64,000 nt of DNA from Prorocentrum cordatum (Eukaryota; Sar; Dinophyceae; Prorocentrales; Prorocentraceae), in contig CAUYUJ010002772.1 in the NCBI GenBank assembly GCA_963575745.1, positions 1 to 64,000 on the forward strand. Reading direction: 5' to 3'. Of this stretch, positions 1 to 64,000 are shown piece after piece (the stretch's first letter is position 1; each line of letters opens with the position of its first letter). A program made the translations under genes and the position numbers. Below the pieces are notes generated by a model. The model was not told the origin of the DNA and made no database searches. It saw nothing but the letters and a program-made list of their open reading frames with translations.

Positions 1-105
1 CCTGGCAAAGGGGGGCCGGAGGGAGGACCGAAGCGCAGAGGGGCAGGCGCGGAGAGAGGCCCAATGGGGCGGGGGGCGGAGAGAGGAGGGGGGGGGGGAA
101 GGCGG

Positions 106-1457
106 CGCTGAGGGCTTGGCCCCAAGATGGCTTCAAGAGCGCGTCAGAGAGCCCAAGATGAGCTCCAAGATGGCTCAAGATAGCACAAGATCGCTCGAGA
201 TGGCTCCTAAGATGGAGGCCCAAAGACGGCCCCAAGACGGCTGTAAGTGGCCAAAGAGCTCCCCAAGGAGGCCCCGAAGAGGCCCAAATCGTCCCAAAAC
301 CTTGGGAAAATAAATACTATGGCCATCCAAGGCCTCAAGATGGCTCCAAGATGGCCCAAGAGGGCCCCACAGGAGGCCCAAGAGAGCCCCAAGACGGCCC
401 CTAGAGCGCCCAAGAGCGCTCCAAGAGCGCCCCAAGAGCGCCCCAAGAGGCGATGTTGGGAGCTCCTGAGGGGGGAGGCTAATTAGGGAACCCCCCTTCG
501 TTGATCGATCTCCTCCAAGATGGCCCCAAGAGCGCCCCTACAGCCCCCAAGAGCGCCCCAAGAGCGCCCCAAGAGGCGCCCAGACGGCCCCAAGAGGCGC
601 CCAAGAGGCCTCCAAGAGGCTCCCAAGAGACCCCCAAGAAGCCTCAAGAAGATCTCCGACATGCATTTAAGACGCTGCTGGCTCTTCGGTTCGCCATCCT
701 CTTCAATCCCACCAGCCCTCTGGGCGTCGGTGGTCTAGAACAGATCCTCTTCCACCCCTCCCTCTTCCCCCTTGGGGAGGGGTTTACCCCTCCCCCTACC
801 CCCTCCCCTGGGCCTGGATTCCCCGAGCGGTCGGACGGCTCTTTTGGCCCCAAGATGGCTTCAAGAGCGCGTCAGAGAGCCCAAGATGAGCTCCAAGATG
901 GCTCAAGATAGCGCAAGGTCGCTCGAGATGGCTCCTAAGATGGTTCCAAGAGGCCCAAAGACGGCCCCAAGACGGCTCCAAGTGGCCAAAGAGCTCCCCA
1001 AGGAGGCCCCGAAGAGGCCCAAATCGTCCCAAAACCTTAGGAAAATCAATACTTTGTGCTTTCTCCCCGTTTCGCTTCCGATGGCCATCCAAGGCCTCAA
1101 GATGGCTCCAAGATGGCCCAAGAGGGCCCCACAAGAGGCCCAAGAGAGCCCCAAGACGGCCCCAAGAGCGCCCAAGAGCGCTCCAAGAGCGCCCCAAGAG
1201 CGCCCCAAGAGGCGATGTTTGGAGCTCCTGAGGGGGGAGGCTAATTAGGGAACCCCCCTTCGTTGATCGATCTCCTCCAAGATGGCCCCAAGAGCGCCCC
1301 TACAGCCCCCAAGAGCGCCCCAAGAGGCGCCCAGACGGCCCCAAGAGGCGCCCAAGAGGCCTCCAAGAGGCTCCCAAGAGACCCCCAAGAAGCCTCAAGA
1401 AGATCTCCGAAATGCATTTAAGACGCTTCTGGCTCTTCGGTTCGCCGTCCTCTTCAA
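106..1457 (+). repeat. Duplicated low-complexity repeat (AAGATGGC / AAGAGCGCCCC family)
   Basis: Two direct copies of a 0.6-kb segment (about 106-707 and 834-1457, offset 728-762 bp) are built from short degenerate words such as CCAAGATGGC and CAAGAGCGCCCC. Open frames through it read as repetitive Pro/Lys/Ala/Arg strings and I do not regard them as genes. The second copy carries an insertion of about 30 bp near 1050-1080. The G-rich first 105 bases hold nothing recognisable. Related sequence recurs in reverse orientation near 50.4-50.8, 56.6-57.0 and 61.5-61.75 kb, so this is a dispersed family. Confidence 0.8.
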
Positions 1458-1975
1458 TTTCTCATCCCCCTCTTCCTCCTCCTCCTCCTCCTTCTCCTCC
1501 TTCTCCTCCTTCTCCTCCCTCTGCTCCTTTTCCTCCTTCTCGTCCTCCTCGTCCTCTCCCTACTCCACATCCTCCTCCTCATTCTCCTTCTCCTCCTCCT
1601 CCTCCTCCTTCTCATCCTCTTCCTCCCCCTCCCCCTCCGACGAGGATTCCTTCTCCATCCTCCCCCTCTTGGGGTACGTGACAGCTTCCCCCGCCCTTTG
1701 TTATTCTGCATGCTCCCCGACTTCCCTGATCACCTCAACTCCCCTGGGCATCGTTTCTGGATGGGCTGGTGGGGATACTTTTTTCCCCCACATCCTGAGT
1801 GGGGTTCTTGTTTTCCCAGAACATCATCTCCTCCTCCTCCTCCTCCTCCTCCTCCCGCTTCCTCCACCATCCCATACTGTATCATACCATACCAATACCA
1901 TGCCACTCCATACCATACCTTACCATACCATACCATGCATCCACCATCCCATACCATACCATGCCTTTCCTCACA
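1456..1975. repeat. TCC and CATAC microsatellites around a dispersed-repeat segment
   Basis: A long (TCC)n-rich tract runs about 1456-1660, a second (TCC)n run lies at 1826-1858, and degenerate CATAC pentamers fill about 1868-1970. The segment between them (about 1675-1790), which includes the words CTGATCACCT and ATCGTTTCTGGAT, is matched in reverse complement at 50389-50480. It is therefore part of the same dispersed family. No gene seen. Confidence 0.75.
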
Positions 1976-4214
1976 CCATGTTATTTATCAGGTTTCGTGC
2001 CCCTCCCACCCCTCCAGGGAGGCCCCGCCTGAGCGAGCAGGGTATTCGCACACCATGTTATTTATCAGGTTTCGTGCCCCTCCCACCCCTCCAGGGAGGC
2101 CCCGCCTGAGCGAGCAGGGTATTCGCACACCATGTTATTTATCAGGTTTCGTGCCCCTCCCACCTCTCCAGGGAGGCCCGCGAGCGTGCAGGGTATTCGC
2201 AGCAGGTTTCGGCCCCTCCCAGCCCGCCTGAGCGGTGGTATTCGCACACCATGTTATTTATCAGGTTTCGTGCCCCTCCCACCCCTCCAGGGAGGCCCCG
2301 CCTGAGCGAGCAGGGTATTCGCACACCATGTTATTTATCAGGTTTCGTGCCCCTCCCACCCCTCCAGGGAGGCCCCGCCTGAGCGAGGAGGGTATTCGCA
2401 CACCATGTTATTTATCAGGTTTCGTGCCCCTCCCACGCCTCCAGGGAGGCCCGCCTGAGCGAGGAGGGTATTCGCACACCATGTTATTTATCAGGTTTCG
2501 TGCCCCTCCCACCCCTCCAGGGAGGCCCCGCCTGAGCGAGCAGGGTATTCGCACACCATGTTATTTATCAGGTTTCGTGCCCCTCCCACCCCTCCAGGGA
2601 GGCCCCGCCTGAGCGAGGAGGGTATTCGCACACCGTGCTATTTATCTGGTTTCGTGCCCCTCCCACCCCTCCAGGGAGGCCCCGCCTGAGCGAGCAGGGT
2701 ATTTGCACACTATGATATTTATTAGGTTTCCTGCCCCACCCATCCCTCCAGGGAGGACCCGCCTGAGCGGGCAGGGTATTCGCACACCATGTTATTTATC
2801 AGGTTTCGTGCCCCTCCCACCCCTCCAGGGAGGCCCCGCCTGAGCGAGCAGGGTGTTCGCACACCATGTTATTTATCAGGTTTCGTGCCCCTCCCACCCC
2901 TCCAGGGAGGCCCCGCCTGAGCGAGCAGGGTATTCGCACACAATATTATTTATCAGGTTTCGTGCCCCTCCCACCTCTCCAGGGAGGCCCCGCCTGAGCG
3001 AGCAGGGTATTCGCACACCACGTTATTTATCAGGTTTCGTGCCCCTCCCACCTCTCCAGGGAGGCCCCGCCTGAACGAGCAGGGTATTCGCACACCATGA
3101 TGTTTATCAGGTTTCCTGCCCCACCCATCCCTCCAGGGAGGCCCCGCATGAGCGAGCAGGGCATTCGCACACCATGCTATGTATCAGGTTTCGTGCCCCT
3201 CCCACCCCTCCAGGGGGGCCCCGCCAGAGCGGGAAGGGCGTTCGCACACCATGTTATTTATCAGGTATCCTGCCCATCCCACCCCTCCAGGGAGGCCCCG
3301 CCTGAGCGAGCAGGGTATTCGCACACCATGTTATTTATAAGTTTTCGTGCCTCTCCCACCCCTCCAGGGAGGCCCAGCCTGAGCAAGCAAGGTATTCGCA
3401 CACCATGTTATTTATCAGGTTTCGTGCCCCTCACACCCCTCCAGAAAGGCCCCGCCTGAGCGAGCATGGTGTTCGCACACCATGTTATTTATCAGGTGTC
3501 GTGCCCCTCCCACCCCTCCAGGGAGGCCCCACCAGAGCAGGCAGGGTGTTCGCACACCATATTATTTATCAGGTTTCGTGCCCCTCCACCCCTCCAGGAC
3601 CAGAGCGGGCAGGCTATCCGCACACCATGTTATTTATCAGGTTTCGCGCCCCTCCCAACATTCCAGGGAGGCCCCGCCAGAGCGGGCAGGGTATTCGCAC
3701 ACCATATGATTTATCAGGTTTCATGCCCCTCCCACCCCTCCAGGGAGGCCCCACCAGAGCGGGCAGGGCATTCGCACACCATATTATTTATCAGGTTTCG
3801 TGCCCCTCCCGCCACTCCAGGGAGGCCCCGCCAGAGCGGGCAGAGTATTCGCACGCCATATTTTAATATTAGGTTTCGTGCCCCTCCCGCCACTCCAGGG
3901 AAGCACCGCCAGAGCGGGCAGGGTATTCGCACACCATGTTATTTATCAGGTTTCGTGCCGTTCCCGCCCCTCCAGGGAGGCCCCACCAGAGCGGGCAGGG
4001 CATTCGCACACAATGTTATTTATCAGGTGTCGTGCCCCTCCCACCCCTCCAGGGAGGCCGCACCAGAGCGGGCAGGGTATCCGTACACCATATTATTTAT
4101 CAGGTTTCGTGCCCCTCCCACCCCTCCAGGGAGGCCCCGCCTGAGCGGGCAGGGTATTCGCACACCATATTATTCATCAGGTTTCGTGCCCCTCCCACCC
4201 CTCCAGGGAGGCCC
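1972..4214 (+). repeat. 77-bp tandem array, about 29 copies
   Basis: The word CACACCATG recurs at 1972, 2049 and 2126, giving a 77-bp period that persists to about 4214 with drift and a few short deletions (for example near 2180-2230 and 3590). Early units carry GAGCGAGCAG; later ones carry GAGCGGGCAG and ATATTATTTATC variants. This shows subfamily structure along the array. Each unit contains CCTCCAGGGAGG, a self-complementary CCTCC/GGAGG hairpin. The array abuts the 3' end of the giant LINE. Open frames reading through it are repeat artefacts. Confidence 0.93.
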
Positions 4215-5528
4215 CACCAGAGCGCAGACAAGAAGCAATGGAACCCCGTAACATCTTTATGTGGGGAACTCCGTTCGCATAATTTTGGCGGAAGCGCCAG
4301 CGGCGGGCGGTCACGGTCGGGCTGCGGCCGCGACAAAAGGGCCGCGCGCGCGGGGCCGCGGTCAGGCGGCGGGCAGCGGCAACCCAGGGCGTCTGGGCCA
4401 AGGCGTGCAAAGGCGTGCAACTCCAGGGAGTCTGTCAGACAGCCCCTGAAGTGAACATGCAATCGGCACATCCAGGGGGTCTGAGAATTCAGGCACCGAG
4501 ACGGCCGCGCAACCAAAATGGCGCACAAGGCGCCCCCGCCGAAAAAAAGAACGGGTAAGGAACGCTTCCCATGCGGGACGCCAGTCCAGGGAGTCTGACG
4601 GGCAAGGGCAGACTGGCACTGGTAGGGTAGTCCAGCAGGAGGATACTCTGACAACGCCAGGGGGCGGCCGCAACGTCAGAGCTCGCATCCAGGGAGTAGA
4701 AGACTGAGTCTTCCGAGGAAGAAGCTTCCACTGCAGAGATGCGCCTGCGCAAGAGACCCACAAACAGGTCAGCGCAGCAAGGTGCCCGAAGCAACACTGT
4801 GAAAAGCCGAAGTCGCCGTAAGGTGCACCACCCAATGTGACTCAGCGCCACCACGCATAAGCATGGTAGCATGCGAGGGACGGGACCACCATATACCCAA
4901 GACGGGTCCCTCACAATCACACCGATCCAGGGAAACGGCGGAAGGCCGCACAAACTTTGAAAGATCCAGGGAAGGCGCAGCCGATGAACAACGACAGCTC
5001 GGAGCCCACCTCAGCGCGCCAGGCTGTGCCTGGCAGGTGAGAGCAACTACAGTGAGGCCAGAGGCCACGGGTCCACCAGCAACTGCGATTGCCAGGTGGA
5101 TGGTATTACTGACACGCACACCTGCATCCACAAGCAGGAGGTGCGCGTGTCAGTTGGGAAGGGCGGCGGAAGCCGCAGGCGGGTGTAACCCAGGGTGCGG
5201 CAGAGGGCCGCAGCCGATTGGAAGTCAGGGTGTGAAACGCAGCACGGATGGACAATTGGCGAAACCTGCTGATGGGATCCGTCAGCCACTGGTGAAAGTA
5301 GGTACAGCGGGGCCAGAGGCCAGCTAGGGTCTGCGAGTATCACGCAGCAGGGCAGATGGTATTGCTGCGCGTCACACTTGGGCCCAAAGGTGGGAAGTGT
5401 GCCGTCCAGGGGGGGAGGGCAGCCAGGCTGCCCCACGGTTGTGGGAGAGAGACAGCGGCTGAAGGCCGCACGTGGTGGGCCGTGAGGTTGTCATGGTGCC
5501 GCCTCGGTGCTGGGAGTGTGGTGTGGGC
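4215..5528 (-). other. 3' UTR and 3' end of the giant LINE
   Basis: There is no convincing ORF here on the element's strand. The region holds at least seven CCCTGGA words (plus-strand TCCAGGG), a hairpin at 4507-4524, and a loose internal duplication (about 5040-5220 versus 5300-5475, sharing GGCCAGAGGCCA and GATGGTATT). The terminal part (about 4275-4345, minus strand) contains GTCGCGGCC, GCCCGACC and CGCCCGCCGCTGGCGC. The same ordered words occur at about 50295-50335 on the plus strand, in the tail of the related element. The shared tail is what identifies this as a 3' end rather than random intergenic DNA. Confidence 0.65.
4507..4524 (-). promoter_or_regulatory. Conserved 3'-UTR hairpin of the LINE family
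   Basis: The minus strand reads GCGCCATTTTGGTTGCGC. GCGC arms can pair around a CCATTTTGG core. An 18-mer differing at two positions in the same place (TT replaced by CA) lies at 50104-50121 in the 3' UTR of the related element. The core resembles the GCCATTTTGG part of the dinoflagellate spliced leader. A role in RNA recognition by the RT is inference only. Confidence 0.5.
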
Positions 5529-6668
5529 TCAGTCTCCCCATCGGTGCCTCTTTTCGTCTCGATCGTCTCGGTCGTCGGGACGGCCTCCGCCGCGCTTGCC
5601 GCCCGTCTGCCAGCGATCGTCGCGCCAACCATCGCTCCAGTCGCTCTGCCAGCTGCCCCAGGTGTCCCAGGAGCTTGTCGCGCGCTCTCGCCAGCTGGTC
5701 TGCTGATGGCTGCCCTTGCCCCTGCCGTCGGGTCGGGAGTGTCGCAGGTAGTCGGCGCGTAGCCTATCCCAATCAATGCCATAGCCAAGCCTGGTGTTCA
5801 TCAGGTAGGCGTTGTACCCGCAGCTCTTCCAGTCCTCGAGAAACTTATTGATGGACGCGGCTGTGCGTAGTTTCGGGTCGGATTTAAGCGCCCTGGATCC
5901 AGGGAGCCAATTTCGCTGCGTGTGTGCTGTCCACAGCGCGCAGAAGACTGCGCCCAACTCCGACTGGTGTCTGGCTATGCGTCTGGCGGGTGTCTCGTTG
6001 GGACGCTCCAGGTCCACCGTGCCCAGCCAGACCTTGTACATGGGGCCACCCCCTTCAGGACAGGTCAAACGGTTGAGTGCATCCTGTTCCGATGCGCCTG
6101 TATGGCGAGGGTGAGCAGGTCTCTGTCCAGGGAGCTGTGGGGTTGGCACGGGGGAATGTTCGGTCCAAGCGCCGCCTCGGTCGCGGGCGCTCTCGTCCAC
6201 CTGGTGTCCCCTGGCTGGACCGCTGGTATGTTCGGCGTCGGGCGCGTCGTCTCCGTCCGTGGTCGGGACCTGCTCGCGGCTGGTGTCAGAGCTGTCCGCA
6301 GTTGTGCTTTGCTGAGGCGCCTTGTCGCCTGGGGAGCTCCCGTCGGGCTCCGTGGCCGAGTCCGAGCAAGTGCAAGGGGGAGGGGGCTCGCCCTCTCCGC
6401 AGTCGGGAGCCTCCTCCTTTGTAGGGGGGACCCCGTCTTCCCCGCTCTCGTCCTTGCCGATGTGGTCGGGCGGGTCCAGGTGGCCCATTCGGGAGTCGTT
6501 GTCTCTCGTGCCCAGGGACTTGTCTGTGTCGGCAGCCGTAGGAGTGTCTGGCCTATCATCGCTCAAGGTCAGCACGCCGGGCGGGGGAGACTCAGCCAAG
6601 GAAGTGATGGATGTGGAGGCGAGGGCGTCGGCACTGAGGCTGAGAAGGAAGCTCGTCAGCATGCTCAT
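5529..6668 (-). CDS. LINE ORF4, 379 aa, with a C-terminal domain shared with the 47-49.6 kb ORF
   Basis: The ATG at 6668 overlaps the stop of the upstream ORF as ATGA (6668-6665), so start and stop share bases and termination-reinitiation is plausible. Residues 1-200 are acidic and rich in Pro, Ser, Thr and Asp, probably disordered. Residues about 210-311 form a compact domain beginning MYKVWLGTV, with ETPARRI, LGAVF, PGSRAL and YGIDWDRLRADYL. It aligns with residues about 690-790 of the plus-strand ORF at 47194-49632 (LYKAKW, ETPGEAI, LGARF, PGSRGAL, GVDWAQLRLRYL). The tail is rich in Trp, Arg, Asp and Gly, as in nucleic-acid-binding tails. I do not recognise the domain. As the 3'-most ORF next to the 3' UTR it could bind element RNA, but this is inference. 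Confidence 0.75.
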   Translation of the reverse strand: MSMLTSFLLSLSADALASTSITSLAESPPPGVLTLSDDRPDTPTAADTDKSLGTRDNDSRMGHLDPPDHIGKDESGEDGVPPTKEEAPDCGEGEPPPPCTCSDSATEPDGSSPGDKAPQQSTTADSSDTSREQVPTTDGDDAPDAEHTSGPARGHQVDESARDRGGAWTEHSPVPTPQLPGQRPAHPRHTGASEQDALNRLTCPEGGGPMYKVWLGTVDLERPNETPARRIARHQSELGAVFCALWTAHTQRNWLPGSRALKSDPKLRTAASINKFLEDWKSCGYNAYLMNTRLGYGIDWDRLRADYLRHSRPDGRGKGSHQQTSWRERATSSWDTWGSWQSDWSDGWRDDRWQTGGKRGGGRPDDRDDRDEKRHRWGD

Positions 6669-9211
6669 CTCATGGCGGTATGGACGAGGCCACTTGTTGG
6701 GGCTAGGGTCGCTGCGTGTTCCATCCAGGACTCCCTATGCCTCTCAACGTTGGTCAGGTGTGCGACGACTCGCGCCGCGGCCACGCGCTTGCCCTCCCAG
6801 CGCTGGTTGGGTGGGAGCCAGTTGTCCGGGATGTAGTCGCCGTATACCGTCCTGAGGAACTCGGAAAGAAATTCTTCAGGCAAGGAGGCTTCATCGTACC
6901 TGGGTTCTGGGAAGCGACTGTCGCGATTGGCGAAACAAAACTGCCTCCAGGTGTAATCCAACCCAGGGTGGAAGTCACGGAGGTATGTTACCAGCGATCG
7001 CTGCGCGGACAATCCACCGATGCCAGGTCTGCTGGGGTCCTGTGTGCACAAGGTCGGATTGTTGACGCTCCTGTTGCTGAGGAGCGGGCCCTGCGGTACA
7101 GGCAGCTCTGGCAAGAGCTCCATAAGCTCCGCGAGTGACCTAGGAGTTTGCTTTGTCGCTGACGCAGTACTGCCCGCGGCGCCAGATCCAGGGGGATTGC
7201 ATGCTCCGGCCTTGGCGAATCGATCCTGGACCTTGGCGTCCGCGCCTAGCCACGGGAGAGAATCAGATATGTCCGCTGCCGCCTCGTCTCTTATCTGGCT
7301 GCTGGGCGAAGGAAGGACTGGAGGCTTGGCTGGGTACAGTGCGCTGAAGTCGCGATCCAGGATATGATCCAGGGTGGCCGGGCCTATGTTCCATATCGGG
7401 ACAAGGCAGCGCCGGCAGCACCAGGTCGCGTTCCATTTGCGCTCCCACCAGGCGATGGCTCGTTTGTCGATGGGAGGCAGCCCAGCTTGCTCGGGAACAC
7501 CTATGGCTTCCGCCGGCTTCCATATGAAACCCCCGAGGGGAGGGGCACCTGCGTTCCAGACGAGGAGCGGGGCCCCCTGGGGGCATGTGTCGCACCGCGC
7601 GGAGTAGCTCTGGCTCTGTGCAGCTTTGAGGCCGAAACGCTCATCCCGAATCCGTAGGATGGGAATGGTGGTATTGGCCCGCTCGGGGATCTTCATGCCC
7701 ACCGGTGTCATGATGAGGTCCGATAACGTTCTCGCGTCCGCCTGTGGGCTGCATCCAAAGCCAAGCAGGAGGTGGCCCAGGTGGGGGAGGGCGTCCGCCT
7801 TGTCGTTGTTGGCGCTAGCCCTCTGTTGCTCATGCTCATTCACTCTGTCGGCTAGTGTCGTCCCTGTCGGCGCCGGGATGCCCTGATTCTCCAAGTGGCG
7901 CAACCAGCAGAGCTCGCAGTGCCACCCCATGTTGGCGCCGTTGAGGTAGGCCTGAGGTCTATTCTGAGCAACCATCCGGCGCGTGTTGTCGGAGATCCAA
8001 GCGCCTTCGTTGGAGCGTAGCTGGTCCTTCCCGCAGTTGTCGCACATGTACCTGCCGTTTTTCTTTTCGGGTGCAAGCCTATCGTCGGGGATGTAAGGAG
8101 GGTCCTGTCTGGTGCCTGGGGCAGGGGTCGGCGGCGGGGGGGCATTGAGGTCGGTGTTGGATAAGGCAAACCCGCCGCCAATGTAAGGGGGCCCCGCGAG
8201 CCGGTCGTCAGGACCCAGGGAGACGTCGGTCCCCGCCAGCGCTACGTGTAGCGCACACACCGAGCAGCCGCGCGTGTCCAGGGAAGCCAGAGTTGCGGCC
8301 GGAACGATCTTTTCGAGGACGAGCATTGGCGCTTTCAGCTGGAAGTCCTGCCTGTCCATTTCGCTCCAGGTCTGCGGGCAACCGGCTGCCCGCGCAATCG
8401 GGCGGTGGTGCGCTAACGCCACGAGCTTGGAGATGTGGGGCAGGATGGCCTCGATGCGACTGCGTAGGTCGGCAAGGTCGTCTAGCGTGAGGCTCCAGGT
8501 TCCGGCGAATTGGCTTCGGAAGCTCTGGTGAACCTCTTGCCAGGGGACACAGAAACCCAGGATGGCTTCGATGACGTCCCCGGTCTGCTCTGCGTGCGAG
8601 AAGGGCCACAGAAACACGCGCGGCTCGCGAAGCATGAGCATCATGACGACCAGGAGCGACCGAGCCTTGCAGGATTCCATGGGGAGGCCGTCGGTGTCTA
8701 TGATCCCCTTACGGAACTCGTCCCCGGTGGAGCCGACAAGCGCGCCACGGAGGATCTGTGCTAACCCGTCCATTCCATGGTGCTTCCTGTGTCTGCAGCA
8801 GTCCTTTGTGGCCGCGCTCCACGCCTTGGGAACCTGCCGGAAGAGCCCCTTGGGGGTGCACTGGCGACGCCTCCACAGTGTTACACGCCTTCCACTGGTG
8901 TGAGGCAGCGGAGGAAGGGAATCATCCTGGACTGCGTAGCTCGCGTCTTGCCAGGGGGTGCCCAGACCGAGTGCCCACACCATTGCCGCCCACAGCGTGT
9001 TGTAGACTAGATTGGTTGCGTCAAGTCCCAGGGACATGTCGAACAAGAAGCCCAAGTGCGACCAAGCCTTGCGGTCGAGCCTGCCCGGCTGTCGCGGTGT
9101 CGCGGCCAGTGAGAACTCGTGCGGATGCAGCCCAGACATCAAGTAGATGAGCACGGAGAAGGCAGGCGTCGAGAGAATCTCATGGAGCCCGCCCGAGATT
9201 AGCTTACCCAA
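6665..9211 (-). CDS. Unknown 848-aa protein with cysteine pairs, downstream of the helicase in the same frame
   Basis: The ORF is open for about 850 codons and is in the same frame as the helicase ORF. Only the TAG at 9220-9218 separates them, and the first codons after it (9217 on) have no ATG, so this is probably the C-terminal half of one long protein or reached by readthrough. Visible features are Cys pairs that could bind zinc: C390-x2-C393 (YMCDNCGKD) with C432-x2-C435 (WHCELCW), and C540-x2-C543 (RCDTC) with C599-x2-C602 (CCRRC). A Pro-rich linker lies near 357-380. The N-terminal 250 residues look helical and hydrophobic. No enzyme motif recognised. The intact length suggests it was selected until recently. 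Confidence 0.65.
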   Translation of the reverse strand: MGKLISGGLHEILSTPAFSVLIYLMSGLHPHEFSLAATPRQPGRLDRKAWSHLGFLFDMSLGLDATNLVYNTLWAAMVWALGLGTPWQDASYAVQDDSLPPLPHTSGRRVTLWRRRQCTPKGLFRQVPKAWSAATKDCCRHRKHHGMDGLAQILRGALVGSTGDEFRKGIIDTDGLPMESCKARSLLVVMMLMLREPRVFLWPFSHAEQTGDVIEAILGFCVPWQEVHQSFRSQFAGTWSLTLDDLADLRSRIEAILPHISKLVALAHHRPIARAAGCPQTWSEMDRQDFQLKAPMLVLEKIVPAATLASLDTRGCSVCALHVALAGTDVSLGPDDRLAGPPYIGGGFALSNTDLNAPPPPTPAPGTRQDPPYIPDDRLAPEKKNGRYMCDNCGKDQLRSNEGAWISDNTRRMVAQNRPQAYLNGANMGWHCELCWLRHLENQGIPAPTGTTLADRVNEHEQQRASANNDKADALPHLGHLLLGFGCSPQADARTLSDLIMTPVGMKIPERANTTIPILRIRDERFGLKAAQSQSYSARCDTCPQGAPLLVWNAGAPPLGGFIWKPAEAIGVPEQAGLPPIDKRAIAWWERKWNATWCCRRCLVPIWNIGPATLDHILDRDFSALYPAKPPVLPSPSSQIRDEAAADISDSLPWLGADAKVQDRFAKAGACNPPGSGAAGSTASATKQTPRSLAELMELLPELPVPQGPLLSNRSVNNPTLCTQDPSRPGIGGLSAQRSLVTYLRDFHPGLDYTWRQFCFANRDSRFPEPRYDEASLPEEFLSEFLRTVYGDYIPDNWLPPNQRWEGKRVAAARVVAHLTNVERHRESWMEHAATLAPTSGLVHTAMR

Positions 9212-9217
9212 GGCTTC

Positions 9218-12200
9218 CTAATCGAAATGCACGTCCAGGGGTGCATTGTAGCGCTCGGCGAAACAGGTGGCTTGGGCGTCAAGCGCTTGCTTCTTGGCAG
9301 CGTCCAGCTCGTTTTGCCCGCTCTCCCCCTTTGCGTCGCAGCTCCAGGCGATAGGCGATGTTACCCATGAGGCAAGGTCGTGCAGCGGGTCGAAGCCCTC
9401 GTCGATGTCCAGGGAGCTCCGGTGGCCCAAGGAGGCGCTGCCGCGAAAGCGGACCCAAAGGCGAGTAAGTCGCCCGTATTCAGAGAGTACGCGCAGCTGG
9501 GACCAGGTGGCATTGGCAAACATACGCCCGTCTCCCAAGATCAGGATGTTCCGCTTGGCCCTGGTGATCGCCACGTTCAGGCGTTTGGCGTCGTCGACAA
9601 CGCCCCAGTTATGGTGCCCATTGCTCCGTGTAGTAAGCACGATTACGATGTCCGCCTCTCCTCCCTGGCTAGAGTCGATTGTGGTGAGCTTGAGCGCCCC
9701 ACTCTCCATGTGTTCACCCGCAATCTGCCGGAGTCCAGGGAAAGAAGTGCCGATGGCTGTGTGGGCGTTACGGTCTTCTCGGAAAACGTATTCCCACCGT
9801 TGAGTGTCCACACTGTGGCCTTGCGGGGGGAGTCCAGGGCTAGGGGTGTCTTGACCTTCGCGCACGGAGCCGCCCTTCCCCTTGCCTGTCTTCCCCTTCC
9901 TGCTTCCCTTGATGTTTCGAAGGACGCCGGAGAGGTGGCGGGGACCTTGCGGCCAGCCATCCGCGAGGATAGCCGTCTGGAACTGGTAACCAACCACGAT
10001 TCTGACGGAGGTGCCTTTATCAAGCTCGGGCAGAAGTGCCTGCACGATGTCCACGGCCTGAGCTGCCTCAGGAAGGTTGGCGCAGCCTGGTTGGAGGTCT
10101 GAAGTGACCTCCCAGGAAAGCGTGTGAACCAGCAGGAAACGGTGCTTGTCTCCGCTTGGCGGCGGATCCAGCTGCTCGAGGGTTACGCGGAGATCACCTT
10201 CGTCGGACTCGGTGAGTTTCGCCAGCTCTGTCAGTCGCCCGGGTTCCCAGGCTTTAATGTCTCTCCATGGGATGCCTTCGACAAGTGGCCTGTCTCTGAG
10301 CGGATCTGTGATACCTGACGTCATGCCTTTTCCGTAGTAGGCTGCCTGCGGAAAGGCGAGTAGCTGTGGATGCATCTGGTAGCAGACCGAGAGGTGAACC
10401 ACTGCCGATTCTTGGCCGCGGAGCGCGTGGAACATCCTGTCGAAAATGCTGACACAAAGTCCCAGGTCGTTCGCAAGCTTGGAGAGCACCGTGGGGGGCA
10501 ACTGATTCGGGTCACCCACAAGGACCAGGGCCCCGCCACTGTTGATCAGATTAACCATGGACATGAGTGCGTGTAGCTCCGTGGCCTGTCCAGCCTCGTC
10601 CATTACCAGGAGGACGATGTGGGGGCATTCTTTTTGTCCAAGGGCTTCTGCCGCCTCGTGTGTGGACATGATTACCCTGGCGCTCCGTAGTAGGCTCGTC
10701 TTGTAAGGCCTGAAATCTTGACTCTTGTCCCCGTCCTGGAACGGGAATTCCCCGCAAGCGTTCCTGTAGTGGCCTTCAGGCGTCAGGTCGACGAATGCCT
10801 CGTTGACACGGTCCTTCTTTGCCAGGCGCACGAAGCTTCCAGGGAACCCCATGTCCGGGTCGAGGCGTCGCTGCCGATGTGCTTCGATCATTGCCAGAGC
10901 CGGTTGGTCCACCGCTGTGTTGGAGCCTGCGGCCAGAGCAACCGCTTGTCCAGGGCGTAGGCAGGAGCCCCACATGTCCAGGCAGGCCACCGAGAAGGTG
11001 GTCTTGCCCGTCCCAGGGGGTCTGCGCACTAGTACGGCGTGATGACTCAACGTGGCCTGAAGGGTCCTGGTCGCGTCGCTGTTGGGCTTGTGCCTGCTCA
11101 ATGTGCCGCGGAGGGTGTCAATGCTGGGCGTGGGGCGCACTCTCTGGAAGACAGAGCCTGTCGCCTCAGAGATCTCCTCGTCAGAGAAAGCCTTCAGGCC
11201 CTGGGGGAAGGGCGGCGCCTGCTGTAGAAGGCCGTCTCGGACAGCCTGCGTGTGGTCGACGTCGGGAACATCGAAACCCAGGGTGGCGGCCGCTCTGGCC
11301 CTCAGGCTCAGACCCAAGGAGCAAGTGTGCCTCAGGTCATTGGCCATAAATCGTTCGGAGCGTGGGGCGTGCACGAAGGCCAAGAGAAACGTCAGAGGGG
11401 ACAGCTGGTGGGCGAACAGGTCCGCAGGGTTCTGACGAAGGTAGTAGATTTGGTCGAGCGCCCAGCACTGCCGCCAAAACTGGATGTCAGAAGGGGCTTC
11501 GTCCACTCGATACCAGGGAGCATCCTCGCTTTGGGGGCGTTTCGCCTTGGTCTCGTCTGCATGGAACTGACCTCCCTTCCCACTGTTGTAGAGCACAATG
11601 CACCTGTCGGAGGGATATCTGGTGGAAGGGCTGAGACCGAGCGCTTGGGCGTCTCTGGGATGGATGGGGCCGCCCAAAGCAGGGGGGCACCATACTGCGA
11701 CATCAGCGATCTTGTCTACTGTGGGGCCCGTGACGGAGATATACAGCTCCCTGCTGTCCTTGTCCCCGTCGAGGGATCTGGGCGCAACCTTGTACTGAGA
11801 AGGCCATTCCAGCAAACAGAGCTCTTTGCCGTCAGGTAGGCCCATTGCGTTCCGTATCCAAAAGGTATCCAGGTCTTCCAGGTCAGTGTTGGCATCGATC
11901 CTGGTGATGCGAACTCCGAGGGCGCAATTGCCTTTCCTGGCCAGGTCCTCTCGCGTGGAGCCTTTTCCGTCATCTACCGTCTCGACGGAGGCTTGGCTTT
12001 CCGCCCAGGCGATCCTGCGTAGCGTCTGCCCTCGATCCTGGAGAGAGTAGGGCCACTGCGAGGGGAGACGCACGGCACCAGTCAGCTCCCCGAGTGCCGC
12101 CTTGGGGTGGACCCTGGAATGCTGGGAGTCCAGTGGTACAGAGTAGAGACTAACTACCTCGGCGGCCGCCTGTAAGGCCAACGACTCGTCCAGGGCAGCT

Positions 12201-12991
12201 GGGCTAGTCGGGGATACAGCGTCATCCTCAGGGAGCATCGCACTGTCTTCGGAGAACAACACTCTTCGCTGCAGATTGGGCTGGGCCCAGGCGGGCGGAG
12301 GGCGGGGCGGCGGGGGCGGGGGAGGGGGTACGACCGAGGCGCCTGCTGCCTGTCCAGGGGCGGCAGGATGGGGCCCGATGGCCGATTTCACTCGAATCCT
12401 GTTCTCGTCGCCACAGTCTGGCTGCCCGAGGCCCTCCCTTGTGGCTCCCCATCTGTCCAACAGGTGTGTTCGCACCGTCTCAGGGTCGGACCTGGTACCC
12501 CCAGGGCAGTTGTACGTTGGCGCATCGTCCCAGAGAGGGTAGGTGATGGGCACATGCAGCGCGTCTTCTGGGATAGCGATGCCAGGGGGCGAACGCACCC
12601 CGTCATGGGACACTGAGGGTTTGACGGGTCTCCAACCGGGCCAGGGCTTCCGAACGAGGGACACCTGGTGATATGCGTCCCAGGGGCGCCCTCCACAATT
12701 GCTCCACATATTTCCAGGAGTGACATAGGTGTTCGGGTCAGGCCAACCGTCCTGGTAGCGCGCCTCCGACATCTCATAGTGCTTGTCACTTAGGATGTGC
12801 TGTGTGTCGTCTACGGGTTCTTGGCAGATTTCGCACCAGTGTCGCCACCAGCCGTTGAAGTAGACCCACCGCATCCAGGGACAGAAGCGAGCCAGGAAGA
12901 CACGTGTGCCCATGCGCACTGGCGGTCCGTCCTCACTATACGGCAGGCACGAGGGCCATCGACGGATGGGGCCTTGGTTGTTCTTAGGCAT
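9218..12991 (-). CDS. Superfamily-1 (UPF1-like) RNA/DNA helicase, 1257 aa
   Basis: This intact ORF starts with ATG at 12991 and overlaps the RNase H frame by 181 nt. Residues 53-71 form a CX2CX8HX5H finger (CEIC...H...H) like U1/matrin-type zinc fingers. A Pro-rich linker lies at about 220-236. The helicase core carries Walker A RRPPGTGKTT (about 656-665), DEAG Walker B VMDEAGQATE (796-805), motif III VGDPNQLPPT (825-834), a YQMHP motif IV (871-875, usually YRMHP), motif V TIDSSQGGEAD (1104-1114) and motif VI RLNVAITRAKR (1137-1147). The motif set is that of the UPF1/SMG-2 group, ATP-driven translocases acting on RNA or DNA. A Lys/Gly-rich insert (about 1028-1044) sits in domain 2A. All key catalytic residues are present. 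A role in unwinding element RNA or cDNA during target-primed reverse transcription is inference. An in-frame TAG separates it from the next ORF. Confidence 0.9.
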   Translation of the reverse strand: MPKNNQGPIRRWPSCLPYSEDGPPVRMGTRVFLARFCPWMRWVYFNGWWRHWCEICQEPVDDTQHILSDKHYEMSEARYQDGWPDPNTYVTPGNMWSNCGGRPWDAYHQVSLVRKPWPGWRPVKPSVSHDGVRSPPGIAIPEDALHVPITYPLWDDAPTYNCPGGTRSDPETVRTHLLDRWGATREGLGQPDCGDENRIRVKSAIGPHPAAPGQAAGASVVPPPPPPPPRPPPAWAQPNLQRRVLFSEDSAMLPEDDAVSPTSPAALDESLALQAAAEVVSLYSVPLDSQHSRVHPKAALGELTGAVRLPSQWPYSLQDRGQTLRRIAWAESQASVETVDDGKGSTREDLARKGNCALGVRITRIDANTDLEDLDTFWIRNAMGLPDGKELCLLEWPSQYKVAPRSLDGDKDSRELYISVTGPTVDKIADVAVWCPPALGGPIHPRDAQALGLSPSTRYPSDRCIVLYNSGKGGQFHADETKAKRPQSEDAPWYRVDEAPSDIQFWRQCWALDQIYYLRQNPADLFAHQLSPLTFLLAFVHAPRSERFMANDLRHTCSLGLSLRARAAATLGFDVPDVDHTQAVRDGLLQQAPPFPQGLKAFSDEEISEATGSVFQRVRPTPSIDTLRGTLSRHKPNSDATRTLQATLSHHAVLVRRPPGTGKTTFSVACLDMWGSCLRPGQAVALAAGSNTAVDQPALAMIEAHRQRRLDPDMGFPGSFVRLAKKDRVNEAFVDLTPEGHYRNACGEFPFQDGDKSQDFRPYKTSLLRSARVIMSTHEAAEALGQKECPHIVLLVMDEAGQATELHALMSMVNLINSGGALVLVGDPNQLPPTVLSKLANDLGLCVSIFDRMFHALRGQESAVVHLSVCYQMHPQLLAFPQAAYYGKGMTSGITDPLRDRPLVEGIPWRDIKAWEPGRLTELAKLTESDEGDLRVTLEQLDPPPSGDKHRFLLVHTLSWEVTSDLQPGCANLPEAAQAVDIVQALLPELDKGTSVRIVVGYQFQTAILADGWPQGPRHLSGVLRNIKGSRKGKTGKGKGGSVREGQDTPSPGLPPQGHSVDTQRWEYVFREDRNAHTAIGTSFPGLRQIAGEHMESGALKLTTIDSSQGGEADIVIVLTTRSNGHHNWGVVDDAKRLNVAITRAKRNILILGDGRMFANATWSQLRVLSEYGRLTRLWVRFRGSASLGHRSSLDIDEGFDPLHDLASWVTSPIAWSCDAKGESGQNELDAAKKQALDAQATCFAERYNAPLDVHFD

Positions 12992-14160
12992 GATCCAGGG
13001 ATCGGGCGGTCCAGGGTGGCAGCGGAAGGCTGCTGTCTGTTGCTGCGGCAGCTGAAGGCTGCAACCCGTCGAGACCTTAGTGCGTCGCAGCGGGGGCGAT
13101 CAGAGGAGAAGGGGGGAGGGGGATTTTCGAGAGCGTCAACGAACTGGGCAACCCGGTCCAAGTCGCAGAGGTCGACACCGGCCGCAGGGAAGAGGGGAGG
13201 GGGGGGGCGCTGGGAGCCATCCCAGACAATCCAGGAGGTGACCGCCAAGTCACCGGCACGACGAAGGGCGTCGGCCCAAAAGACCCCTAGTGTTGCGAGG
13301 CGGTCGGCTGCTTTGTTGAGGCGGCGTCGCACTGCCTGCCATGTGAGGGTCCAGCCGGCCTCGCTGGCCTGCCTGAGGGCAAAATCCATCTGCTGTGCCA
13401 GGTGGAGCCGGCGATAGCGGCCTGTGCCGGCCCCGTACCGGATGGCAGCTAGGTTGTCGCCTACCACCCTGGCACCTCGAAGCGTGCTCCCGACGTGGGG
13501 GAGCAGGGCGAGGCCAGCTCTGCACCCAGAGGCCTCCGCCGTCTGCGCGTTGTCACAGCCTGGGAGGGCGACGACGGCGACGGCGACAACGCGTGGGTAG
13601 CCGTGGCGCGGGTCATGTCTCCAAAGGATCGCGGCCGCGCCGGAGACCTTGTCGCCCTTCCCGATCCGGCGTGCTCCTCCGTCGAACGTGAGCTCGTAGG
13701 GCCATTGGGCAGTGTCGGCGGCGGGGAGCAGGGAGTTCCCGACAGTGATTTCCTCGCCCACGTCCAGATCCCTGCCAGCTCTGAGCACAAGAGTGTGCTG
13801 GTCGCAGAGTCTGCAATAGGTCTTGGTCCAGAGGGCGCTGGGCCCTGTCCGTCCTAGGGCAGGGGAACCAGCCCACCCCTGGGGGCACCCAGCTCGCCCT
13901 GGGGTCGCAGGTTTGGAGAACGGCGAGCCGGTCCCCACTACGCGCGGCCCTGGTCGTGATAGGGAGGCGCCGGATTCCCCCCCCGGCGCGTGGAGCCTGT
14001 CTGCCGAGGTGCGGCCCGGCGGCCCCACGCATGCGCAAAAGGCGTGGCCCTTGGGGATTGCATTGTTGACAGGGGTCGAGCATAGGGGCCCAGACCGCGG
14101 TTTCATCCGCAGGTGCTGCCGGAGGCTGCCCTTCGTGCATGTCATCGTCCTCATCGTCAT
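12811..14160 (-). pseudogene. LINE ORF2 segment: RNase H domain
   Basis: The stretch at about 13700-13290 reads as an RNase H fold: YELTFDGGARRI (first Asp), AEASGCRAGLALL (Glu on helix A), VVGDNLAAIRYG (second Asp) and RRLNKAADRLATLG (final Asp). This is the arrangement of RNase H domains found after the RT in several LINE clades, where the enzyme removes RNA from the hybrid. The acidic residues are present. The first 130 codons of this frame are out-of-frame noise, because the real upstream protein continues in the neighbouring frame. The frame runs on past the helicase ATG to 12811. A frameshift between it and the preceding segment marks ORF2 as broken. Confidence 0.75.
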
Positions 14161-15262
14161 CTTCCTGGAGATCGGTATCGGACACAGTGATACCCTGTGC
14201 GATGAGTCTGGCGGCTTCGTCGGCGCCGATGGGAGTGCAATCCAGGTTCACGCAGTATCTGAAGGAGGCCTGGTGTAACAGGCGGCAGACAAGTCTCTGA
14301 TGCTGACCCCTGGTGCACATCGCGGTGGCAAGGTCTCTGGGGTGGTCTGGGCCTCTGGCTTTCTCCCAGGCGAGGGCGGCTGCGGGGCACCAGCGCCACG
14401 CGTGCTCAGTGGTGGCTTCTCCAAGGCCGCAGAGAGGGCAGGCTCCGTAGAGCACCTGCCGGATCGGAATGCTGATGCTGCCATGCTGATCTCCTCGCTC
14501 TGCAGCAAGTGGACGCAGATCCTCTGGCAAAACGTCGTCGCCAAGGAGAGGCCAGAGGGAAGCCTCTCCAGTCCAGGGCCCGAGGCAGGAATCACACCAG
14601 GCCTGGCCGTGATCACGTTGCCCGGCAGTGAGCCAGACTCTTTTGGCCGCCCTGCCGCAGCCACATTGGTGGGGGATCCTGTCGGCAACGCTTCGCCGGC
14701 GCGCGGACCCAGGTAGTCCGTTAGCCAGGATCCGTAGGACGTGGTGTGCCTCGGTGAAGGAGGCGCAGTGCCCCAGGAGCGACCATTCCGCGCCGTCTGT
14801 TTGAGCCCACCTGCGCTCCTCGCTGGTTGCGGAGAACCACCTGCTCACAGCGTGCCCGTGGAGCTGCGTCCAGGCCGCGACATATACCACGCGCCCAAAG
14901 TAGCGGGCCCGCCGTCGGGGGGGCTCTCTCATCGCACGATTGAAGAGGTCAGCAGCCCTGGCGTCAGTCAGCACTTTGGAGCCGGGTCTGCGTGGCTCAT
15001 CCGGCGAGGTAAATTCCCGTGCCCATTTAACGAGCTTGTTCCATCTTCTCCCAGCCTTGTGCCGTGCCTGAGGGGGGCCCCACAGGTCGTCCAGGGCATG
15101 CGCCCTGGCCGCGATCGCTCGCGAAGTGGCGACCGGACACTTGGGGCGGCCAGGGACCTGGAAGCGAATGCCCAGGCCTGTGAGGATGTTGTCGGGAATC
15201 CAAGAAGCGGAGGCAAGGCCGAGAGCGACCCGAAGGTGGGCCCGGAGCGTCCTTTCTTGCAC
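13613..15262 (-). pseudogene. LINE ORF2 segment: RT connector with CCHC zinc knuckle
   Basis: This frame carries the region between RT thumb and RNase H. At about 14395-14450 it encodes ACPLCGLGEATTEHAWRWC, a CX2CX8HX4C knuckle of the kind that follows the RT of many LINEs and helps nucleic-acid binding. An upstream Cys cluster (HQCGCGRAAK ... WCDSC, about 14570-14660) may be a second zinc site. A run of Asp/Glu follows near 14150. After about 14100 the frame degenerates and the RNase H continues in a different frame. No intron signals were obvious at the switch, so I read it as a frameshift. Confidence 0.6.
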
Positions 15263-15996
15263 AGTGTCGGGAAGGGAGTAGTGGGAGGGGTAGGGAATGA
15301 GCGCAATGAGGCGAGGGCGGTTTTGGTGGGAGACATGTTGGCAAGATGCAGGGCCATGGCTCGGTCCCGTAGCTTGGGGAGCGGTTTGCCCCAGGTGCCG
15401 GTAACGAGGGCGTCAAGTTGCCCCCTAGTCATTGCGCCCCGAGGCGGTAAGCTTTCTCCTTCGGCGGCCCGGGATACGACGCAGGCGCCAAGGTAGGGCC
15501 ACTGTGGGCGAACAGCGGATGATCCAAACGGGGTGTAGTCCATGGCACGTCTCCACCAACCGTGGTCGCTGGCTGGAACCAGGGCCGTTTTAAAATTGCA
15601 GCTGCATGGGCGGCTCCAGGGGGAGCACTGCCCTGCGATGTCAGGGCCGCCGGTTCTCCTGATCATTTCGAGGATAAGCCCCGCTGGCAGGCCTGCGACT
15701 GTCGTCGTGGTGCCATTATCGATGAAGTCCACAGGGGCGGAGTCCAGGAGCTGCCTGATGTCGATTCCGGATGGGGCTTCGATCCCCCTGCACCTGTGGG
15801 CTTCGACCAGGAGCCCTGCCGTCCTTGCGAGCCAGGGCAGAGCAATGCCGACACGCAGTGTTTGGGCAGCGGCGCCCAGAAGGGCGGCCAGATCGTCCAC
15901 ATATGTCGGGTCGTCCGCCCCGGTAATGTCGGCGAGGGCGCCGATGAGAGGGTCGTATCCCAAGCACCGGAGGAGTGGGGAGGCGGTGCCTCCCAT
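14968..15996 (-). pseudogene. LINE ORF2 segment: RT palm, motifs B and C, and thumb
   Basis: Translation begins MGGTASPLLRCLGYDPLI, matching RT motif B, and continues to DDPTYVDDLAALLG, the motif C YVDD box holding two catalytic aspartates. The downstream thumb-like sequence (HLANMSPTKTALASL) continues to about 15290, after which the frame shifts. The motif A half of the palm lies in another frame just upstream, with the break near 16000-16030. The catalytic YVDD is intact, so decay is by frame rather than by loss of active-site residues. Confidence 0.75.
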
Positions 15997-16945
15997 CCCG
16001 ATAGATAGAACGTAAGAGTCTCCTTATTCGGCTCTTGTACCTCCCTTTACAGGTTCGCACACACCTGCTGCCGACGAGGCAGTCCACGGAGTGCAGGAGC
16101 CAGCCGGGGATTTGCCATCGCCTCGCCAGCTGCCCCATCCATTGCAGGGATATACGTACAAAGGCTTTGTTCTGGTCACAAAAGAGGACCGCGGTACTTG
16201 GAGCGGGGCCTAAGCGCCTTGCTGCGTCCTGTATATAATGGTCAACAGCGTCTTGGTGCGCGCCAAGCAGGGCGGACCACGAAGGCCCGGGTTCGGTGTC
16301 GGCAACCGGATCCAGGGCGAGGTGGTCGGTGGCGGAAGTGATATTGGGCCCACATTGTCCCCCGCGCTTGGCGGCTTGATTAGTGCTAAGCCTGGGCTCA
16401 ATCACGGGGCCGAGGCAGTCGGCGATGGTTGCACCGTGCAGCCTTCGTAGGCAAGTGGGGAGCTGTAAGGGCCGCATATCGTCGGCAAGCTCCGCGGCCG
16501 GTTTCTTGCCAATCCAGACGAGTGAATCGATGGAAGGGCCTAGGACCAGGTCTAAAAATGCTGGGTTCAGCTCGGCGGCATACCAGGCCTGGGCGAGTAG
16601 ACCGGCAACGAAGCGAGCCCCGGGATGGTACAGCTCGTACGGTTCTCCGTCAACCCCGGGGGCGCTGCCGCTTGGACCCAGGACGAGGGAGGCTATCCTA
16701 CCCCACTGCGGGTTGGGGGAATGAGGGAACTGTCCAGTATCCTTGTGCCTGAAATATTCGTCGAGGATACGGTCCGCGGCTGAGGGAGGGGGGGGGGGCG
16801 GTTTGCCAGATCGAACTCCGGCTCCGCCATAGAACGTCGTCGACTTCCTTCGTGCGCTCCTTCCATCTTCCGTCCGTGTCACGAACCCCAAGGATAGCGT
16901 GTGTCCTGACGAAGATTTCTCGACCCGTCCGGTAGTGGGATGCAA
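15716..16945 (-). pseudogene. LINE ORF2 segment: RT fingers and motif A
   Basis: The fingers region shows GPSGSAPGVDGEPYELYH (RT motif 0/1-like) and DMRPLQLPTCLRRLHGATIAD (motif 2). Motif A is TAVLFCDQNKAFVRIS, with the first catalytic Asp and the KAF signature of LINE RTs. After about 16020 this frame becomes Arg-rich noise and motifs B and C appear in the next frame (14968-15996). Together the two frames give a complete non-LTR RT palm. Confidence 0.75.
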
Positions 16946-17981
16946 GAGCGGGGCGCTCGACCCCGGGGCCCCTCTGCGCGGGAGTGAGGCGGGCGGCGCG
17001 TCTCTGAACAGCGTCGTTGTCCCACCTTCGCAGCCAAAGCGCGGCCTGCTGAGGGGTCAGGTCGTTGCCGTCCCACTCATACTCAGCGAGCCAGGCCGCG
17101 AGTGCCCCCACTGGGCGTGCGTTAGAATCCGATCTTCCTGCAGCCGCGAGCAGGGTACCTGGCGAGCGGTTGGTTTTACTCCTACGCCACTTCCTCCACC
17201 AGTCTTGTATGGCCGCGGACATGGCGTGGCGACCCAGAGCGAGGAAGGCAGGCAATAGCGGGACGGTGTGATCGTCAGCCAGGTTGGGGGCCGGGGACGG
17301 GGCAGGCGGCTCCTGTTCCGTCTCCCCTTCGCCGTCGTCGTTGTCACTGTGTCTGGCTGGGAACTGTCCAGGGGCCGCCGGACGGACCCAGTCGGCAGGT
17401 TGTAGGAGGCCGGTCAGGTCAATGTCAGGCAGCCCGACTGTGCGCTCGAGGAAGGAGTACAGGGTTCTTAATTCCGCATGTGCCTCGCTTGGAAGCAAGC
17501 GTAGATCACCAGCACGGATGGTGTTGTCCCTACGAGTTCTGGGGGCGCCCTGTGGCTCCAGGTACAGGATGGCATGGTCAGAGACCGATGGTTCCCAGGC
17601 CTTCCTGACTCCGTAGGCCCCAAGCTGTCGGAAGGGGCACGCCACAATGTCAATCTGCGACTCGTTGTCCGCGTCCACCCTGGTGGGCCCATCGCAGCGG
17701 CAGACACTTGATCCAGTCAGAGAAAGTAGGTCGGAGAGGGCCGCAGCCTCATCGGTTTCGCCCTCTCTTGGGCTGTCAATTTGGATGTTGACGTCACCCC
17801 CCCCAGTAAGTGGGGGTATCGTCCCACCTCTCGATGGCTTGTCGGATGGTCTCGATGGTCTCGGCTTTTCTGGAAGGGGGGAGGTGCACCGAGACCAGCT
17901 GGCAGGTGCTGTCACCTCGCCTGATGGCGGCTGCGACGGTACACCCGGGGACGAGGTCTTCAGCCTGAAGGAGCGTCGCAC
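16698..17981 (-). pseudogene. LINE ORF2 segment: EEP endonuclease C-terminal half and linker to RT
   Basis: From about 17805 this frame reads GGDVNIQID (the GD-x-N box of the endonuclease/exonuclease/phosphatase fold), then SQIDIVACP and VSDHAILYLEP, the SDH box with the catalytic His. It continues through a Glu/Pro-rich and Trp-rich linker (WWRKWRRSK) into the RT fingers. It joins the N-terminal half (17794-18516) at a run of eight C on the plus strand near 17797-17804. Loss of one base would fuse YWGG directly to DVN, so a homopolymer frameshift, biological or from sequencing, is the simplest explanation. Confidence 0.75.
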
Positions 17982-18516
17982 CGCGCGGGATGATTATTGC
18001 TACTCCGCCGGCGCAGCCCCCAGCTGGCCCCCTATAGGCTGGCGAGGCGACCAGCGTGCGAGCGTGGAACATGGTAGACCAGACGGCCGCTTCGTGCTCC
18101 GTCCAGTGGGTCTCCTGTATGAGTATGATCCTCCCGTTGGTGGTCATCTGTGTTAAGAAGGCGTGCTTGATCATGTTTTTATGAGCGGTCGTGCTTTTGA
18201 GATACCTGACGTTCCAACAGCCCACTTTGAGCGTGCCGGTCTGTGTAGCGTTGGAGATGGCGTCGACCAGGGCACGTAGGGAGAACTCCCCGCAGAGATC
18301 CGCCCAAGTGGGGTTGTTCCAGGGGGTTGCATGTAAGAAGGCCCAGAGGGATCTCGGCCGCCGGACGGTGTAGTTGCTGTGCAGCGCCAGGGCGCGGCAC
18401 AGGGAGGAGCAGGCAAGTTGCCAGGCTCTGGCTCTCGCCCCCGGAACGAGATTCGCGAGCGGGGGAGACCCAAGGGCTCGGTGAAGCGCCCCTGGGTCTT
18501 CAGGCGAGTCTAGGGG
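17794..18516 (-). pseudogene. LINE ORF2 segment: EEP endonuclease N-terminal half
   Basis: The frame is open from about 18516. It reads TLKVGCWNVRYL at about 18232, the usual start of an apurinic-type LINE endonuclease, then IILIQETHW with the catalytic Glu, GGVAIII, and LVSVHLPP. These are the N-terminal EEP motifs, so the element probably uses EEP nicking and target-primed reverse transcription. The frame breaks at the G-run (minus strand) around 17800. About 90 codons before the endonuclease (rich in Ala, Leu and Arg) link it to the methyltransferase-like region. Confidence 0.8.
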
Positions 18517-18968
18517 AGCGGCGACCCTTGATCAGCAGGCTGCTGCAGCGGCATGGCTCTGCCTACGTCGTCTGGAAAAGGGGTTCCGGCGAGCAGCGCC
18601 CAGGGGCAGTTTCTGTCGGCGAAACTGCGCGCCTGTCTCCATGCGGCCCATATGTGGCTTCCGGTCGGAGCCTCATGCTGTCGGCCGGGGATGTGTTCGT
18701 TCCTGCCCCACGCCATGATGGAAGTCGCGAGCCTGCGTTGGAGGCGCCTCGGGTCGCAGTGGGTCCCCGCGGCGTCGTAGAGCCTCCTCCCTCGAATGTC
18801 CAAGAACCGAAAGTAAGAACCGAGACCCACTGCTCGCGCCCGCTCTTCGGGGGATGGAATCCTGAGTCCATGCTCCCTTCCGTGTGCGAGTAGCCATCCT
18901 GCCCAGGCCCTCACTTTTCCCTCGCTGGCTAGGCTCTCCCGCTCTCTTCCATGACAGACGAGCGTCAA
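18510..18968 (-). pseudogene. LINE ORF2 segment between methyltransferase and endonuclease
   Basis: The frame is open from about 19045 and reads WLLRTLNDTRNGIKN then TLVCHGRERES, RIPSPEERARAVGLGSYF and RFLDIRGRRLYDAAG. It looks like genuine coding sequence, with balanced composition and no low complexity, but I recognise no domain. By position it could be the C-terminal part of the methyltransferase module. It is out of frame with both neighbours. Confidence 0.45.
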
Positions 18969-19041
18969 TCCTTCTGTGCAGCCTTGGAAGCTACGCTCGG
19001 CACCAGTTTCCGCAAGGATGTTCTTAATGCCGTTCCTGGTG

Positions 19042-20166
19042 TCATTGAGGGTGCGGAGGAGCCACCTGTGACCGCTGTCCTCGCTGTACAGAAGGCATAG
19101 TGGATGCGTCCGTCTGGTAGCTGCACGGAACTATTGCCTCGGGGGCATTGGCGGACGCCTTGGACTGGGTCCAGGTAGGGATGCGCCCGTCTGGTCTGTA
19201 TGTCCACCGTCTTTCCCAGGGACTGGGGAGTCGCGGATACGTGACAAGGTCTTCAGCAGGAGGGCAGTTGCTGAACCATAGTCGGTCTCTCGGGCTGGCC
19301 ACTGTGGGGGCGGCATCCAGGCGAACCGCCCAGTCTGGCGGGAGCTCTCCCAGTGCCGTGCACATCGCCTGCTTGTGTGCCGATAGGATCGTGGCTGGGC
19401 GTTCGCAACATATTAAGATGTGAACGTCCGGGCGGAGCCTACGCGCAATGCCCCATAGGAGCGGCGCGGCAAAGAAGTGCACTGACTGAGGGCCCGCAAG
19501 TCCGTCAAGCCCTCCGTGTTGGCTGGCCGCGGACAGGTTGGTGCCTGGGAGCCCAGCTGCGATGACGAGGAGACTTCCAGGGTCCAGGGTTCCGAGGTGG
19601 TCGGTCCACGGACTTCGTCCGCCGTCGCCTCTCAGGAGGTCCCATACGTCAGCTCCTAGTCTCACGTGCGGGGGGCCTCCATCGTGAAGTGTAGCGCTGT
19701 CGCGGTCCCAACGCCTCTCGACTCGGGATGCTGCCTCCTCGTTAATCTCGACAAAGGCGGAGGATCTGAAACGTGGAATCGCGGCAATTTTGCCCGTGAG
19801 GTCACCAATCGCGAGCCTGGCCAGCCCCCATTCATCGAAGAGTGATACGAGATGTAGACTTGGCCCCACGGCGGCACTCGGGTTCGGTCTAGGGTCGACC
19901 ACTCGTGCTCTTTGTTGCTGGGTGAAGTCGTGCGCCCAGTCGTCCCCGAGCCTGGGATCGACGCTTGAGTGGAGCCTGAGGTGCCCCGTGATGTCCCATG
20001 TACCGTCGGGGGAGCCGTTGGAGACAATGCCGTCCTGCTGAAGAGTCCTCAGAGTGCTAATGATCTGTGTGTTGTCCAGACCTGCGATCTGGTACGCAGC
20101 GAGCGTTGTGTCGGCGGGTGCGACTGCAGAGAGAGGCCGGTCCGTTCGTCCCTGTGTCGCTCCCAT
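19042..20166 (-). pseudogene. LINE ORF2 segment: DNMT3-like cytosine methyltransferase domain lacking the catalytic Cys
   Basis: The first 100 residues look like a winged helix (TQIISTLRTLQQDGIV). Then come motif I LHLVSLFDEWG (104-114), an acidic cofactor-binding strand AFVEINEE (137-144), GADVWDLLR, motif IV GLPGTNLSAAS (205-215) aligned to the GSPCNDLS block of DNMT3, GLDGLAGPQSVHFF (aligned to the GL...G..FF of DNMT3), motif VI LICCERPAT (251-259) and motif VIII PRDRLWFSNCPP (292-303, like R.RYFWGNLP). The catalytic PC dipeptide is PG here (codon GGC for Gly, one base from TGC), so as written the domain should not methylate. LINEs carrying DNMTs have been reported in Symbiodinium. The C-terminal part leaves frame after about 19150. 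Confidence 0.65.
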
Positions 20167-20876
20167 ACCTGCTGGAGCACGTCGGCAGGCTGGGGGGCAG
20201 CAGTCGGTTCATCGATGCAAAGCCGGCTGGGCGGGGGCGCGGCCTGCGGGTCCGACCGCCCGCTTGCTGGTCTGGATGCCCGTCTTATGACGCCTCGTCC
20301 GGCGACGCAGGTGGCGGCGCCTTCTCCTGTCCCGTGGCGGGAGCGCTCCCAGAGGTCAACCAGGGTCCTAGGGTTGGGCACTCTGTTGCCTGGTCTGGTG
20401 GACCTTTCCCTGCTTGTGTTGCCTGTTGCTCTGGTGCGAGCCGCACCTCGCAGTGCGGTCCTGCGTGTGCCTTCGTTCCTACCCCGGGGGGCCCGGCGAG
20501 ACGGGCTCCTGCGCGTCCTATCAGCGGCGGTAGCGCGAGGCTGGGCGCTGGGCTCAGGTGGTCGTGGCCCGGCCGTGTTTCTGATTCGGGTGCGCCTGGC
20601 CACACCGTTATCAGCTGTGTTCGCAGTGGTCTCAGCCGGGGCACGTGCACGTCTGGGCGTGCTGGCGCGCCGGGCGGCGTGTCCAGTCCTGCGGAGATTC
20701 CTTGGCGAGGCCTCTACCGTCTCACTCAGAACCTGGCCCCTGTCGTCGGTAAACGGAGCGCCGGCTCCAGCGCGCAAGATGGTGCGAAGCATGGCAGGTG
20801 CCAGGCTCTGAAAGGGGGCCTCTGGTGCCGACGCGCTGTCCGAGAGAGATGCCGGGCTGCCTGCGAGTTGTCTCAA
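20049..20876 (-). pseudogene. Arg/Pro-rich segment at the start of ORF2
   Basis: This open frame of about 275 codons follows ORF1 directly; the ORF1 TGA overlaps its first codon, which is TTG, not ATG. The composition is Arg/Ala/Pro/Thr-rich and looks disordered. It overlaps the methyltransferase frame by about 118 nt. It may be the N-terminal extension of ORF2 or simply GC-rich open sequence. Codon-like content improves toward its end (DVLQQVWERHRDERT). Low confidence as a protein. Confidence 0.35.
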
Positions 20877-23563
20877 TTGGCGCAGGCTGCATCAGCCGTG
20901 AGTGCCACCTGGCGTGAGTGTATTCTCCTGCCAGTGGGGTTGCGCGTCCCAGGGGGTGGGTGGGTATTCCAATAGGCGCTGAAGGCATCTGGAATTCGCA
21001 TAGCAAGGCCAAGTTCTTCGTGCAGGTCACGTGCGGTTTTGTCAAGTTGTGGTATGGCGGCAGCCCACGCTATCGCGCTGAGCACTTGGTTCCATTCGTC
21101 CTCGGTGGGGGGGCTACCTAAGCCGTCAGTGGCGTGCATCTGTGCCCGTCTGAGCGTGCGTGCCATGGCTTCATGCTCCCTCCTCCAATCCTCCTCCATG
21201 CAGGCGGGGAGCTCAGGCCCGCCTCTCGGCGTGTCTCCTCGCCCCAGGGGGTCATTACTGCAGCCTTGCACCGTGCCAGGAGGCGGTCTCCTGCTCTGGG
21301 CTGTTGTCGTGTCCGCGGGGACCCGTGGAAGTGTAGTTGTCCGGGGTCCAGCCCCGTCATTGTCCGCTGCCCTGACGTTCGCGGGTGTACACTGCACGTC
21401 TTCGGTGCTGACAGGGGTCGTGGCTCCACCCTTCCCCGCCGTAGGCTGCCCCGTCCTGGTAAATGCCTCTGCTGGAGAGGTCCGATCGCTTCCAGGGACG
21501 TCCACGCCGGTGTGGCTCTTGGAACGTCCTACGGAGCCCGCACCATTAACTCCTGTTGTCTCGGCAGAGTTGTCAGTTGGGGCGGGGATTTCAGCTACGC
21601 CAGGGCTCGGCATGGTTGCGCGGACTGGGGTGCGGGTCCGGCCAGATCCATCCGCGGGTGTCGCGGGGTTCATCGGAGTCGCCAGCGGTGGAAACTCGCT
21701 GCTGTCAGCATCGTGGCTTATGCCATTGTCCACCTCTCCGTCGTCTGTCGGTCTAGCCAGGGAAGGTGGTGACGTACCCTGCTCGGGCGCCGCCAACTGG
21801 GTCTGAAGTTGCGCCCCATTCGCGCTCAAAACGTGGCTGTCAATAGACCCACCGTTGGAGCTTGTCCTTGCCTGTGATGTCGGTGCTGCCGCAGGAAGCC
21901 CAGGGCCGGTCGGGGGAGCTGGTGATCCGATATCTGTAGCAGTGGGCAGCCTCGAGTCGCATGCTTGCGTGCCTGTAGCGTCCATCTCGTTGTTCGTGCG
22001 GCTGCGGCTCCTGCGCTGGCTCGCGTCTGGGGTGTCAACAGGCCTGTCCCCCGCCCCAATGGTTCTGGAAGCCTGGGAACCTCCTCTCCGCCCCCGAGTA
22101 ATTCTACCGGGGTCGTGGCGCTGCCGTTCCTCCCAGTGGAGGTTAGAGAGCCTGTTGATTAGGGCGTCCAAGGCACTGGTGACGCTTTCCGGGATGGGAA
22201 GCGCGGTGGCGGCGTCAACGTCTGCGCCTCTGGATCCAGGGACTTCGAGCCAAGGCTGGTGGGCTGAGTAGGTGGCGTCGGGCTCAGGCGCGAGCCATTG
22301 CGTGAATGGGAGCTGTCTGGTGACCTCCTCTCGGATTCCGAACTCTCGGATGAGCTGCCAGACGTGGTCGCGGTCTAGGCTCCCCGGGTTGGCTAATTGC
22401 AGGATCCAATTTGCGGCGAACATGTCCCAGTTGTACCTTTGCATGAGCCGGCCTTCGAGCTGCTTGCGGATTTCGAGGGCGATCCGGCGTTGCACGCCAC
22501 GCGCCAGGTCGTGGACCGCCTGCTCTGGGACGACGGCAGCGAATCTGCCCAACATGCCACGTGCGATGCGCACTGCATCTTCGTCAGCTCTCACCAGGTC
22601 CGCCGGGGAAGGTCTGCATACGCTCACTAGCACCTCGGCAAGTTCCGGGAAGTGCGTAGGCCTGGCAGGTCCAGGGAGTGGGTTGAGGGATGCAGTGGTG
22701 CGTCTGGGAAGTGGTTGTCGGGAAGGTGCGTTGACCTGCAGCCCCACCGAGGCGGGAGTTGGCGTCGCTGCAGGGGCGGAGTCCAGGCGCGCAACGTGTA
22801 TTGGACCAGCGACAAGCTGCAGTTTCAGTCTGGCTTGTGGTCTGTCTGCCCCTCTCGCGGCTGCCCTGATGTCAGCGTCCGCAGGGAGGAGTATCGCCAC
22901 CCAGGTGGGGACTGACGTGAAGAGGAAACCAATTTCTCCGCTCGTGGTGACCTCAACCGCTCCACCGGCCGCGATTGCGGAAAGCAGGGATTCTCCGGGC
23001 TGAAGGACAGTCTCGCAGTCCCGCAGGCCACTCCCCTGAAACACACTGGGTACCGTGTTGGGCGCACTCCTGCTCATCGCCCTGGCGTTATCCCGGAGCC
23101 AGTCGCCTGTGATGAGGGGTGGGGCGGCTCTGGTGTTGGCTGGGTGTGAGGTACCGTTAGGGCCGTCCGGCAGTGGCCAGAGCCGGGTCAGTATCTGCTC
23201 ATTCGCAGAGCCGACCGCGGCTGAGTAGAGCCGGAGCGTGCTGTGTCCAGGAAGCCACGCATCGGGGCGCATGCTACGGGGGCGAACTTTTCCTAGCTGT
23301 GTCACGTGCCTATCCAACGTGGTGATCTCGAGTATTTGGGGTTGAATGGCACGCCTAGGGGCTTGCCGGACAGAGGTGCTGGCCAGGGCGTCCACGTGCT
23401 CCTGTAGCTCCCTGGATACCCCGGCTGCCCTGTGCATGGGGTCCCTGCTGGGCGTGGCAGGGAAGATCCTGACGGTTTGGGCTCCGATCACTATGCAGCT
23501 GGTGCCCACAAATGCTGCCGCCATGGCGTCGGCCGCCGCCAGGCGTATGCGAACTTGCGTCAT
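20873..23563 (-). CDS. LINE ORF1, 896 aa, function unknown
   Basis: An ATG at 23563, only 66 bp from the MITE at the element's 5' edge, opens 896 uninterrupted codons. Residues 1-480 look folded, with hydrophobic strands (SCIVIGAQTVRIF, VPTWVAILLP) and a helical block around 320-420 (ARGMLGRFAAV, RRIALEIRKQL, NWDMFAANWILQL). Residues about 480-770 are Ser/Thr/Pro/Gly-rich and probably disordered. The last 110 residues return to a helical pattern (WRREHEAMARTLRRAQ, WAAAIPQLDKT). I recognise no RRM or CCHC motif typical of other LINE ORF1 proteins. Position and size suggest the RNA-packaging protein of the element, which is inference. Confidence 0.65.
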   Translation of the reverse strand: MTQVRIRLAAADAMAAAFVGTSCIVIGAQTVRIFPATPSRDPMHRAAGVSRELQEHVDALASTSVRQAPRRAIQPQILEITTLDRHVTQLGKVRPRSMRPDAWLPGHSTLRLYSAAVGSANEQILTRLWPLPDGPNGTSHPANTRAAPPLITGDWLRDNARAMSRSAPNTVPSVFQGSGLRDCETVLQPGESLLSAIAAGGAVEVTTSGEIGFLFTSVPTWVAILLPADADIRAAARGADRPQARLKLQLVAGPIHVARLDSAPAATPTPASVGLQVNAPSRQPLPRRTTASLNPLPGPARPTHFPELAEVLVSVCRPSPADLVRADEDAVRIARGMLGRFAAVVPEQAVHDLARGVQRRIALEIRKQLEGRLMQRYNWDMFAANWILQLANPGSLDRDHVWQLIREFGIREEVTRQLPFTQWLAPEPDATYSAHQPWLEVPGSRGADVDAATALPIPESVTSALDALINRLSNLHWEERQRHDPGRITRGRRGGSQASRTIGAGDRPVDTPDASQRRSRSRTNNEMDATGTQACDSRLPTATDIGSPAPPTGPGLPAAAPTSQARTSSNGGSIDSHVLSANGAQLQTQLAAPEQGTSPPSLARPTDDGEVDNGISHDADSSEFPPLATPMNPATPADGSGRTRTPVRATMPSPGVAEIPAPTDNSAETTGVNGAGSVGRSKSHTGVDVPGSDRTSPAEAFTRTGQPTAGKGGATTPVSTEDVQCTPANVRAADNDGAGPRTTTLPRVPADTTTAQSRRPPPGTVQGCSNDPLGRGDTPRGGPELPACMEEDWRREHEAMARTLRRAQMHATDGLGSPPTEDEWNQVLSAIAWAAAIPQLDKTARDLHEELGLAMRIPDAFSAYWNTHPPPGTRNPTGRRIHSRQVALTADAACAN

Positions 23564-23628
23564 GTACCTCTAGTACTGGTGGGGATACGCAAAGTGTCAA
23601 CAATTGTATATGGTCTGGCTGCTGAGAC

Positions 23629-23887
23629 CCCTGACTCCAGATCCGCCCTACTTTGGCTTTTTCCACAACTTAAAATTGCGTCGGAAATCCATTTATAAGA
23701 AGCCGAACAAGTAGGGCGGAAATTTCTGCACCCAACATAAAGTGGAGCGGAAATCCACAGAAGTAGGGCGGAAACAGCAGCAGAAAAGTAGGGCGGAACT
23801 TGGCATCAGCGGGGCTTGAAAAGGAAGGCGGAAATTCCAAACCCTACCTACGAATTTCCCCAAAGTAGGGCGGATCCGGAGTCAGGG
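23629..23887. mobile_element. MITE-like element with 28-bp terminal inverted repeats
   Basis: Positions 23629-23656 and 23860-23887 are inverted repeats of 28 bp with one mismatch (outer end CCCTGACTCC, inner end CTACTTTGG). Inside, AAGTAGGGCGGAA-type words recur at about 23706, 23760 and 23787, with the same word in the right arm. The inner sequence is AT-richer than its surroundings and has no ORF. The structure resembles a non-autonomous inverted-repeat transposon, or an introner. No clear target duplication flanks it. Confidence 0.7.
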
Positions 23888-23927
23888 ACTGCAGGTTCTG
23901 TGCGCGGCGGGAGCGAGGGACTTTGCG

Positions 23928-25059
23928 GTGCCCACTTCGGCTCCTCAGCCGCGAGGCTCGAGCCACAGGGCTGTGCCCGTCGGCCGCCTGGCGCGCCCCG
24001 GCCTCGAGGCAGTGGACGAGGCACGGGGCCTCGTCCGCGTGGCGACGGAGGCGACGTTGGCGAAGTTAGCCGAGGGGGCCCGTGCTACCTACCAGGCCGG
24101 ATGGAGGAGCTGGCTGCTATGGAGGTAGCTGAAGGACAACAGTCCGCACCTGCAGGGGGAGACGCGGGAGGAGAGGCTGGCCGATGAGGACGATTTGATA
24201 CGCTACGTGGTGTTCCTGTACGACGCACCATCCGTCAGAAGCTGTTTGCCATGCGTTGGCCGGGTTTGGGGGCGTCACCGCGGACCGTCGGCGTCTGTGG
24301 ACCACGATGGGGGGCTTACGACGCTGGGGTGGCAAGGTGAGGCGGAAGCTGCCCGCAACCCCGCGGATGCTGACGTGGCTTAAAGAATACTTCTTCAGCC
24401 CTGGGGCCGAGCCTCGAGCCGAGGCTGTGGTCCTCTGGTGGGGGGCCCTGGTGACCGGATACTTATTCATGCTGAGAGCGTCGGAGTACTTGGTGCAGCC
24501 CGACAAGTCCTGGAGCCTGGACCGCGTCGCACATGGCATCGACATCCAGGGCCTACGGGACGGATCCCCGGAGGGGTGGCCGGGCAGCTGCGACAAGATC
24601 GCACCGACGATCACGTCCACCAAGACGGGCCAATGCGACGCGGGATGTCACCGCAACCACTTCCGCTCGGAGCGCCCGCTGTGCGTGCTGAGCGCGCTGG
24701 CTGAGCTGCACCGTGAGTACCCTCAACGGTTTGAGCGCGGCCTCGAACCGGGCCTCCCCTTTTTTCGGCACGCGAGTGGCCGTGCAGTGACGCGAGGCGA
24801 GGTGCAGGGGCCACTGCGGCTGGCCACGCCGGCGCGCGGGGCAGAAGGGGGCCAAACTGGGGTCGCGCCCCCTCCGCATGGGGGGAGCGACGGCCCTCTG
24901 CCGCGCCCGCCCGCGACTTGGAAGCGGTCGAGCGCTTCGGTCGCTGGACGACGGGCGCCCTCCACGGCTATCTGTGGGAGGACCAACGGAGACAACAGTC
25001 CTTCGCAGAAGGCATGGCTCAAGGCCGCGCTCTCCTGGCACCCGACGCGAGGGGCGTAG
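23928..25059 (+). pseudogene. Tyrosine recombinase (DIRS/Crypton-like integrase), frame-broken
   Basis: The N-terminal core-binding part reads ATYQAGWRSWLLW and, in another frame, LIRYVVFLYD and RQKLFAMRW. From 24256 the catalytic part reads LWWGALVTGYLFMLRASEYL (first catalytic Arg), ITSTKTGQCD (catalytic Lys) and GLPFFRHASGRAVTRGEV. In another frame GSRPLRMGGATAL then ERFGRWTTGALHGYLWED follow, the HxxR box and the Tyr region. The HxxR box usually reads HSLR and is RPLR here, so the His is lost. At least three frame changes without visible introns make this a pseudogene. It cuts and joins DNA in intact relatives. It stands alone, without RT nearby on this strand. Confidence 0.65.
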
Positions 25060-26115
25060 CCGACCTCGGCGAACGCAGCGTGGAGCGTGGGGAGGCGGAG
25101 CGTAGGGAGGACGACGACTTCCCGTGCCCGTCCGCCCGGTCGTCGTTGGCACCCGGTCGCCCGCCTTGGGCAAGGCCAGGCCGGCGTTGTGGCATGTGCA
25201 TCGACGGCGAGTCGCACGTAGTAGCGTCGTTGTCGTGCCCGATCGAGTCGCAAAGTATTCCGTTGTCATCGTCAACTACGAGGGAGAGTGGGCAGCACGT
25301 GGTCGTCCTCAGTCGTGTCGGTCCCGCAGACACCCCGGAGTCGGACAACAAGTCGTGGAGTGTCGGGTCCAGGTGCGGAGGGATACAAGTGGTGCTATCG
25401 CCAACTCCGTCGCCCTCATCCTCTGCTTCCCCAGTGCACGCCGTGCCGCAGCCGTTTCGGGCTCGCGAGGACACGGGCGACCGGCCCGAGGCGAGCCCGG
25501 TCCAGTCGGGCGGAGCCGCGGCGATGGTCGCCATCGCGGCAGTGACGCCAGTGGCTCGGGCAGGAGGCAGCCTGGGCAGCCACGACAAGATGATCGCGCA
25601 GGTGGCCGCAGTGGGGGCACTGGTGGTGGCCGGGGAGACGCGCGAGCTGCCCCCCTACGCGCGCGTGCTGCTGCAGGAGCTGCTCGGGGAGAACATGGAC
25701 ATCAAGGACGACCTGGTGGAGCTGGGCGACCCGGATCGCGAGCTGGCGCCGCGCGCGGGGCGAGCCGCTCGCCCGTGTGGCAGCCGGCGGGCCCGAGGAC
25801 TGTGGGGCCTGCTACCTCGTGGACGGGAACCACGCGATACGGGCGGCGTGGTTCGCGGGCAACGGCAAGGAGCAGAGGAGGTCGGCGAAGCTGGCGCTAG
25901 CCGTAGGGCTGTTCACGGGCGCGGATCTGGGCTCCCGCCGTCGCATGTTGAAGCGCAACCCCCGGCCTGTGGGAGCTGGAGGCCAGCTTCAACCCCGAGG
26001 TCGTGGACGACATCAGCCCAGACGGCCCCTTCGAGCGGGGCGCAGAGGAGGAGGAGGAGGAGGAGGAGGAGGAGGAGGAGGAGGAGGAGGAGGAGGAGGA
26101 GGAGGAGGAGAGGAG
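25060..26115 (+). pseudogene. Hypothetical coding remnant ending in an acidic tract
   Basis: After the recombinase the plus strand stays open and shows patches of coding-like sequence: HDKMIAQVAAVGALVVAGET and PPYARVLLQELL near 25580-25690, and then, in another frame, CGACYLVDGNHAIRAAWF and RRSAKLALAVGLFTGADLG near 25795-25925. ELEASFNPEVVDD and PDGPFERGAEEEE follow near 25970-26060, running into a (GAG)n poly-Glu tract at 26041-26112. No domain recognised. The frame changes suggest decay. Confidence 0.35.
26041..26112. repeat. GAG/GGA microsatellite
   Basis: About 24 triplets of GAG code for poly-Glu in one frame. The tract follows a segment of about 50 bp (26001-26058) that is duplicated at 27171-27228 with a similar, shorter GAG tract. 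Confidence 0.9.
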
Positions 26116-26599
26116 GAGGCGAGCAACCCAGTCGACGCGAAGTTGGCGCGGGCAGTGGCGCAGGCGGGTCCCCAGAACGCCCTGGGCCCTGGCGCCACTC
26201 CGCTCGCCGAGGACGGCGAGCCCAGCGCCGGCCCAGCAGAGGGCGGGCGAGGCCACAGGGGCCGGCCGCGGCGGAGGAGAGGGCGGGGGCCCCGGCCAGC
26301 AGGGCGCCCGAGGTGGCCCCGCCGCGCGAGGCCCGCGAGGCCAGCCGTCGGGCTCCGAGGCGCGCGCCGCGGGAGGCGCGCAGGTGGGGGCCAGGGGACA
26401 GGAGGAGCCGCGGCGGCGTGGAGGTTCCCCCCCCCGCCGGAGGCCCAGGCGCGAGAGCACCCAGGCGCGATCGCCCCGAGGAGGAGATGGCGGCCTGCCG
26501 CGCGGGCGCGACGGGCGAAGCCAGGCCGCTGTCCCGCGCCCGCAGCCGGCGTCGGAGGAGTGCCAGCGCGAGCTCGGGGGAGCCAGCGATCAGGCCGCC

Positions 26600-26801
26600 C
26601 CGGGTCCCGGGCAAGGTCAGGATGGGCAGCCTCGGGGAGTTGTTCACGTCCTGCGGGGCGGTGGTCCACGCGGCGTTCGTCTACGATGCGCGGTGGAAGA
26701 GGGAGCCCATGGTGCCGCGCGAGCTCGAGCTCCACGAGGACGCGCAGCGCGCGTTGGGAGCGCTGCGCACGGAGTGCCGCTTCTTCGAGAGTGACGATTA
26801 G
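26600..26801 (+). CDS. Hypothetical C-terminal coding segment
   Basis: The last about 65 codons before the TAG at 26799-26801 read VRMGSLGELFTSCGAV, AAFVYDARWKREPM, RELELHEDAQRALGAL and ECRFFESDD. They have a balanced, protein-like composition, unlike the Arg/Gly/Pro-rich open frames from 26116 to 26600, which I regard as GC-rich noise. No family recognised. Confidence 0.3.
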
Positions 26802-26815
26802 CAGGTCGTGGCGCA

Positions 26816-27615
26816 GTGGGCTTAAGAATTCGGAACCGCCCGCGGCGGGTGCAAGCTCGGACGGCGAGGGGGAGACGGTGCCGGAGTACCCGGACTGCGA
26901 GTCGCGCGGGAAGCCGATGCGCTGGAGCACATACCGGTGCCTGGGGCGGGACTGGATCCGCACCCAGCATGGGGTCGCCCGACTGCAAAGGGCGCGAGGC
27001 GAACGCCGGGACGCTGCGGTGGTACTGCAAGAGCTGCGACCTCTCGCTGTGCAACTACTGCAAGCTCACGGCGGAGGAAGCGGCGGCGCGGGCCCAGCCG
27101 GGCGATTCCGGCCAGGATGGCGAGGAGGAGGACGAGGAGGAGAGCAAGGCCAGCGAGGAGGAGGAGGAGGCCGTGGACGACATCGGCCCAGACGGCCCCT
27201 TCGAGCGGGGCGCAGAGGAGGAGGAGGAGGAGGACGAGGAGGAGGACGAGGAGGAGAGCAAGAAGCCGCTGCGCGCGAAGCAGGAGGCCAGCGAGGACGG
27301 GCAGCCAACGGTGGCCCCAGACTGGCCCCCGGCATCTGGTCCCCGCGCGAGCGGGACGACCGCGTGGCGCGGTCCCCGCGGAGGCGCAGCCGCTCCATCC
27401 CCCGCCAGCGGCCGACCCCCAAGGGCTGCAAGAGGAAGCCCGACGGGTCGTTCTACACACCGCGCGGTGGCAAGCGCGTGCAGGCGAGCCGCAGGGCAGC
27501 TGCCAAGGGCAGCAAGGGGGGCGATGGCGAAGGCAAGCAGAGGAACGGCAAGGCGAGGGAGGGCAAGAGCTCCCGGCACCTGCGAGGGAGGAGCTCAGCA
27601 GACGGGCGGCGCTGA
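26816..27615 (+). CDS. Hypothetical cysteine-rich / acidic / basic protein
   Basis: Two frames contribute. One carries PEYPDCESRGKPMRWSTYRC (about 26880-26940). The other carries DCKGREANAGTLRWYCKSCD and LCNYCKLTAEE (about 26977-27075), a CX2C...CX2C pattern that suggests a small zinc-binding module. An acidic stretch with DDIGPDGPFERGAEEEEEE (27180-27240) and a basic tail (TPKGCKRKPDGSFYTPRGG, ending GRSSADGRR at 27615) follow. The acidic segment duplicates the one at 26001-26060. The product could bind nucleic acid through its basic tail, but this is inference. The frame changes mean it may be a remnant. Confidence 0.4.
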
Positions 27616-28383
27616 GCTGCCAACGTCCCCAGCGTGGCGAGGGGTTAGGCCACTAGGAGCGCTGGGGTAGTGTGGGGCCAGGTCCCCCTTCCCAGCCCAA
27701 GCTTGGCCAGGGTCCCGAAGCTTGGGCCGCGTGGAGCGCGGCATCGCAATTCGCTGAAGGGGGCATGCACTTGTCCACTTCGGGCATTTTGCTCTCTGCG
27801 CCTCTGGCGCCACTTCTGCGTGTGCAACGCAGCGCCCCACCCCCTCTCCCCCGTGCGCCCGGTCCCGCGTCTGTCAGGCGTCGGACACTGCCCCCCGCAC
27901 CTCCTGGGGCGGTGACCCGGGCAACGGGCTGCCCCTGGACTCGCCTCCCTCAGGCGCCGGACGCGGCCCCAGCTTGGGGGCCGCGAGCCGGGAAATGGCT
28001 GGCACTGGACTCCCGGGGCCCCGAGGAGGAGCCCAACGACTCCTCCTGAGCGCCCGCGCCCTGGGCGCCCGCGTCCTGGGCGGCCACGCGGCCGCCAACC
28101 TGGGCCTCTTCCCTTTTCCGCGATTTGCTTCTTACTCGGTGCGCAGCGCCGCCTTCGCACACGGCAGCACGGCGGCTGCCGCGCGTCGGCGAGCTCGCCG
28201 AAGCGGCCCGGCGTTCGCCCCGGGAGGCTACACTTTTGCAGGCAAACGGCCACTTATTTTGGCTGCGCTTGCGGTTTTGCTTTGATGGTGGCCGATGGGC
28301 CAGCGAGCGTGCCGGAAAGGCGCGCAGCCTCGTGCTGCGCGCCGTGCCAGCTGCCTGGTCCACCAAGGGGCCGAACATCATAT
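27616..28383. other. Intergenic, GC-rich, nothing recognised
   Basis: Open frames exist on both strands only because of high GC. I see no domain, repeat array or RNA gene. The GAT microsatellite begins at its end. Confidence 0.5.
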
Positions 28384-28661
28384 TAAGGATCCGCAGCGCT
28401 AATATGATGCGACCTTGGCGTGATGATGGTAATGATGACGATGATGATGATGATGATGATGATGATGGTGATGATGACGGTGGCGCTGATGATGCCACTG
28501 ATGTCGGTGGTCATGATGGCGATGGTCATGATGTCGGTGGTCATGATGACGGTGGTCATGACGACGATGGTCATGATGTCGGCGGTCATGGTGTCGCTGA
28601 TTGCGCTGATGATGTCGGTGGTCATGATGGCGACTACGATGGTGGTGATGACGACGACTAG
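28384..28661. repeat. GAT microsatellite with TCATGATG... higher-order pattern
   Basis: A nearly pure (GAT)n run at 28425-28470 passes into degenerate GGTCATGATGxCGGT units to 28661. It reads as poly-Asp, His-Asp or Met repeats in different frames, which I treat as artefact. Confidence 0.9.
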
Positions 28662-28689
28662 TTTTTCCGCTTGCAAGTGTCGCGGCGCC

Positions 28690-31600
28690 AGCTGCCGCGA
28701 CACCGCCTTGGCCTCAGAAGGCGCGCCAGAGGCGGCGTCACTGGCACGCCAGAGGCAGTGACTCGGCCACGCCAGAGTCAGTGTCTCGGGCAATCATCTC
28801 CCAGCGAAGGTCTTCCCAAGGGTTGCTCTTATTCTGCCCGCTTCCTGAGGGCGGTGAATTGTCGGGGCACGCCAGAGGCAGTGCATTCTGGCCGCTTCCA
28901 GAGGCCGCTTCCTGAGGGCGGTCAGTTGGCGGGCGCCCTTCGGCCGCTTCAGGCCGCTTCCTGAGGCCACTTCGTGTTGGGGCGCGCTCGCCACGGCGGG
29001 GCGCGCCAGAGGCAGTGCCTGCGCCCACTTCGCCCATGGCGGGGCGCGCCCATGGCGGGACGCGCTCCTCCTGCCGCGCCCTGTTCGCCCATGTGATGAG
29101 CATGCCTTTGTTGTCGGCCTTCTCGCGCCAGGCGAATTCGTCGGAGTGTCCGTCGAGGAAATCCTTCAGCCCCGCAGGCGCCACAAGCTTGTTGAACGTC
29201 TCGAACGCGCGCTCGTCGCGCCACCACAACTTGTTGCGGGAAATCCGCGACGGGTCGAACTCACCGCCGCCCTTGCCCGCGCGCAGGCAAGCGCGCCCCT
29301 ATGCGGAAGCGCGGCCGACGGGCAGCCGCGAAAGCAGCGACGCGCTGCGCGCAAAAGTCAGCAAGCGCCAGAGGCAGCTCTTCAGAGGGTTCTGCAAGGA
29401 AAGAAGCGCCAGAGGCAGCTACTCAGCAGCACCGCGCCCTCACCTTCGCCGCCGGGGCAGGCCCCAGCGCCCTGTCTCCTGATAGCGCAGGCGCCGAGCA
29501 TTCTTCTTGAGAGTACCCCCGCCGTCTGCGACTCGCTGTGCTCCTTCCTCGTCGCGAATATCGGTTGTCGGAGGTGCAGCGCGCACAGGAAGTGGCACGA
29601 GCAAAGGCGGCGCCCGTAGCTGAACATCTCCGCCAGCGTCACGAATTGTTCTGTCCTGATGTACCACGTCTCGCCAGAGGCAGAGTCGTCTTCGACACAC
29701 TTCAGATGCGCGGTCTCGCCACCATCCACGTCCAGGATCCACTTCATCTCCGCCAGAGGCAGGAAGTCCGTATCCCTGCCAGCGTTCTTCCAGGCCAGGT
29801 AATCACGCGCCTTTTCGCTCGTGGCGCACTGGTGATGCCAGAACCTGACGCGGCAGAGATTGCCCACGAATTCAGAAGGCACGCCCCTCCACCCGCGCCC
29901 CCCCCCAGCGCCGCGCCTCGCCGCTGTGCTTCTCGAGGATGTGCTTTACGCAGGACTCGTCGTCGGGAATCCCTGCTTTGCGCTTCGATGCCTCGAAGGC
30001 GTCTGGCGTCAGCGCCGCCCACCCGTCGCCGAGCACGGCATTCGGGCATGCCTCGGCGAAGGGCGCGCCAGGGGCAGCGTCAGGGCCCCGCAGCTCCTGC
30101 CACAGCCGCCGCCTGTAGCGTTGCTTGTTGGGGGCCAGCGCGCGCGCGACGGGCCACAGCTGCCCTGCGTCATTTGGGCTGTCGTTTCGGTGGGGGGCGC
30201 CTTCGAGCAACTGCCTCCATGTAGGGATCGGGTCGCACCAAAAGCCGAGCTTTCTCTGCGTGCGGAAGGCGTTTCGGTCCTCGAGCTGCGGCATCTGCCA
30301 GTCTCGGACGCGAGCTTGGGCGTCGGTTTCCCTACGCTCCTTGTTGTCGACGAAGTGCTGCTGCCTGGCACACGTTCGGACGACGCTGCGAAGCTCGGCC
30401 TTGCGTTCGTCGGGCACTCGTCTGCGCTTCCTCTCAGAGAGACGAGTCGTCAGGAACACTTCCTCTGTTGCGCCAGAGACAGCATACTCGGGTGCGCCAG
30501 AGGCAGCATCCTCCCGCTCGTCCTCTGGTGAGCTAGAGGAAGCAACATCCTCCTCGGTCGGTCTCTGCAGCATTTTGCTCCGCCGCCCTTCGGAGGGCTC
30601 GAGTTGTCTCCCCCGTCGCATCGCGCGGTCTCCTCGCCTGCGTCGCCGTCGACGCCCTCGTCGAAAGACGTGCTGCCCAGCTCAGGAGCTGGAGGGGGCG
30701 GAAGCGCGCTCCCTGTTGCAGCGGGTGGATGCGCCGCGATCGCACTGGCCAAGGCAGGCGGAGGCGCCGCGATCGCACTGGCCAAGGTAGGCGGATGCCA
30801 AGGCAGCGGGCCCAAGGCCGTCGCTGCCGAAGGCGCCGGATAGCCGCCAGAGGCAGGCAGGAGCGGCGCGGCGGCAGGGGCAGGCGCGAGAGTCAGGGGA
30901 AGCTGCCCTGGCGGCGTCGGCCAAGGCACGTCTCGGGGAGGATGGCGCGGCGGCGGCGGCCGCAATTGAGGCCACGTCGTCGCCGAATCTGCTGGCCAGC
31001 TGGCGGCCGGCGGCGGCGGCGGCGAGCTGGCCCTCACCCATGCATGCGTAACCAAAACAACGGGTGGCTTCTCTCCACGCGCGCCAGGGGCAGCGGCGCT
31101 GTTCTTCTTTGAAGTCGTGGCAGGCGGCGGCGCCGCCTTCTCATGCAGCGGAAGAAGCGGCGCCTTCTTCGCGTTAACCTTTGGCGCCGCCTGCGGCGGC
31201 CACGCCAGCGGCGCAGGCCACGGCGCGACTGGTCTTGGTGGTGTAGCGGCGCGGCCGCTGCCGCTCACGCTGGCTGGCGCAGGAGCAGGCGGCGGGGGTG
31301 GCGCAGGAGCTGGCGCAGGAGCTGGCGCAGGAGCTGGCGCAGGAGCAGCGACCGCAGCAGCAGGAGCGGCGGACGCGCCAGAGGCAGCGGACGCGCCAGA
31401 GGCAGCGGAGACGCCAGAGAGAGCGTTATACTCCGCGGCGTACATTTCGGGCACGCGGTGGGCGGCTTCGACCGAGTCGAAAAAGACTGACCGCGCCACG
31501 TCCTCTTGCTCCCTCGAGAGCTTCTTTCTAGGAGCAGGTCTCCACCACAAACCGAGTAGCCCAGAAGTGTGTTCAGACACAGCCTCATCGCGCAGGTCCT

Positions 31601-32352
31601 CGTCCGCCGCGGGGGGCGAGGGCGGCGCCCACAGGTTCAGATGGGCGGGCGCCGAGCCGAGCCGAAAGCCGCGGCTCAGCGCATTAGCAACCCGACGTGC
31701 CACAATGTCAGGGTCCTCCCCGTGCGACAGCTGGTTGTGGAGCTCCAGCAGCGTCTGGCAATCAAGACAAATCTCGGCTGCGGCCAAGGAGCTCTGTAGC
31801 TGCCTCTTTCTCGGAAAATTGCGCGCGCCCGTCAGGCGGAAGGCGCCCGCGTCCAGGAAGAGAACGCGCTCCCCTTCGGAATCCCAGGCCAAGTTATCCA
31901 GCTTCAGGTCGGACATATAGACGCCACGCCCAGCAGCCTGGGCGAAGCTCCGCACCGCCAGGAGGAAAACGCGCCGCTTGCCCTGGCTGTCGTCGCGCAG
32001 CAACCGCACGCGCCGATCCAACGGCATGGCGCTGTTGACCATGAGGAAGTGCAGGTGCCTGACGCCGCCGCTGGGCCCGTGGAGCGCAGCGGCGCCGCAG
32101 TGGAGGACGGCCGGCGCCAGCTCCCGCAGGGCCCCCGACATCTCGGCCTCGCGTTCATTCGCCTGCACCTGCTTTGCGCGCTCGGCTAGCTTGACGACGC
32201 GCTGCTGGTCCGTTGTTGTATATAATGCGCGACATGCCGTGCGCGGCGTAGGTGAGGCTGAAACGCACGGTCGGCATCGCGTCGTCGGCGTCAGAGGCAG
32301 CGGACGCGCCGGAGGCAGCGGACGCGCCAGAGGCAGCGGAGACGCCAGAGAG
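28690..32352 (+). repeat. Dispersed 11-14 bp word GCGCCAGAGGCAG, about 20 copies
   Basis: Exact or one-mismatch copies occur near 28729, 28750, 28772, 28872, 29007, 29367, 29408, 29674, 29751, 30070, 30471, 30496, 30848 and 31083, with tandem clusters of 3-4 at 31377-31425 and 32288-32352. All are in the same orientation and they fall in different reading frames of the minus-strand genes (Ser-Ala-Ser-Gly, Cys-Leu-Trp or Leu-Pro-Leu-Ala). The spread is therefore at DNA level, not protein repeats. Confidence 0.8.
28738..30621 (-). pseudogene. Hypothetical minus-strand gene in three frames
   Basis: Coding-like segments follow one another on the minus strand. 30621-29872 holds KRRRVPDERKAELRSVVRTC, KLGFWCDPIPTWRQLL, RYRRRLWQELRGPDA and DESCVKHILEKHSGE. 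29882-29382 holds LCRVRFWHHQC, KARDYLAWKNAGRDTDFLP, EMKWILDVDGGET and ETWYIRTEQFVTLAEMFSYG. 29229-28738 holds WWRDERAFETFNKLVAP and FLDGHSDEFAWREKADNKG. Composition and the absence of low complexity suggest real protein. I recognise no domain. The breaks may be frameshifts or introns. The GCCAGAGGCAG word recurs inside all three. It may be one gene with, or lie just downstream of, the kinase-like gene. Confidence 0.45.
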
Positions 32353-32613
32353 AGCGGTGCCGCGGCGGAGCCACGCATCCATGGCGAAGGGCAAGTCAAT
32401 GCGCCTGGAACACGTGCTGCGCGCTCGCGCCCACTCTCGGGAAGGCTGCAGCTGTTGTGCGCGGAGGTGGAGCACCAGCGCCATGGCGACAGTACTTAAA
32501 CAGTTGCGCGGCAGGATTCCAAGGGGAGCCACGCCTTCTTGGAGCCAAAATGGGCGGCGGACAGACGGGCCTCCCCCAGTGGAAATGTAATATTTTTGCA
32601 CGCTCTGCCCCAA
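30450..32613 (-). pseudogene. Protein-kinase-like gene with Pro/Ala-rich tail
   Basis: The N-terminal part (32613-32210) reads VRFSLTYAAHGMSRIIYNNG, a plausible nucleotide-binding loop. A frame change near 32210 leads to QQRVVKLAERAK (VVK, candidate beta-3 Lys) and NEREAEMSGAL (candidate helix-C Glu). GVYMSDLKLDNLAWD is a catalytic loop with HRD replaced by MSD but D-x-K-x-x-N kept, and RVLFLDAGAF has DFG replaced by DAG. It continues with EICLDCQTLLELHNQL and a long Pro/Ala tail containing AASGA units encoded by the dispersed GCCAGAGGCAG word. A kinase fold is likely. Activity is doubtful given the altered HRD and DFG, though the metal-binding Asp residues remain. Confidence 0.55.
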
Positions 32614-32654
32614 TCGAACCCTCCAAATCTCGACCGGCCCCCCTCAAGCGTTTA

Positions 32655-35600
32655 CACCTGGTCGGGTCTAGTTTTTCCTTTGCTCCGGTCTAGTTTTTCC
32701 TTTGGTCGTGTCTAGTTTTTCTCTGGTCGGGTGGGTCTAGTTCCCCCCTGGTCGGGTCTAGTTTTTCCTTTGGTCGGGTGTAGTTTTTCTCTGGTCGGGT
32801 CTAGTTTTTCCCTGGTCGGGTCTAGTTTTTCCTTGGTCGGATCTAGTTTTCCCTGTGGTCAGGTTTAGTTTTTCCCTGGTCGGGTTTAGTTTTTCCCTGG
32901 TCGGGTCTAGTTTTCCCCTGGTCGGGTCTAGTTTTTCCTCTGGTCGGGTCTAGTATTTCCTTGGTCGGGCCTAATTTTCCTCTGGTCGGGTCTAGCTTTC
33001 CCCTCGTCGGGTTTAGTCCTTCCTTTGGTCCAGTCTAATTTTTCACTGGTCGGGTCTAGTTTTCCCCTGGTCGGGTCCAGTTTTTCTCTGGTCGGGTCTA
33101 GTTTTTCCCTGGTCGGGTCTAGTTTTCCCCTCCTGGTCGAGTCTAATTGTTCCTGTGGTCGGGTCTAGTTTTCCCCTGGTCGGGTTTAGTTTTTCCTGTG
33201 GTCGGGTCTAGTTTTTCCTTGGTCGGGTCTAGTTTTCCCCTGGTCGGGTCTAGTTTTCCCCTGGTCGGGTCTAATTTCTCCTTTGCTCAGGTATACTTCT
33301 TCCCTGGTCGGGCCTGGTTTTCCTAATTTCCCCTGGTCGGGCTTAGTTTTTCCTGGTCCGGTCTAATTTTTTTCTGGTCGGGTCTAATGATTCCCTGGTC
33401 GGGTCTAATTTTCCCGTGGTCGGGTCTAGTTTTTCCCTTGGTAGGGTATAGTTTTTCTCTGGTCAGGTCTAGTTTTTCCCTGGTCGGGTCTAGTTTTCCC
33501 CTGGTCGGGTCGAGTTTTTCAATTGATCGGGTCTAATTTGTCCTTGGTCGGGTCTAATTGTTCGCTGGTCGGGTCTAGTTTCCCCCTGGTCGGGTCTAGT
33601 TTTTCCTTTGGTCGGGTCTAGTTTTCCCCTGGTCGGGTCTAGTTTTCCCTGGTCGGGTCTAGTTTTCCCCTGGTCGGGTCTAGTTCTTCCTTTGGTCGGG
33701 TCGGGTTTTTCCCCCTGGTCGGGTCTAGTTTTCCCTGTGGTCGGGTCTAGTTTTTCCCTGGTCGGATCTAGTTTTCCACTGGTCGGGTCTAGTTTTTCCT
33801 TTGGTCGGGTCTAGTTTTTCCCTTGGTCGGGTCTAATTGTTCGCTGGTCGGGTCTAGTTGTTCCTTGGTCGGGTCTAATTCTCGCTGTGGTCAGGCTTAG
33901 TTTTTCCCTGTGGTCAGGTCTAGTGTTTCCCGAGTCGGGTCTAATTTTCCCCTGGTCGGGTTTAGTTTTCCCTGTGGTCGGGTCTAGTTTTCCGATGGTC
34001 GGGTCTAGTTTTTCCTTTGGTCGGATCTACTTTTTCCCTGGTCGGGTCTAGTTTTCCCCTGGTCGGGTCTAGTTTTTCCTTTGATCCGGTTTAGTTGTTC
34101 CTTTGGTCAGGTCTAGTTTTTCCTTTGGTCGGGTCTAGTTTTCCCGTAGTCGGGTCTAGTGTTTCCTGTGGTCGGGTCTAGTTTTTCCCTGGTCGGGTCT
34201 ACTTTTTCTCTGGTAGGGTCTAGTTGTCCTCTGGTCGGGTCTGGTGATCCCTGTGGTCGGGTCTAGTTTTCCCCTGGTCGGGTCTAGTTTTTCCTGTGGT
34301 CGGGTCTAGTTTTCCCCTGGTCGGGTCTAGTTTTTCCTCTGGTCGGGTCTAGTTTTTCCCTGGTCGGGTCTAGTTTTCCCCTGGTCGGGTCTAATTTTCC
34401 CTTGGTCGGGTTTAATTTTGTCCTTTCGCTCGGTCCAGTTTTTCTCTGGTCGGCTTTAGTTTTTCCCTGGTCGGGTCTAGTTTTCCCCTGGTCGAGTCTA
34501 GTTGTTCCTTCGGTCGGGTCTAGTTTTCCCTGGTCGGGTCTAGTTTTTCCCTGGTCGGGTCTAGTTTCCCCTGGTCGGGTCTAGTTTTTCCTTTTATCCG
34601 GTCTAGTTTTTCTTTGCTCGGATCTAGTTTTTCCCTGGTCGGGTCTATTTATTCTGTGGTCGGGTCTAGTTGTCCCCTGGTCGGGTCTAGTTTTTCCCTG
34701 GTCGGGTCTAGTTGTCCCCTGGTCGGGTATAGTTTTTCCTTTGGTCGGGTCTTTGTTTTCCCTGGTCAGGTCTAATTTTCCTCTGGTCGGGTCTAGTTTC
34801 CCCTGGTCGGGTCGAGTTTTTCCTTTGATCCGGTCTAGTTTTCTTTGCTCGGATCTAGTTTTTCCCTGGTCGGGTTTACTTGTTCCTTGATCAGGTCTAG
34901 TTTTTCCTTTGGTCGGGTTTAACTTTTCCCTGGTCGGGTCTAGTTTTGCCCTGTTCGGGTCTAATTTTCCCCTGGTCTGGTCTAGTTTTCGCTGTGGTCA
35001 GGCTTAGTTTTTACCTGGTCGGGTCTAGTTGTTCCATGGTCGGGTCTAGTTTTCCCCTGGTCGGGTTTAGTTTTCCCTGTGGTCGGGTCTAGTTTTCCCC
35101 TGGTCAGATTCAGTTTTCCTCCGGTCGGTTCTAGTTTTCCCCTGGTCGGGTCTAGTTGTTCCTTTGGTCGGGTCTAGTTTTTCCCTGGTCGGGTCTAGTT
35201 TTCCCTGGCTGGGTACAGTTTTCCCCTGGTCGGGTCTAGTTTTTCCTTTGGTCGGCTCTACTTTTTCCCTTGGTCGGGTCTAGTTTTCCCTGTGGTCGGA
35301 TCTAGTTTTTCCCTGGTCGGATTTAGTTTTTCCTGTGGTCGGGTCTAATTTTTCCCCTGGTCGGGTCTAGTTTTCCCGTTGGTCGGGTCTAGTTTTTCCC
35401 TGGTCGGGTCTAGTTTCCCCCTGGTCGGGTTTAGTTTTCCCTTGGTCGGGTCTAGTTGTTCCTGTGGTCGGGTCGAGTTTTTTCTTGGTCGGATCTAGTT
35501 TTCCTCTGGTCGCGTCTAGTTTTCCCCTGGTCGTGTCTAGTTTTCCCTGGTCGGGTCTACTTTTCCGCTGGTGGGATCTAGTTTTCCATGTGGTCGGGTC

Positions 35601-37790
35601 TAGTTTTCCCCTGGTCGGGTCTAGTTTTCGCTGTGGTCAGGTCGTTTTTCCCTGGTCGGATCTAGTTTTCCTCTGGTCGGGTCTAGTTTTCCCGTGGTCG
35701 GGTCTTATTTTTTCCCTTGGTCGGGTCTACTTGTTCTCTGGTCGGGTCTGCTGTTTCCCTGGTCGGGTCTAGTTTTTCCTTGGTCGGGTATAGTTTGCCC
35801 TGTGGTCGGGTCGAATTTTCCCTGGTCGGATCTAGTTTTCCTCTGGTCGGGTCTAGTTTTCCCCTGGTCGGGTCTAGTTTTTCCTTTGGTCGGGTCTAAT
35901 TGTTTTCCCTGGTCGGGTCTAGTTTTCCCTGGTCTGCTCTAGTTTTCCCATGGCCGGGTCTAGTATTTTTCCTTTGGTCGGGTCTAGTTTTTCCCCTGGT
36001 CGGGCTTAGTTTTCCCTGTGATCGGGTCTAGTTTTTTTCCCTGGTCGGATCTAGATTTCCTCTGGTCGGGTCTAGTTTTCCCTTGGTCGGGTCTAGTTTT
36101 GCCTTTGATCGGGTCTAGTTTTTCTCTGGTCGGGTCTAGTTTTCCCTGGTCGGGTCTGGTTTTCCCTGTGGTCGGGTCTAATGTTTCCTTCGGTCGGGTG
36201 TAGTTTCCCCTTGGTCGGGTCTAGTTTTCCGCTGGTCGGGTTTAGTTCCTCCTTTGGTCGGGTCTAATTTGTCACTGGTCGGGTCTAGTTTTCCCTTGTC
36301 GGGTCTGGTTTTCTCCTGGTCGGGTCTAGTTTTTCCTGTGGTCGGGTCGGGTTTTCCCATGGTCGGGTCTAGTTTTCCCTGTGGTCGGGTCTAGTTTTCC
36401 CTTGGTCGGGTCTAATTTTCCCCTGGTCGGGTCTAGTTCTCCCCTGGTCGGGTCTAGTTTTGCCTTTGGTCGGGTCTAGTTTTTCTCTGGTCGGGTCTAG
36501 TTTTTCCCTGGTCGGGTCTAGTTTTCCCCTGGTCGGGTCTAGTTTTTCCCTGTGGTCGGGTCTAGTTTGTCCTGTGGTCGGGTCGGGTTTTCCCATGGTC
36601 GGGTCTAGTTTTCCCTGTGGTCGGGTCTAGTTTTCCCTTGGTCGGGTCTAATTTTCTCTGGTCGGGTCTAGTTCTCCCCTGGTCGGGTCTAGTTTTGCCT
36701 TTGGTCGGGTCTAGTTTTTCTCTGGTCGGGTCTAGTTTTTCCCTGGTCGGGTCTAGTTTTCCCCTGGTCGGGTCTAGTTTTTCCCTGTGGTCGGGTCTAG
36801 TTATTCCTTTGGTCGGTTTTAGTTTTTCTCTGGTCGGTCTAGTTTTCCCCTGGTCGGGTCTAGTTTTTCCTTTGGTCGGGTTTAATTTTCCCTGGTCGGG
36901 TCTAATTTTCCCTGGTCGGGTTGGTCGGGTCTAGTTATTCCCTTGGTCGGGTCTAGTTTTCCTTGTGGTCGGGTCTAGTTTTCCCTGGTCGGATCTAGTT
37001 GTCCTCTGGTCGGGTCTAGTTTTCCACTGGTCTCTAGTTTTCCTTGTGGTCGGAGTTTTCCCTGGGATCTAGTTGTCCTCTGGTCGGGTCTAGTTTTCCA
37101 CTTGTCGGGTCTAGTTTTGCCTTTGATCGGGTCTAGTTTTTCTCTGGTCGGGTCTAGGGTCTGGTCTAGTTTTCCCCGGGTCAGGTCTAGTTTTTCCCTT
37201 TGGTCAGGCCTAGTTTGTCCCTGGTCGCATCTAGTTTTCCTCTGGTCGGGTCTAGTTTTCCCCTGGTCGGGTCTAGTTGTTCCTTTGGTCGCGTCCAATG
37301 TTTCTCTGGTCGGGTTTAGTTTCCCCTGCTCGGGTCTAGTTTTTCCATGGTCGGATCGAATTTTCCATGTGGTCGGGTCTAATGTGTCCTGTGGTCGGGT
37401 CTAGTTTTCCTTGTGGTCGGGTCTAGTTGTTCCTTTGGTCGGGTCTAGTTTTTCTCTGGTCGGGTCTAGTTTTTCCCTGGTCGGGTCTAGTTTTCCCTGG
37501 TCGGGTCTAATGTTTCCTGTGGTCGGGTCTACTTCCCCTGGTCGGATCTAGTTGTCCTCTGGTCGGGTCTAGTTTTCCCCTGGTCGGGTCTATTTTTCCT
37601 TTGGTCGGGTGTAGTTTTTCCCCTGGTCGGGTCTAGTTTTGCTTGGTCGGGTCTAGTTTTCCCCTGGTCGGGTTTAGTTTTTCCTTTGGTCGGGTCTAGT
37701 TGTTCGTTGGCCGGGTGTAGTTTTCCCTGGTCGGGTCTAGTTTTCCTGTGGTCGGGTCTAATTGTTTCCTTTGGTCGGGTCTAGTTTTTC
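32655..37790 (+). repeat. Satellite of about 21 bp (GGTCGGGTCTAGTTTTCC), about 5.1 kb
   Basis: Over 200 tandem copies of a unit with core GGTCGGGTCTAGTTTT followed by a variable pyrimidine run (CCCT, CCTTT, CCTGTG or CTCT) have lengths of about 17-24 bp. Length variation keeps changing the frame, giving repetitive Val-Gly-Ser-Ser-Phe open frames that are not genes. No higher-order period is obvious by eye, except a duplicated block near 36330-36560 and 36570-36790. The same satellite resumes at 45424. Confidence 0.95.
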
Positions 37791-37943
37791 CAAACCATCC
37801 TGTGGTGTTGGGTCCTCGTTTTGAAGAGACAGCGCCCCGCGTCTCCTCTCCTCTCCTCTCCTCTCCTCCTCCTCCTCTCCCCCCTCCTCCCTCCTCTCAT
37901 CGCCGTCATCATATTCATCGTCATCATCATCATCATCCTCATC

Positions 37944-37978
<35 letters not shown>

Positions 37979-38111
37979 CCTCGTCATCATCACCACCAGC
38001 ATCATCATCGTCATCATCATCGCCATCGCCATTAGTTCCCAACCACCCTGTCATCATCACCACCAGCATCATCATCGTCATCACCACCAGCATCACCATC
38101 GTCATCATTAT
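37791..38111 (+). repeat. TCCTC and CAT microsatellites at the DIRS insertion site
   Basis: (CTCCT)n at about 37848-37895 is followed by (CAT)n-rich sequence to 38111. A 30-bp piece (38012-38041, ending CCATTAGTTCCCA) is identical to 43908-43937 on the other side of the DIRS element. Confidence 0.85.
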
Positions 38112-38353
38112 CATGACCCTGACTGCTCTCTTTCCAGACTACTGCTTGCGGTGCACAGGTGAGCGTCTTCAAACCAATTCTGCCCCAGCTTTTTGGGGTT
38201 GGGCGGGTTCTGGGTGAACCAAAAAGCCTGCAGAGCGGAAAACGGATGACGAGGCCAGGTCATTTCCGTGGGGCACAAACATGACCCTGACTGCTCTCTT
38301 TCCAGACTACTGCTTGCGGTGCACAGGTGAGCGTCTTCAAACCAATTCTGCCC
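38112..38353 (-). repeat. DIRS repeats B2, A2 and B1
   Basis: 38112-38185 and 38280-38353 are identical over 74 bp (B2, B1). Between them, 38215-38282 (A2) is identical to 43843-43910 (A1) over 68 bp. A2 and B1 share the bases CAT at their junction (38280-38282). On the plus strand each B copy contains CTCTTTCCAG, 21 nt, then GTGAGCG, which looks like a micro-exon framed by canonical splice signals. Confidence 0.92.
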
Positions 38354-38452
38354 ATAGACAGGACCCCCGCATACAGCACTGGAGTGGCGAATTTATTCGA
38401 CGATATATTACAGATTGGACATTTCAGCAGGAACCCCCCCGAGGCCCCAAGA

Positions 38453-39250
38453 TTAGAAGGGGAGGGACCAGGAGGAGGGGAGAGAAGAGAAAGCAGGCCA
38501 CAGTTCGTGCACTCGCAAGAGGCTGAGGGACGAGGCGATAGCCTTGGCTAGCACGAGGCACAGCTTCTCGGGGTAAACCTGCTTCTGGCGTGTCAAGAAT
38601 CCCCCTTGTCCCGTGGGCCCGCCCAACTGATAATGAGGTTTTCCCGAAAAGCTGCAAAGCCCACGGCCCTTACATGTGGCACTTTCCAGAGCCAGACACT
38701 TAACGTTGAACAGGTTGAGACGGGTACGAGCTCTCCATGGCGTGCCGAAGGCGCAATAATCAACGATATATGTCGTGCACTCGGGACGTCTCATCATGGC
38801 AGGCCGACAGTGGCCCAGCCACAGGTAGCTCTGGGAAGGGTTTTCTTCTCCACACGGCAGGCCTCGCTGAAGACACGCTTCTAGCAGCACACCTGACCGA
38901 TGAGCCAGTAAGTTACCTTCGGCAACTGTCTGCTGATCTCGTGCGTCAAGGTTTGGAAGACCTGCGGGGTACTCATGACTGCGCAGCCTGTGAGGAAGTC
39001 GTGACCACCGCGGCGCTCGACGGGCCATCGTGAACGATTGACATGGGGTACCTGACCACATTCCCCCGACCAGCCCCGATCGAATCCATCCAAGGAGGGT
39101 GTTGAACGTCTTATCATTCAGCAGGTCGTGGGACGGCCCGTGGCAGATATCGATGCAAACGACAGCGATATTCCGGCCCGCGAGAGCCGTCGCCAGCCCT
39201 CCTGCCCCCGAGAACAAGTCTAGAAAGATCCTCGAGCCGAGGGGTTGCGG
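38453..39250 (-). pseudogene. DIRS polyprotein, C-terminal C5-cytosine-methyltransferase-like domain
   Basis: The domain starts RIFLDLFSGAGGLATALAG (motif I, AdoMet binding) and continues AVVCIDICHGPSHDLL, then GGMWSGTPCQSFTMARR (motif IV with the catalytic PC), EENPSQSYLWL (motif VI-like ENP), DYCAFGTPWRARTRLNL (motif VIII-like) and YPEKLCLVLAKAIASSL near the end. All core C5-methyltransferase features including Cys are present. It follows the recombinase at once; the recombinase frame ends in SRNPSARGSF over the same bases that begin this frame, so one base would fuse them. DIRS elements usually carry a Dam-like adenine methyltransferase, so a C5-type PCQ domain is notable. It could methylate element DNA or modify silencing (inference). 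Confidence 0.65.
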
Positions 39251-40244
39251 CTGTGCAAGAGCTTGGCGCAGCACTCGACGAAGGGGGTGAGGCCGCGGTC
39301 CGCCACCGCCGCGGTCGGACTCCCCGCCGCCGCGAGGAGCTTGCCGAGCTGCCAGAACATCCGCGCGTGTTTGTCGTAGCGAGCGGCGCTCCGAAAGATG
39401 AATCCGCGCCCTCTCTGCTGCACCTCGAAAGGCGACCGCGCTTGAACGAGACGATCGTGGCAGGCGCCCCCGGGCTGCAGCACGTAGAGGCTCGGCTCGA
39501 CGTAAAAGGCCCTCACCTGCTGCACGGCCAGCGCGAAGGACCGGCACAACTGCCTCGAGCTGACGCCGAAGAGGCGCGCTGCGCAGGCGCGCCCCGCCTG
39601 CAACGCCTGCAACAACGGGAGGGGTGGGCGGTGGCGGTCCAAGTCGAGGAGCGCGCTCAGGTCGAACTCCTGGGTCTTGGACGGCCGCCCCAGCTCTCCA
39701 CGTGAACGCAGGCGGGCCGGGCCCGCACCACGGCGGCCAGCGGCCGAGCGGTCAGCGCCCGCGACCACCCTTCGCCCTGCGCCCCCTCCGCAAAGTCGAG
39801 GAGCTGAAGGGCCCACTGCCGGCCCGACCAAGCGGGCAGCGGCCGCCGCTTCAGATGGCCAGCCAGCCGCTCCAACACGCCGCAGTAGCCCGCCTGCGTC
39901 GCCGGGCGGATCCGCTCCTGCTGCAGGCCGGTCCGCAGCGGGGCCAGCAGCGGCAGCCGCCCCCGCGTCGCCGCCCGGCGGCGCTCCAGGCGGTCCGAGC
40001 CCTGGCGGTCGCAGGGGCCAGAGAGGGTTGAGCGGGCAACCCGCGGTGCGCCACCAGGAAGGGTGGGCTGGCAAGCCCCAGGGACGCTCGGCCCAGCGCG
40101 ACCGCTGCTCGCGAGGCCGCGGCCCGTCGGCGCGCCGGCAGAAAGGCTGCTGGAGCAACCCGGGCCCGCATCGTCCACGTCGTCTGAGTCGAACAGGACC
40201 GCAAGCAGCAACCGCGCTGGAGGCAGGCAGGCGGTGTTGGACAT
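39220..40244 (-). pseudogene. DIRS polyprotein, tyrosine recombinase domain
   Basis: The core-binding part (frame of 40244-39657) reads RPATQAGYCGVLERLAGHL and ALQLLDFAEGAQGEGWSRAL. The catalytic part, in another frame, reads RPSKTQEFDLSALLDL (Lys box), LCRSFALAVQQVRAFYVEP, YVLQPGGACHDRLVQAR and RSAARYDKHARMFWQL, with the presumed nucleophile Tyr in ARYDKHAR. In relatives I know, the box near GGA reads RHGGASRD. Here it is QPGGACHD, so the catalytic His and Arg of HxxR appear substituted. The domain integrates circular cDNA in intact elements. Confidence 0.6.
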
Positions 40245-41716
40245 GGACAGCTACCCTCGCTTGGCCCCCATGCCGCGGCTGGTGAACTCGGCTCGCAGCG
40301 TCCAGGGCGTTGAGCTCCGAGGGGACCCATCGGTCGTGAAGCTTGAGCCCGACGGAGAGAACGATGGCAGACGAGAGCCGGCACTGAAAGTTCATGGCCG
40401 GTGTCGACGACCTGCCCTTCGCGTGGGCACAAATCACCGACATGTTATCGCCCAGAAGCAGCACCCGAGTGTTATGAAGACTACAATCTCGAGCAACATG
40501 TCGCACAGTCCAGGTCCTGGCCCGGGCTTCGAGATGGACCTGGGACCCCGGGACTCCCCGCCAGCGGCCCGCGTAGGCCACAGCCCAGCTCCGCTCGACC
40601 AGGGCCGCCGGGACCTCAGCAAAAGAGCGAGCTCGCCCAAGTCCCAGGATGTTGGCCTCCGAAGCCTCCGAGACCTCCAGCTCCTCCTGGTGGTCCAAAG
40701 CCCGGGACCGAGGCGCCTCTGAGCTACTGAGAAGACCCCGAAAGCGTGCTCGCTCACGAACACGGCCCACAGCGGCGACCTCACCAGTCTCCCAGCGCGT
40801 CGACCCGACTCCAAATCCCCAGCATGACGCATCGTTGCCGAAGACTCGACTCGACCACGGGCGACGCATCGAGGCACGAGCCAAGGGCAGGAGAGCACGT
40901 ATCCACCGAACTTCACGATGAACAGATGGCCAGAGGGGCTGACGGCGAGTATAACTCTCGTGGATGAACACATAGACCTTTTCCATGAGACACAAGAGCT
41001 CCGGGAAAAGCGAAAACAGAGCCGTGACATGGCCCACGAAACGCTCCAGCTCCTGCCCTGTGATAGCGGGTCGAACCTCAAGAAGATAGTCGGCCGCCAG
41101 TTTCAACCTCCAGAAACGATTAGCTTTAGGACGCCATTCCCCCGACGTGCCCACCAAAGTGAAACCAATGAAGTCATTGTCCCCCGCCTCTGAGGTCTCC
41201 AAGGTCGACGCGATCCCAAGGCCCGCGAGCTGAGACTGCATACTGTCGACGTCCGAGGTGGCAACCGACTTAGACTGGGCAATGGAAACGAAGTTGTCGA
41301 TATAAACTCCGCGAAGCGACCCAACGTCGCCAAGAGGCGGGAGCGGGACCTTATCAAGGAGCCACGGGGCCTCGGGGGAAACTTTATCGAGCTGATACTG
41401 GTTAGCGGCCTGTACAAGAGCCACGGCCCAATTCCAACCCATCGGCACCACGCGAGCCCGCACGCGGGCCCAGCCCCGATTACGAGCCGCATCTGGAAGC
41501 GCGGCGACGAGGTCCGGGGACAGGTGCGCAATAGGAAGGGAGGGCAGGCCGAAAAAAACACCTGTACTGTTCAGGGAGGGTAGACTGGTAATCGCAGACT
41601 TCGACATCGCCCCCGTGCATTACGGGGATCACATGAGGCTCGCATTCGAAGTGAGCGAGAGCCTCACCAGAGGGCAAAACCACACCAGGAGGCTCGCGAA
41701 ACCGCAGGTTAGGCAC
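40240..41716 (-). pseudogene. DIRS polyprotein, reverse transcriptase palm and RNase H
   Basis: 41716-41480 reads PNLRFREPPGVVLPSG and GGDVEVCDYQSTLPEQYRCFF (motif A). The next frame (from 41607) gives VFFGLPSLPIAHL, RVVPMGWNWAVALVQAANQ (motif B) and RGVYIDNFVSIAQS (motif C with YIDN, the second Asp replaced by Asn), then NDFIGFTLVG. RNase H follows with RVFGNDASCWGFGVG, LLLGDNMSVICAHAKG and DRWVPSELNALDAASR, all acidic residues in place. The arrangement and the WVPSELN signature are typical of DIRS elements. Confidence 0.75.
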
Positions 41717-41730
41717 GCGAGTGTCCCAGA

Positions 41731-42507
41731 TCAGGCGAAGAGCACCTGACTTTTTCGAACGAAAAACAAGCCACTTTCTTCGAGCACATCATCGCTGACT
41801 TCCACCGCGCCAGCGGCCCAGAGCTCAGAAACGAACTCTCCAAAAAGCTTGGGGTTATCCCGAAGAACGGGATCAAGAAAGAGGCTGCCATCAAAACTGC
41901 CACGGCGAGCGGCAGCCTCCTCCTCAGAAAGTAGGATTGAACGATCTTCAAGCGCAGACTGCAGGGCGGGCGGCAGGCACTCACTCAGCGCAACTCGCCC
42001 AGAGAGCCCCGCGGGGAGCGACACGTTCCCCCGCTCGAAGTTCGCCCGAGCACCGATGGCCATCGCGTCATCCGCGTAGCCGGGCCGCGTACCCTGGAGC
42101 GCCTCCCACGCTCCCAGGGCGCTCCCGCAGTCAGGCGGGGGAGCGACGACGGATCCGCACTGCCGAGCAAGGTGTCGAACGGCCGAGACCTGAGCAGAAG
42201 TCAAGGACGCAGGCGAGGTCGCCAGCGGCTCGGGCGCGCCCAGCTCGTTCAAGGCGCGGATGCCCTCGAACAGCCAGCCCTCCTGAGCACGTCGACGCCG
42301 AAGCCGCCGCCGCTGGCTCTGGGGCAGGCCCAGCCCGCTGGCACCCCCAGCACAGACCTCCGAGGCGGCCGCCAGGGAGATCGGCAGAACGTCGCGCTGC
42401 CCCATCTGCTGCGAAGCTGAAAACGCCTCAGGGTGGCACCACCTGCCAGCCCTGAACCCCTGGCAAAAGCCCTCGAGGAGGCGGGGCGGGCCCCCCCGTG
42501 GCGGCAC
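41731..42507 (-). pseudogene. DIRS polyprotein, region before the RT
   Basis: There are about 259 codons starting just after ORF1 stops. The Arg-rich stretch QRRRLRRRRAQEGWLF is followed by ERGNVSLPAGLSGRVALSEC, LPPALQSALEDRSILLSEEE and WAAGAVEVSDDVLEESGLFF, which leads into the RT. The frame ends VRKSQVLFA at an A-run (minus strand). Adding or dropping one base gives VRKKSGALRLIWDTRVPNLR, the usual RT start. This is therefore a single homopolymer frameshift. Confidence 0.65.
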
Positions 42508-42510
42508 AAG

Positions 42511-43830
42511 TCAGATGAAAGCAGGCCCCCAGGCCTTCCCATTGGGACCGTTGGGCTGCTTCATTGGATCAGCCGTCGTCAGTCCCGTGCCTTCTCCTTT
42601 GGCCACCGCGGCCTCCTCGCGCGCCTTGCCGCGCTCCGTCAGCACGACGGCGGAGGCCGCCAGCTCCTTCGCCGCGTAGTCTTCAAGCTCAGATATGACG
42701 AAAGCGCTGCTCCTCAGAGTCATCACGTCGAAGAGCAGCGAGCGCTCGCTCAGCCCGTCGTCACCGTCCGAGCCGCCTGTGTCCACCTCTCGTAGCAAAT
42801 CCTTGTCGGCGCTCTCCCACGTCTGAACACGTCGGCTCGGGAGCTCGAGCGTCACAGAGTTGCAGACCTGCATCGGATCGATCGTCATGTCCACCTCCAG
42901 GGGCTGGGACACCAGCAAGTACTTGTCCACGTCGACGTCCGTCGCCGACGGCCCCAGCACGGGGCGCCACCAGTAGTGCCGTTGCCTCGAGCTGTGAGTG
43001 CCCTCGTAGATCCGCTCCGCCGGGCAAGACGTCGAGCACGGACCCTCGATCTCCCAGCTTCTTCCGAAGTCGACAAGCCTCATGTCCTTCCGCTTGAAGG
43101 TGCGGCGCACGTCGGACTCGAACTCGACTAACCCCAGCGAGCCGGAGGGAACGTCACCAAGCCCCACACTGTCACGAGACTCCATCGCGCACCACTTCGC
43201 GGCGGGCCCGGCACTCGCGCCCGCCGCGGGCGACACAGCCACAGGGGCCACCGCCCCGGCAGGACTCAGGCCCCGCGCGGGAGCCTCCCCGGGGCCCACG
43301 CAATACTGCCTGTCCTGACCGAAGCGGTAGTGGTCGACCAGGTAGTGAAGGGACGCGCCCGCCGTCACGGGCGCTGGTCCCTTGGCCAGGGACCGCCCCA
43401 GGTCGTCGGCCCCGAGGTAGTCCTCCTCGAAGATGTCCCAGTCTCGGGAGACGGTGACCCGCTCCGCGGCGAGGGACACGAGCGTGTCGTTCACAACCGG
43501 CGAGACGCCCAAGCCGCGGCGGTCGAAACTGCAACCGATCAGCAGGCCAGGCATGAAGGCGATGACCACGCCGAACGCCAGCCGCCCGACCAAGGCCGTG
43601 AGCCCACTCCCCGCGACGGCCGCCGAGTGACAGTGGTAGTCGCACTGGCAGACGCACTGGCTCGAACACCCGACCCGCTCCGCCAGGAGACGACACTCCC
43701 CGCTGACCGGCGCCACAGCAAGCGGAGCCGCGGGCCCTGCGAAGGTGCACCCGACAGGCGTGGGCCACAAGAGTGCACGCAGGAAAGAGAGCTCTCGGAG
43801 TGCTGAGAAGCCGAGAAGGAGAGCTTCCAT
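42511..43830 (-). CDS. DIRS ORF1 (gag-like), 439 aa
   Basis: The intact frame starts 13 bp inside repeat A1 and ends just before the RT polyprotein. A Cys/His cluster (CSSQCVCQCDYHCH, about 55-68) and a hydrophobic segment (FGVVIAFMPGLLIGCSF, about 85-101) precede VTVSRDWDIFEEDYLG and LHYLVDHYRFG. The C-terminal half has RRTFKRKDMRLVDFG, RQRHYWWRPVLG and PLEVDMTIDPMQVC. By position this is the structural ORF of the DIRS element. I know similar WDxxEEDY proteins from dinoflagellate DIRS-like loci, but no defined domain. Function unknown. Confidence 0.6.
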   Translation of the reverse strand: MEALLLGFSALRELSFLRALLWPTPVGCTFAGPAAPLAVAPVSGECRLLAERVGCSSQCVCQCDYHCHSAAVAGSGLTALVGRLAFGVVIAFMPGLLIGCSFDRRGLGVSPVVNDTLVSLAAERVTVSRDWDIFEEDYLGADDLGRSLAKGPAPVTAGASLHYLVDHYRFGQDRQYCVGPGEAPARGLSPAGAVAPVAVSPAAGASAGPAAKWCAMESRDSVGLGDVPSGSLGLVEFESDVRRTFKRKDMRLVDFGRSWEIEGPCSTSCPAERIYEGTHSSRQRHYWWRPVLGPSATDVDVDKYLLVSQPLEVDMTIDPMQVCNSVTLELPSRRVQTWESADKDLLREVDTGGSDGDDGLSERSLLFDVMTLRSSAFVISELEDYAAKELAASAVVLTERGKAREEAAVAKGEGTGLTTADPMKQPNGPNGKAWGPAFI

Positions 43831-43842
43831 AAGGTTCTGACT

Positions 43843-43910
43843 TGAACCAAAAAGCCTGCAGAGCGGAAAACGGATGACGAGGCCAGGTCATTTCCGTGGG
43901 GCACAAACAT
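43843..43910 (-). repeat. DIRS repeat A1
   Basis: Sixty-eight bases are identical to 38215-38282 (A2). This copy forms the 5' end of the element. The right flank continues with CATCATCGCCATCGCC, shared with the left flank at 38012-38041. Confidence 0.92.
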
Positions 43911-45340
43911 CATCATCGCCATCGCCATTAGTTCCCATTTCCGCACACCCCTCACACGTTTCGTGGCCCCATAGGGAGCTCCACCGAAGGCCCCAGTGGC
44001 AGGGTTCGCATGCCGCCCCCACCCCAGTTTGGCACACCCCTCACACGCTTCGTGGCCCCATAGGTAGCTCCACCGACGGCCCCAGTGGCAGGGTTCGCAT
44101 GCCGCCCCCACCCCACTTTGGCACACCCCTCACACGTTTCGTGGCCCCATAGGTAGCTCCACCGAAGGCCCCAGTGGCAGGGTTCGCATGCCGCCCCCAC
44201 CTCACTTTGGCACACCCCTCACACGTTTCGTGGCCCCACAGGGAGCTCCACCGACGGCCCCAGTGGCAGGGTTCGCATGCCGCCCCCACCCCACTTTGGC
44301 ACACCCCTCACGCATTTCGTGGCCCCATAGGTAGCTCCACCGAAGGCCCCAGTGGCAGGGTTCGCATGCCGCCCCCACCTCACTTTGGCACACCCCTCAC
44401 GCGTTTCGTGGCCCCATAGGTAGCTCCACCGAAGGCCCCAGTGGCAGGGTTCGCATGCCGCCCCCGCCCCACTTTGGCACACCCCTCACACGTTTCGTGG
44501 CCTCATAGGGAGCTCCACCGAAGGCCCCAGTGGCAGGGTTCGCATGCCGCCCCCATCTCACTTTGGCACACCCCTCACACGTTTCGTGGCCCCATAGGGA
44601 GCTCCACCGACGGCCCCAGTGGCAGGGTTCGCATGCCGCCCCCACCCCACTTTGGCACACCCCTCACGCATTTCGTGGCCCCATAGGGTGCTCTACCGAA
44701 GGCCCCCGTGGCAGGGTTCGCATGCCGCCCCCACCCACTTTTGCACACCCCTCACACGTTTCGTGGCCCCATTGGGAGTTCCACCGACGGCCCCAGTGGC
44801 AGGGTTCGCATGCGTCCGCGCCACCCATGTCGACACACCCTTGACACGTTTCGTGGCCCCATAATGAGCTCCACCGAAGGCCCCAGTGGCAGAGTTGGCA
44901 TGCCGCCCCTCGCCCATTTCGGCCCACCCCTCACACGTTTCGTGGCCCCATAGGGAGCTCCACCGAAGGGGCCCCAGTGGTTGCGTTCGCATGCGTCCCC
45001 ACCACCCATTTCGGCACACCCCTCATACGTTTCGTGGCCCCATAGGGAGCTCCACCGAAGGCCCCAGTGGCTCCCCACCACCCATTTCGGCACACCCCTC
45101 ACACGTTTCGTGGCCCCATAGGGAGCTCCACCGAAGGCCCCAGTGGCTGCGTCGCATGCCTCCCCACCACCCATTTCGGCACACCCCTCACACGCTTCGT
45201 GGCCCCATAGGGAGCTCCACCGAAGGCCCCAGTGGCAGGGTCCGCATGCCTCCCCACCACCCATTTCGGCACACCCTTCACACGCTTCGTGGCCCCATAG
45301 GGAGCTCCACCGAAGGCCCCAGTGGCGCGGTGCCTATGAG
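43911..45340 (+). repeat. 89-bp tandem array, about 16 copies
   Basis: GCACACCCCTCACAC recurs at 43943 and 44032, giving an 89-bp period kept to about 44900. Later copies are shortened (near 45060-45090) or carry a few extra bases. Each unit contains TTTCGTGGCCCCATA, GAGCTCCACCGA and GGTTCGCATGCC. Frames through it give repeated Cys/His/Trp-rich peptides that look gene-like but follow the DNA period. 45341-45423 is a short unique spacer before the satellite resumes. Confidence 0.93.
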
Positions 45341-45423
45341 AAGAGGGGCCTAGTTTGCGTGCCCCCTCCTGCGTCTCATATCCGTGCGGTACTCGCAGCT
45401 GCATATGGTTGGGTCCTTCGCCA

Positions 45424-46330
45424 GGCTAATTTTGTTGGCCGGGTGTAATTTTTCCCATGTCGGATCAAAATTTCCTCTGGTCGGGTCTAGTTTTCCCCTG
45501 GTCGGGTTTAGTTTTTCCGTTGGTCGGTTCTAGTTTTTCTCTGGTCGGGTTTAGTTTTCCCTGATCGGGTCTAGTTTTTCCCTGGTCGGGTTTAGTTCTC
45601 CCTGTGGTCGGGTCTAGTTTTTCCCTGGTCGGGTCTAGTTGTCCTCTGGTCGGGTTTAGTTTTTCCCTTGGTCGGGTCTAGATTTTCCTTTGGTCGGGTC
45701 TAGTTTTTCCTTGGTCGGGTCTAGTTTTCCCTGGTCGGGCCTAGTTTTCGCCTGGTCGGGTCTAGTTTTCCTCTGGTCGGGTCTGATTGTTTCCCCTGGT
45801 CGGGTCTGGGCTTCCCTGTGGTCGGATCTAATTGTTCCCTGGTCGGATCTAATTTTTCTTTGGTCGGGTCTAATTTTTTCTTTGGTCGGGTCTAGTTTTT
45901 CTCTGGTCGGGTTCAGTTTTTCCCTGGTCGAGTCTAGTTTCCCCTGGTCGGATTTTGTTTTCCTCTGGTCGGGTCTACTTTTTCCCTGGTCGGATCTAGT
46001 TTTCCACTGGTCGGGTCTAGTTTTCCCCTGGTCGGGTCTAGTTTTTCCTTTGGTCGTGTCTAGTTTTTCTCTGGTCGAGTAGTTTTCCCTGGTCGGGTCT
46101 AGTTTTCCCCTGGACGGGTCTAGTTTTTCCTTTGGTCGGGTCTAGGTTTTCCCTTGGCAGTTTTTTTTGTTTTGTTCCTCTCCCCTCTGGTCGGGTCTAG
46201 TTTTCCCCTGGTCGGGTCTAGTTTTTCCTTTGGTCGTGTCTAGTTTTTCTCTGGTCGGGTGTAGTTTTCCCTGGTCGGGTCTAGTTTTTCTCTGGTCGGG
46301 TCTAGTTTTTCCCTGGTCGGGTCTAGTTTT
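45424..46330 (+). repeat. Second block of the GGTCGGGTCTAG satellite
   Basis: Same unit and orientation as 32655-37790, about 40 copies. It suggests that the 7.6 kb in between (microsatellites, DIRS element, 89-bp array) lies within one ancestral satellite domain. Confidence 0.93.
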
Positions 46331-46560
46331 GAGCTGCGTTTTTTTTTTCGGGTTGACAAGGTTTTTTTTTTCGGGTTGGCGTGCTGCGGAGGCCCCAGCC
46401 CCCCCCAAAAAAAAAACCCAACCCGGAAAAAAAAAAACGGATGGCGAGTTATTTAATGGGTTGAGTTTTCTTTCTCGGGTTGAAAGGGTTTTTTGGGGGT
46501 ATGTTTTTTTCGGGTTGTAGTGTTTTTTTTTTTGGGGGGGGGGGCTGGGCCGGGGGAAGT
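46331..46560 (+). repeat. T-run / CGGGTTG repeats
   Basis: TTTTTTTTCGGGTTG recurs several times between 46338 and 46530, with one inverted AACCCGG and A-run copy near 46415-46440. Similar AACCCGAAAA words in the opposite orientation fill 63836-63990. Confidence 0.75.
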
Positions 46561-47193
46561 CAAGGCTTCAGGACTTCCTAGACATTCCCGGGAAATTAGG
46601 GGTCCGGGCCCCTAAGTGCCCGCCAACCTCTCTACTTTCAGGTTGCAGGGCTGCATGAGCTTTGCTGCGTTCCCTGGATGTTCCGAAATGGGCGGGGGGA
46701 CGCCGTGCGAAGTTTGTCTCTCGCACCGTAGGCGGAGCCCCCCTGGCGAGCACGATCTGCGTGAGGGGCGTGCCGGAATTGGCGGGAGGACGCTACGTGA
46801 AGACGGGGATTATTTGGGGCTTTAGGTGGCGTCTCGAGCCGTGGTCTCCATGATCTTGGAATTGTGAGGATGGGTGATGCGAATCGGATGGTAGCTTTCA
46901 GCTTTCGCTGGGATGGCGGGTCGCGGAGAAGGAGGAGGGCTTGGAGAAGCGTCGTAGTTTGAGAAACTCCGAAACCCAGGGGCCCAGGAACCTAGGAACT
47001 CAGGCACCTAGGAACTCAAGAGGAACGGAGAAACTTAGGAACCCAGGAACCCAGGAAACTAAGACGAAAGGCGGGTCGAAGCAAATTGGAAGCGCTGCGG
47101 ACGTGCAAGGGTGTTTCGAGGAGAAGGGCACTTGCGTCCAGTCCTGGCGGGATCGAGATTTCGGAGCAGGGGGCGTTGTAGAATGTAGGGCAA
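46561..47193. other. Spacer with a degenerate GGAACCCAGG tandem
   Basis: 46561-46930 holds nothing recognised. 46965-47060 has short degenerate tandem words of the type GGAACCCAGGAACTCAGG. This stretch precedes the ORF at 47194 and may contain the 5' boundary of the second LINE-related element. Confidence 0.5.
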
Positions 47194-49632
47194 ATGCCCG
47201 AAAGGCGCGGAGGTTTCGGAGATGGGGGGGGACGCCGAGAATGTTTGACGGCAGACGTTCCTACAACCCCTCACTCCTATCAGCGTCCCGGGGGCGGTCT
47301 CGCTGTTGAGGCGGAAGATGCGGCCGAAATTGCGTGCCCCCCTGGCAACAGTATCGTGGCGACAGTCGGGAATGCCGCAGAGGGCGCGCCTGCGCTCGGA
47401 GACCAGCCTCCCCCCGAGAGGAGGTCCACGACGCTTCCCCGAGCGGGTGGTGGAGGATATCTTCGGCCTCCTCGCAGCATAGAGAGTCAGGAGTTCACAC
47501 TGGAACGTGCGGCCTTCAGCTGCAGTAGTCCCCTGGGAGTGCTACAGACTGAACAGGCGGTCGTCAGCCACAGCGCGCCGGCGCCTTCCCCTCCAGGAGA
47601 CAACCACGCAGGCGTTCCTACAACCCCTCACTCCTATCAGCGTCCTGGAGGCGGTCTCGTTGTTGAGGCGGAAGATGCGGCCGAAATTGCGTCCCCTCGC
47701 TCCTACCAGCGCCCTGGGAGCAGAGTCTTGGCGGACGCCGAATATGCGCCCGAAATGGCGCACTCTCCTGGCAACACCATCGCGACGGCAGTTCGGAATG
47801 CTGCGGACGGCACTGCGGAAATCGGATACATTCCGCGCGCAACAGACGGCCAGGAGGTCGTAAATCCAAACGCGGCCGTCAGTTGTTACAAGTCTCGCGT
47901 CGTGGGGGTGCGTGAAAGTGTGACTGACAGCGGCCCTGGGCGCTCACGATTGGAGGTTTCGCTTGACTCCTGGAGGTGCGCGCGGGCCACAGACGGGCGC
48001 GCGTTTGCGATCGGCACAGACCCCCCAGCCAACGCCTCCGAGGCCATCCCCTTTGCCGACGGCCGATACGGAGCCCATTACTTGCAAAGCCTGGGGCTGT
48101 CGATACATCTGGTTGGCGGCGAGACCCAACAACGCCCCGCTGCGACTCCGCCCGCCGCCGTCCCTGGTACTTTCGAAGACCCCTCGCTGGGGAACCACGA
48201 ACATGCCTTGCAGAGGCAGGACGTCGAGGCCATCCGCCAGCTTGTCGAGAGAAGTCCCTTCGCGCCCATTCGCCCTCGCTCCCCTGTTAGCGAATCCGCC
48301 CGAACGGACAGCGAACCGCAGCCACTCCCTCTCGAAGGCCGGGCCACGCTGAGGAAGGCGACCCCCGTCCTGGCGAAAGAAACGGTGTCTGACAACGTGC
48401 CTGGGCCAGGTACGACCCGCAGCACTCCCACACATGGCGAAAGTCACGCTGCGACAGATGGGGGCGCGCTCGTGGACGAGGGCGGGCGCGGGTCTGAAGG
48501 CGAGCGCCGACGGGAGGGGCCTGCCCCCGCTTGCCACAGTGCAGCGTTCCTCTCCGCCCCAACTGCTGGAGGCGACTCGGCCTTTACCTGGCGGCTAACC
48601 GCGCGGCCCGCGCCAACCCGCAAGTCCCCGCCAGACTGCCGTGCCCCAGTAGCCGCCGCGCCTCGCGAAGCCATAGTCGATTCCGGCGGCGGACCCAACC
48701 GGTCGGAACAGTCGCCGAGCAGCGAACGTGAGCAGCATGCGGAGCAGGAGCCGGAAGAGCCCGATGAGCAGGAGCTGCCGGCCGCCCACGGGGAGGGCGC
48801 GGAAGTGGCGCCAGCACAGGAATGGGAGCATGGGCAAGAACAGGAACAGGCAACCACCCACCGCCACACTCCCCTGGCTGACACTACTTGCCCTGGCCCC
48901 TCCCTCCCTGGCAATGGCGCGAGCTCGAGCGCCGAGGAACAACGGCAGCGCGGCCGGAACGTTCCCCCAGCGCGTCTTCGTGGCAGCAGGTGGACGCCCT
49001 GCCTAGCCTCTGTGACTGGCGACCTTCCAGTCTCCCCGCCGCCCCTGGGCCGAAACCTGGCCCGTAGCGACGCCGACCGCGCTGGCGGGTCTGGCGGGCG
49101 GCAGACGGCAGGCGGCGGACGCAGCAGCAGCAGCCGCAGAAGCAGCAGCAGGCGCCGCGCCGAGGACCAGCCGCTGACCACCCCGCCCCTGGTAGCGGGC
49201 CCCGCCGCGCGTCACTGTCCAGAACCTTTAGACCCAGACACGGGGCAGCAGCTATATAAAGCTAAGTGGGACCCCCCCGGGGAGACACCTGGCGAGGCGA
49301 TTAAGCGGCTCCAGGTCACCCTGGGGGCGAGGTTCACAGAAGCCTGGCACGCGTTCGCCCAGCAGCACGCCATGCCTGGCAGCAGAGGCGCGCTCGACCC
49401 GCGGCGGCACGACCAGCAAACGTGCGTCAATTTCCTGTCCTCCTTCCGCAGCCATAACTGCGACGTGCGGGCCATGGGCGACGCGCTGGACCTCGGCGTT
49501 GACTGGGCGCAGTTGCGGCTTCGGTACCTGGGTGGAAGTGGCGGCGCGGGCAGGGGGCGCCAGGCGGCGAAGGGCCACGCTGATCGCCGCGCACCCAGGA
49601 GGGACCAGAAACAGTGGAAGGTCGTCACCTAA
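47194..49632 (+). CDS. 812-aa ORF with ORF4-type C-terminal domain
   Basis: Intact for 812 codons. The start at 47194 is the first ATG of the frame; the true start is uncertain. Residues about 20-160 contain a repeated block (VPTTPHSYQRPGGG and EAEDAAEIA) encoded at about 47258 and again at about 47611, and a third degenerate copy (PRSYQRPGSR) near 47695. The middle is Pro/Arg/Glu-rich and probably disordered, with a poly-Ser/Arg patch near residues 640-660. Residues about 690-790 match the C-terminal domain of ORF4 of the giant LINE (LYKAKW, ETPGEAIKR, LGARFTEAW, PGSRGALD, LGVDWAQLRLRYLGGS). The function of the domain is unknown. Its place next to the 3' UTR in both elements suggests a shared role such as RNA binding (inference). 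Confidence 0.7.
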   Translation: MPERRGGFGDGGGRRECLTADVPTTPHSYQRPGGGLAVEAEDAAEIACPPGNSIVATVGNAAEGAPALGDQPPPERRSTTLPRAGGGGYLRPPRSIESQEFTLERAAFSCSSPLGVLQTEQAVVSHSAPAPSPPGDNHAGVPTTPHSYQRPGGGLVVEAEDAAEIASPRSYQRPGSRVLADAEYAPEMAHSPGNTIATAVRNAADGTAEIGYIPRATDGQEVVNPNAAVSCYKSRVVGVRESVTDSGPGRSRLEVSLDSWRCARATDGRAFAIGTDPPANASEAIPFADGRYGAHYLQSLGLSIHLVGGETQQRPAATPPAAVPGTFEDPSLGNHEHALQRQDVEAIRQLVERSPFAPIRPRSPVSESARTDSEPQPLPLEGRATLRKATPVLAKETVSDNVPGPGTTRSTPTHGESHAATDGGALVDEGGRGSEGERRREGPAPACHSAAFLSAPTAGGDSAFTWRLTARPAPTRKSPPDCRAPVAAAPREAIVDSGGGPNRSEQSPSSEREQHAEQEPEEPDEQELPAAHGEGAEVAPAQEWEHGQEQEQATTHRHTPLADTTCPGPSLPGNGASSSAEEQRQRGRNVPPARLRGSRWTPCLASVTGDLPVSPPPLGRNLARSDADRAGGSGGRQTAGGGRSSSSRRSSSRRRAEDQPLTTPPLVAGPAARHCPEPLDPDTGQQLYKAKWDPPGETPGEAIKRLQVTLGARFTEAWHAFAQQHAMPGSRGALDPRRHDQQTCVNFLSSFRSHNCDVRAMGDALDLGVDWAQLRLRYLGGSGGAGRGRQAAKGHADRRAPRRDQKQWKVVT

Positions 49633-50370
49633 AGCCGCGGGCGCGCCCGCCCTTGTTTCACCCTAATTCACTCTGGCTTCTCCTGGGTGTGGCCGTGACC
49701 CGGCCTTCCAGCGGGCAGCCTTATGCAGCTTAGGTTCTGTGCGGTCGCGACAGGGTCGGGTGTGGTCTATCCTACTTGGCTCCTGGCGTTGCCAACAGGT
49801 CCACAGGTGTCACAGATGGCACACTTCGGATGACTGTTGGTCGTGCGTCGCATCCGCTGGCGCCGCCTTCATTGTCCCGGTGTCACTCGCCATTGGCTGC
49901 GCACGTGCACCCTGGGTACATTTTTGGCATTGGGTGTGGTCCATCCTGCTCGGTTGCATTGCTATGTATTCACAGGTCTTGCTATGCTATGCATGGACCA
50001 CGGTGCACATGATTGCTCCTGGGACGCAGGTTTACCTACCTTTGAGCGGTCATTGCTTGATCTGTCAGTGTGCGACGCTTCGGCTGGCGCCTCTTCAGAT
50101 TTCGCGCCATTTTGGCAGCGCGTGTCAGGTTTGGCTAATTTGGTGCTCCCTGGGTTTCCCTGGGTCACCTTGCAGCTCTGCCCTGGGTTCAGCTCTCCCT
50201 GGGATCATCCTCACCCTCGCCGCAGTTGCTGCTTGCTGCATCCGGCGCCGCCGCGGCCGCCTAGTCGCGCGCGCTAGCCGTCGGTAATTTAAGCCGGTCG
50301 CGGCCCGACCTACTTCGCCCGCCGCTGGCGCGTTCGCCTGCGGCCTTTTTTGTGTTATTGTTTTTTTTCC
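49633..50370 (+). other. 3' UTR of the second LINE-related element
   Basis: Non-coding, with CCCTGGG words at about 49911, 50148, 50157, 50182 and 50198, the hairpin at 50104-50121, and a GC-rich tail followed by TTTTTTGTG and a longer T-run at about 50360-50368. Confidence 0.55.
50104..50121 (+). promoter_or_regulatory. Conserved 3'-UTR hairpin of the LINE family
   Basis: GCGCCATTTTGGCAGCGC: GCGC arms around a CCATTTTGG core. It matches the minus strand of 4507-4524 except for two bases in the 3' side of the loop/bulge. The stem bases are identical in both copies. Confidence 0.5.
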
Positions 50371-50560
50371 CAGACGACGATCAGCATCCCCACCAGCCTA
50401 TCCAGAAACGACGATCAGACGAGTTCAGGTGATCAGAGAAATGTAAGAGCAATGAGAGGGACAGCCGAACCGTTCGAAGGATGAGGAGGAGGAGGTGGAT
50501 AAATGGAGGGATGGATGGATGAGGGAGGAGGGAGAATAATGAATAATAGGATGAGGAGGA

Positions 50561-50591
<31 letters not shown>

Positions 50592-50790
50592 GAGGAAAAG
50601 GAGGAGGAGTAGGAGGAGGAGGGAAAAGGAGGAAGGCGAGCAAAAGGGCCAGAGGCCTCTTGGATGCCTCTCAGAATATATTGGGGTATCTCTTGGGCGC
50701 TTCTCCGATGCCTCTTTGAACGTCTTTGGGGTTTCTTGGGCCCGGCGGGCTGGTGGGATTTATAGGGCGTCGGAGTAGGGTGCCCAGACC
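50371..50790 (-). repeat. Dispersed repeat copy, inverted relative to 1-1790
   Basis: Reverse complement of 50389-50480 matches 1675-1790 (GGATGGGCTGGTGGGGA-type end, CTGATCACCT). It continues with a (GGA)n tract at about 50530-50640 and AAGAGG-type words at 50640-50760, mirroring the order of the copy at the start of the window. Confidence 0.7.
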
Positions 50791-51020
50791 ACGCAGAGTT
50801 TGTCATGCAGCGGTGCCGAGGGCAATTGTGGAATATCGTGTACATCACGTAGCATACACCGCGTAGCTTGCATCGCAAAACTTGCAACACAAAGGTCACA
50901 CCACAGCTCCCACCACCTAGTTTACATGACATAGCGCGCACCACATAGCTTACAACACAGAGCTCACACAACGGAGCTTCCACGTACAGAGTAGGATAAC
51001 TCATCGTTCAGGGTCTACGT
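50791..51020. repeat. Degenerate CACATAGCTTACA-type short repeats
   Basis: Between 50840 and 50990, words like CACATAGCTTACAACACAGA and CACGTAGCATACACC recur with a loose period of about 15-25 bp. No gene seen. Confidence 0.5.
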
Positions 51021-51196
51021 TGGCTAACATTTGAGAGAGAGTTGGTCTCTCGGGGAACATGCCTGGGCGGCGCTCCCGTGGCCACCTCCAACCGCTGCGT
51101 GGTGGTTATTGGCGACTTTGAAAGCTTGTTGGGGGACATGTCGGTCGGAGTTCGGTTGCGCCGTACACTAGTAGATTATTTCGATCCTCCTTTTGG

Positions 51197-51217
51197 CCGT
51201 GGCCATAATGGCTCGAG
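51197..51217 (+). other. Degenerate dinoflagellate spliced-leader relic
   Basis: The 21 bases match the dinoflagellate SL at 17 of 21 positions (CCGT, GCCAT, TGGCTC and the final AG are kept), preceded by G as allowed at the first SL position. Two of the changes (TT to AA) create the ATG at 51208 that opens the ORF. Genomic SL copies are known traces of reinserted mature mRNAs in dinoflagellates. Confidence 0.5.
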
Positions 51218-51579
51218 GACGTTCGGGGCAGACCCAAGACGACCACGTTAACTCACGCCGGAGCTCCTTTGACATAGAAATGGCGTCTCATGAAGCGCGG
51301 GCGCAATTCAAGCGCACCCGTCGCGGTCGTCGTGGCCGCCGGTTTTTCCGTCGCTCGGAGATGCCACGTGACGACACTGGGCAGCCGCAGGGATGGGAGT
51401 TGCCCATCGAGGGCTTGGCCGGCGGGATCCCAGCGGGGTTCGTGTTGAAGAATACTTCCTTGTACCCTGTCGACGAGCAGGACGCGTCATGTGTGCGTGT
51501 GTGGGAAAATGCAAGCTGCGTCAGCCTCAGACGGTGGCGGTCTGGATTCGTGCTTGTCGTCTCACTGAACCGCAGGTAG
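51208..51579 (+). CDS. Small hypothetical protein (copy 1 of a tandem pair)
   Basis: About 123 codons starting at the ATG inside the SL-like sequence. An Arg-rich centre (FKRTRRGRRGRRFFRRSEM) is followed by GGIPAGFVLKNTSLYPVDEQ and ASCVSLRRWRSGFVLVV. The C-terminal half is conserved in copy 2 (GGVPEGFVMKNAFLHPANEH, SCVGLGRWRSGFAVV), which suggests past coding selection. No family recognised. Confidence 0.45.
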   Translation: MARGRSGQTQDDHVNSRRSSFDIEMASHEARAQFKRTRRGRRGRRFFRRSEMPRDDTGQPQGWELPIEGLAGGIPAGFVLKNTSLYPVDEQDASCVRVWENASCVSLRRWRSGFVLVVSLNRR

Positions 51580-51831
51580 GGTTCATTCGATCATTCGTGC
51601 TTGCGTACAACACCGTCGGAATCATATTCTGGGGGCGCGGGTGCATTTTCCTGAGGTCTCTGCGAAATTTGTTGGGGTTGTCGTGGTTAATGGAGTGCGG
51701 CAGCGGGCTCATGGTGCTGACCGCGCCAGGCGACCCCGACCAGATCGGGCACGGTAACCCGCGACCGTGCCCGAGGGATCTTTGATTCAATCGGCCCTGC
51801 ATGATCGGCGTCGATCGGATAATCGGCGCGA

Positions 51832-52323
51832 TTGGCGATGATGCGTCCAGAGATGCAGGACGCTCGCAGCCAGAGAGGCCGCACTCTCGGTCGTCCGACC
51901 GCGATTAACACAGGGACACATGAAATGTTCACTCGTTGTGAATATAGAACACTAGTGCGGGCATGCCCAGGTCCTGGTCGCAGGGAGCGCACGACATCCT
52001 GGGAGGACGATGACTCGGCCGACGTTCTTGAAAACGCTGCGTGCGGACGGGAACGCCTTATCGAGGAGTCGGTCGGCGGGGTTCCGGAGGGGTTTGTGAT
52101 GAAGAATGCCTTCCTACACCCTGCTAACGAGCACGACGCGTCGTGCCTGTGGGAGATTTCGAGCTGCGTTGGCCTCGGACGATGGCGATCTGGATTTGCG
52201 GTTGTCGGCTGGCCAAACGGCGCTGCGGAATCGTTCGATCATTCTTGCTTGCGCACTCAGTCTTCGGGCTGCCACTCCAAGGGTGCGGCTGCATTTCCCT
52301 GGGATCAATGCGATTTTTCTTGA
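51832..52323 (+). CDS. Small hypothetical protein (copy 2 of a tandem pair)
   Basis: About 163 open codons whose residues 75-130 align with copy 1. The Arg-rich block of copy 1 is not kept; here the upstream part reads WEDDDSADVLENAACGRERL. No family recognised. It may be a decayed duplicate. Confidence 0.35.
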   Translation: MAMMRPEMQDARSQRGRTLGRPTAINTGTHEMFTRCEYRTLVRACPGPGRRERTTSWEDDDSADVLENAACGRERLIEESVGGVPEGFVMKNAFLHPANEHDASCLWEISSCVGLGRWRSGFAVVGWPNGAAESFDHSCLRTQSSGCHSKGAAAFPWDQCDFS

Positions 52324-52631
52324 GCGTCGCCATGTTTCATTTGGTGCGATCGCGGGCTCGTTCTGTTGGATCCGTCAGGTGATCCCGACCAGATTGGACG
52401 CGTCCACCCGCAACTCAGCCCGACGGGCATTCGTGCAATCGGCCCTGGCTGACCGGCGTCGATCGAGTTTTCGGTGTGATGGGCAGTGGTGCGTCATGGA
52501 CGGCGGAGGGAACCAGTGGCCAGGAGAGGCCGCAATCTCGGTCGTCCGATCGCGATCAACTTAGCGACAGATAGGATGTCAGTTGGTGTCGAGACGCGGC
52601 AGTAGCTCGGGCATGCTCAGGTCCTGGTCGC

Positions 52632-53522
52632 ATGGAGGGCATGACGTTCCAGGAGGGCGATGACGTGGACGATTTCCCCGGGAACGACGCGCGCGCGGCG
52701 CGCTGCGCGGAGCCACCTCCGCATCTGTATGAGCGCTGTGCTGGAGGTGCTCCCACCGAGGAGGTTGCAGCGCATCTCTGCTTCACGCTGGAGTCATCGA
52801 ATGCTCTACTTCTCGACATCGACGAAAAGATGGGCAGCGCGTCGACGGTCGACTGGCCCGATTTGACGGCGAGCTTATTCCCGGCAAAGCAGATGGAGGA
52901 CATGCACGCGGGCGCCGCTGCTCGAGCAGCCCAACCCGGAGAAGAGGCAGACATGGCTCTGACTGCGGCACGGCAGTGGGGAGACGCCGACTGGTACCTC
53001 CGATGCTCATTCAAAGCCCGGCCGAAAGTTGTCCTGCCGAGCGCGGCGCCCCCGCGCGACGCCGGCGTGCGCGCGCCGCCCATCGACGGGCGCGCGTCCG
53101 CGTCAGAGCTGCGCGGAGGCCCCGAGCAATCGCGCGCGCTCGAACGCGCGGGGAGCCTCGGTGACGGCGCCCTGGAGCAGGCGGCGATGCAGCGCAGGGG
53201 GGCGCTCGAGGGCGCGTTGCGTACTTCGCCGGCGACGCCCACGTCCAGGAACGAGCATTTCACGTTCAGTTTGCCGTCATGCGCGAGCACCTCGTTCCCC
53301 CGCTGTGGGCCGATGAGCAGGCCGCGCGCGAGGTTGTGCTCTACCGCGCACGCAGGCACATGCGATGCGAAGAGTTTCTCCAGGTCGCGGGGTACTTGGA
53401 GAGCAGCACTGGCCGGCGCCCCGCCTTGCTCTGGGATCTTCTCTCAGAGGAAGCGGCGGCGAGGAAGGCTTTCCATGTGGTGCAAAATCCGAATCTCGCA
53501 CGGAATCTGTCGGGCGTCATAG
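52632..53522 (+). CDS. Hypothetical N-terminal region upstream of the USP domain
   Basis: The frame begins in copy 3 of the tandem duplication (MEGMTFQEGDDVDDFPGND) and continues with VAAHLCFTLESSNALLLDID, DWPDLTASLFPAKQMEDM and an Ala/Arg/Pro-rich linker. After about 53215 the better coding frame is another one (ERAFHVQFAVMREHLVPPLW, FLQVAGYLESSTGRRPALLW), which leads to the protease. I take both as parts of one broken gene. Confidence 0.35.
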   Translation: MEGMTFQEGDDVDDFPGNDARAARCAEPPPHLYERCAGGAPTEEVAAHLCFTLESSNALLLDIDEKMGSASTVDWPDLTASLFPAKQMEDMHAGAAARAAQPGEEADMALTAARQWGDADWYLRCSFKARPKVVLPSAAPPRDAGVRAPPIDGRASASELRGGPEQSRALERAGSLGDGALEQAAMQRRGALEGALRTSPATPTSRNEHFTFSLPSCASTSFPRCGPMSRPRARLCSTAHAGTCDAKSFSRSRGTWRAALAGAPPCSGIFSQRKRRRGRLSMWCKIRISHGICRAS

Positions 53523-54771
53523 ACCGTCACCATTGTGCCGGCGATGGGCGATTATCTGGAGGCGGCAGCGACGGCGACGCTCGGGGTTCCATGTCGGCAG
53601 CTTCGGCACCCAGCTCCGGGGCTCGCAAGCGGACGAAAGGGCAGCAATCGATGTGTCTCGGCAACTATCTGGCTATGGCCAACGCGGAAGCGGGGCAAGC
53701 CGCCTGCGCGGAAGCAAGCGCATGCGTCAGTGATGAGGCGGCGATTGAAGAGGATGGCGACAGCGCCGCGGGCGGCATTGCCTCGCTCGACGCACTGCAG
53801 ACAGCGCGAGGCACGTTCCCGAACTCGACCAAGACGACGTGCTATCTTGCATCCGCACTGCAGTGTCTACACAGCTCGCCAGCAGGGCGCGCCTATGGGG
53901 AAGCATGACGCCCATGAAACGTGCTAACCAACGCATTGCGCATGGTGCGCAATGCGTAGTGCAGAGGCCGCCACGAGAGGCCACGGGAACTCCACGGACC
54001 TCCTGGAGTTCACGGACTTCTTCGACAATGCGGCGCACGACGGTCGCGGGAAAGTGGAGTGGCAATTTAGTTCGCGGCAGCGTGATCCCGCGGAGGCGCT
54101 GGAGGCGATCTTCAACGACGCCAGGCAGCGCCTCGGTCAACAGAACACCTCGATGGCGCACGCACTGGATGGCATTCTCGGGCTACACGTGCGCGAGGAT
54201 CTGTGGACGACCGGAGACTGGCCACATTTTCACGATCACTGTTGCGGGCCTCGTAGAGGAGGTCGCTGTTTCGGAAGACGAGATAACGCTGTACCATCTA
54301 ATCGAGCGCATGGGCGATCCAAAGAATGGCATCGTCGTGGATCGCCCGCCGTGCACGCAGTGCGGTCGTGCAGTCGACAGCGGCAAAAGTTCGTCCGCTG
54401 TGGGTGCTCAACCGCTTGTGCTACTTGCGCTGAGCCGCGCCGAAGTCGCAGTCCGCGACTTTGCTCGACCAGCAGGGTGGGAAGAAAGCAGGGGACAGGT
54501 TGTTGGCCAATCGATGGGGAGGGCAACGTCGTTCCAGGGAGGGAAGAATCGCCTCCGCGTGATCCCGAATTTGAGTTTCGAATTTGGGTCGCAGTATTTT
54601 CTGCGCAGCGTGGTCGTTCACAAGGGCGGCGCTCCAGAGTCGGGCCATTACGTTTGCTACGTCCGGCACGAGTTGGACTGCAGCTGGTTGCGTTACGACG
54701 ACGATCAGTGCGACGCAGTTCATGCTGCTTACCCGGGCGAGATCGTGCAAGACGGGCGGCTGTTCCTCTAA
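53279..54771 (+). pseudogene. Ubiquitin-specific protease (USP, peptidase C19) in three frames
   Basis: The Cys box reads TFPNSTKTTCYLASALQCLH (about 53814-53873), matching the N.GNTCY.NS.LQ signature with the nucleophile Cys kept and GNT altered to KTT. RQRDPAEALEAIFND (about 54076-54120) resembles the QQD.xEF block. A frame change near 54240 leads to DEITLYHLIERMGDP, PPCTQCGRAV, YFLRSVVVHKGGAPESGHYV and CYVRHELDCSWLRYDDDQCD (about 54590-54715), the His box with catalytic His and the Trp...Tyr-Asp-Asp ending. It ends with a stop at 54769-54771. USPs remove ubiquitin from proteins. The frame changes near 53905 and 54240 show no obvious introns, so this is probably a pseudogene. Confidence 0.7.
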
Positions 54772-54924
54772 TCCAAGGAGCCCCCCGGACTAGTTCTTCG
54801 AGTTCTTCGGCAACCATCGCTTCCTGCTGGCCATTGAGACTCCGTCGTGGAATGAGCGGCACCGCTGCCAAGCAGCAGGCCTCGCGCCCTTGACGCCGCC
54901 GGAGTTGCGGGCGCGAGCTCGCGA

Positions 54925-56561
54925 GTGCCGACGCCCGCGCAAACCGCTCCCTCGCTGCCCAGCGCAGGCGCCAAAACCGAAGATGTCCCGAGCAAGTTGC
55001 CTGACGCGCAGGATCGGACAACGATGCTACCAGACTGCGGCCCGGACAGACTCCAGAGCGACACTGCCAAACTACTGGATGTGGACGCGACGAAGCGCCA
55101 GGAAGGAGCGCACGCGGCACAGAAGGCGGTGGCGCAATTCTTTTTGACGCTGCCGCAGTGGATGCACGGCTTCGGCAAGCCGGAGACGTTGCAGGCCATT
55201 GGCCGCCGGTTTTATGGATTTGCGCAGTCTGTGTTGAAGGACAAAGTGAATTCAACAGCTGCGATGGAAGTTCGCCAATACCTCGGGCATTGCATATTCT
55301 ACCCGTTCGTGGTGCTCATGGAGGCGGCGGCGAAAGCAACCGCCTTGCCAGCCGTCTTCTTGCAGGACTGCGCTGGGGCCGTCATGATGAGCGCCGTCAA
55401 CAAGGAGTGCGAGGTCCACATGGGGCGGTACAAATGCAGAAACCGCTGGTGGAATGTGTGCACAGCGAACGTCGGAGACGGGAAGTCCGAAGCCGTGGAC
55501 ATGCCCATGGGGTGCATGTTCGAAGCGATGGGCGACGTCGGCGGGCAGTGCACTGTGGGGGCCCAGGCAAATCGGTACCATTACCAGTAAGGAGGAACGA
55601 ATGCGTCCGCAGTGAGCCGCTTCCGCTTCTGCGACGGATATCTTGCTATCGTTTGCTCGGAGGCGTCGCGCGTTCTCGCGCCGGGCCAGGCAAAGGGGCA
55701 AGTACGTCGACGTTGCGAAGTTCCTGGACGCGGCACACGGCGCTGAGTTCAGCCACCAGAACACGCGGCATCGGGAAGCTTTTGCGAAGGAGGCGGCGAA
55801 GAAGCACAAGCTCCAGCATGGCGCAGCCACGCCCCCCCCGGGCGTTCACATGAAGAAGACGAACATGCACGTGATACTCATGCAGCAGGAGGTCATTTTC
55901 ATGGATTGGTGGTGTCAAGTAGCGGGAGAATTTTCAGTGGGAGCTCCGCAGCGTTGCATGCATTCCTTCGCGGACGTTGCGGAGCGCGCTCAGATGATGC
56001 ACAAGAACTTTCATCTCGCCTTGACGGTGCCTTTCCTGACTCAGCTGTGCTCTCTGCTCTCGCGCAGCGCGGGCCCGAAAGTGGTAGGGAAGCTGGACCA
56101 TTTGAAAATTCAATGCTCTGGCGCGCAGGACAAGGTCGGGGAGGACGTCGACGAGATCCTGCACATTTTTTAGTATAGAAAACGAGATGCCCATCAGCAG
56201 GAAGTGCATGAAGGAAGGGCATACCAAAAGGTATGCAGTGGCTTGGCACGATGCTCATGTCGAACCACTTGTTGGAACAAGTGTGCCCGGCTGTCTTCGA
56301 GCACTTCGCCATGGATCCAGAGTGCGCGGAAAGGTCCCAAAGGTGTCCGCGTCAATCTCGGACGGGGCCTTCGTGGCCTCGGTGAATGCCGTGTGCCAGA
56401 AACACTTGCGCGGCCTAGCCGTTCTCGCAGCGTCAGTCGAAGAGAAAGTCCGGCTCGGGCGCCGCGCGGAGCCGGAGGGCATATCGGAGCAGACGCGCCT
56501 TCTGGTGCGCGTGCTGCGCGCCACGCCGAACTCCTCCATCACGTTGGCTACCATTATCTAA
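54925..56561 (+). pseudogene. DUF3987-like ATPase (primase/helicase-associated family)
   Basis: 54925-55590 reads FYPFVVLMEAAAKATALPAV then CTANVGDGKSEAVDMPMG, a P-loop of the form AxxxxGKS. 55643-56173 reads GKYVDVAKFLDAAHGAEFSH, MHVILMQQEVIFMDWWCQVA and GEFSVGAPQRCMHSFADVAE. 56187-56561 reads VASVNAVCQKHLRGLAVLAA. The order (substrate-like N-terminus, P-loop, hydrophobic sensor-like strand, a VGAPQRC block) fits proteins I associate with DUF3987, often joined to primases in phages and mobile elements, and expanded in dinoflagellates. The assignment is from memory of the family and not certain. It is broken by at least two frame changes. Confidence 0.4.
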
Positions 56562-56599
56562 TGGCCTTGGGCCCATCCTGCCACCGTGCCCGAGTTGTG

Positions 56600-57010
56600 A
56601 ATCAGAGGGTTCTGGAGTGTTCGTCGGGATCAGGTGGTTGGTCTCGCGTGGGCCTCGTGGAAACAGTTTTGAGGCTGGTGCGGTTGTTTTGGAGCTTCTT
56701 GGCGCTTCGTTTGGGTCCTCTAGGGTCTAGGGTATCTTTCGGGGGCTCTCTTGGGAGCCTCCTGGGGTCTCTGGGGAGCTTTTTGACGGCTTCCCAGGGT
56801 TTCCTGGCAGCTTCAGAGAGCCGAGAGCTCGAAATGTCCGTTCGGGCCCCCCGACTTCGGTTGTTCTGCGACGCCTCTTGGGCCGTCTGCGCCTCTGGGG
56901 CCGTCTCGGGGGCCTCTTTGGCCGTCTCTTGGGCGCCTCGTGGGCCGAGGTGGAGCCGTGCCTCCGGGCCCGTCTCGAGGATTTCTGGCGCTCGAAAAAT
57001 AAGCTGAGAA
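56600..57010 (-). repeat. Dispersed low-complexity repeat copy (inverted)
   Basis: Words such as CCTCTTGGGCCGTCTG and GGGGCCGTCTCGGGGGCC are the reverse complement of the AAGAGGC / AAGACGGCCCC family at 106-1457. The copy lies between two parts of apparently coding sequence. Confidence 0.65.
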
Positions 57011-57099
57011 CGCGCGAGAATCCCCGAGAGAGTTCGGATGAGAGGCCTCGAACTCGGCAGGAATCCTTAGGAGTGACGAGCGAGGCTCCGGGGATTGGG

Positions 57100-58240
57100 C
57101 AAGGGGCCCGGGGCCGCGCCCACTCCGCGCCTCGCGGCACGGTGGCGGACATCGATAGACTTGCGGCTGAAGCGCGCGCTGCGGTCGGCCCCCCCGAGTC
57201 GGACGAGCGCGAGGAGGCGCTTGCGTTCGACCAGTTCCAACCATGGCGAGGCGACTGTGCATCTGTTTTAGTTGCGACAAGATGGTGGAAGTGCTGACGC
57301 GGCATGACGACTTCTAGCTGCACCTGGGCGTGGACGCGAAGCAGGGGGCAATGTCGGGGCAGGCGGGCGCGGCCGCGATCAGCTTGCAGGCAAAAGACAA
57401 GCTCCGCGGCACCGCGTTCCCAAAGGGAGACGGCGCGGTTCAAGGGCGAGTGCAGGGCAGGGCGTTCACGACGCACGGAGTGCCGCTCCTGCAGGCTACC
57501 TTTAACACAGAAGAGGCTCCGAATTTCATGGATTTCTTTCGTTGCCTGGGGATCGTGCACGACAGCGCCATCCGTGACCGATCCTTGCGACATCGCGTCG
57601 TCGCATTGCGCAGTGATTACGCGCCTGGCATTGAGGCTGAAAGTTGTGTTCCCGAAGTCTCAACCTGCGAAAGACCAGTTCCATTTCGCCAAGCACGCAA
57701 GCTTGAAGACGACAACAAGCGGAACTCTTGCGAAGAAGATAAAGCATCGCAGGCCTGCTGGCCAGACGGGCATCTACGAGCTCACCAACCTGGGTTGGAC
57801 TGGCAGCCCTCAACGCACTGCGGCGGATCCCAACGCTGGACTGCGCTTCCATGCTGCATGAAGGCTTCCTGGCGCGCTTAAAGCATGAGTTCGACGAGCA
57901 GGAAGCCGCCGCCTACTTGGGTCCGAACAGTCGCGGCCCGCAGAAGTATACCATTCGCGCGACAGCGCGGGAAATGAGAGAGGAGTACAACCTGCGATGC
58001 TACAACGAGGGCGAGTCCACGACAATGTTGTTCTGCCCAAACTGGTCGGGCATGGGCGTGCTGCGGCGTGCTGACGGCCGGCTACGATGGGAGCTCTGTG
58101 GAGCCAATGCATTCACCTTGCGAGAAAGCTCGGAAGGACGCAGCATCATGAGACCATTCCTCATCTCCGCTGGGAAAGCCTTGGCCCCGCTGTCCGATCT
58201 CCCTACTCAGACGGGGATAGACGCTTGTCTGTCGGGTTAA
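57100..58240 (+). pseudogene. Hypothetical coding remnant between the ATPase and SWIM genes
   Basis: Coding-like pieces in several frames: VADIDRLAAEARAAVGPPES (about 57140), FTTHGVPLLQATFNTEEAPN and FMDFFRCLGIVHD (about 57465-57560), GIYELTNLGW (about 57770), and, from 57851, MLHEGFLARLKHEFDEQEAA, YTIRATAREMREEYNLRCYN and MRPFLISAGKALAPLSDL. They are probably parts of the same decayed gene as the neighbouring ATPase or SWIM protein. No domain recognised. Confidence 0.35.
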
Positions 58241-58345
58241 GCGGCATCCATCCTGTCTGCCTGGGCGGGGATACACGCTCTCCCCGTCGGGGCGAGCGGC
58301 ATCCATCCCCACCTGGAGGGAGCGCGGCTGGGGGCTCGAAGGAAA
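58195..58345 (+). repeat. Short degenerate repeat (GGGGATA-ACGC / AGCGGCATCCATCC)
   Basis: GGGATAGACGCTTGTCTGTC and GGGATACACGCTCTCCCCGT, each followed by AGCGGCATCCATCC within 25 bp, form two copies with a period of about 60 bp. Confidence 0.55.
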
Positions 58346-58379
58346 CCTGCCCCGCTAGGGGTGGGGGGGAGGTCTGACG

Positions 58380-59156
58380 ATGCTGAAGGAGGTCGCAGCG
58401 CTGGCCGCAAAGTACTCGCCCCTCAGGATCCCGCAGCACATGCAATACCTGCGCGACAATTATTCCAGGAAGTGGTATTCGTGGGACGAGGACCCCGACG
58501 ACAAAATGCAGCTGTACCCGCCCGCGCTGGACCCCGCACATTTGAATGGGGCATCTCTGATCGCTGCCGGCAGATCTCATGCTCAGGCATTGTGGGAAGC
58601 GTCGCAGACGGAGACAGTGCACGCCGTGGTTCTGGAGGGATCAGGAAAAGCGCCCAAGCACTTCGACGTCAACCCGATGCAAGTTGTCGCGGTGATCATG
58701 AACGTGAAGAAGAAGCTCGTGGTGGAGGATGCCGAGCATGGGGCCCGTGCATTGTTCTCCTCTGGTCTCGAGTTACAGCATCGCCTCGAAGCGGCTGGCG
58801 CCCTAATAAAATGCAGTCGGCCATCGAACAGGAGGCAGAAAGATCTCGGCGCGCAGGTGAGCCGCGTGAGCGCCGTGTTCAACGACATTGCTTACGTCAT
58901 ACTTTCTTCTGATGCCCGCATTTTCCGCGCCTGCGCGCGCGGCGCTGCGTGCACGTGCACATGGTTCTGTCGCCACGCCGGGTGCGAGCACGTGGAGTAT
59001 GTATCGATGCTCGCGCTGCGCTTGCAGAAGAAGCCAAAGTACCCGAACCCTCAGGAGCTGCCAGGGACGCGACCGAGGGGCCAGAAGTGCGGCTCGGTTT
59101 TGGTTGTACCACAGCAGACCACAAGCAAGACACGCAAAGTGGAGAAATGCGAATAA
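58380..59156 (+). CDS. SWIM-type zinc-finger protein segment, 258 codons
   Basis: An intact frame from the ATG at 58380. VVLEGSGKAPKHFDVNPMQV and HLNGASLIAAGRSHAQALWE give a folded-looking N-terminal half. Near residues 195-210 the sequence GAACTCTWFCRHAGCEHVEY shows CxC...CxH, the SWIM zinc-binding pattern found in MULE-type transposases and other DNA-binding proteins. The C-terminal tail is Lys/Thr-rich. It follows the DUF3987-like gene in the same orientation and may have been its C-terminal part. DNA or protein binding is inferred from the SWIM motif only. Confidence 0.5.
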   Translation: MLKEVAALAAKYSPLRIPQHMQYLRDNYSRKWYSWDEDPDDKMQLYPPALDPAHLNGASLIAAGRSHAQALWEASQTETVHAVVLEGSGKAPKHFDVNPMQVVAVIMNVKKKLVVEDAEHGARALFSSGLELQHRLEAAGALIKCSRPSNRRQKDLGAQVSRVSAVFNDIAYVILSSDARIFRACARGAACTCTWFCRHAGCEHVEYVSMLALRLQKKPKYPNPQELPGTRPRGQKCGSVLVVPQQTTSKTRKVEKCE

Positions 59157-59289
59157 AGAAATGGCGCAGGGTGCCGCCTTGTAAAGCCAGAGCGATGTGC
59201 AGCGTCAGCCATGCGATCGCCGTGCATTTGGCATTTGTCTTGCCGCGGGATACTGAAAAACTGCTCGCGTCAAGCAACGTCGTTGAGGA

Positions 59290-59475
59290 TGCAAAACCCA
59301 ACCGCCAGAGCTCCCGTTCGCCAGTCCCTCGTCGCCAATTCCCGTTCGCCGGAGCCCCTGTTCGCCGGAGTCTTCGTTCGCTAGGTTCCCGTCCACCGGA
59401 ATCCTTGTTTGCGGGGAATCCTCGTTCGCCAGTTCCCCGTTCGCCGGCTCCCGTTCGCCGGTTCTCGCTCGCAGG
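59290..59475 (+). repeat. Minisatellite of CCCGTTCGCCGG words
   Basis: About ten degenerate copies of a 14-17 bp unit with core GTTCGCCGG or GTTCGCCAG. Confidence 0.75.
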
Positions 59476-59774
59476 GGGGTCACGGGCGTGTGTCTGGATT
59501 TCGGTTTTCGACTTGGAGGTACTCGGCATGGGCTCTGGTCTCCCGGGTCTGAACCACGGGGGAAGTGCTCCTGGATCCTTTGGCTGCTGTCGTGCGTTTT
59601 GGACTCTGAGGGTTCGTCGCCGTCGGGCGAGAGCCCGGCCTCCATGAGTGCGCGCGGGCGGGGGGGAACGGAAGAGGATGCGACGGACGCTTGACGGCGC
59701 CCTCCTGTTGCCTAATGCAAGCAAGATGATGCGCACATGTTATCCTCCGTAGCATCGGGCTCAAGCCAGGCGGT

Positions 59775-60990
59775 GTGCCGCGCACCTGGACGGGGCCGAT
59801 GCCCGGGTGCATTGCCCTACCATTTTACGAAAGTGAGCCGAGGTTTCTGGCGCGGCAGGAAGTATTCGAACGGGCAGGGTTCGACCGTCTGAAGCTGTTG
59901 CACCGGCTGGGAGCCTCGCCGCCCACGCCTACAAATCTTAGCATCTTGGAATGCGATGCTGACCCTGTAGAAGAACACTGTGGGGCACTTTGTGCTACAC
60001 CTTGCGCTCAGCACAGCGGGTCCCCTGAGCCAATGGCTAGGGGCGCGCGAGGTGGTTTATTCTGCAGCAGCGACGGGTCACGTCGGCTCGAGTTGAGCAC
60101 GATCGAGCCTTGACTTTGCTGGGTATCACCCTCGGCGAAAGGCGCCCGGGACTGTCCAAGTACCAGCTGCCGTTTACGCAGGTGCCACCGCGCTGGGTGG
60201 CGGAGCGCCGCGTGGTGCTCAAGCGCGGCGTGGCTCACGTGGCGGGCTGCGACACTTGCGCCCTGGCGTCGCACCTGTTCGACGCGCGCCTGCGCGATTC
60301 GATGCAAGACGCCGCCTGGGCGATGCAGAGCTGGGAGCGCCGTCCTCTGCCGGAAATTCTGATGCCGCTGCTGGAGAGGTTACGGCGCCGTTCTGGAGGT
60401 CTTCTGGCGCCGCCCCCTGCGACCTCGCCCAGATTGTGGATCCGGCCTATTGTGGGCGACGACGTTGGCCTAGCTCTGGGTAGCTCTGAGGAAATGAGGA
60501 TGTCGTTCCCCCCGCGCATGCAGCGCGTGATGCTCCGCCAGGGCACAGGGCGGCGGTTGTGATTCCAGGGCCTGCTGCAGTTGCGGCCCTTCTTGCGGAT
60601 GGCGGGGCTGGACCTCCCTAGCGCGCTGCTGTGTTTCGAGACGGAGCTGCGTCGCGACGGGCACGTCGCCGAGGAAGTCTTCGAGAGGGAGCACCGGTAC
60701 CAAGTAGAGCACGCCTGCGGCGCCCGCGGCCACGGGCGCGGCGCGCATCCGTTCGGGTGCGCCAGCATCCAGAGGTTCCTGCTCCCTGAATCCGGCCAAG
60801 TCCATGGCTGCCCGTTTCAGCGCGGGCACGAGAGCCCGTATAACCTCGCCACGTTGCTCGGGTATTGGGGCTTGGCGCAAGAGGGGGTCGACGCCGTAGT
60901 CCGTGCGGCGCGAGAAGGGCCTCCTTCTCGCGCTTGCGCGTTTTTTTTCGGCGCGGCGCACCCGTGGACGAGCTGGGGCCGACATGGGGC
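59775..60990 (+). pseudogene. PRIM2: DNA primase large subunit (PriL/PRIM2) pseudogene
   Basis: Segments in three frames follow the order of eukaryotic PRIM2: CIALPFYESEPRFLARQEVF and GFDRLKLLHRL (about 59808-59915); GHFVLHLALSTAGPLSQWLG (about 59983-60045); SKYQLPFTQVPPRWVAERRV and LPEILMPLLERLRRRSG (60157-60400); FPPRMQRVMLRQG (about 60510); then, after an in-frame TGA at 60560-60562, LRPFLRMAGLDLPSALLCFE, HPFGCASIQRFLLPES, VHGCPFQRGHESPYNL and SRACAFFFGAAHP. Three of the four Fe-S cysteines (FGC, HGC, RAC) are present. The first, in the FPPCM block, is Arg. PriL helps primase start RNA primers in replication. Two frameshifts and a stop without introns indicate a processed pseudogene. Confidence 0.8.
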
Positions 60991-61259
60991 CGTCGGTCAT
61001 CCAAACGATTACCTTCGGCGCAGCAGGATGGCGTGGGCCACGCGCTGGGGTCGCCCCCCCTGTGGCGCTGCCGCGCCGCGACCAACGCGCGATGCAAGCT
61101 TTGCGGAGCTTGCCGGGACAACTCCCCGCGAACCTCCAGGCCCGCCCTGTCCGACCCGCCTTGCTCGCGAGCGGGGCGCCCTATGACAGCGCTATGATTC
61201 TTGCGTGAGAGAAGCATCCGCCCAGCTGTTGCGCTCATCGTATGCAGCGCCTATGCGGG
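60991..61259. other. Spacer, nothing recognised
   Basis: Open frames here are GC-driven continuations after the PriL homology ends. I see no domain. Confidence 0.4.
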
Positions 61260-61760
61260 ACCAGGAACGAATCCCCGCTTCCCTGGTGCCGTTCCTCCGC
61301 CTTGTCCTGCCCCGCATATTCTGCCTGCTCTGTCTTTTCCTTGTTATCCTGCTTGTTCTCCTTCCCCTCCTCCGCGCCCTTATCCAGCAGTGGGGGCGGG
61401 GAAAGCCCCCCATGGGGCCCGCAGAGCCTGGGTCCTTCAGGTCCGAAGTGTGAACCTCGGCAGGAGCTTCAACATGAGTTCTGGTTCCTCTCTGGGAATC
61501 GGACGCACGACTCATCCGGGCCTGTTAGAGCATCTTTGGAACCACCTCGGAGCATCTTCGACTATCGAGAACAATATTCGACGTCATCTTCGGCTCTCTG
61601 CGGCTCTCTTGGAGCCGTCTTGGGAGAAAGGTCCAGGGGGGGGCAGGGAAGAGGGGCAAACCCCTCCCCGAAGCGGAAGAAGGGGGGTGGAGGAGGAAAC
61701 TCTCCAAGACCATCCACGCGCTACAGGGCCGGTGGGATGGACACGGCAGGTTTCGCGTCC
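61260..61760 (-). repeat. Dispersed repeat copy, inverted relative to 740-960
   Basis: The reverse complement contains GGGGAGGGGTTTGCCCCT, aligned to GGGGAGGGGTTTACCCCT at 774-791, followed by AAGACGGCTCCAAGAGAGCC-type words as in the copy at the start of the window. Frames through it are not genes. Confidence 0.65.
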
Positions 61761-62049
61761 AGTCGACGTGAGATGCGGTGGACCGCCCACTCCCCCGCCT
61801 CCCTTCTCCAAGGAAACGATAGCGCTGGCGGAGCCGTTCAAGATTGATCACTGCTCTGGGGAGCCGTCCAAGGTTGAACATTCCCCTGGGGAATGGGCGA
61901 GGGGGCGAAGGGGGCACATCTCGGTCCCCAGGGCGCACAGGAATGAACCGACGGCGCGAAATCACGATCGAGGATGGCTCCGAGAGCTGCTTGGGAAGTC
62001 CAAGGGCGGATGTCGGGACTGGGCCCTCACGGAAGGGCGCGTCGGGCGG
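61761..62049. other. Spacer, nothing recognised
   Basis: GC-rich with short GAGCCGTCCAAGGTTGA-type words that may extend the repeat before it. No gene seen. Confidence 0.4.
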
Positions 62050-63335
62050 CGGGCGGGCGGCGGGCCGGGCGGGCGGGACATTCAAATACGGCGCATATGC
62101 ACATGATGACGCATGTGCCATGTGACACGCGTGGAACCCGAACGGACGAAACACGGGTCGGGCAAGCGGGGCCTTAACGGGCGGGCGCGGCAGGCGGCTG
62201 GCGGGGCCCGAAGGGCGGGCGAGCGGGTCGGGCGGGCGGGACATTGGAAGTATGGCGCAGATGCAAAGTATGACGCGTGTACCAGGCGGCACGCGTGGAA
62301 CCAGAATGGGCGGGCGGCGGGTTGAGCGGGCGAGACTCAAATAGGCGGGCGGGCCGGGCGGGCGGCGGGCCCGGCGGGCGGGGCATGAAAATAGGACGCA
62401 TGTGCGCATTGTGACAGGCTGGCGTAGAACCCTGACGGGCGAGACCCTAACGGCCGAGCGGGTCGGGCGGCGGGCGGGGCCCTCGCGGGCGGACTCGGAC
62501 GGGCGGGACATTAAAGTATGACGCATGTACACAATATGGCGCATGTACCAAGTGGCACGCGTGGAACCCTGACGGGCGGGCGGCAGGTAACGCAGGAGGA
62601 AGCCCTGACTGGTGGGCGGATCGTGCGGCGGGCGAGCGGCGGGCCAGGCGGGCGGAGACGTTAAAGTACGACGCATATACACATTATTACGCATGCGCCA
62701 GGTGGCACGCATGGAACCCTCACGGGCGAAAAGCGGGTCGGGCAGGTGGGGCCCTAACGGGCGGGCGGGTCAGGCTGCGGGCGGGATCATAACGGGCGGG
62801 CGAGTGGCGGTTCGGGCGGGCGGGACATTAAAGTATGGCGCAGATGCCAAGTATGACGCATGTACCAGGTGGCACGCGCGGAACCCTCACGGTCGGGCTG
62901 CGGGTCGAGCAAGTGGACATTAATGGGCGAGTGGGTCGGGCGGGCGGCGGGTCGAGCGGGCGGGACATTAAAGTAGGACGCATGTGCACATCATGACGCA
63001 TGTACCAGGTGGCACGCGTGGAACCCTGACGGGCAGGCGCGGCGGGTCGTGCGGGCGGGGCCCTAACGGCCGGGCGGGTCGGGCGCCGGGCGGGGCTCTG
63101 ACGGGCGGGGTCTGGCGGGCGGTACATTAAAGTATCACGCAGTCACACATTATGACGCATGCACCAAGTGGCACGCGTGGAACCCAGACGGAGGCGCGGC
63201 GGTTCGGGCAGGCAGGAACCCTGACGGGCGGGCGGTTCGGGCGGCGAAAGGGCGGCGGGTCGGGCGGGCGGGACATTAAAGTATGACGCATGTGCACATT
63301 ATGCACATGTAGGAGGTGGCGCGCGTGGAACCCCA
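62050..63335 (+). repeat. Tandem array of about nine 125-180 bp units
   Basis: A core beginning ACATTAAAGTATGACGCATG and ending GGCACGCGTGGAACCCTGAC recurs near 62070, 62240, 62383, 62508, 62660, 62824, 62966, 63122 and 63272. The cores (about 64 bp) are conserved. The GC-rich linkers of GGGCGGGCGG words vary in length. Inside the core, ATGACGCATG occurs twice. Confidence 0.85.
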
Positions 63336-64000
63336 ACGGGCGAAAGGCGGGTCGGGAAGGCGGAACCCTAACGGGCGGACGGGTAGGCGGCGGCCGGGAC
63401 CCGATGAACCTAGCCCTAATGCCTTGTCAGACGAACGCAGGAACCTAGCTCTAATGCCCTGTGCCTGATCCGCTCGCCGAACCCCCAACCCGGGCACGCG
63501 AACCCGAACCCTGCAACGCTGACCCTGACACCTGAAGCCGAACCCCCCCCCCAGTTCTGACTCGAACGGAATCAACTGAACACCCGAAACGGAACGCCCA
63601 AGCCCGAGCCCCAACCCCGAATCGTAATACCCACGCACGAACAACCTGACCCGAACACCCGAGCCCGAACACCGAAATACGAACCCGAACACACGAAGTC
63701 CAAGTAAGCGCACCAAAATGCCCGAGGGCCGAAAGCGGCAAAACCCGGAAACCCTGGACCCCGAAGGCCCCAGCAGCCGAAGGCCCGAATGCCTGAGCAT
63801 TCGGAAACCCGAAGACTCTAATGCCCAACTCGAGCCACCCAACCCGAGAAAATACCATCACAACCCGCAGAAAAACCCAACCCGAAAACATACCCCCCCA
63901 ACTCGAAAAAAAACCCGGCCAACCCGCACAAAACAAAAACCACGGGTTAATTTTTTCGGGTGGAGGCCGGTTTTTTTCTTGGGGTTGGAGCCGACCCCCC
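63336..64000. repeat. CCCGAAC-type repeats and A-run / AACCCG words
   Basis: 63410-63840 is rich in degenerate CCCGAACxCCGAA words with two copies of AACCTAGCCCTAATGCC-type sequence near 63410 and 63445. 63836-63990 has AACCCGAAAA words, the reverse complement of those at 46331-46560. No gene seen. Confidence 0.65.

Follow-up and report, generated by a model that had tools for sequence, protein, structure and literature searches.

A probable giant multi-ORF LINE with its own UPF1-like helicase, seen in one copy with a dead ORF2, in Prorocentrum cordatum

Organization of the locus

The window analyzed here is the whole 64,000-nt stretch of Prorocentrum cordatum DNA (contig CAUYUJ010002772.1, positions 1 to 64,000). 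On its minus strand, from 23563 to ~4287, lies a row of ORFs, designated A, B-D, E-J, K, L and M, which make up a unit of ~19 kb. The features of this unit, of its flanks and of a second element at 47-50 kb are as follows:

20873..23563, minus strand: ORF A, 896 aa, intact, in an ORF1-like position; CCCTGG ranks 2 of 4096 hexamers above synonymous expectation
18531..20877, minus strand: pieces B-D, frame-changed, coding by codon usage; the "methyltransferase" of the earlier note sits in piece C (19042-20208)
13113..18520, minus strand: ORF2 (pieces E-J), with EEP endonuclease, RT (YVDD), zinc knuckle and RNase H and with five frame changes, by tblastn of proteins P0021-P0035
9218..12991, minus strand: ORF K, UPF1/SEN1/IGHMBP2-like SF1 helicase, 1257 aa, intact, by Pfam and PDB
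6665..9217, minus strand: ORF L, with CxxC pairs (by eye), in the frame of K behind one TAG (9218-9220)
5529..6668, minus strand: ORF M, its start overlapping the stop of L (ATGA); its C-terminal domain is common to M and ORF N (47194-49632)
4287..5528, minus strand: 3' UTR, with a conserved terminal block at 4330-4287
47194..50338, plus strand: second element, with the 812-aa ORF N, an M-like C-terminus and a 3' terminal block of the same type at 50295-50338
23629..23887, strand not applicable: MITE-like unit bearing inverted repeats of 28 nt, directly next to the 5' side of the element
1972..4224, strand not applicable: 77-bp satellite, adjoining the 3' side of the element

An earlier note, made from the letters of the window, had described a series of ORFs on a single strand between a MITE and a satellite, and this outline held: by the ORF listing all large ORFs of the unit are on the minus strand, accompanied there by antisense ORFs of up to 304 aa, and the MITE-like inverted-repeat unit and the 77-bp satellite are both present. 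The end of the element had been placed at the satellite and was corrected, as the conserved 3' block stops at 4287, ~60 nt short of it. The overlapping or near-abutting ORFs of that description were likewise recovered, with L and M overlapping by ATGA, K and L parted by a single TAG in one frame, and the first ATG of K (12991) following ~120 nt after the RNase H match stops at 13114.

When A, K, L and M served as the training set for a Viterbi path based on codon usage, the path followed one frame through A, switched frame repeatedly across 20877-12879 and then kept a single frame across 12878-6715. Among repeats of at least 20 nt, no direct repeat joining the two ends of the element was found (LTR check), and an Rfam scan of the window gave 0 matches at the gathering score. 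The GC of the element's kilobases is 0.60-0.68, which fits P. cordatum, for which published passages give a mean genome GC of 59.7% and a GC of 65.9% in coding genes (PMC10666404).

The rest of the window holds further repeats and ORFs. Closely similar 21-bp satellites (TGGTCGGGTCTAGTTTTTC core) form two arrays, at 32657-37791 and 45471-46330, and an 89-bp satellite lies in the region between them (43943-45326); a ~307-bp tandem repeat in 3.1 copies was found at 62438-63399, and a direct repeat of ~0.6 kb, 70% identical, at 51406-52022 and 52060-52672. Three long minus-strand ORFs (795, 439 and 364 aa) at 38453-43830 gave no Pfam match at 0.01.

ORF2 and its relatives

A protein search with a composite query returned 15 proteins out of 7995 candidates scored (P0021-P0035), with P0021-P0034 matching the E-J pieces strongly and P0035 weakly. 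P0021-P0034 are LINE ORF2 proteins without names, originating from ENA (13) and NCBI (1), and share 38-61% identity with the window in the best local alignment; the ORF2 relatives are located on contigs of up to 26.6 kb, those of P0021-P0024 and P0026 measuring 17-27 kb. Nine of them (P0021-P0029) are one intact ORF each that reaches RNase H by way of RT and begins at EEP or shortly behind it, seven starting from piece E and two (P0026 and P0027) from piece F, and five (P0030-P0034) cover ORF2 in part. The closest, P0021 (1811 aa), is colinear with the window from 18516 to 13114 by tblastn.

Whereas ORF2 is intact in P0021-P0034, it is broken in the window, where comparison with the relatives places frame changes at ~17805, 16790, 16005, 15310 and 13845 (five in 5.4 kb). 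The 1802 codons of the joined window ORF2 contain no stop. By eye, a 4-bp tandem duplication is seen near 16005 and about four codons are missing near 15310, and two of the five frame changes coincide with homopolymers (8 G and 11 C); codon usage hints at extra frame changes in B-D and at D/E. Programmed frameshifting in ORF2 was rejected, and sequencing error as the sole cause of the frame changes was set aside, since the relatives are intact and the changes go in both directions.

Scanned with Pfam, the window itself gave EEP (0.013), RVT_1 (0.043) and RVT_3 (0.0016), all below the curated cut-offs, and 11 relatives gave RVT_1 in 11/11, EEP in 3/11 and RVT_3 in 3/11. A profile built from these 11 matched the L1 endonuclease, the TRAS1 endonuclease and the R2 RT (3e-7) in PDB; with RVT_1 in all 11 relatives and the R2 RT match, the RT is of the non-LTR type. 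EEP is N-terminal to RT in the relatives, with which the window aligns colinearly, its own EEP/RT ORF being split by a frame change, and the zinc knuckle was read by eye, its Cys/His pattern being kept in the consensus of the relatives. Thus the EEP, RT (YVDD), zinc knuckle and RNase H that had been called clear are upheld by way of the relatives, while in the window itself the Pfam scores stay below cut-off and ORF2, with its five frame changes, is not a clean ORF. On sequence grounds the identity of this stretch as a LINE ORF2 is certain, and with five frame changes set against intact relatives and with LINE domains found by profile and Pfam, the window copy is the ORF2 of a genuine LINE that has become a pseudogene.

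In all nine of P0021-P0029 no more than 38 aa of protein follow the ORF2 match, and in P0034 no more than 9 aa; in the weakly matching P0035 the protein runs 420 aa beyond it. Since no K piece (560 residues of the composite query) matched any of these 15 proteins, the helicase is not part of ORF2 in these relatives. An RT alignment scanned against viral contigs and genome contigs found no relatives, and a single viral match of an RT piece (28 residues, 1e-3) was set aside as spurious.

The helicase ORF

ORF K matched AAA_11 (8e-23) and AAA_12 (1e-25) in Pfam, and its best solved relatives in PDB were UPF1 (2e-25), SEN1, NAM7 and SMUBP-2; the NCBIfam IGHMBP2 family matched at 7e-30, below that family's cut-off. 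The ATPase/helicase motifs PPGTGKT, DEAG, GDPNQLPP, SQGGEAD and ITRAKR are visible in K, and a C2H2-like zinc finger was seen by eye near its N-terminus. Together, AAA_11, AAA_12 and these motifs place K with the UPF1-like SF1B helicases, in line with the UPF1-like SF1 helicase motifs reported before.

A protein search with K gave 17 helicases out of 7992 candidates scored (best 81 bits) and no close homologue among them, this search being limited by common helicase words and taking only proteins of 0.55-1.75 times the query length. Hence a fused K-L-M protein (>2200 aa) would escape the K query and a K-L fusion (>1484 aa) the L query. None of the species-named matches among the 17 is from a dinoflagellate, five being nameless and one carrying a protein name only. 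K had no relatives in the viral contigs scanned.

ORFs A, L and M and piece C

The three large ORFs that had been left without assignment, A, L and M, gave no match in Pfam or NCBIfam, and L had no convincing match in PDB. Parts of L recur in two P. cordatum proteins, at 68% over 173 aa and 76% over 155 aa (~8000 candidates scored). The proteins matching 6665-9217 are P0018 (residues 184-356) and P0019 (residues 568-722), and one P. cordatum protein with an L fragment is named ion transport domain-containing by a source. The L fragments sit inside otherwise unrelated gene models, possibly through exonisation or as chimeric gene models, and this is as would be expected for a dispersed repeat. 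L and an L alignment in viral contigs, and the L alignment in genome contigs, found no relatives.

The C-terminal domain common to M and N is 35% identical over 106 aa (2e-17 when the two are compared alone, 4e-12 among all ORFs of the window), and its fold model (pLDDT 48) was too poor to use. Piece C had been read as a methyltransferase, an assignment that was not borne out by sequence search in Pfam, NCBIfam or PDB. A stretch of it recalls a C5 methyltransferase by eye, and it reads Pro-Gly where the catalytic Pro-Cys of a DNMT would fall; a single-sequence fold model of piece C (pLDDT 34) was uninformative.

The 3' terminal block and the element at 47-50 kb

The 44-nt block at 4330-4287 aligned with 50295-50338 at a score of 44, the best of 500 shuffles reaching 33. 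Its exact 16-mer core occurs only at these two places in the window, and no further copy with up to three mismatches was found elsewhere inside the unit; neither the RNase H/K junction nor any of four further junctions examined showed a block of this kind. A second collinear block in the 3' UTRs was not significant alone, being reached by 32 of 500 shuffles, and RNA folding of both 3' ends was no better than that of shuffles (z 0.01 and 0.45). As had been proposed, the two elements have in common a 3' terminal block and a C-terminal domain in their last ORFs; none of the 15 ORF2 relatives matched at the 47-50 kb element.

Both 3' UTRs also carry GCCATTTTGG, at 4513-4522 (minus strand) and 50106-50115 (plus strand), in collinear positions and nowhere else in the window. 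These 10 nt coincide with a portion of the spliced leader of dinoflagellates; two such matches also arose in 5 of 100 shuffles of the window, and the full spliced leader with up to three mismatches was found nowhere in the window.

A word on the sense strand

All 4096 hexamers were ranked against synonymous-codon shuffles. Pooled over A, B-D and E-J, CCCTGG ranked 1 (25 vs 10.6 expected) and CCTGGA 2 (20 vs 8.9), and pooled over K, L and M, CCTGGA ranked 1 (26 vs 8.5) and CCCTGG 2 (28 vs 10.7), so that the shared strand-biased word of the earlier note stands as the top two hexamers in A-J and separately in K-L-M. Nine other ORFs of the window, chosen by the authors, of gene status not established and two of them overlapping, gave when pooled 14 vs 9.6 expected for CCCTGG and 8 vs 7.1 for CCTGGA. 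In single parts the two hexamers took ranks 1 and 2 in K, 12 and 20 in L, 38 and 46 in M, and 48 and 81 in B-D, and E-J alone showed the word weakly (63 and 126). Pooled over the ORFs, the word occurs in all three reading phases. Its reverse complement, CCAGGG, was not enriched in A, B-D or L, was slightly enriched in K (5 vs 2.8) and M (2 vs 0.5), and mildly in E-J (9 vs 4.4, reached by 1.5% of shuffles).

The word extends to the noncoding 3' ends. The 3' UTR of the unit, counted over 5528-4260, contains CCCTGG 10 times (1.5 expected, 0/300 shuffles) and its reverse complement 0 times, and that of the 47-50 kb element contains it 5 times (0.36 expected, 0/300 shuffles). In four other stretches the count was reached by 202 of 300 shuffles (5' flank), 51/300 (51-62 kb), 219/300 (24-32 kb) and 27/300 (38-44 kb). 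Over the whole element the sense RNA would hold 65 copies of CCCUGG, 34 of them as CCCUGGA. As the word marks the 47-50 kb element too, it might mark a class of elements and not one element.

One element or several

We consider it probable, at roughly 0.72, that the unit is a single giant LINE of ~19 kb, composed of A, B-D, ORF2, the helicase K(-L), M and one 3' terminal block. This reading is supported by the order of the ORFs on one strand with the ~120-nt gap between RNase H and K, and by the C-terminal domain common to M and N and the ATGA overlap of L and M. K-L-M, which lie behind ORF2, are likely part of the LINE: the stretch from the helicase to the 3' UTR is probably the LINE's because no 3' end of known type lies between RNase H and the helicase, because the CCCTGGA word marks both halves, and because the 3' terminal module recurs at 47-50 kb. 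The claim that the helicase and the downstream ORFs belong to the element is thus upheld by word, 3' block and order, and is held back by a dead ORF2, by the order from A to M being read from one copy within the 64-kb window, and by close K or L relatives not being seen alongside the ORF2 relatives (~8000 candidates per search, a weak test given the length limits on proteins).

The distribution of damage bears on this reading. All five verified frame changes fall inside 5.4 of 15.6 kb (chance 0.005), or seven of seven inside 7.7 of 17.9 kb when B/C and C/D, not D/E, are counted (chance 0.003), and no frame change was seen in the 10.1 kb of A, K, L and M. Such a restriction of the damage to the B-J half points to parts that differ in age or in constraint, and different ages would suit two adjacent elements, namely an old, decayed LINE reaching from A to RNase H, its 3' end lost, and a younger helicase element, K-L-M, with a 3' UTR of the 47-50 kb type. 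Such an arrangement would also agree with the K/L homologues not found with the ORF2 relatives, and with the 47-50 kb element, which bears the 3' module and the CCCTGG word and has no ORF2 match. We nevertheless regard it as unlikely: ORF A, which lies beyond ORF2 as seen from K, is intact as well, which makes this account less neat yet possible, the gap from RNase H to K is just ~120 nt and holds no 3' block, the word links A-J and K-M, and a join exactly between two cistrons of the same strand would be a coincidence.

UPF1/SEN1-like helicases are host proteins of eukaryotes and K is intact, so K, with L and M, could also be host genes or a captured host gene beside a LINE. This is improbable, considering that the M domain and the 3' UTR block recur at 47-50 kb, that the L fragments in unrelated P. 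cordatum gene models look like a dispersed repeat, and that no species-named K match is from a dinoflagellate (5 of 17 nameless, one with a protein name only; best 81 bits). The absence of K from the P. cordatum gene set also fits a repeat, gene prediction having been done on a repeat-masked assembly according to the passages cited above (PMC10666404). That K derives from an endogenous virus fragment with a UPF1/nidovirus-like helicase beside the LINE is scarcely credible; a viral ORF1ab chain in PDB matches K weakly (0.00086), but UPF1 does so far better (2e-25), the tested ORFs contain no Pfam family of a viral polymerase or capsid, and viral contigs gave no relatives, whether scanned with K and L or with the L and RT alignments.

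To summarize, the locus is probably a giant multi-ORF LINE with its own helicase, seen here in one copy with a dead ORF2.

A possible mode of replication

If the unit is a single LINE, one long sense RNA would be made from the whole element, and its downstream ORFs may be translated by termination-reinitiation (at the ATGA overlap), by dinoflagellate spliced-leader trans-splicing, or by both. ORF2 would nick the target and launch target-primed reverse transcription from the 3' block, with RNase H removing the template, and the UPF1-like helicase would remodel the long GC-rich RNA, or the RNA-DNA hybrid, such that a 19-kb template is copied; alternatively, the helicase may shield the polycistronic RNA from decay. 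The scattered CCCUGG(A) word may work through the RNA, for instance by binding a protein that the element itself encodes (L or M), and the 47-50 kb element may be a relative, either truncated or non-autonomous, that relies on this type of 3' end too. As a whole, we offer only tentatively, and as doubtful, the picture of a 19-kb polycistronic LINE with its own UPF1-like RNA-remodelling helicase, whose CCCUGG word serves as a code for self-recognition or packaging that one of its own proteins reads, and which also mobilises smaller elements carrying its 3' module.

LINEs are usually 4-8 kb long, and a single element here would exceed this more than twofold and would place a eukaryotic UPF1-type helicase in a retrotransposon, extending helicase-bearing LINEs beyond the insect cases of viral type. 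It would also raise the questions of how target-primed reverse transcription copies a 19-kb RNA, how a eukaryote would translate five cistrons, and whether the RNA word gives cis-preference.

Comparison with known systems

Dinoflagellate LINEs with an additional enzyme are represented by SymbioLINE-Dnmt, Symbiodinium LINEs described in published excerpts as having a DNMT in an upstream ORF (PMC5890265). In this published pattern the RT ORF is preceded by an additional enzyme ORF (PMC5890265); the window resembles it in having extra coding sequence, A and B-D, at that place, and differs in that its candidate DNMT is motif-like by eye, with Pro-Gly at the place of Pro-Cys. The main text of that paper never uses the word helicase (PMC5890265). 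In the literature searched, which covered few subscription papers, no LINE with a separate UPF1-like helicase ORF after ORF2 was found.

The statement that no LINE clade has its own SF1 helicase has to be withdrawn, as, according to published excerpts, insect TRAS (R1 clade) and Jockey LINEs carry one of the positive-strand RNA virus type, located C-terminally in ORF2 (TRAS) or in ORF1 (Jockey) (PMC5563155, PMC6338049). The window element is like them in being a LINE with its own SF1 helicase, and the TRAS1 endonuclease is among the profile matches of its ORF2. K is neither of the viral SF1 type nor fused to ORF2 or contained in ORF1; in contrast to TRAS and Jockey, the helicase of the window element is UPF1-like and has an ORF to itself, downstream of ORF2 and upstream of L and M.
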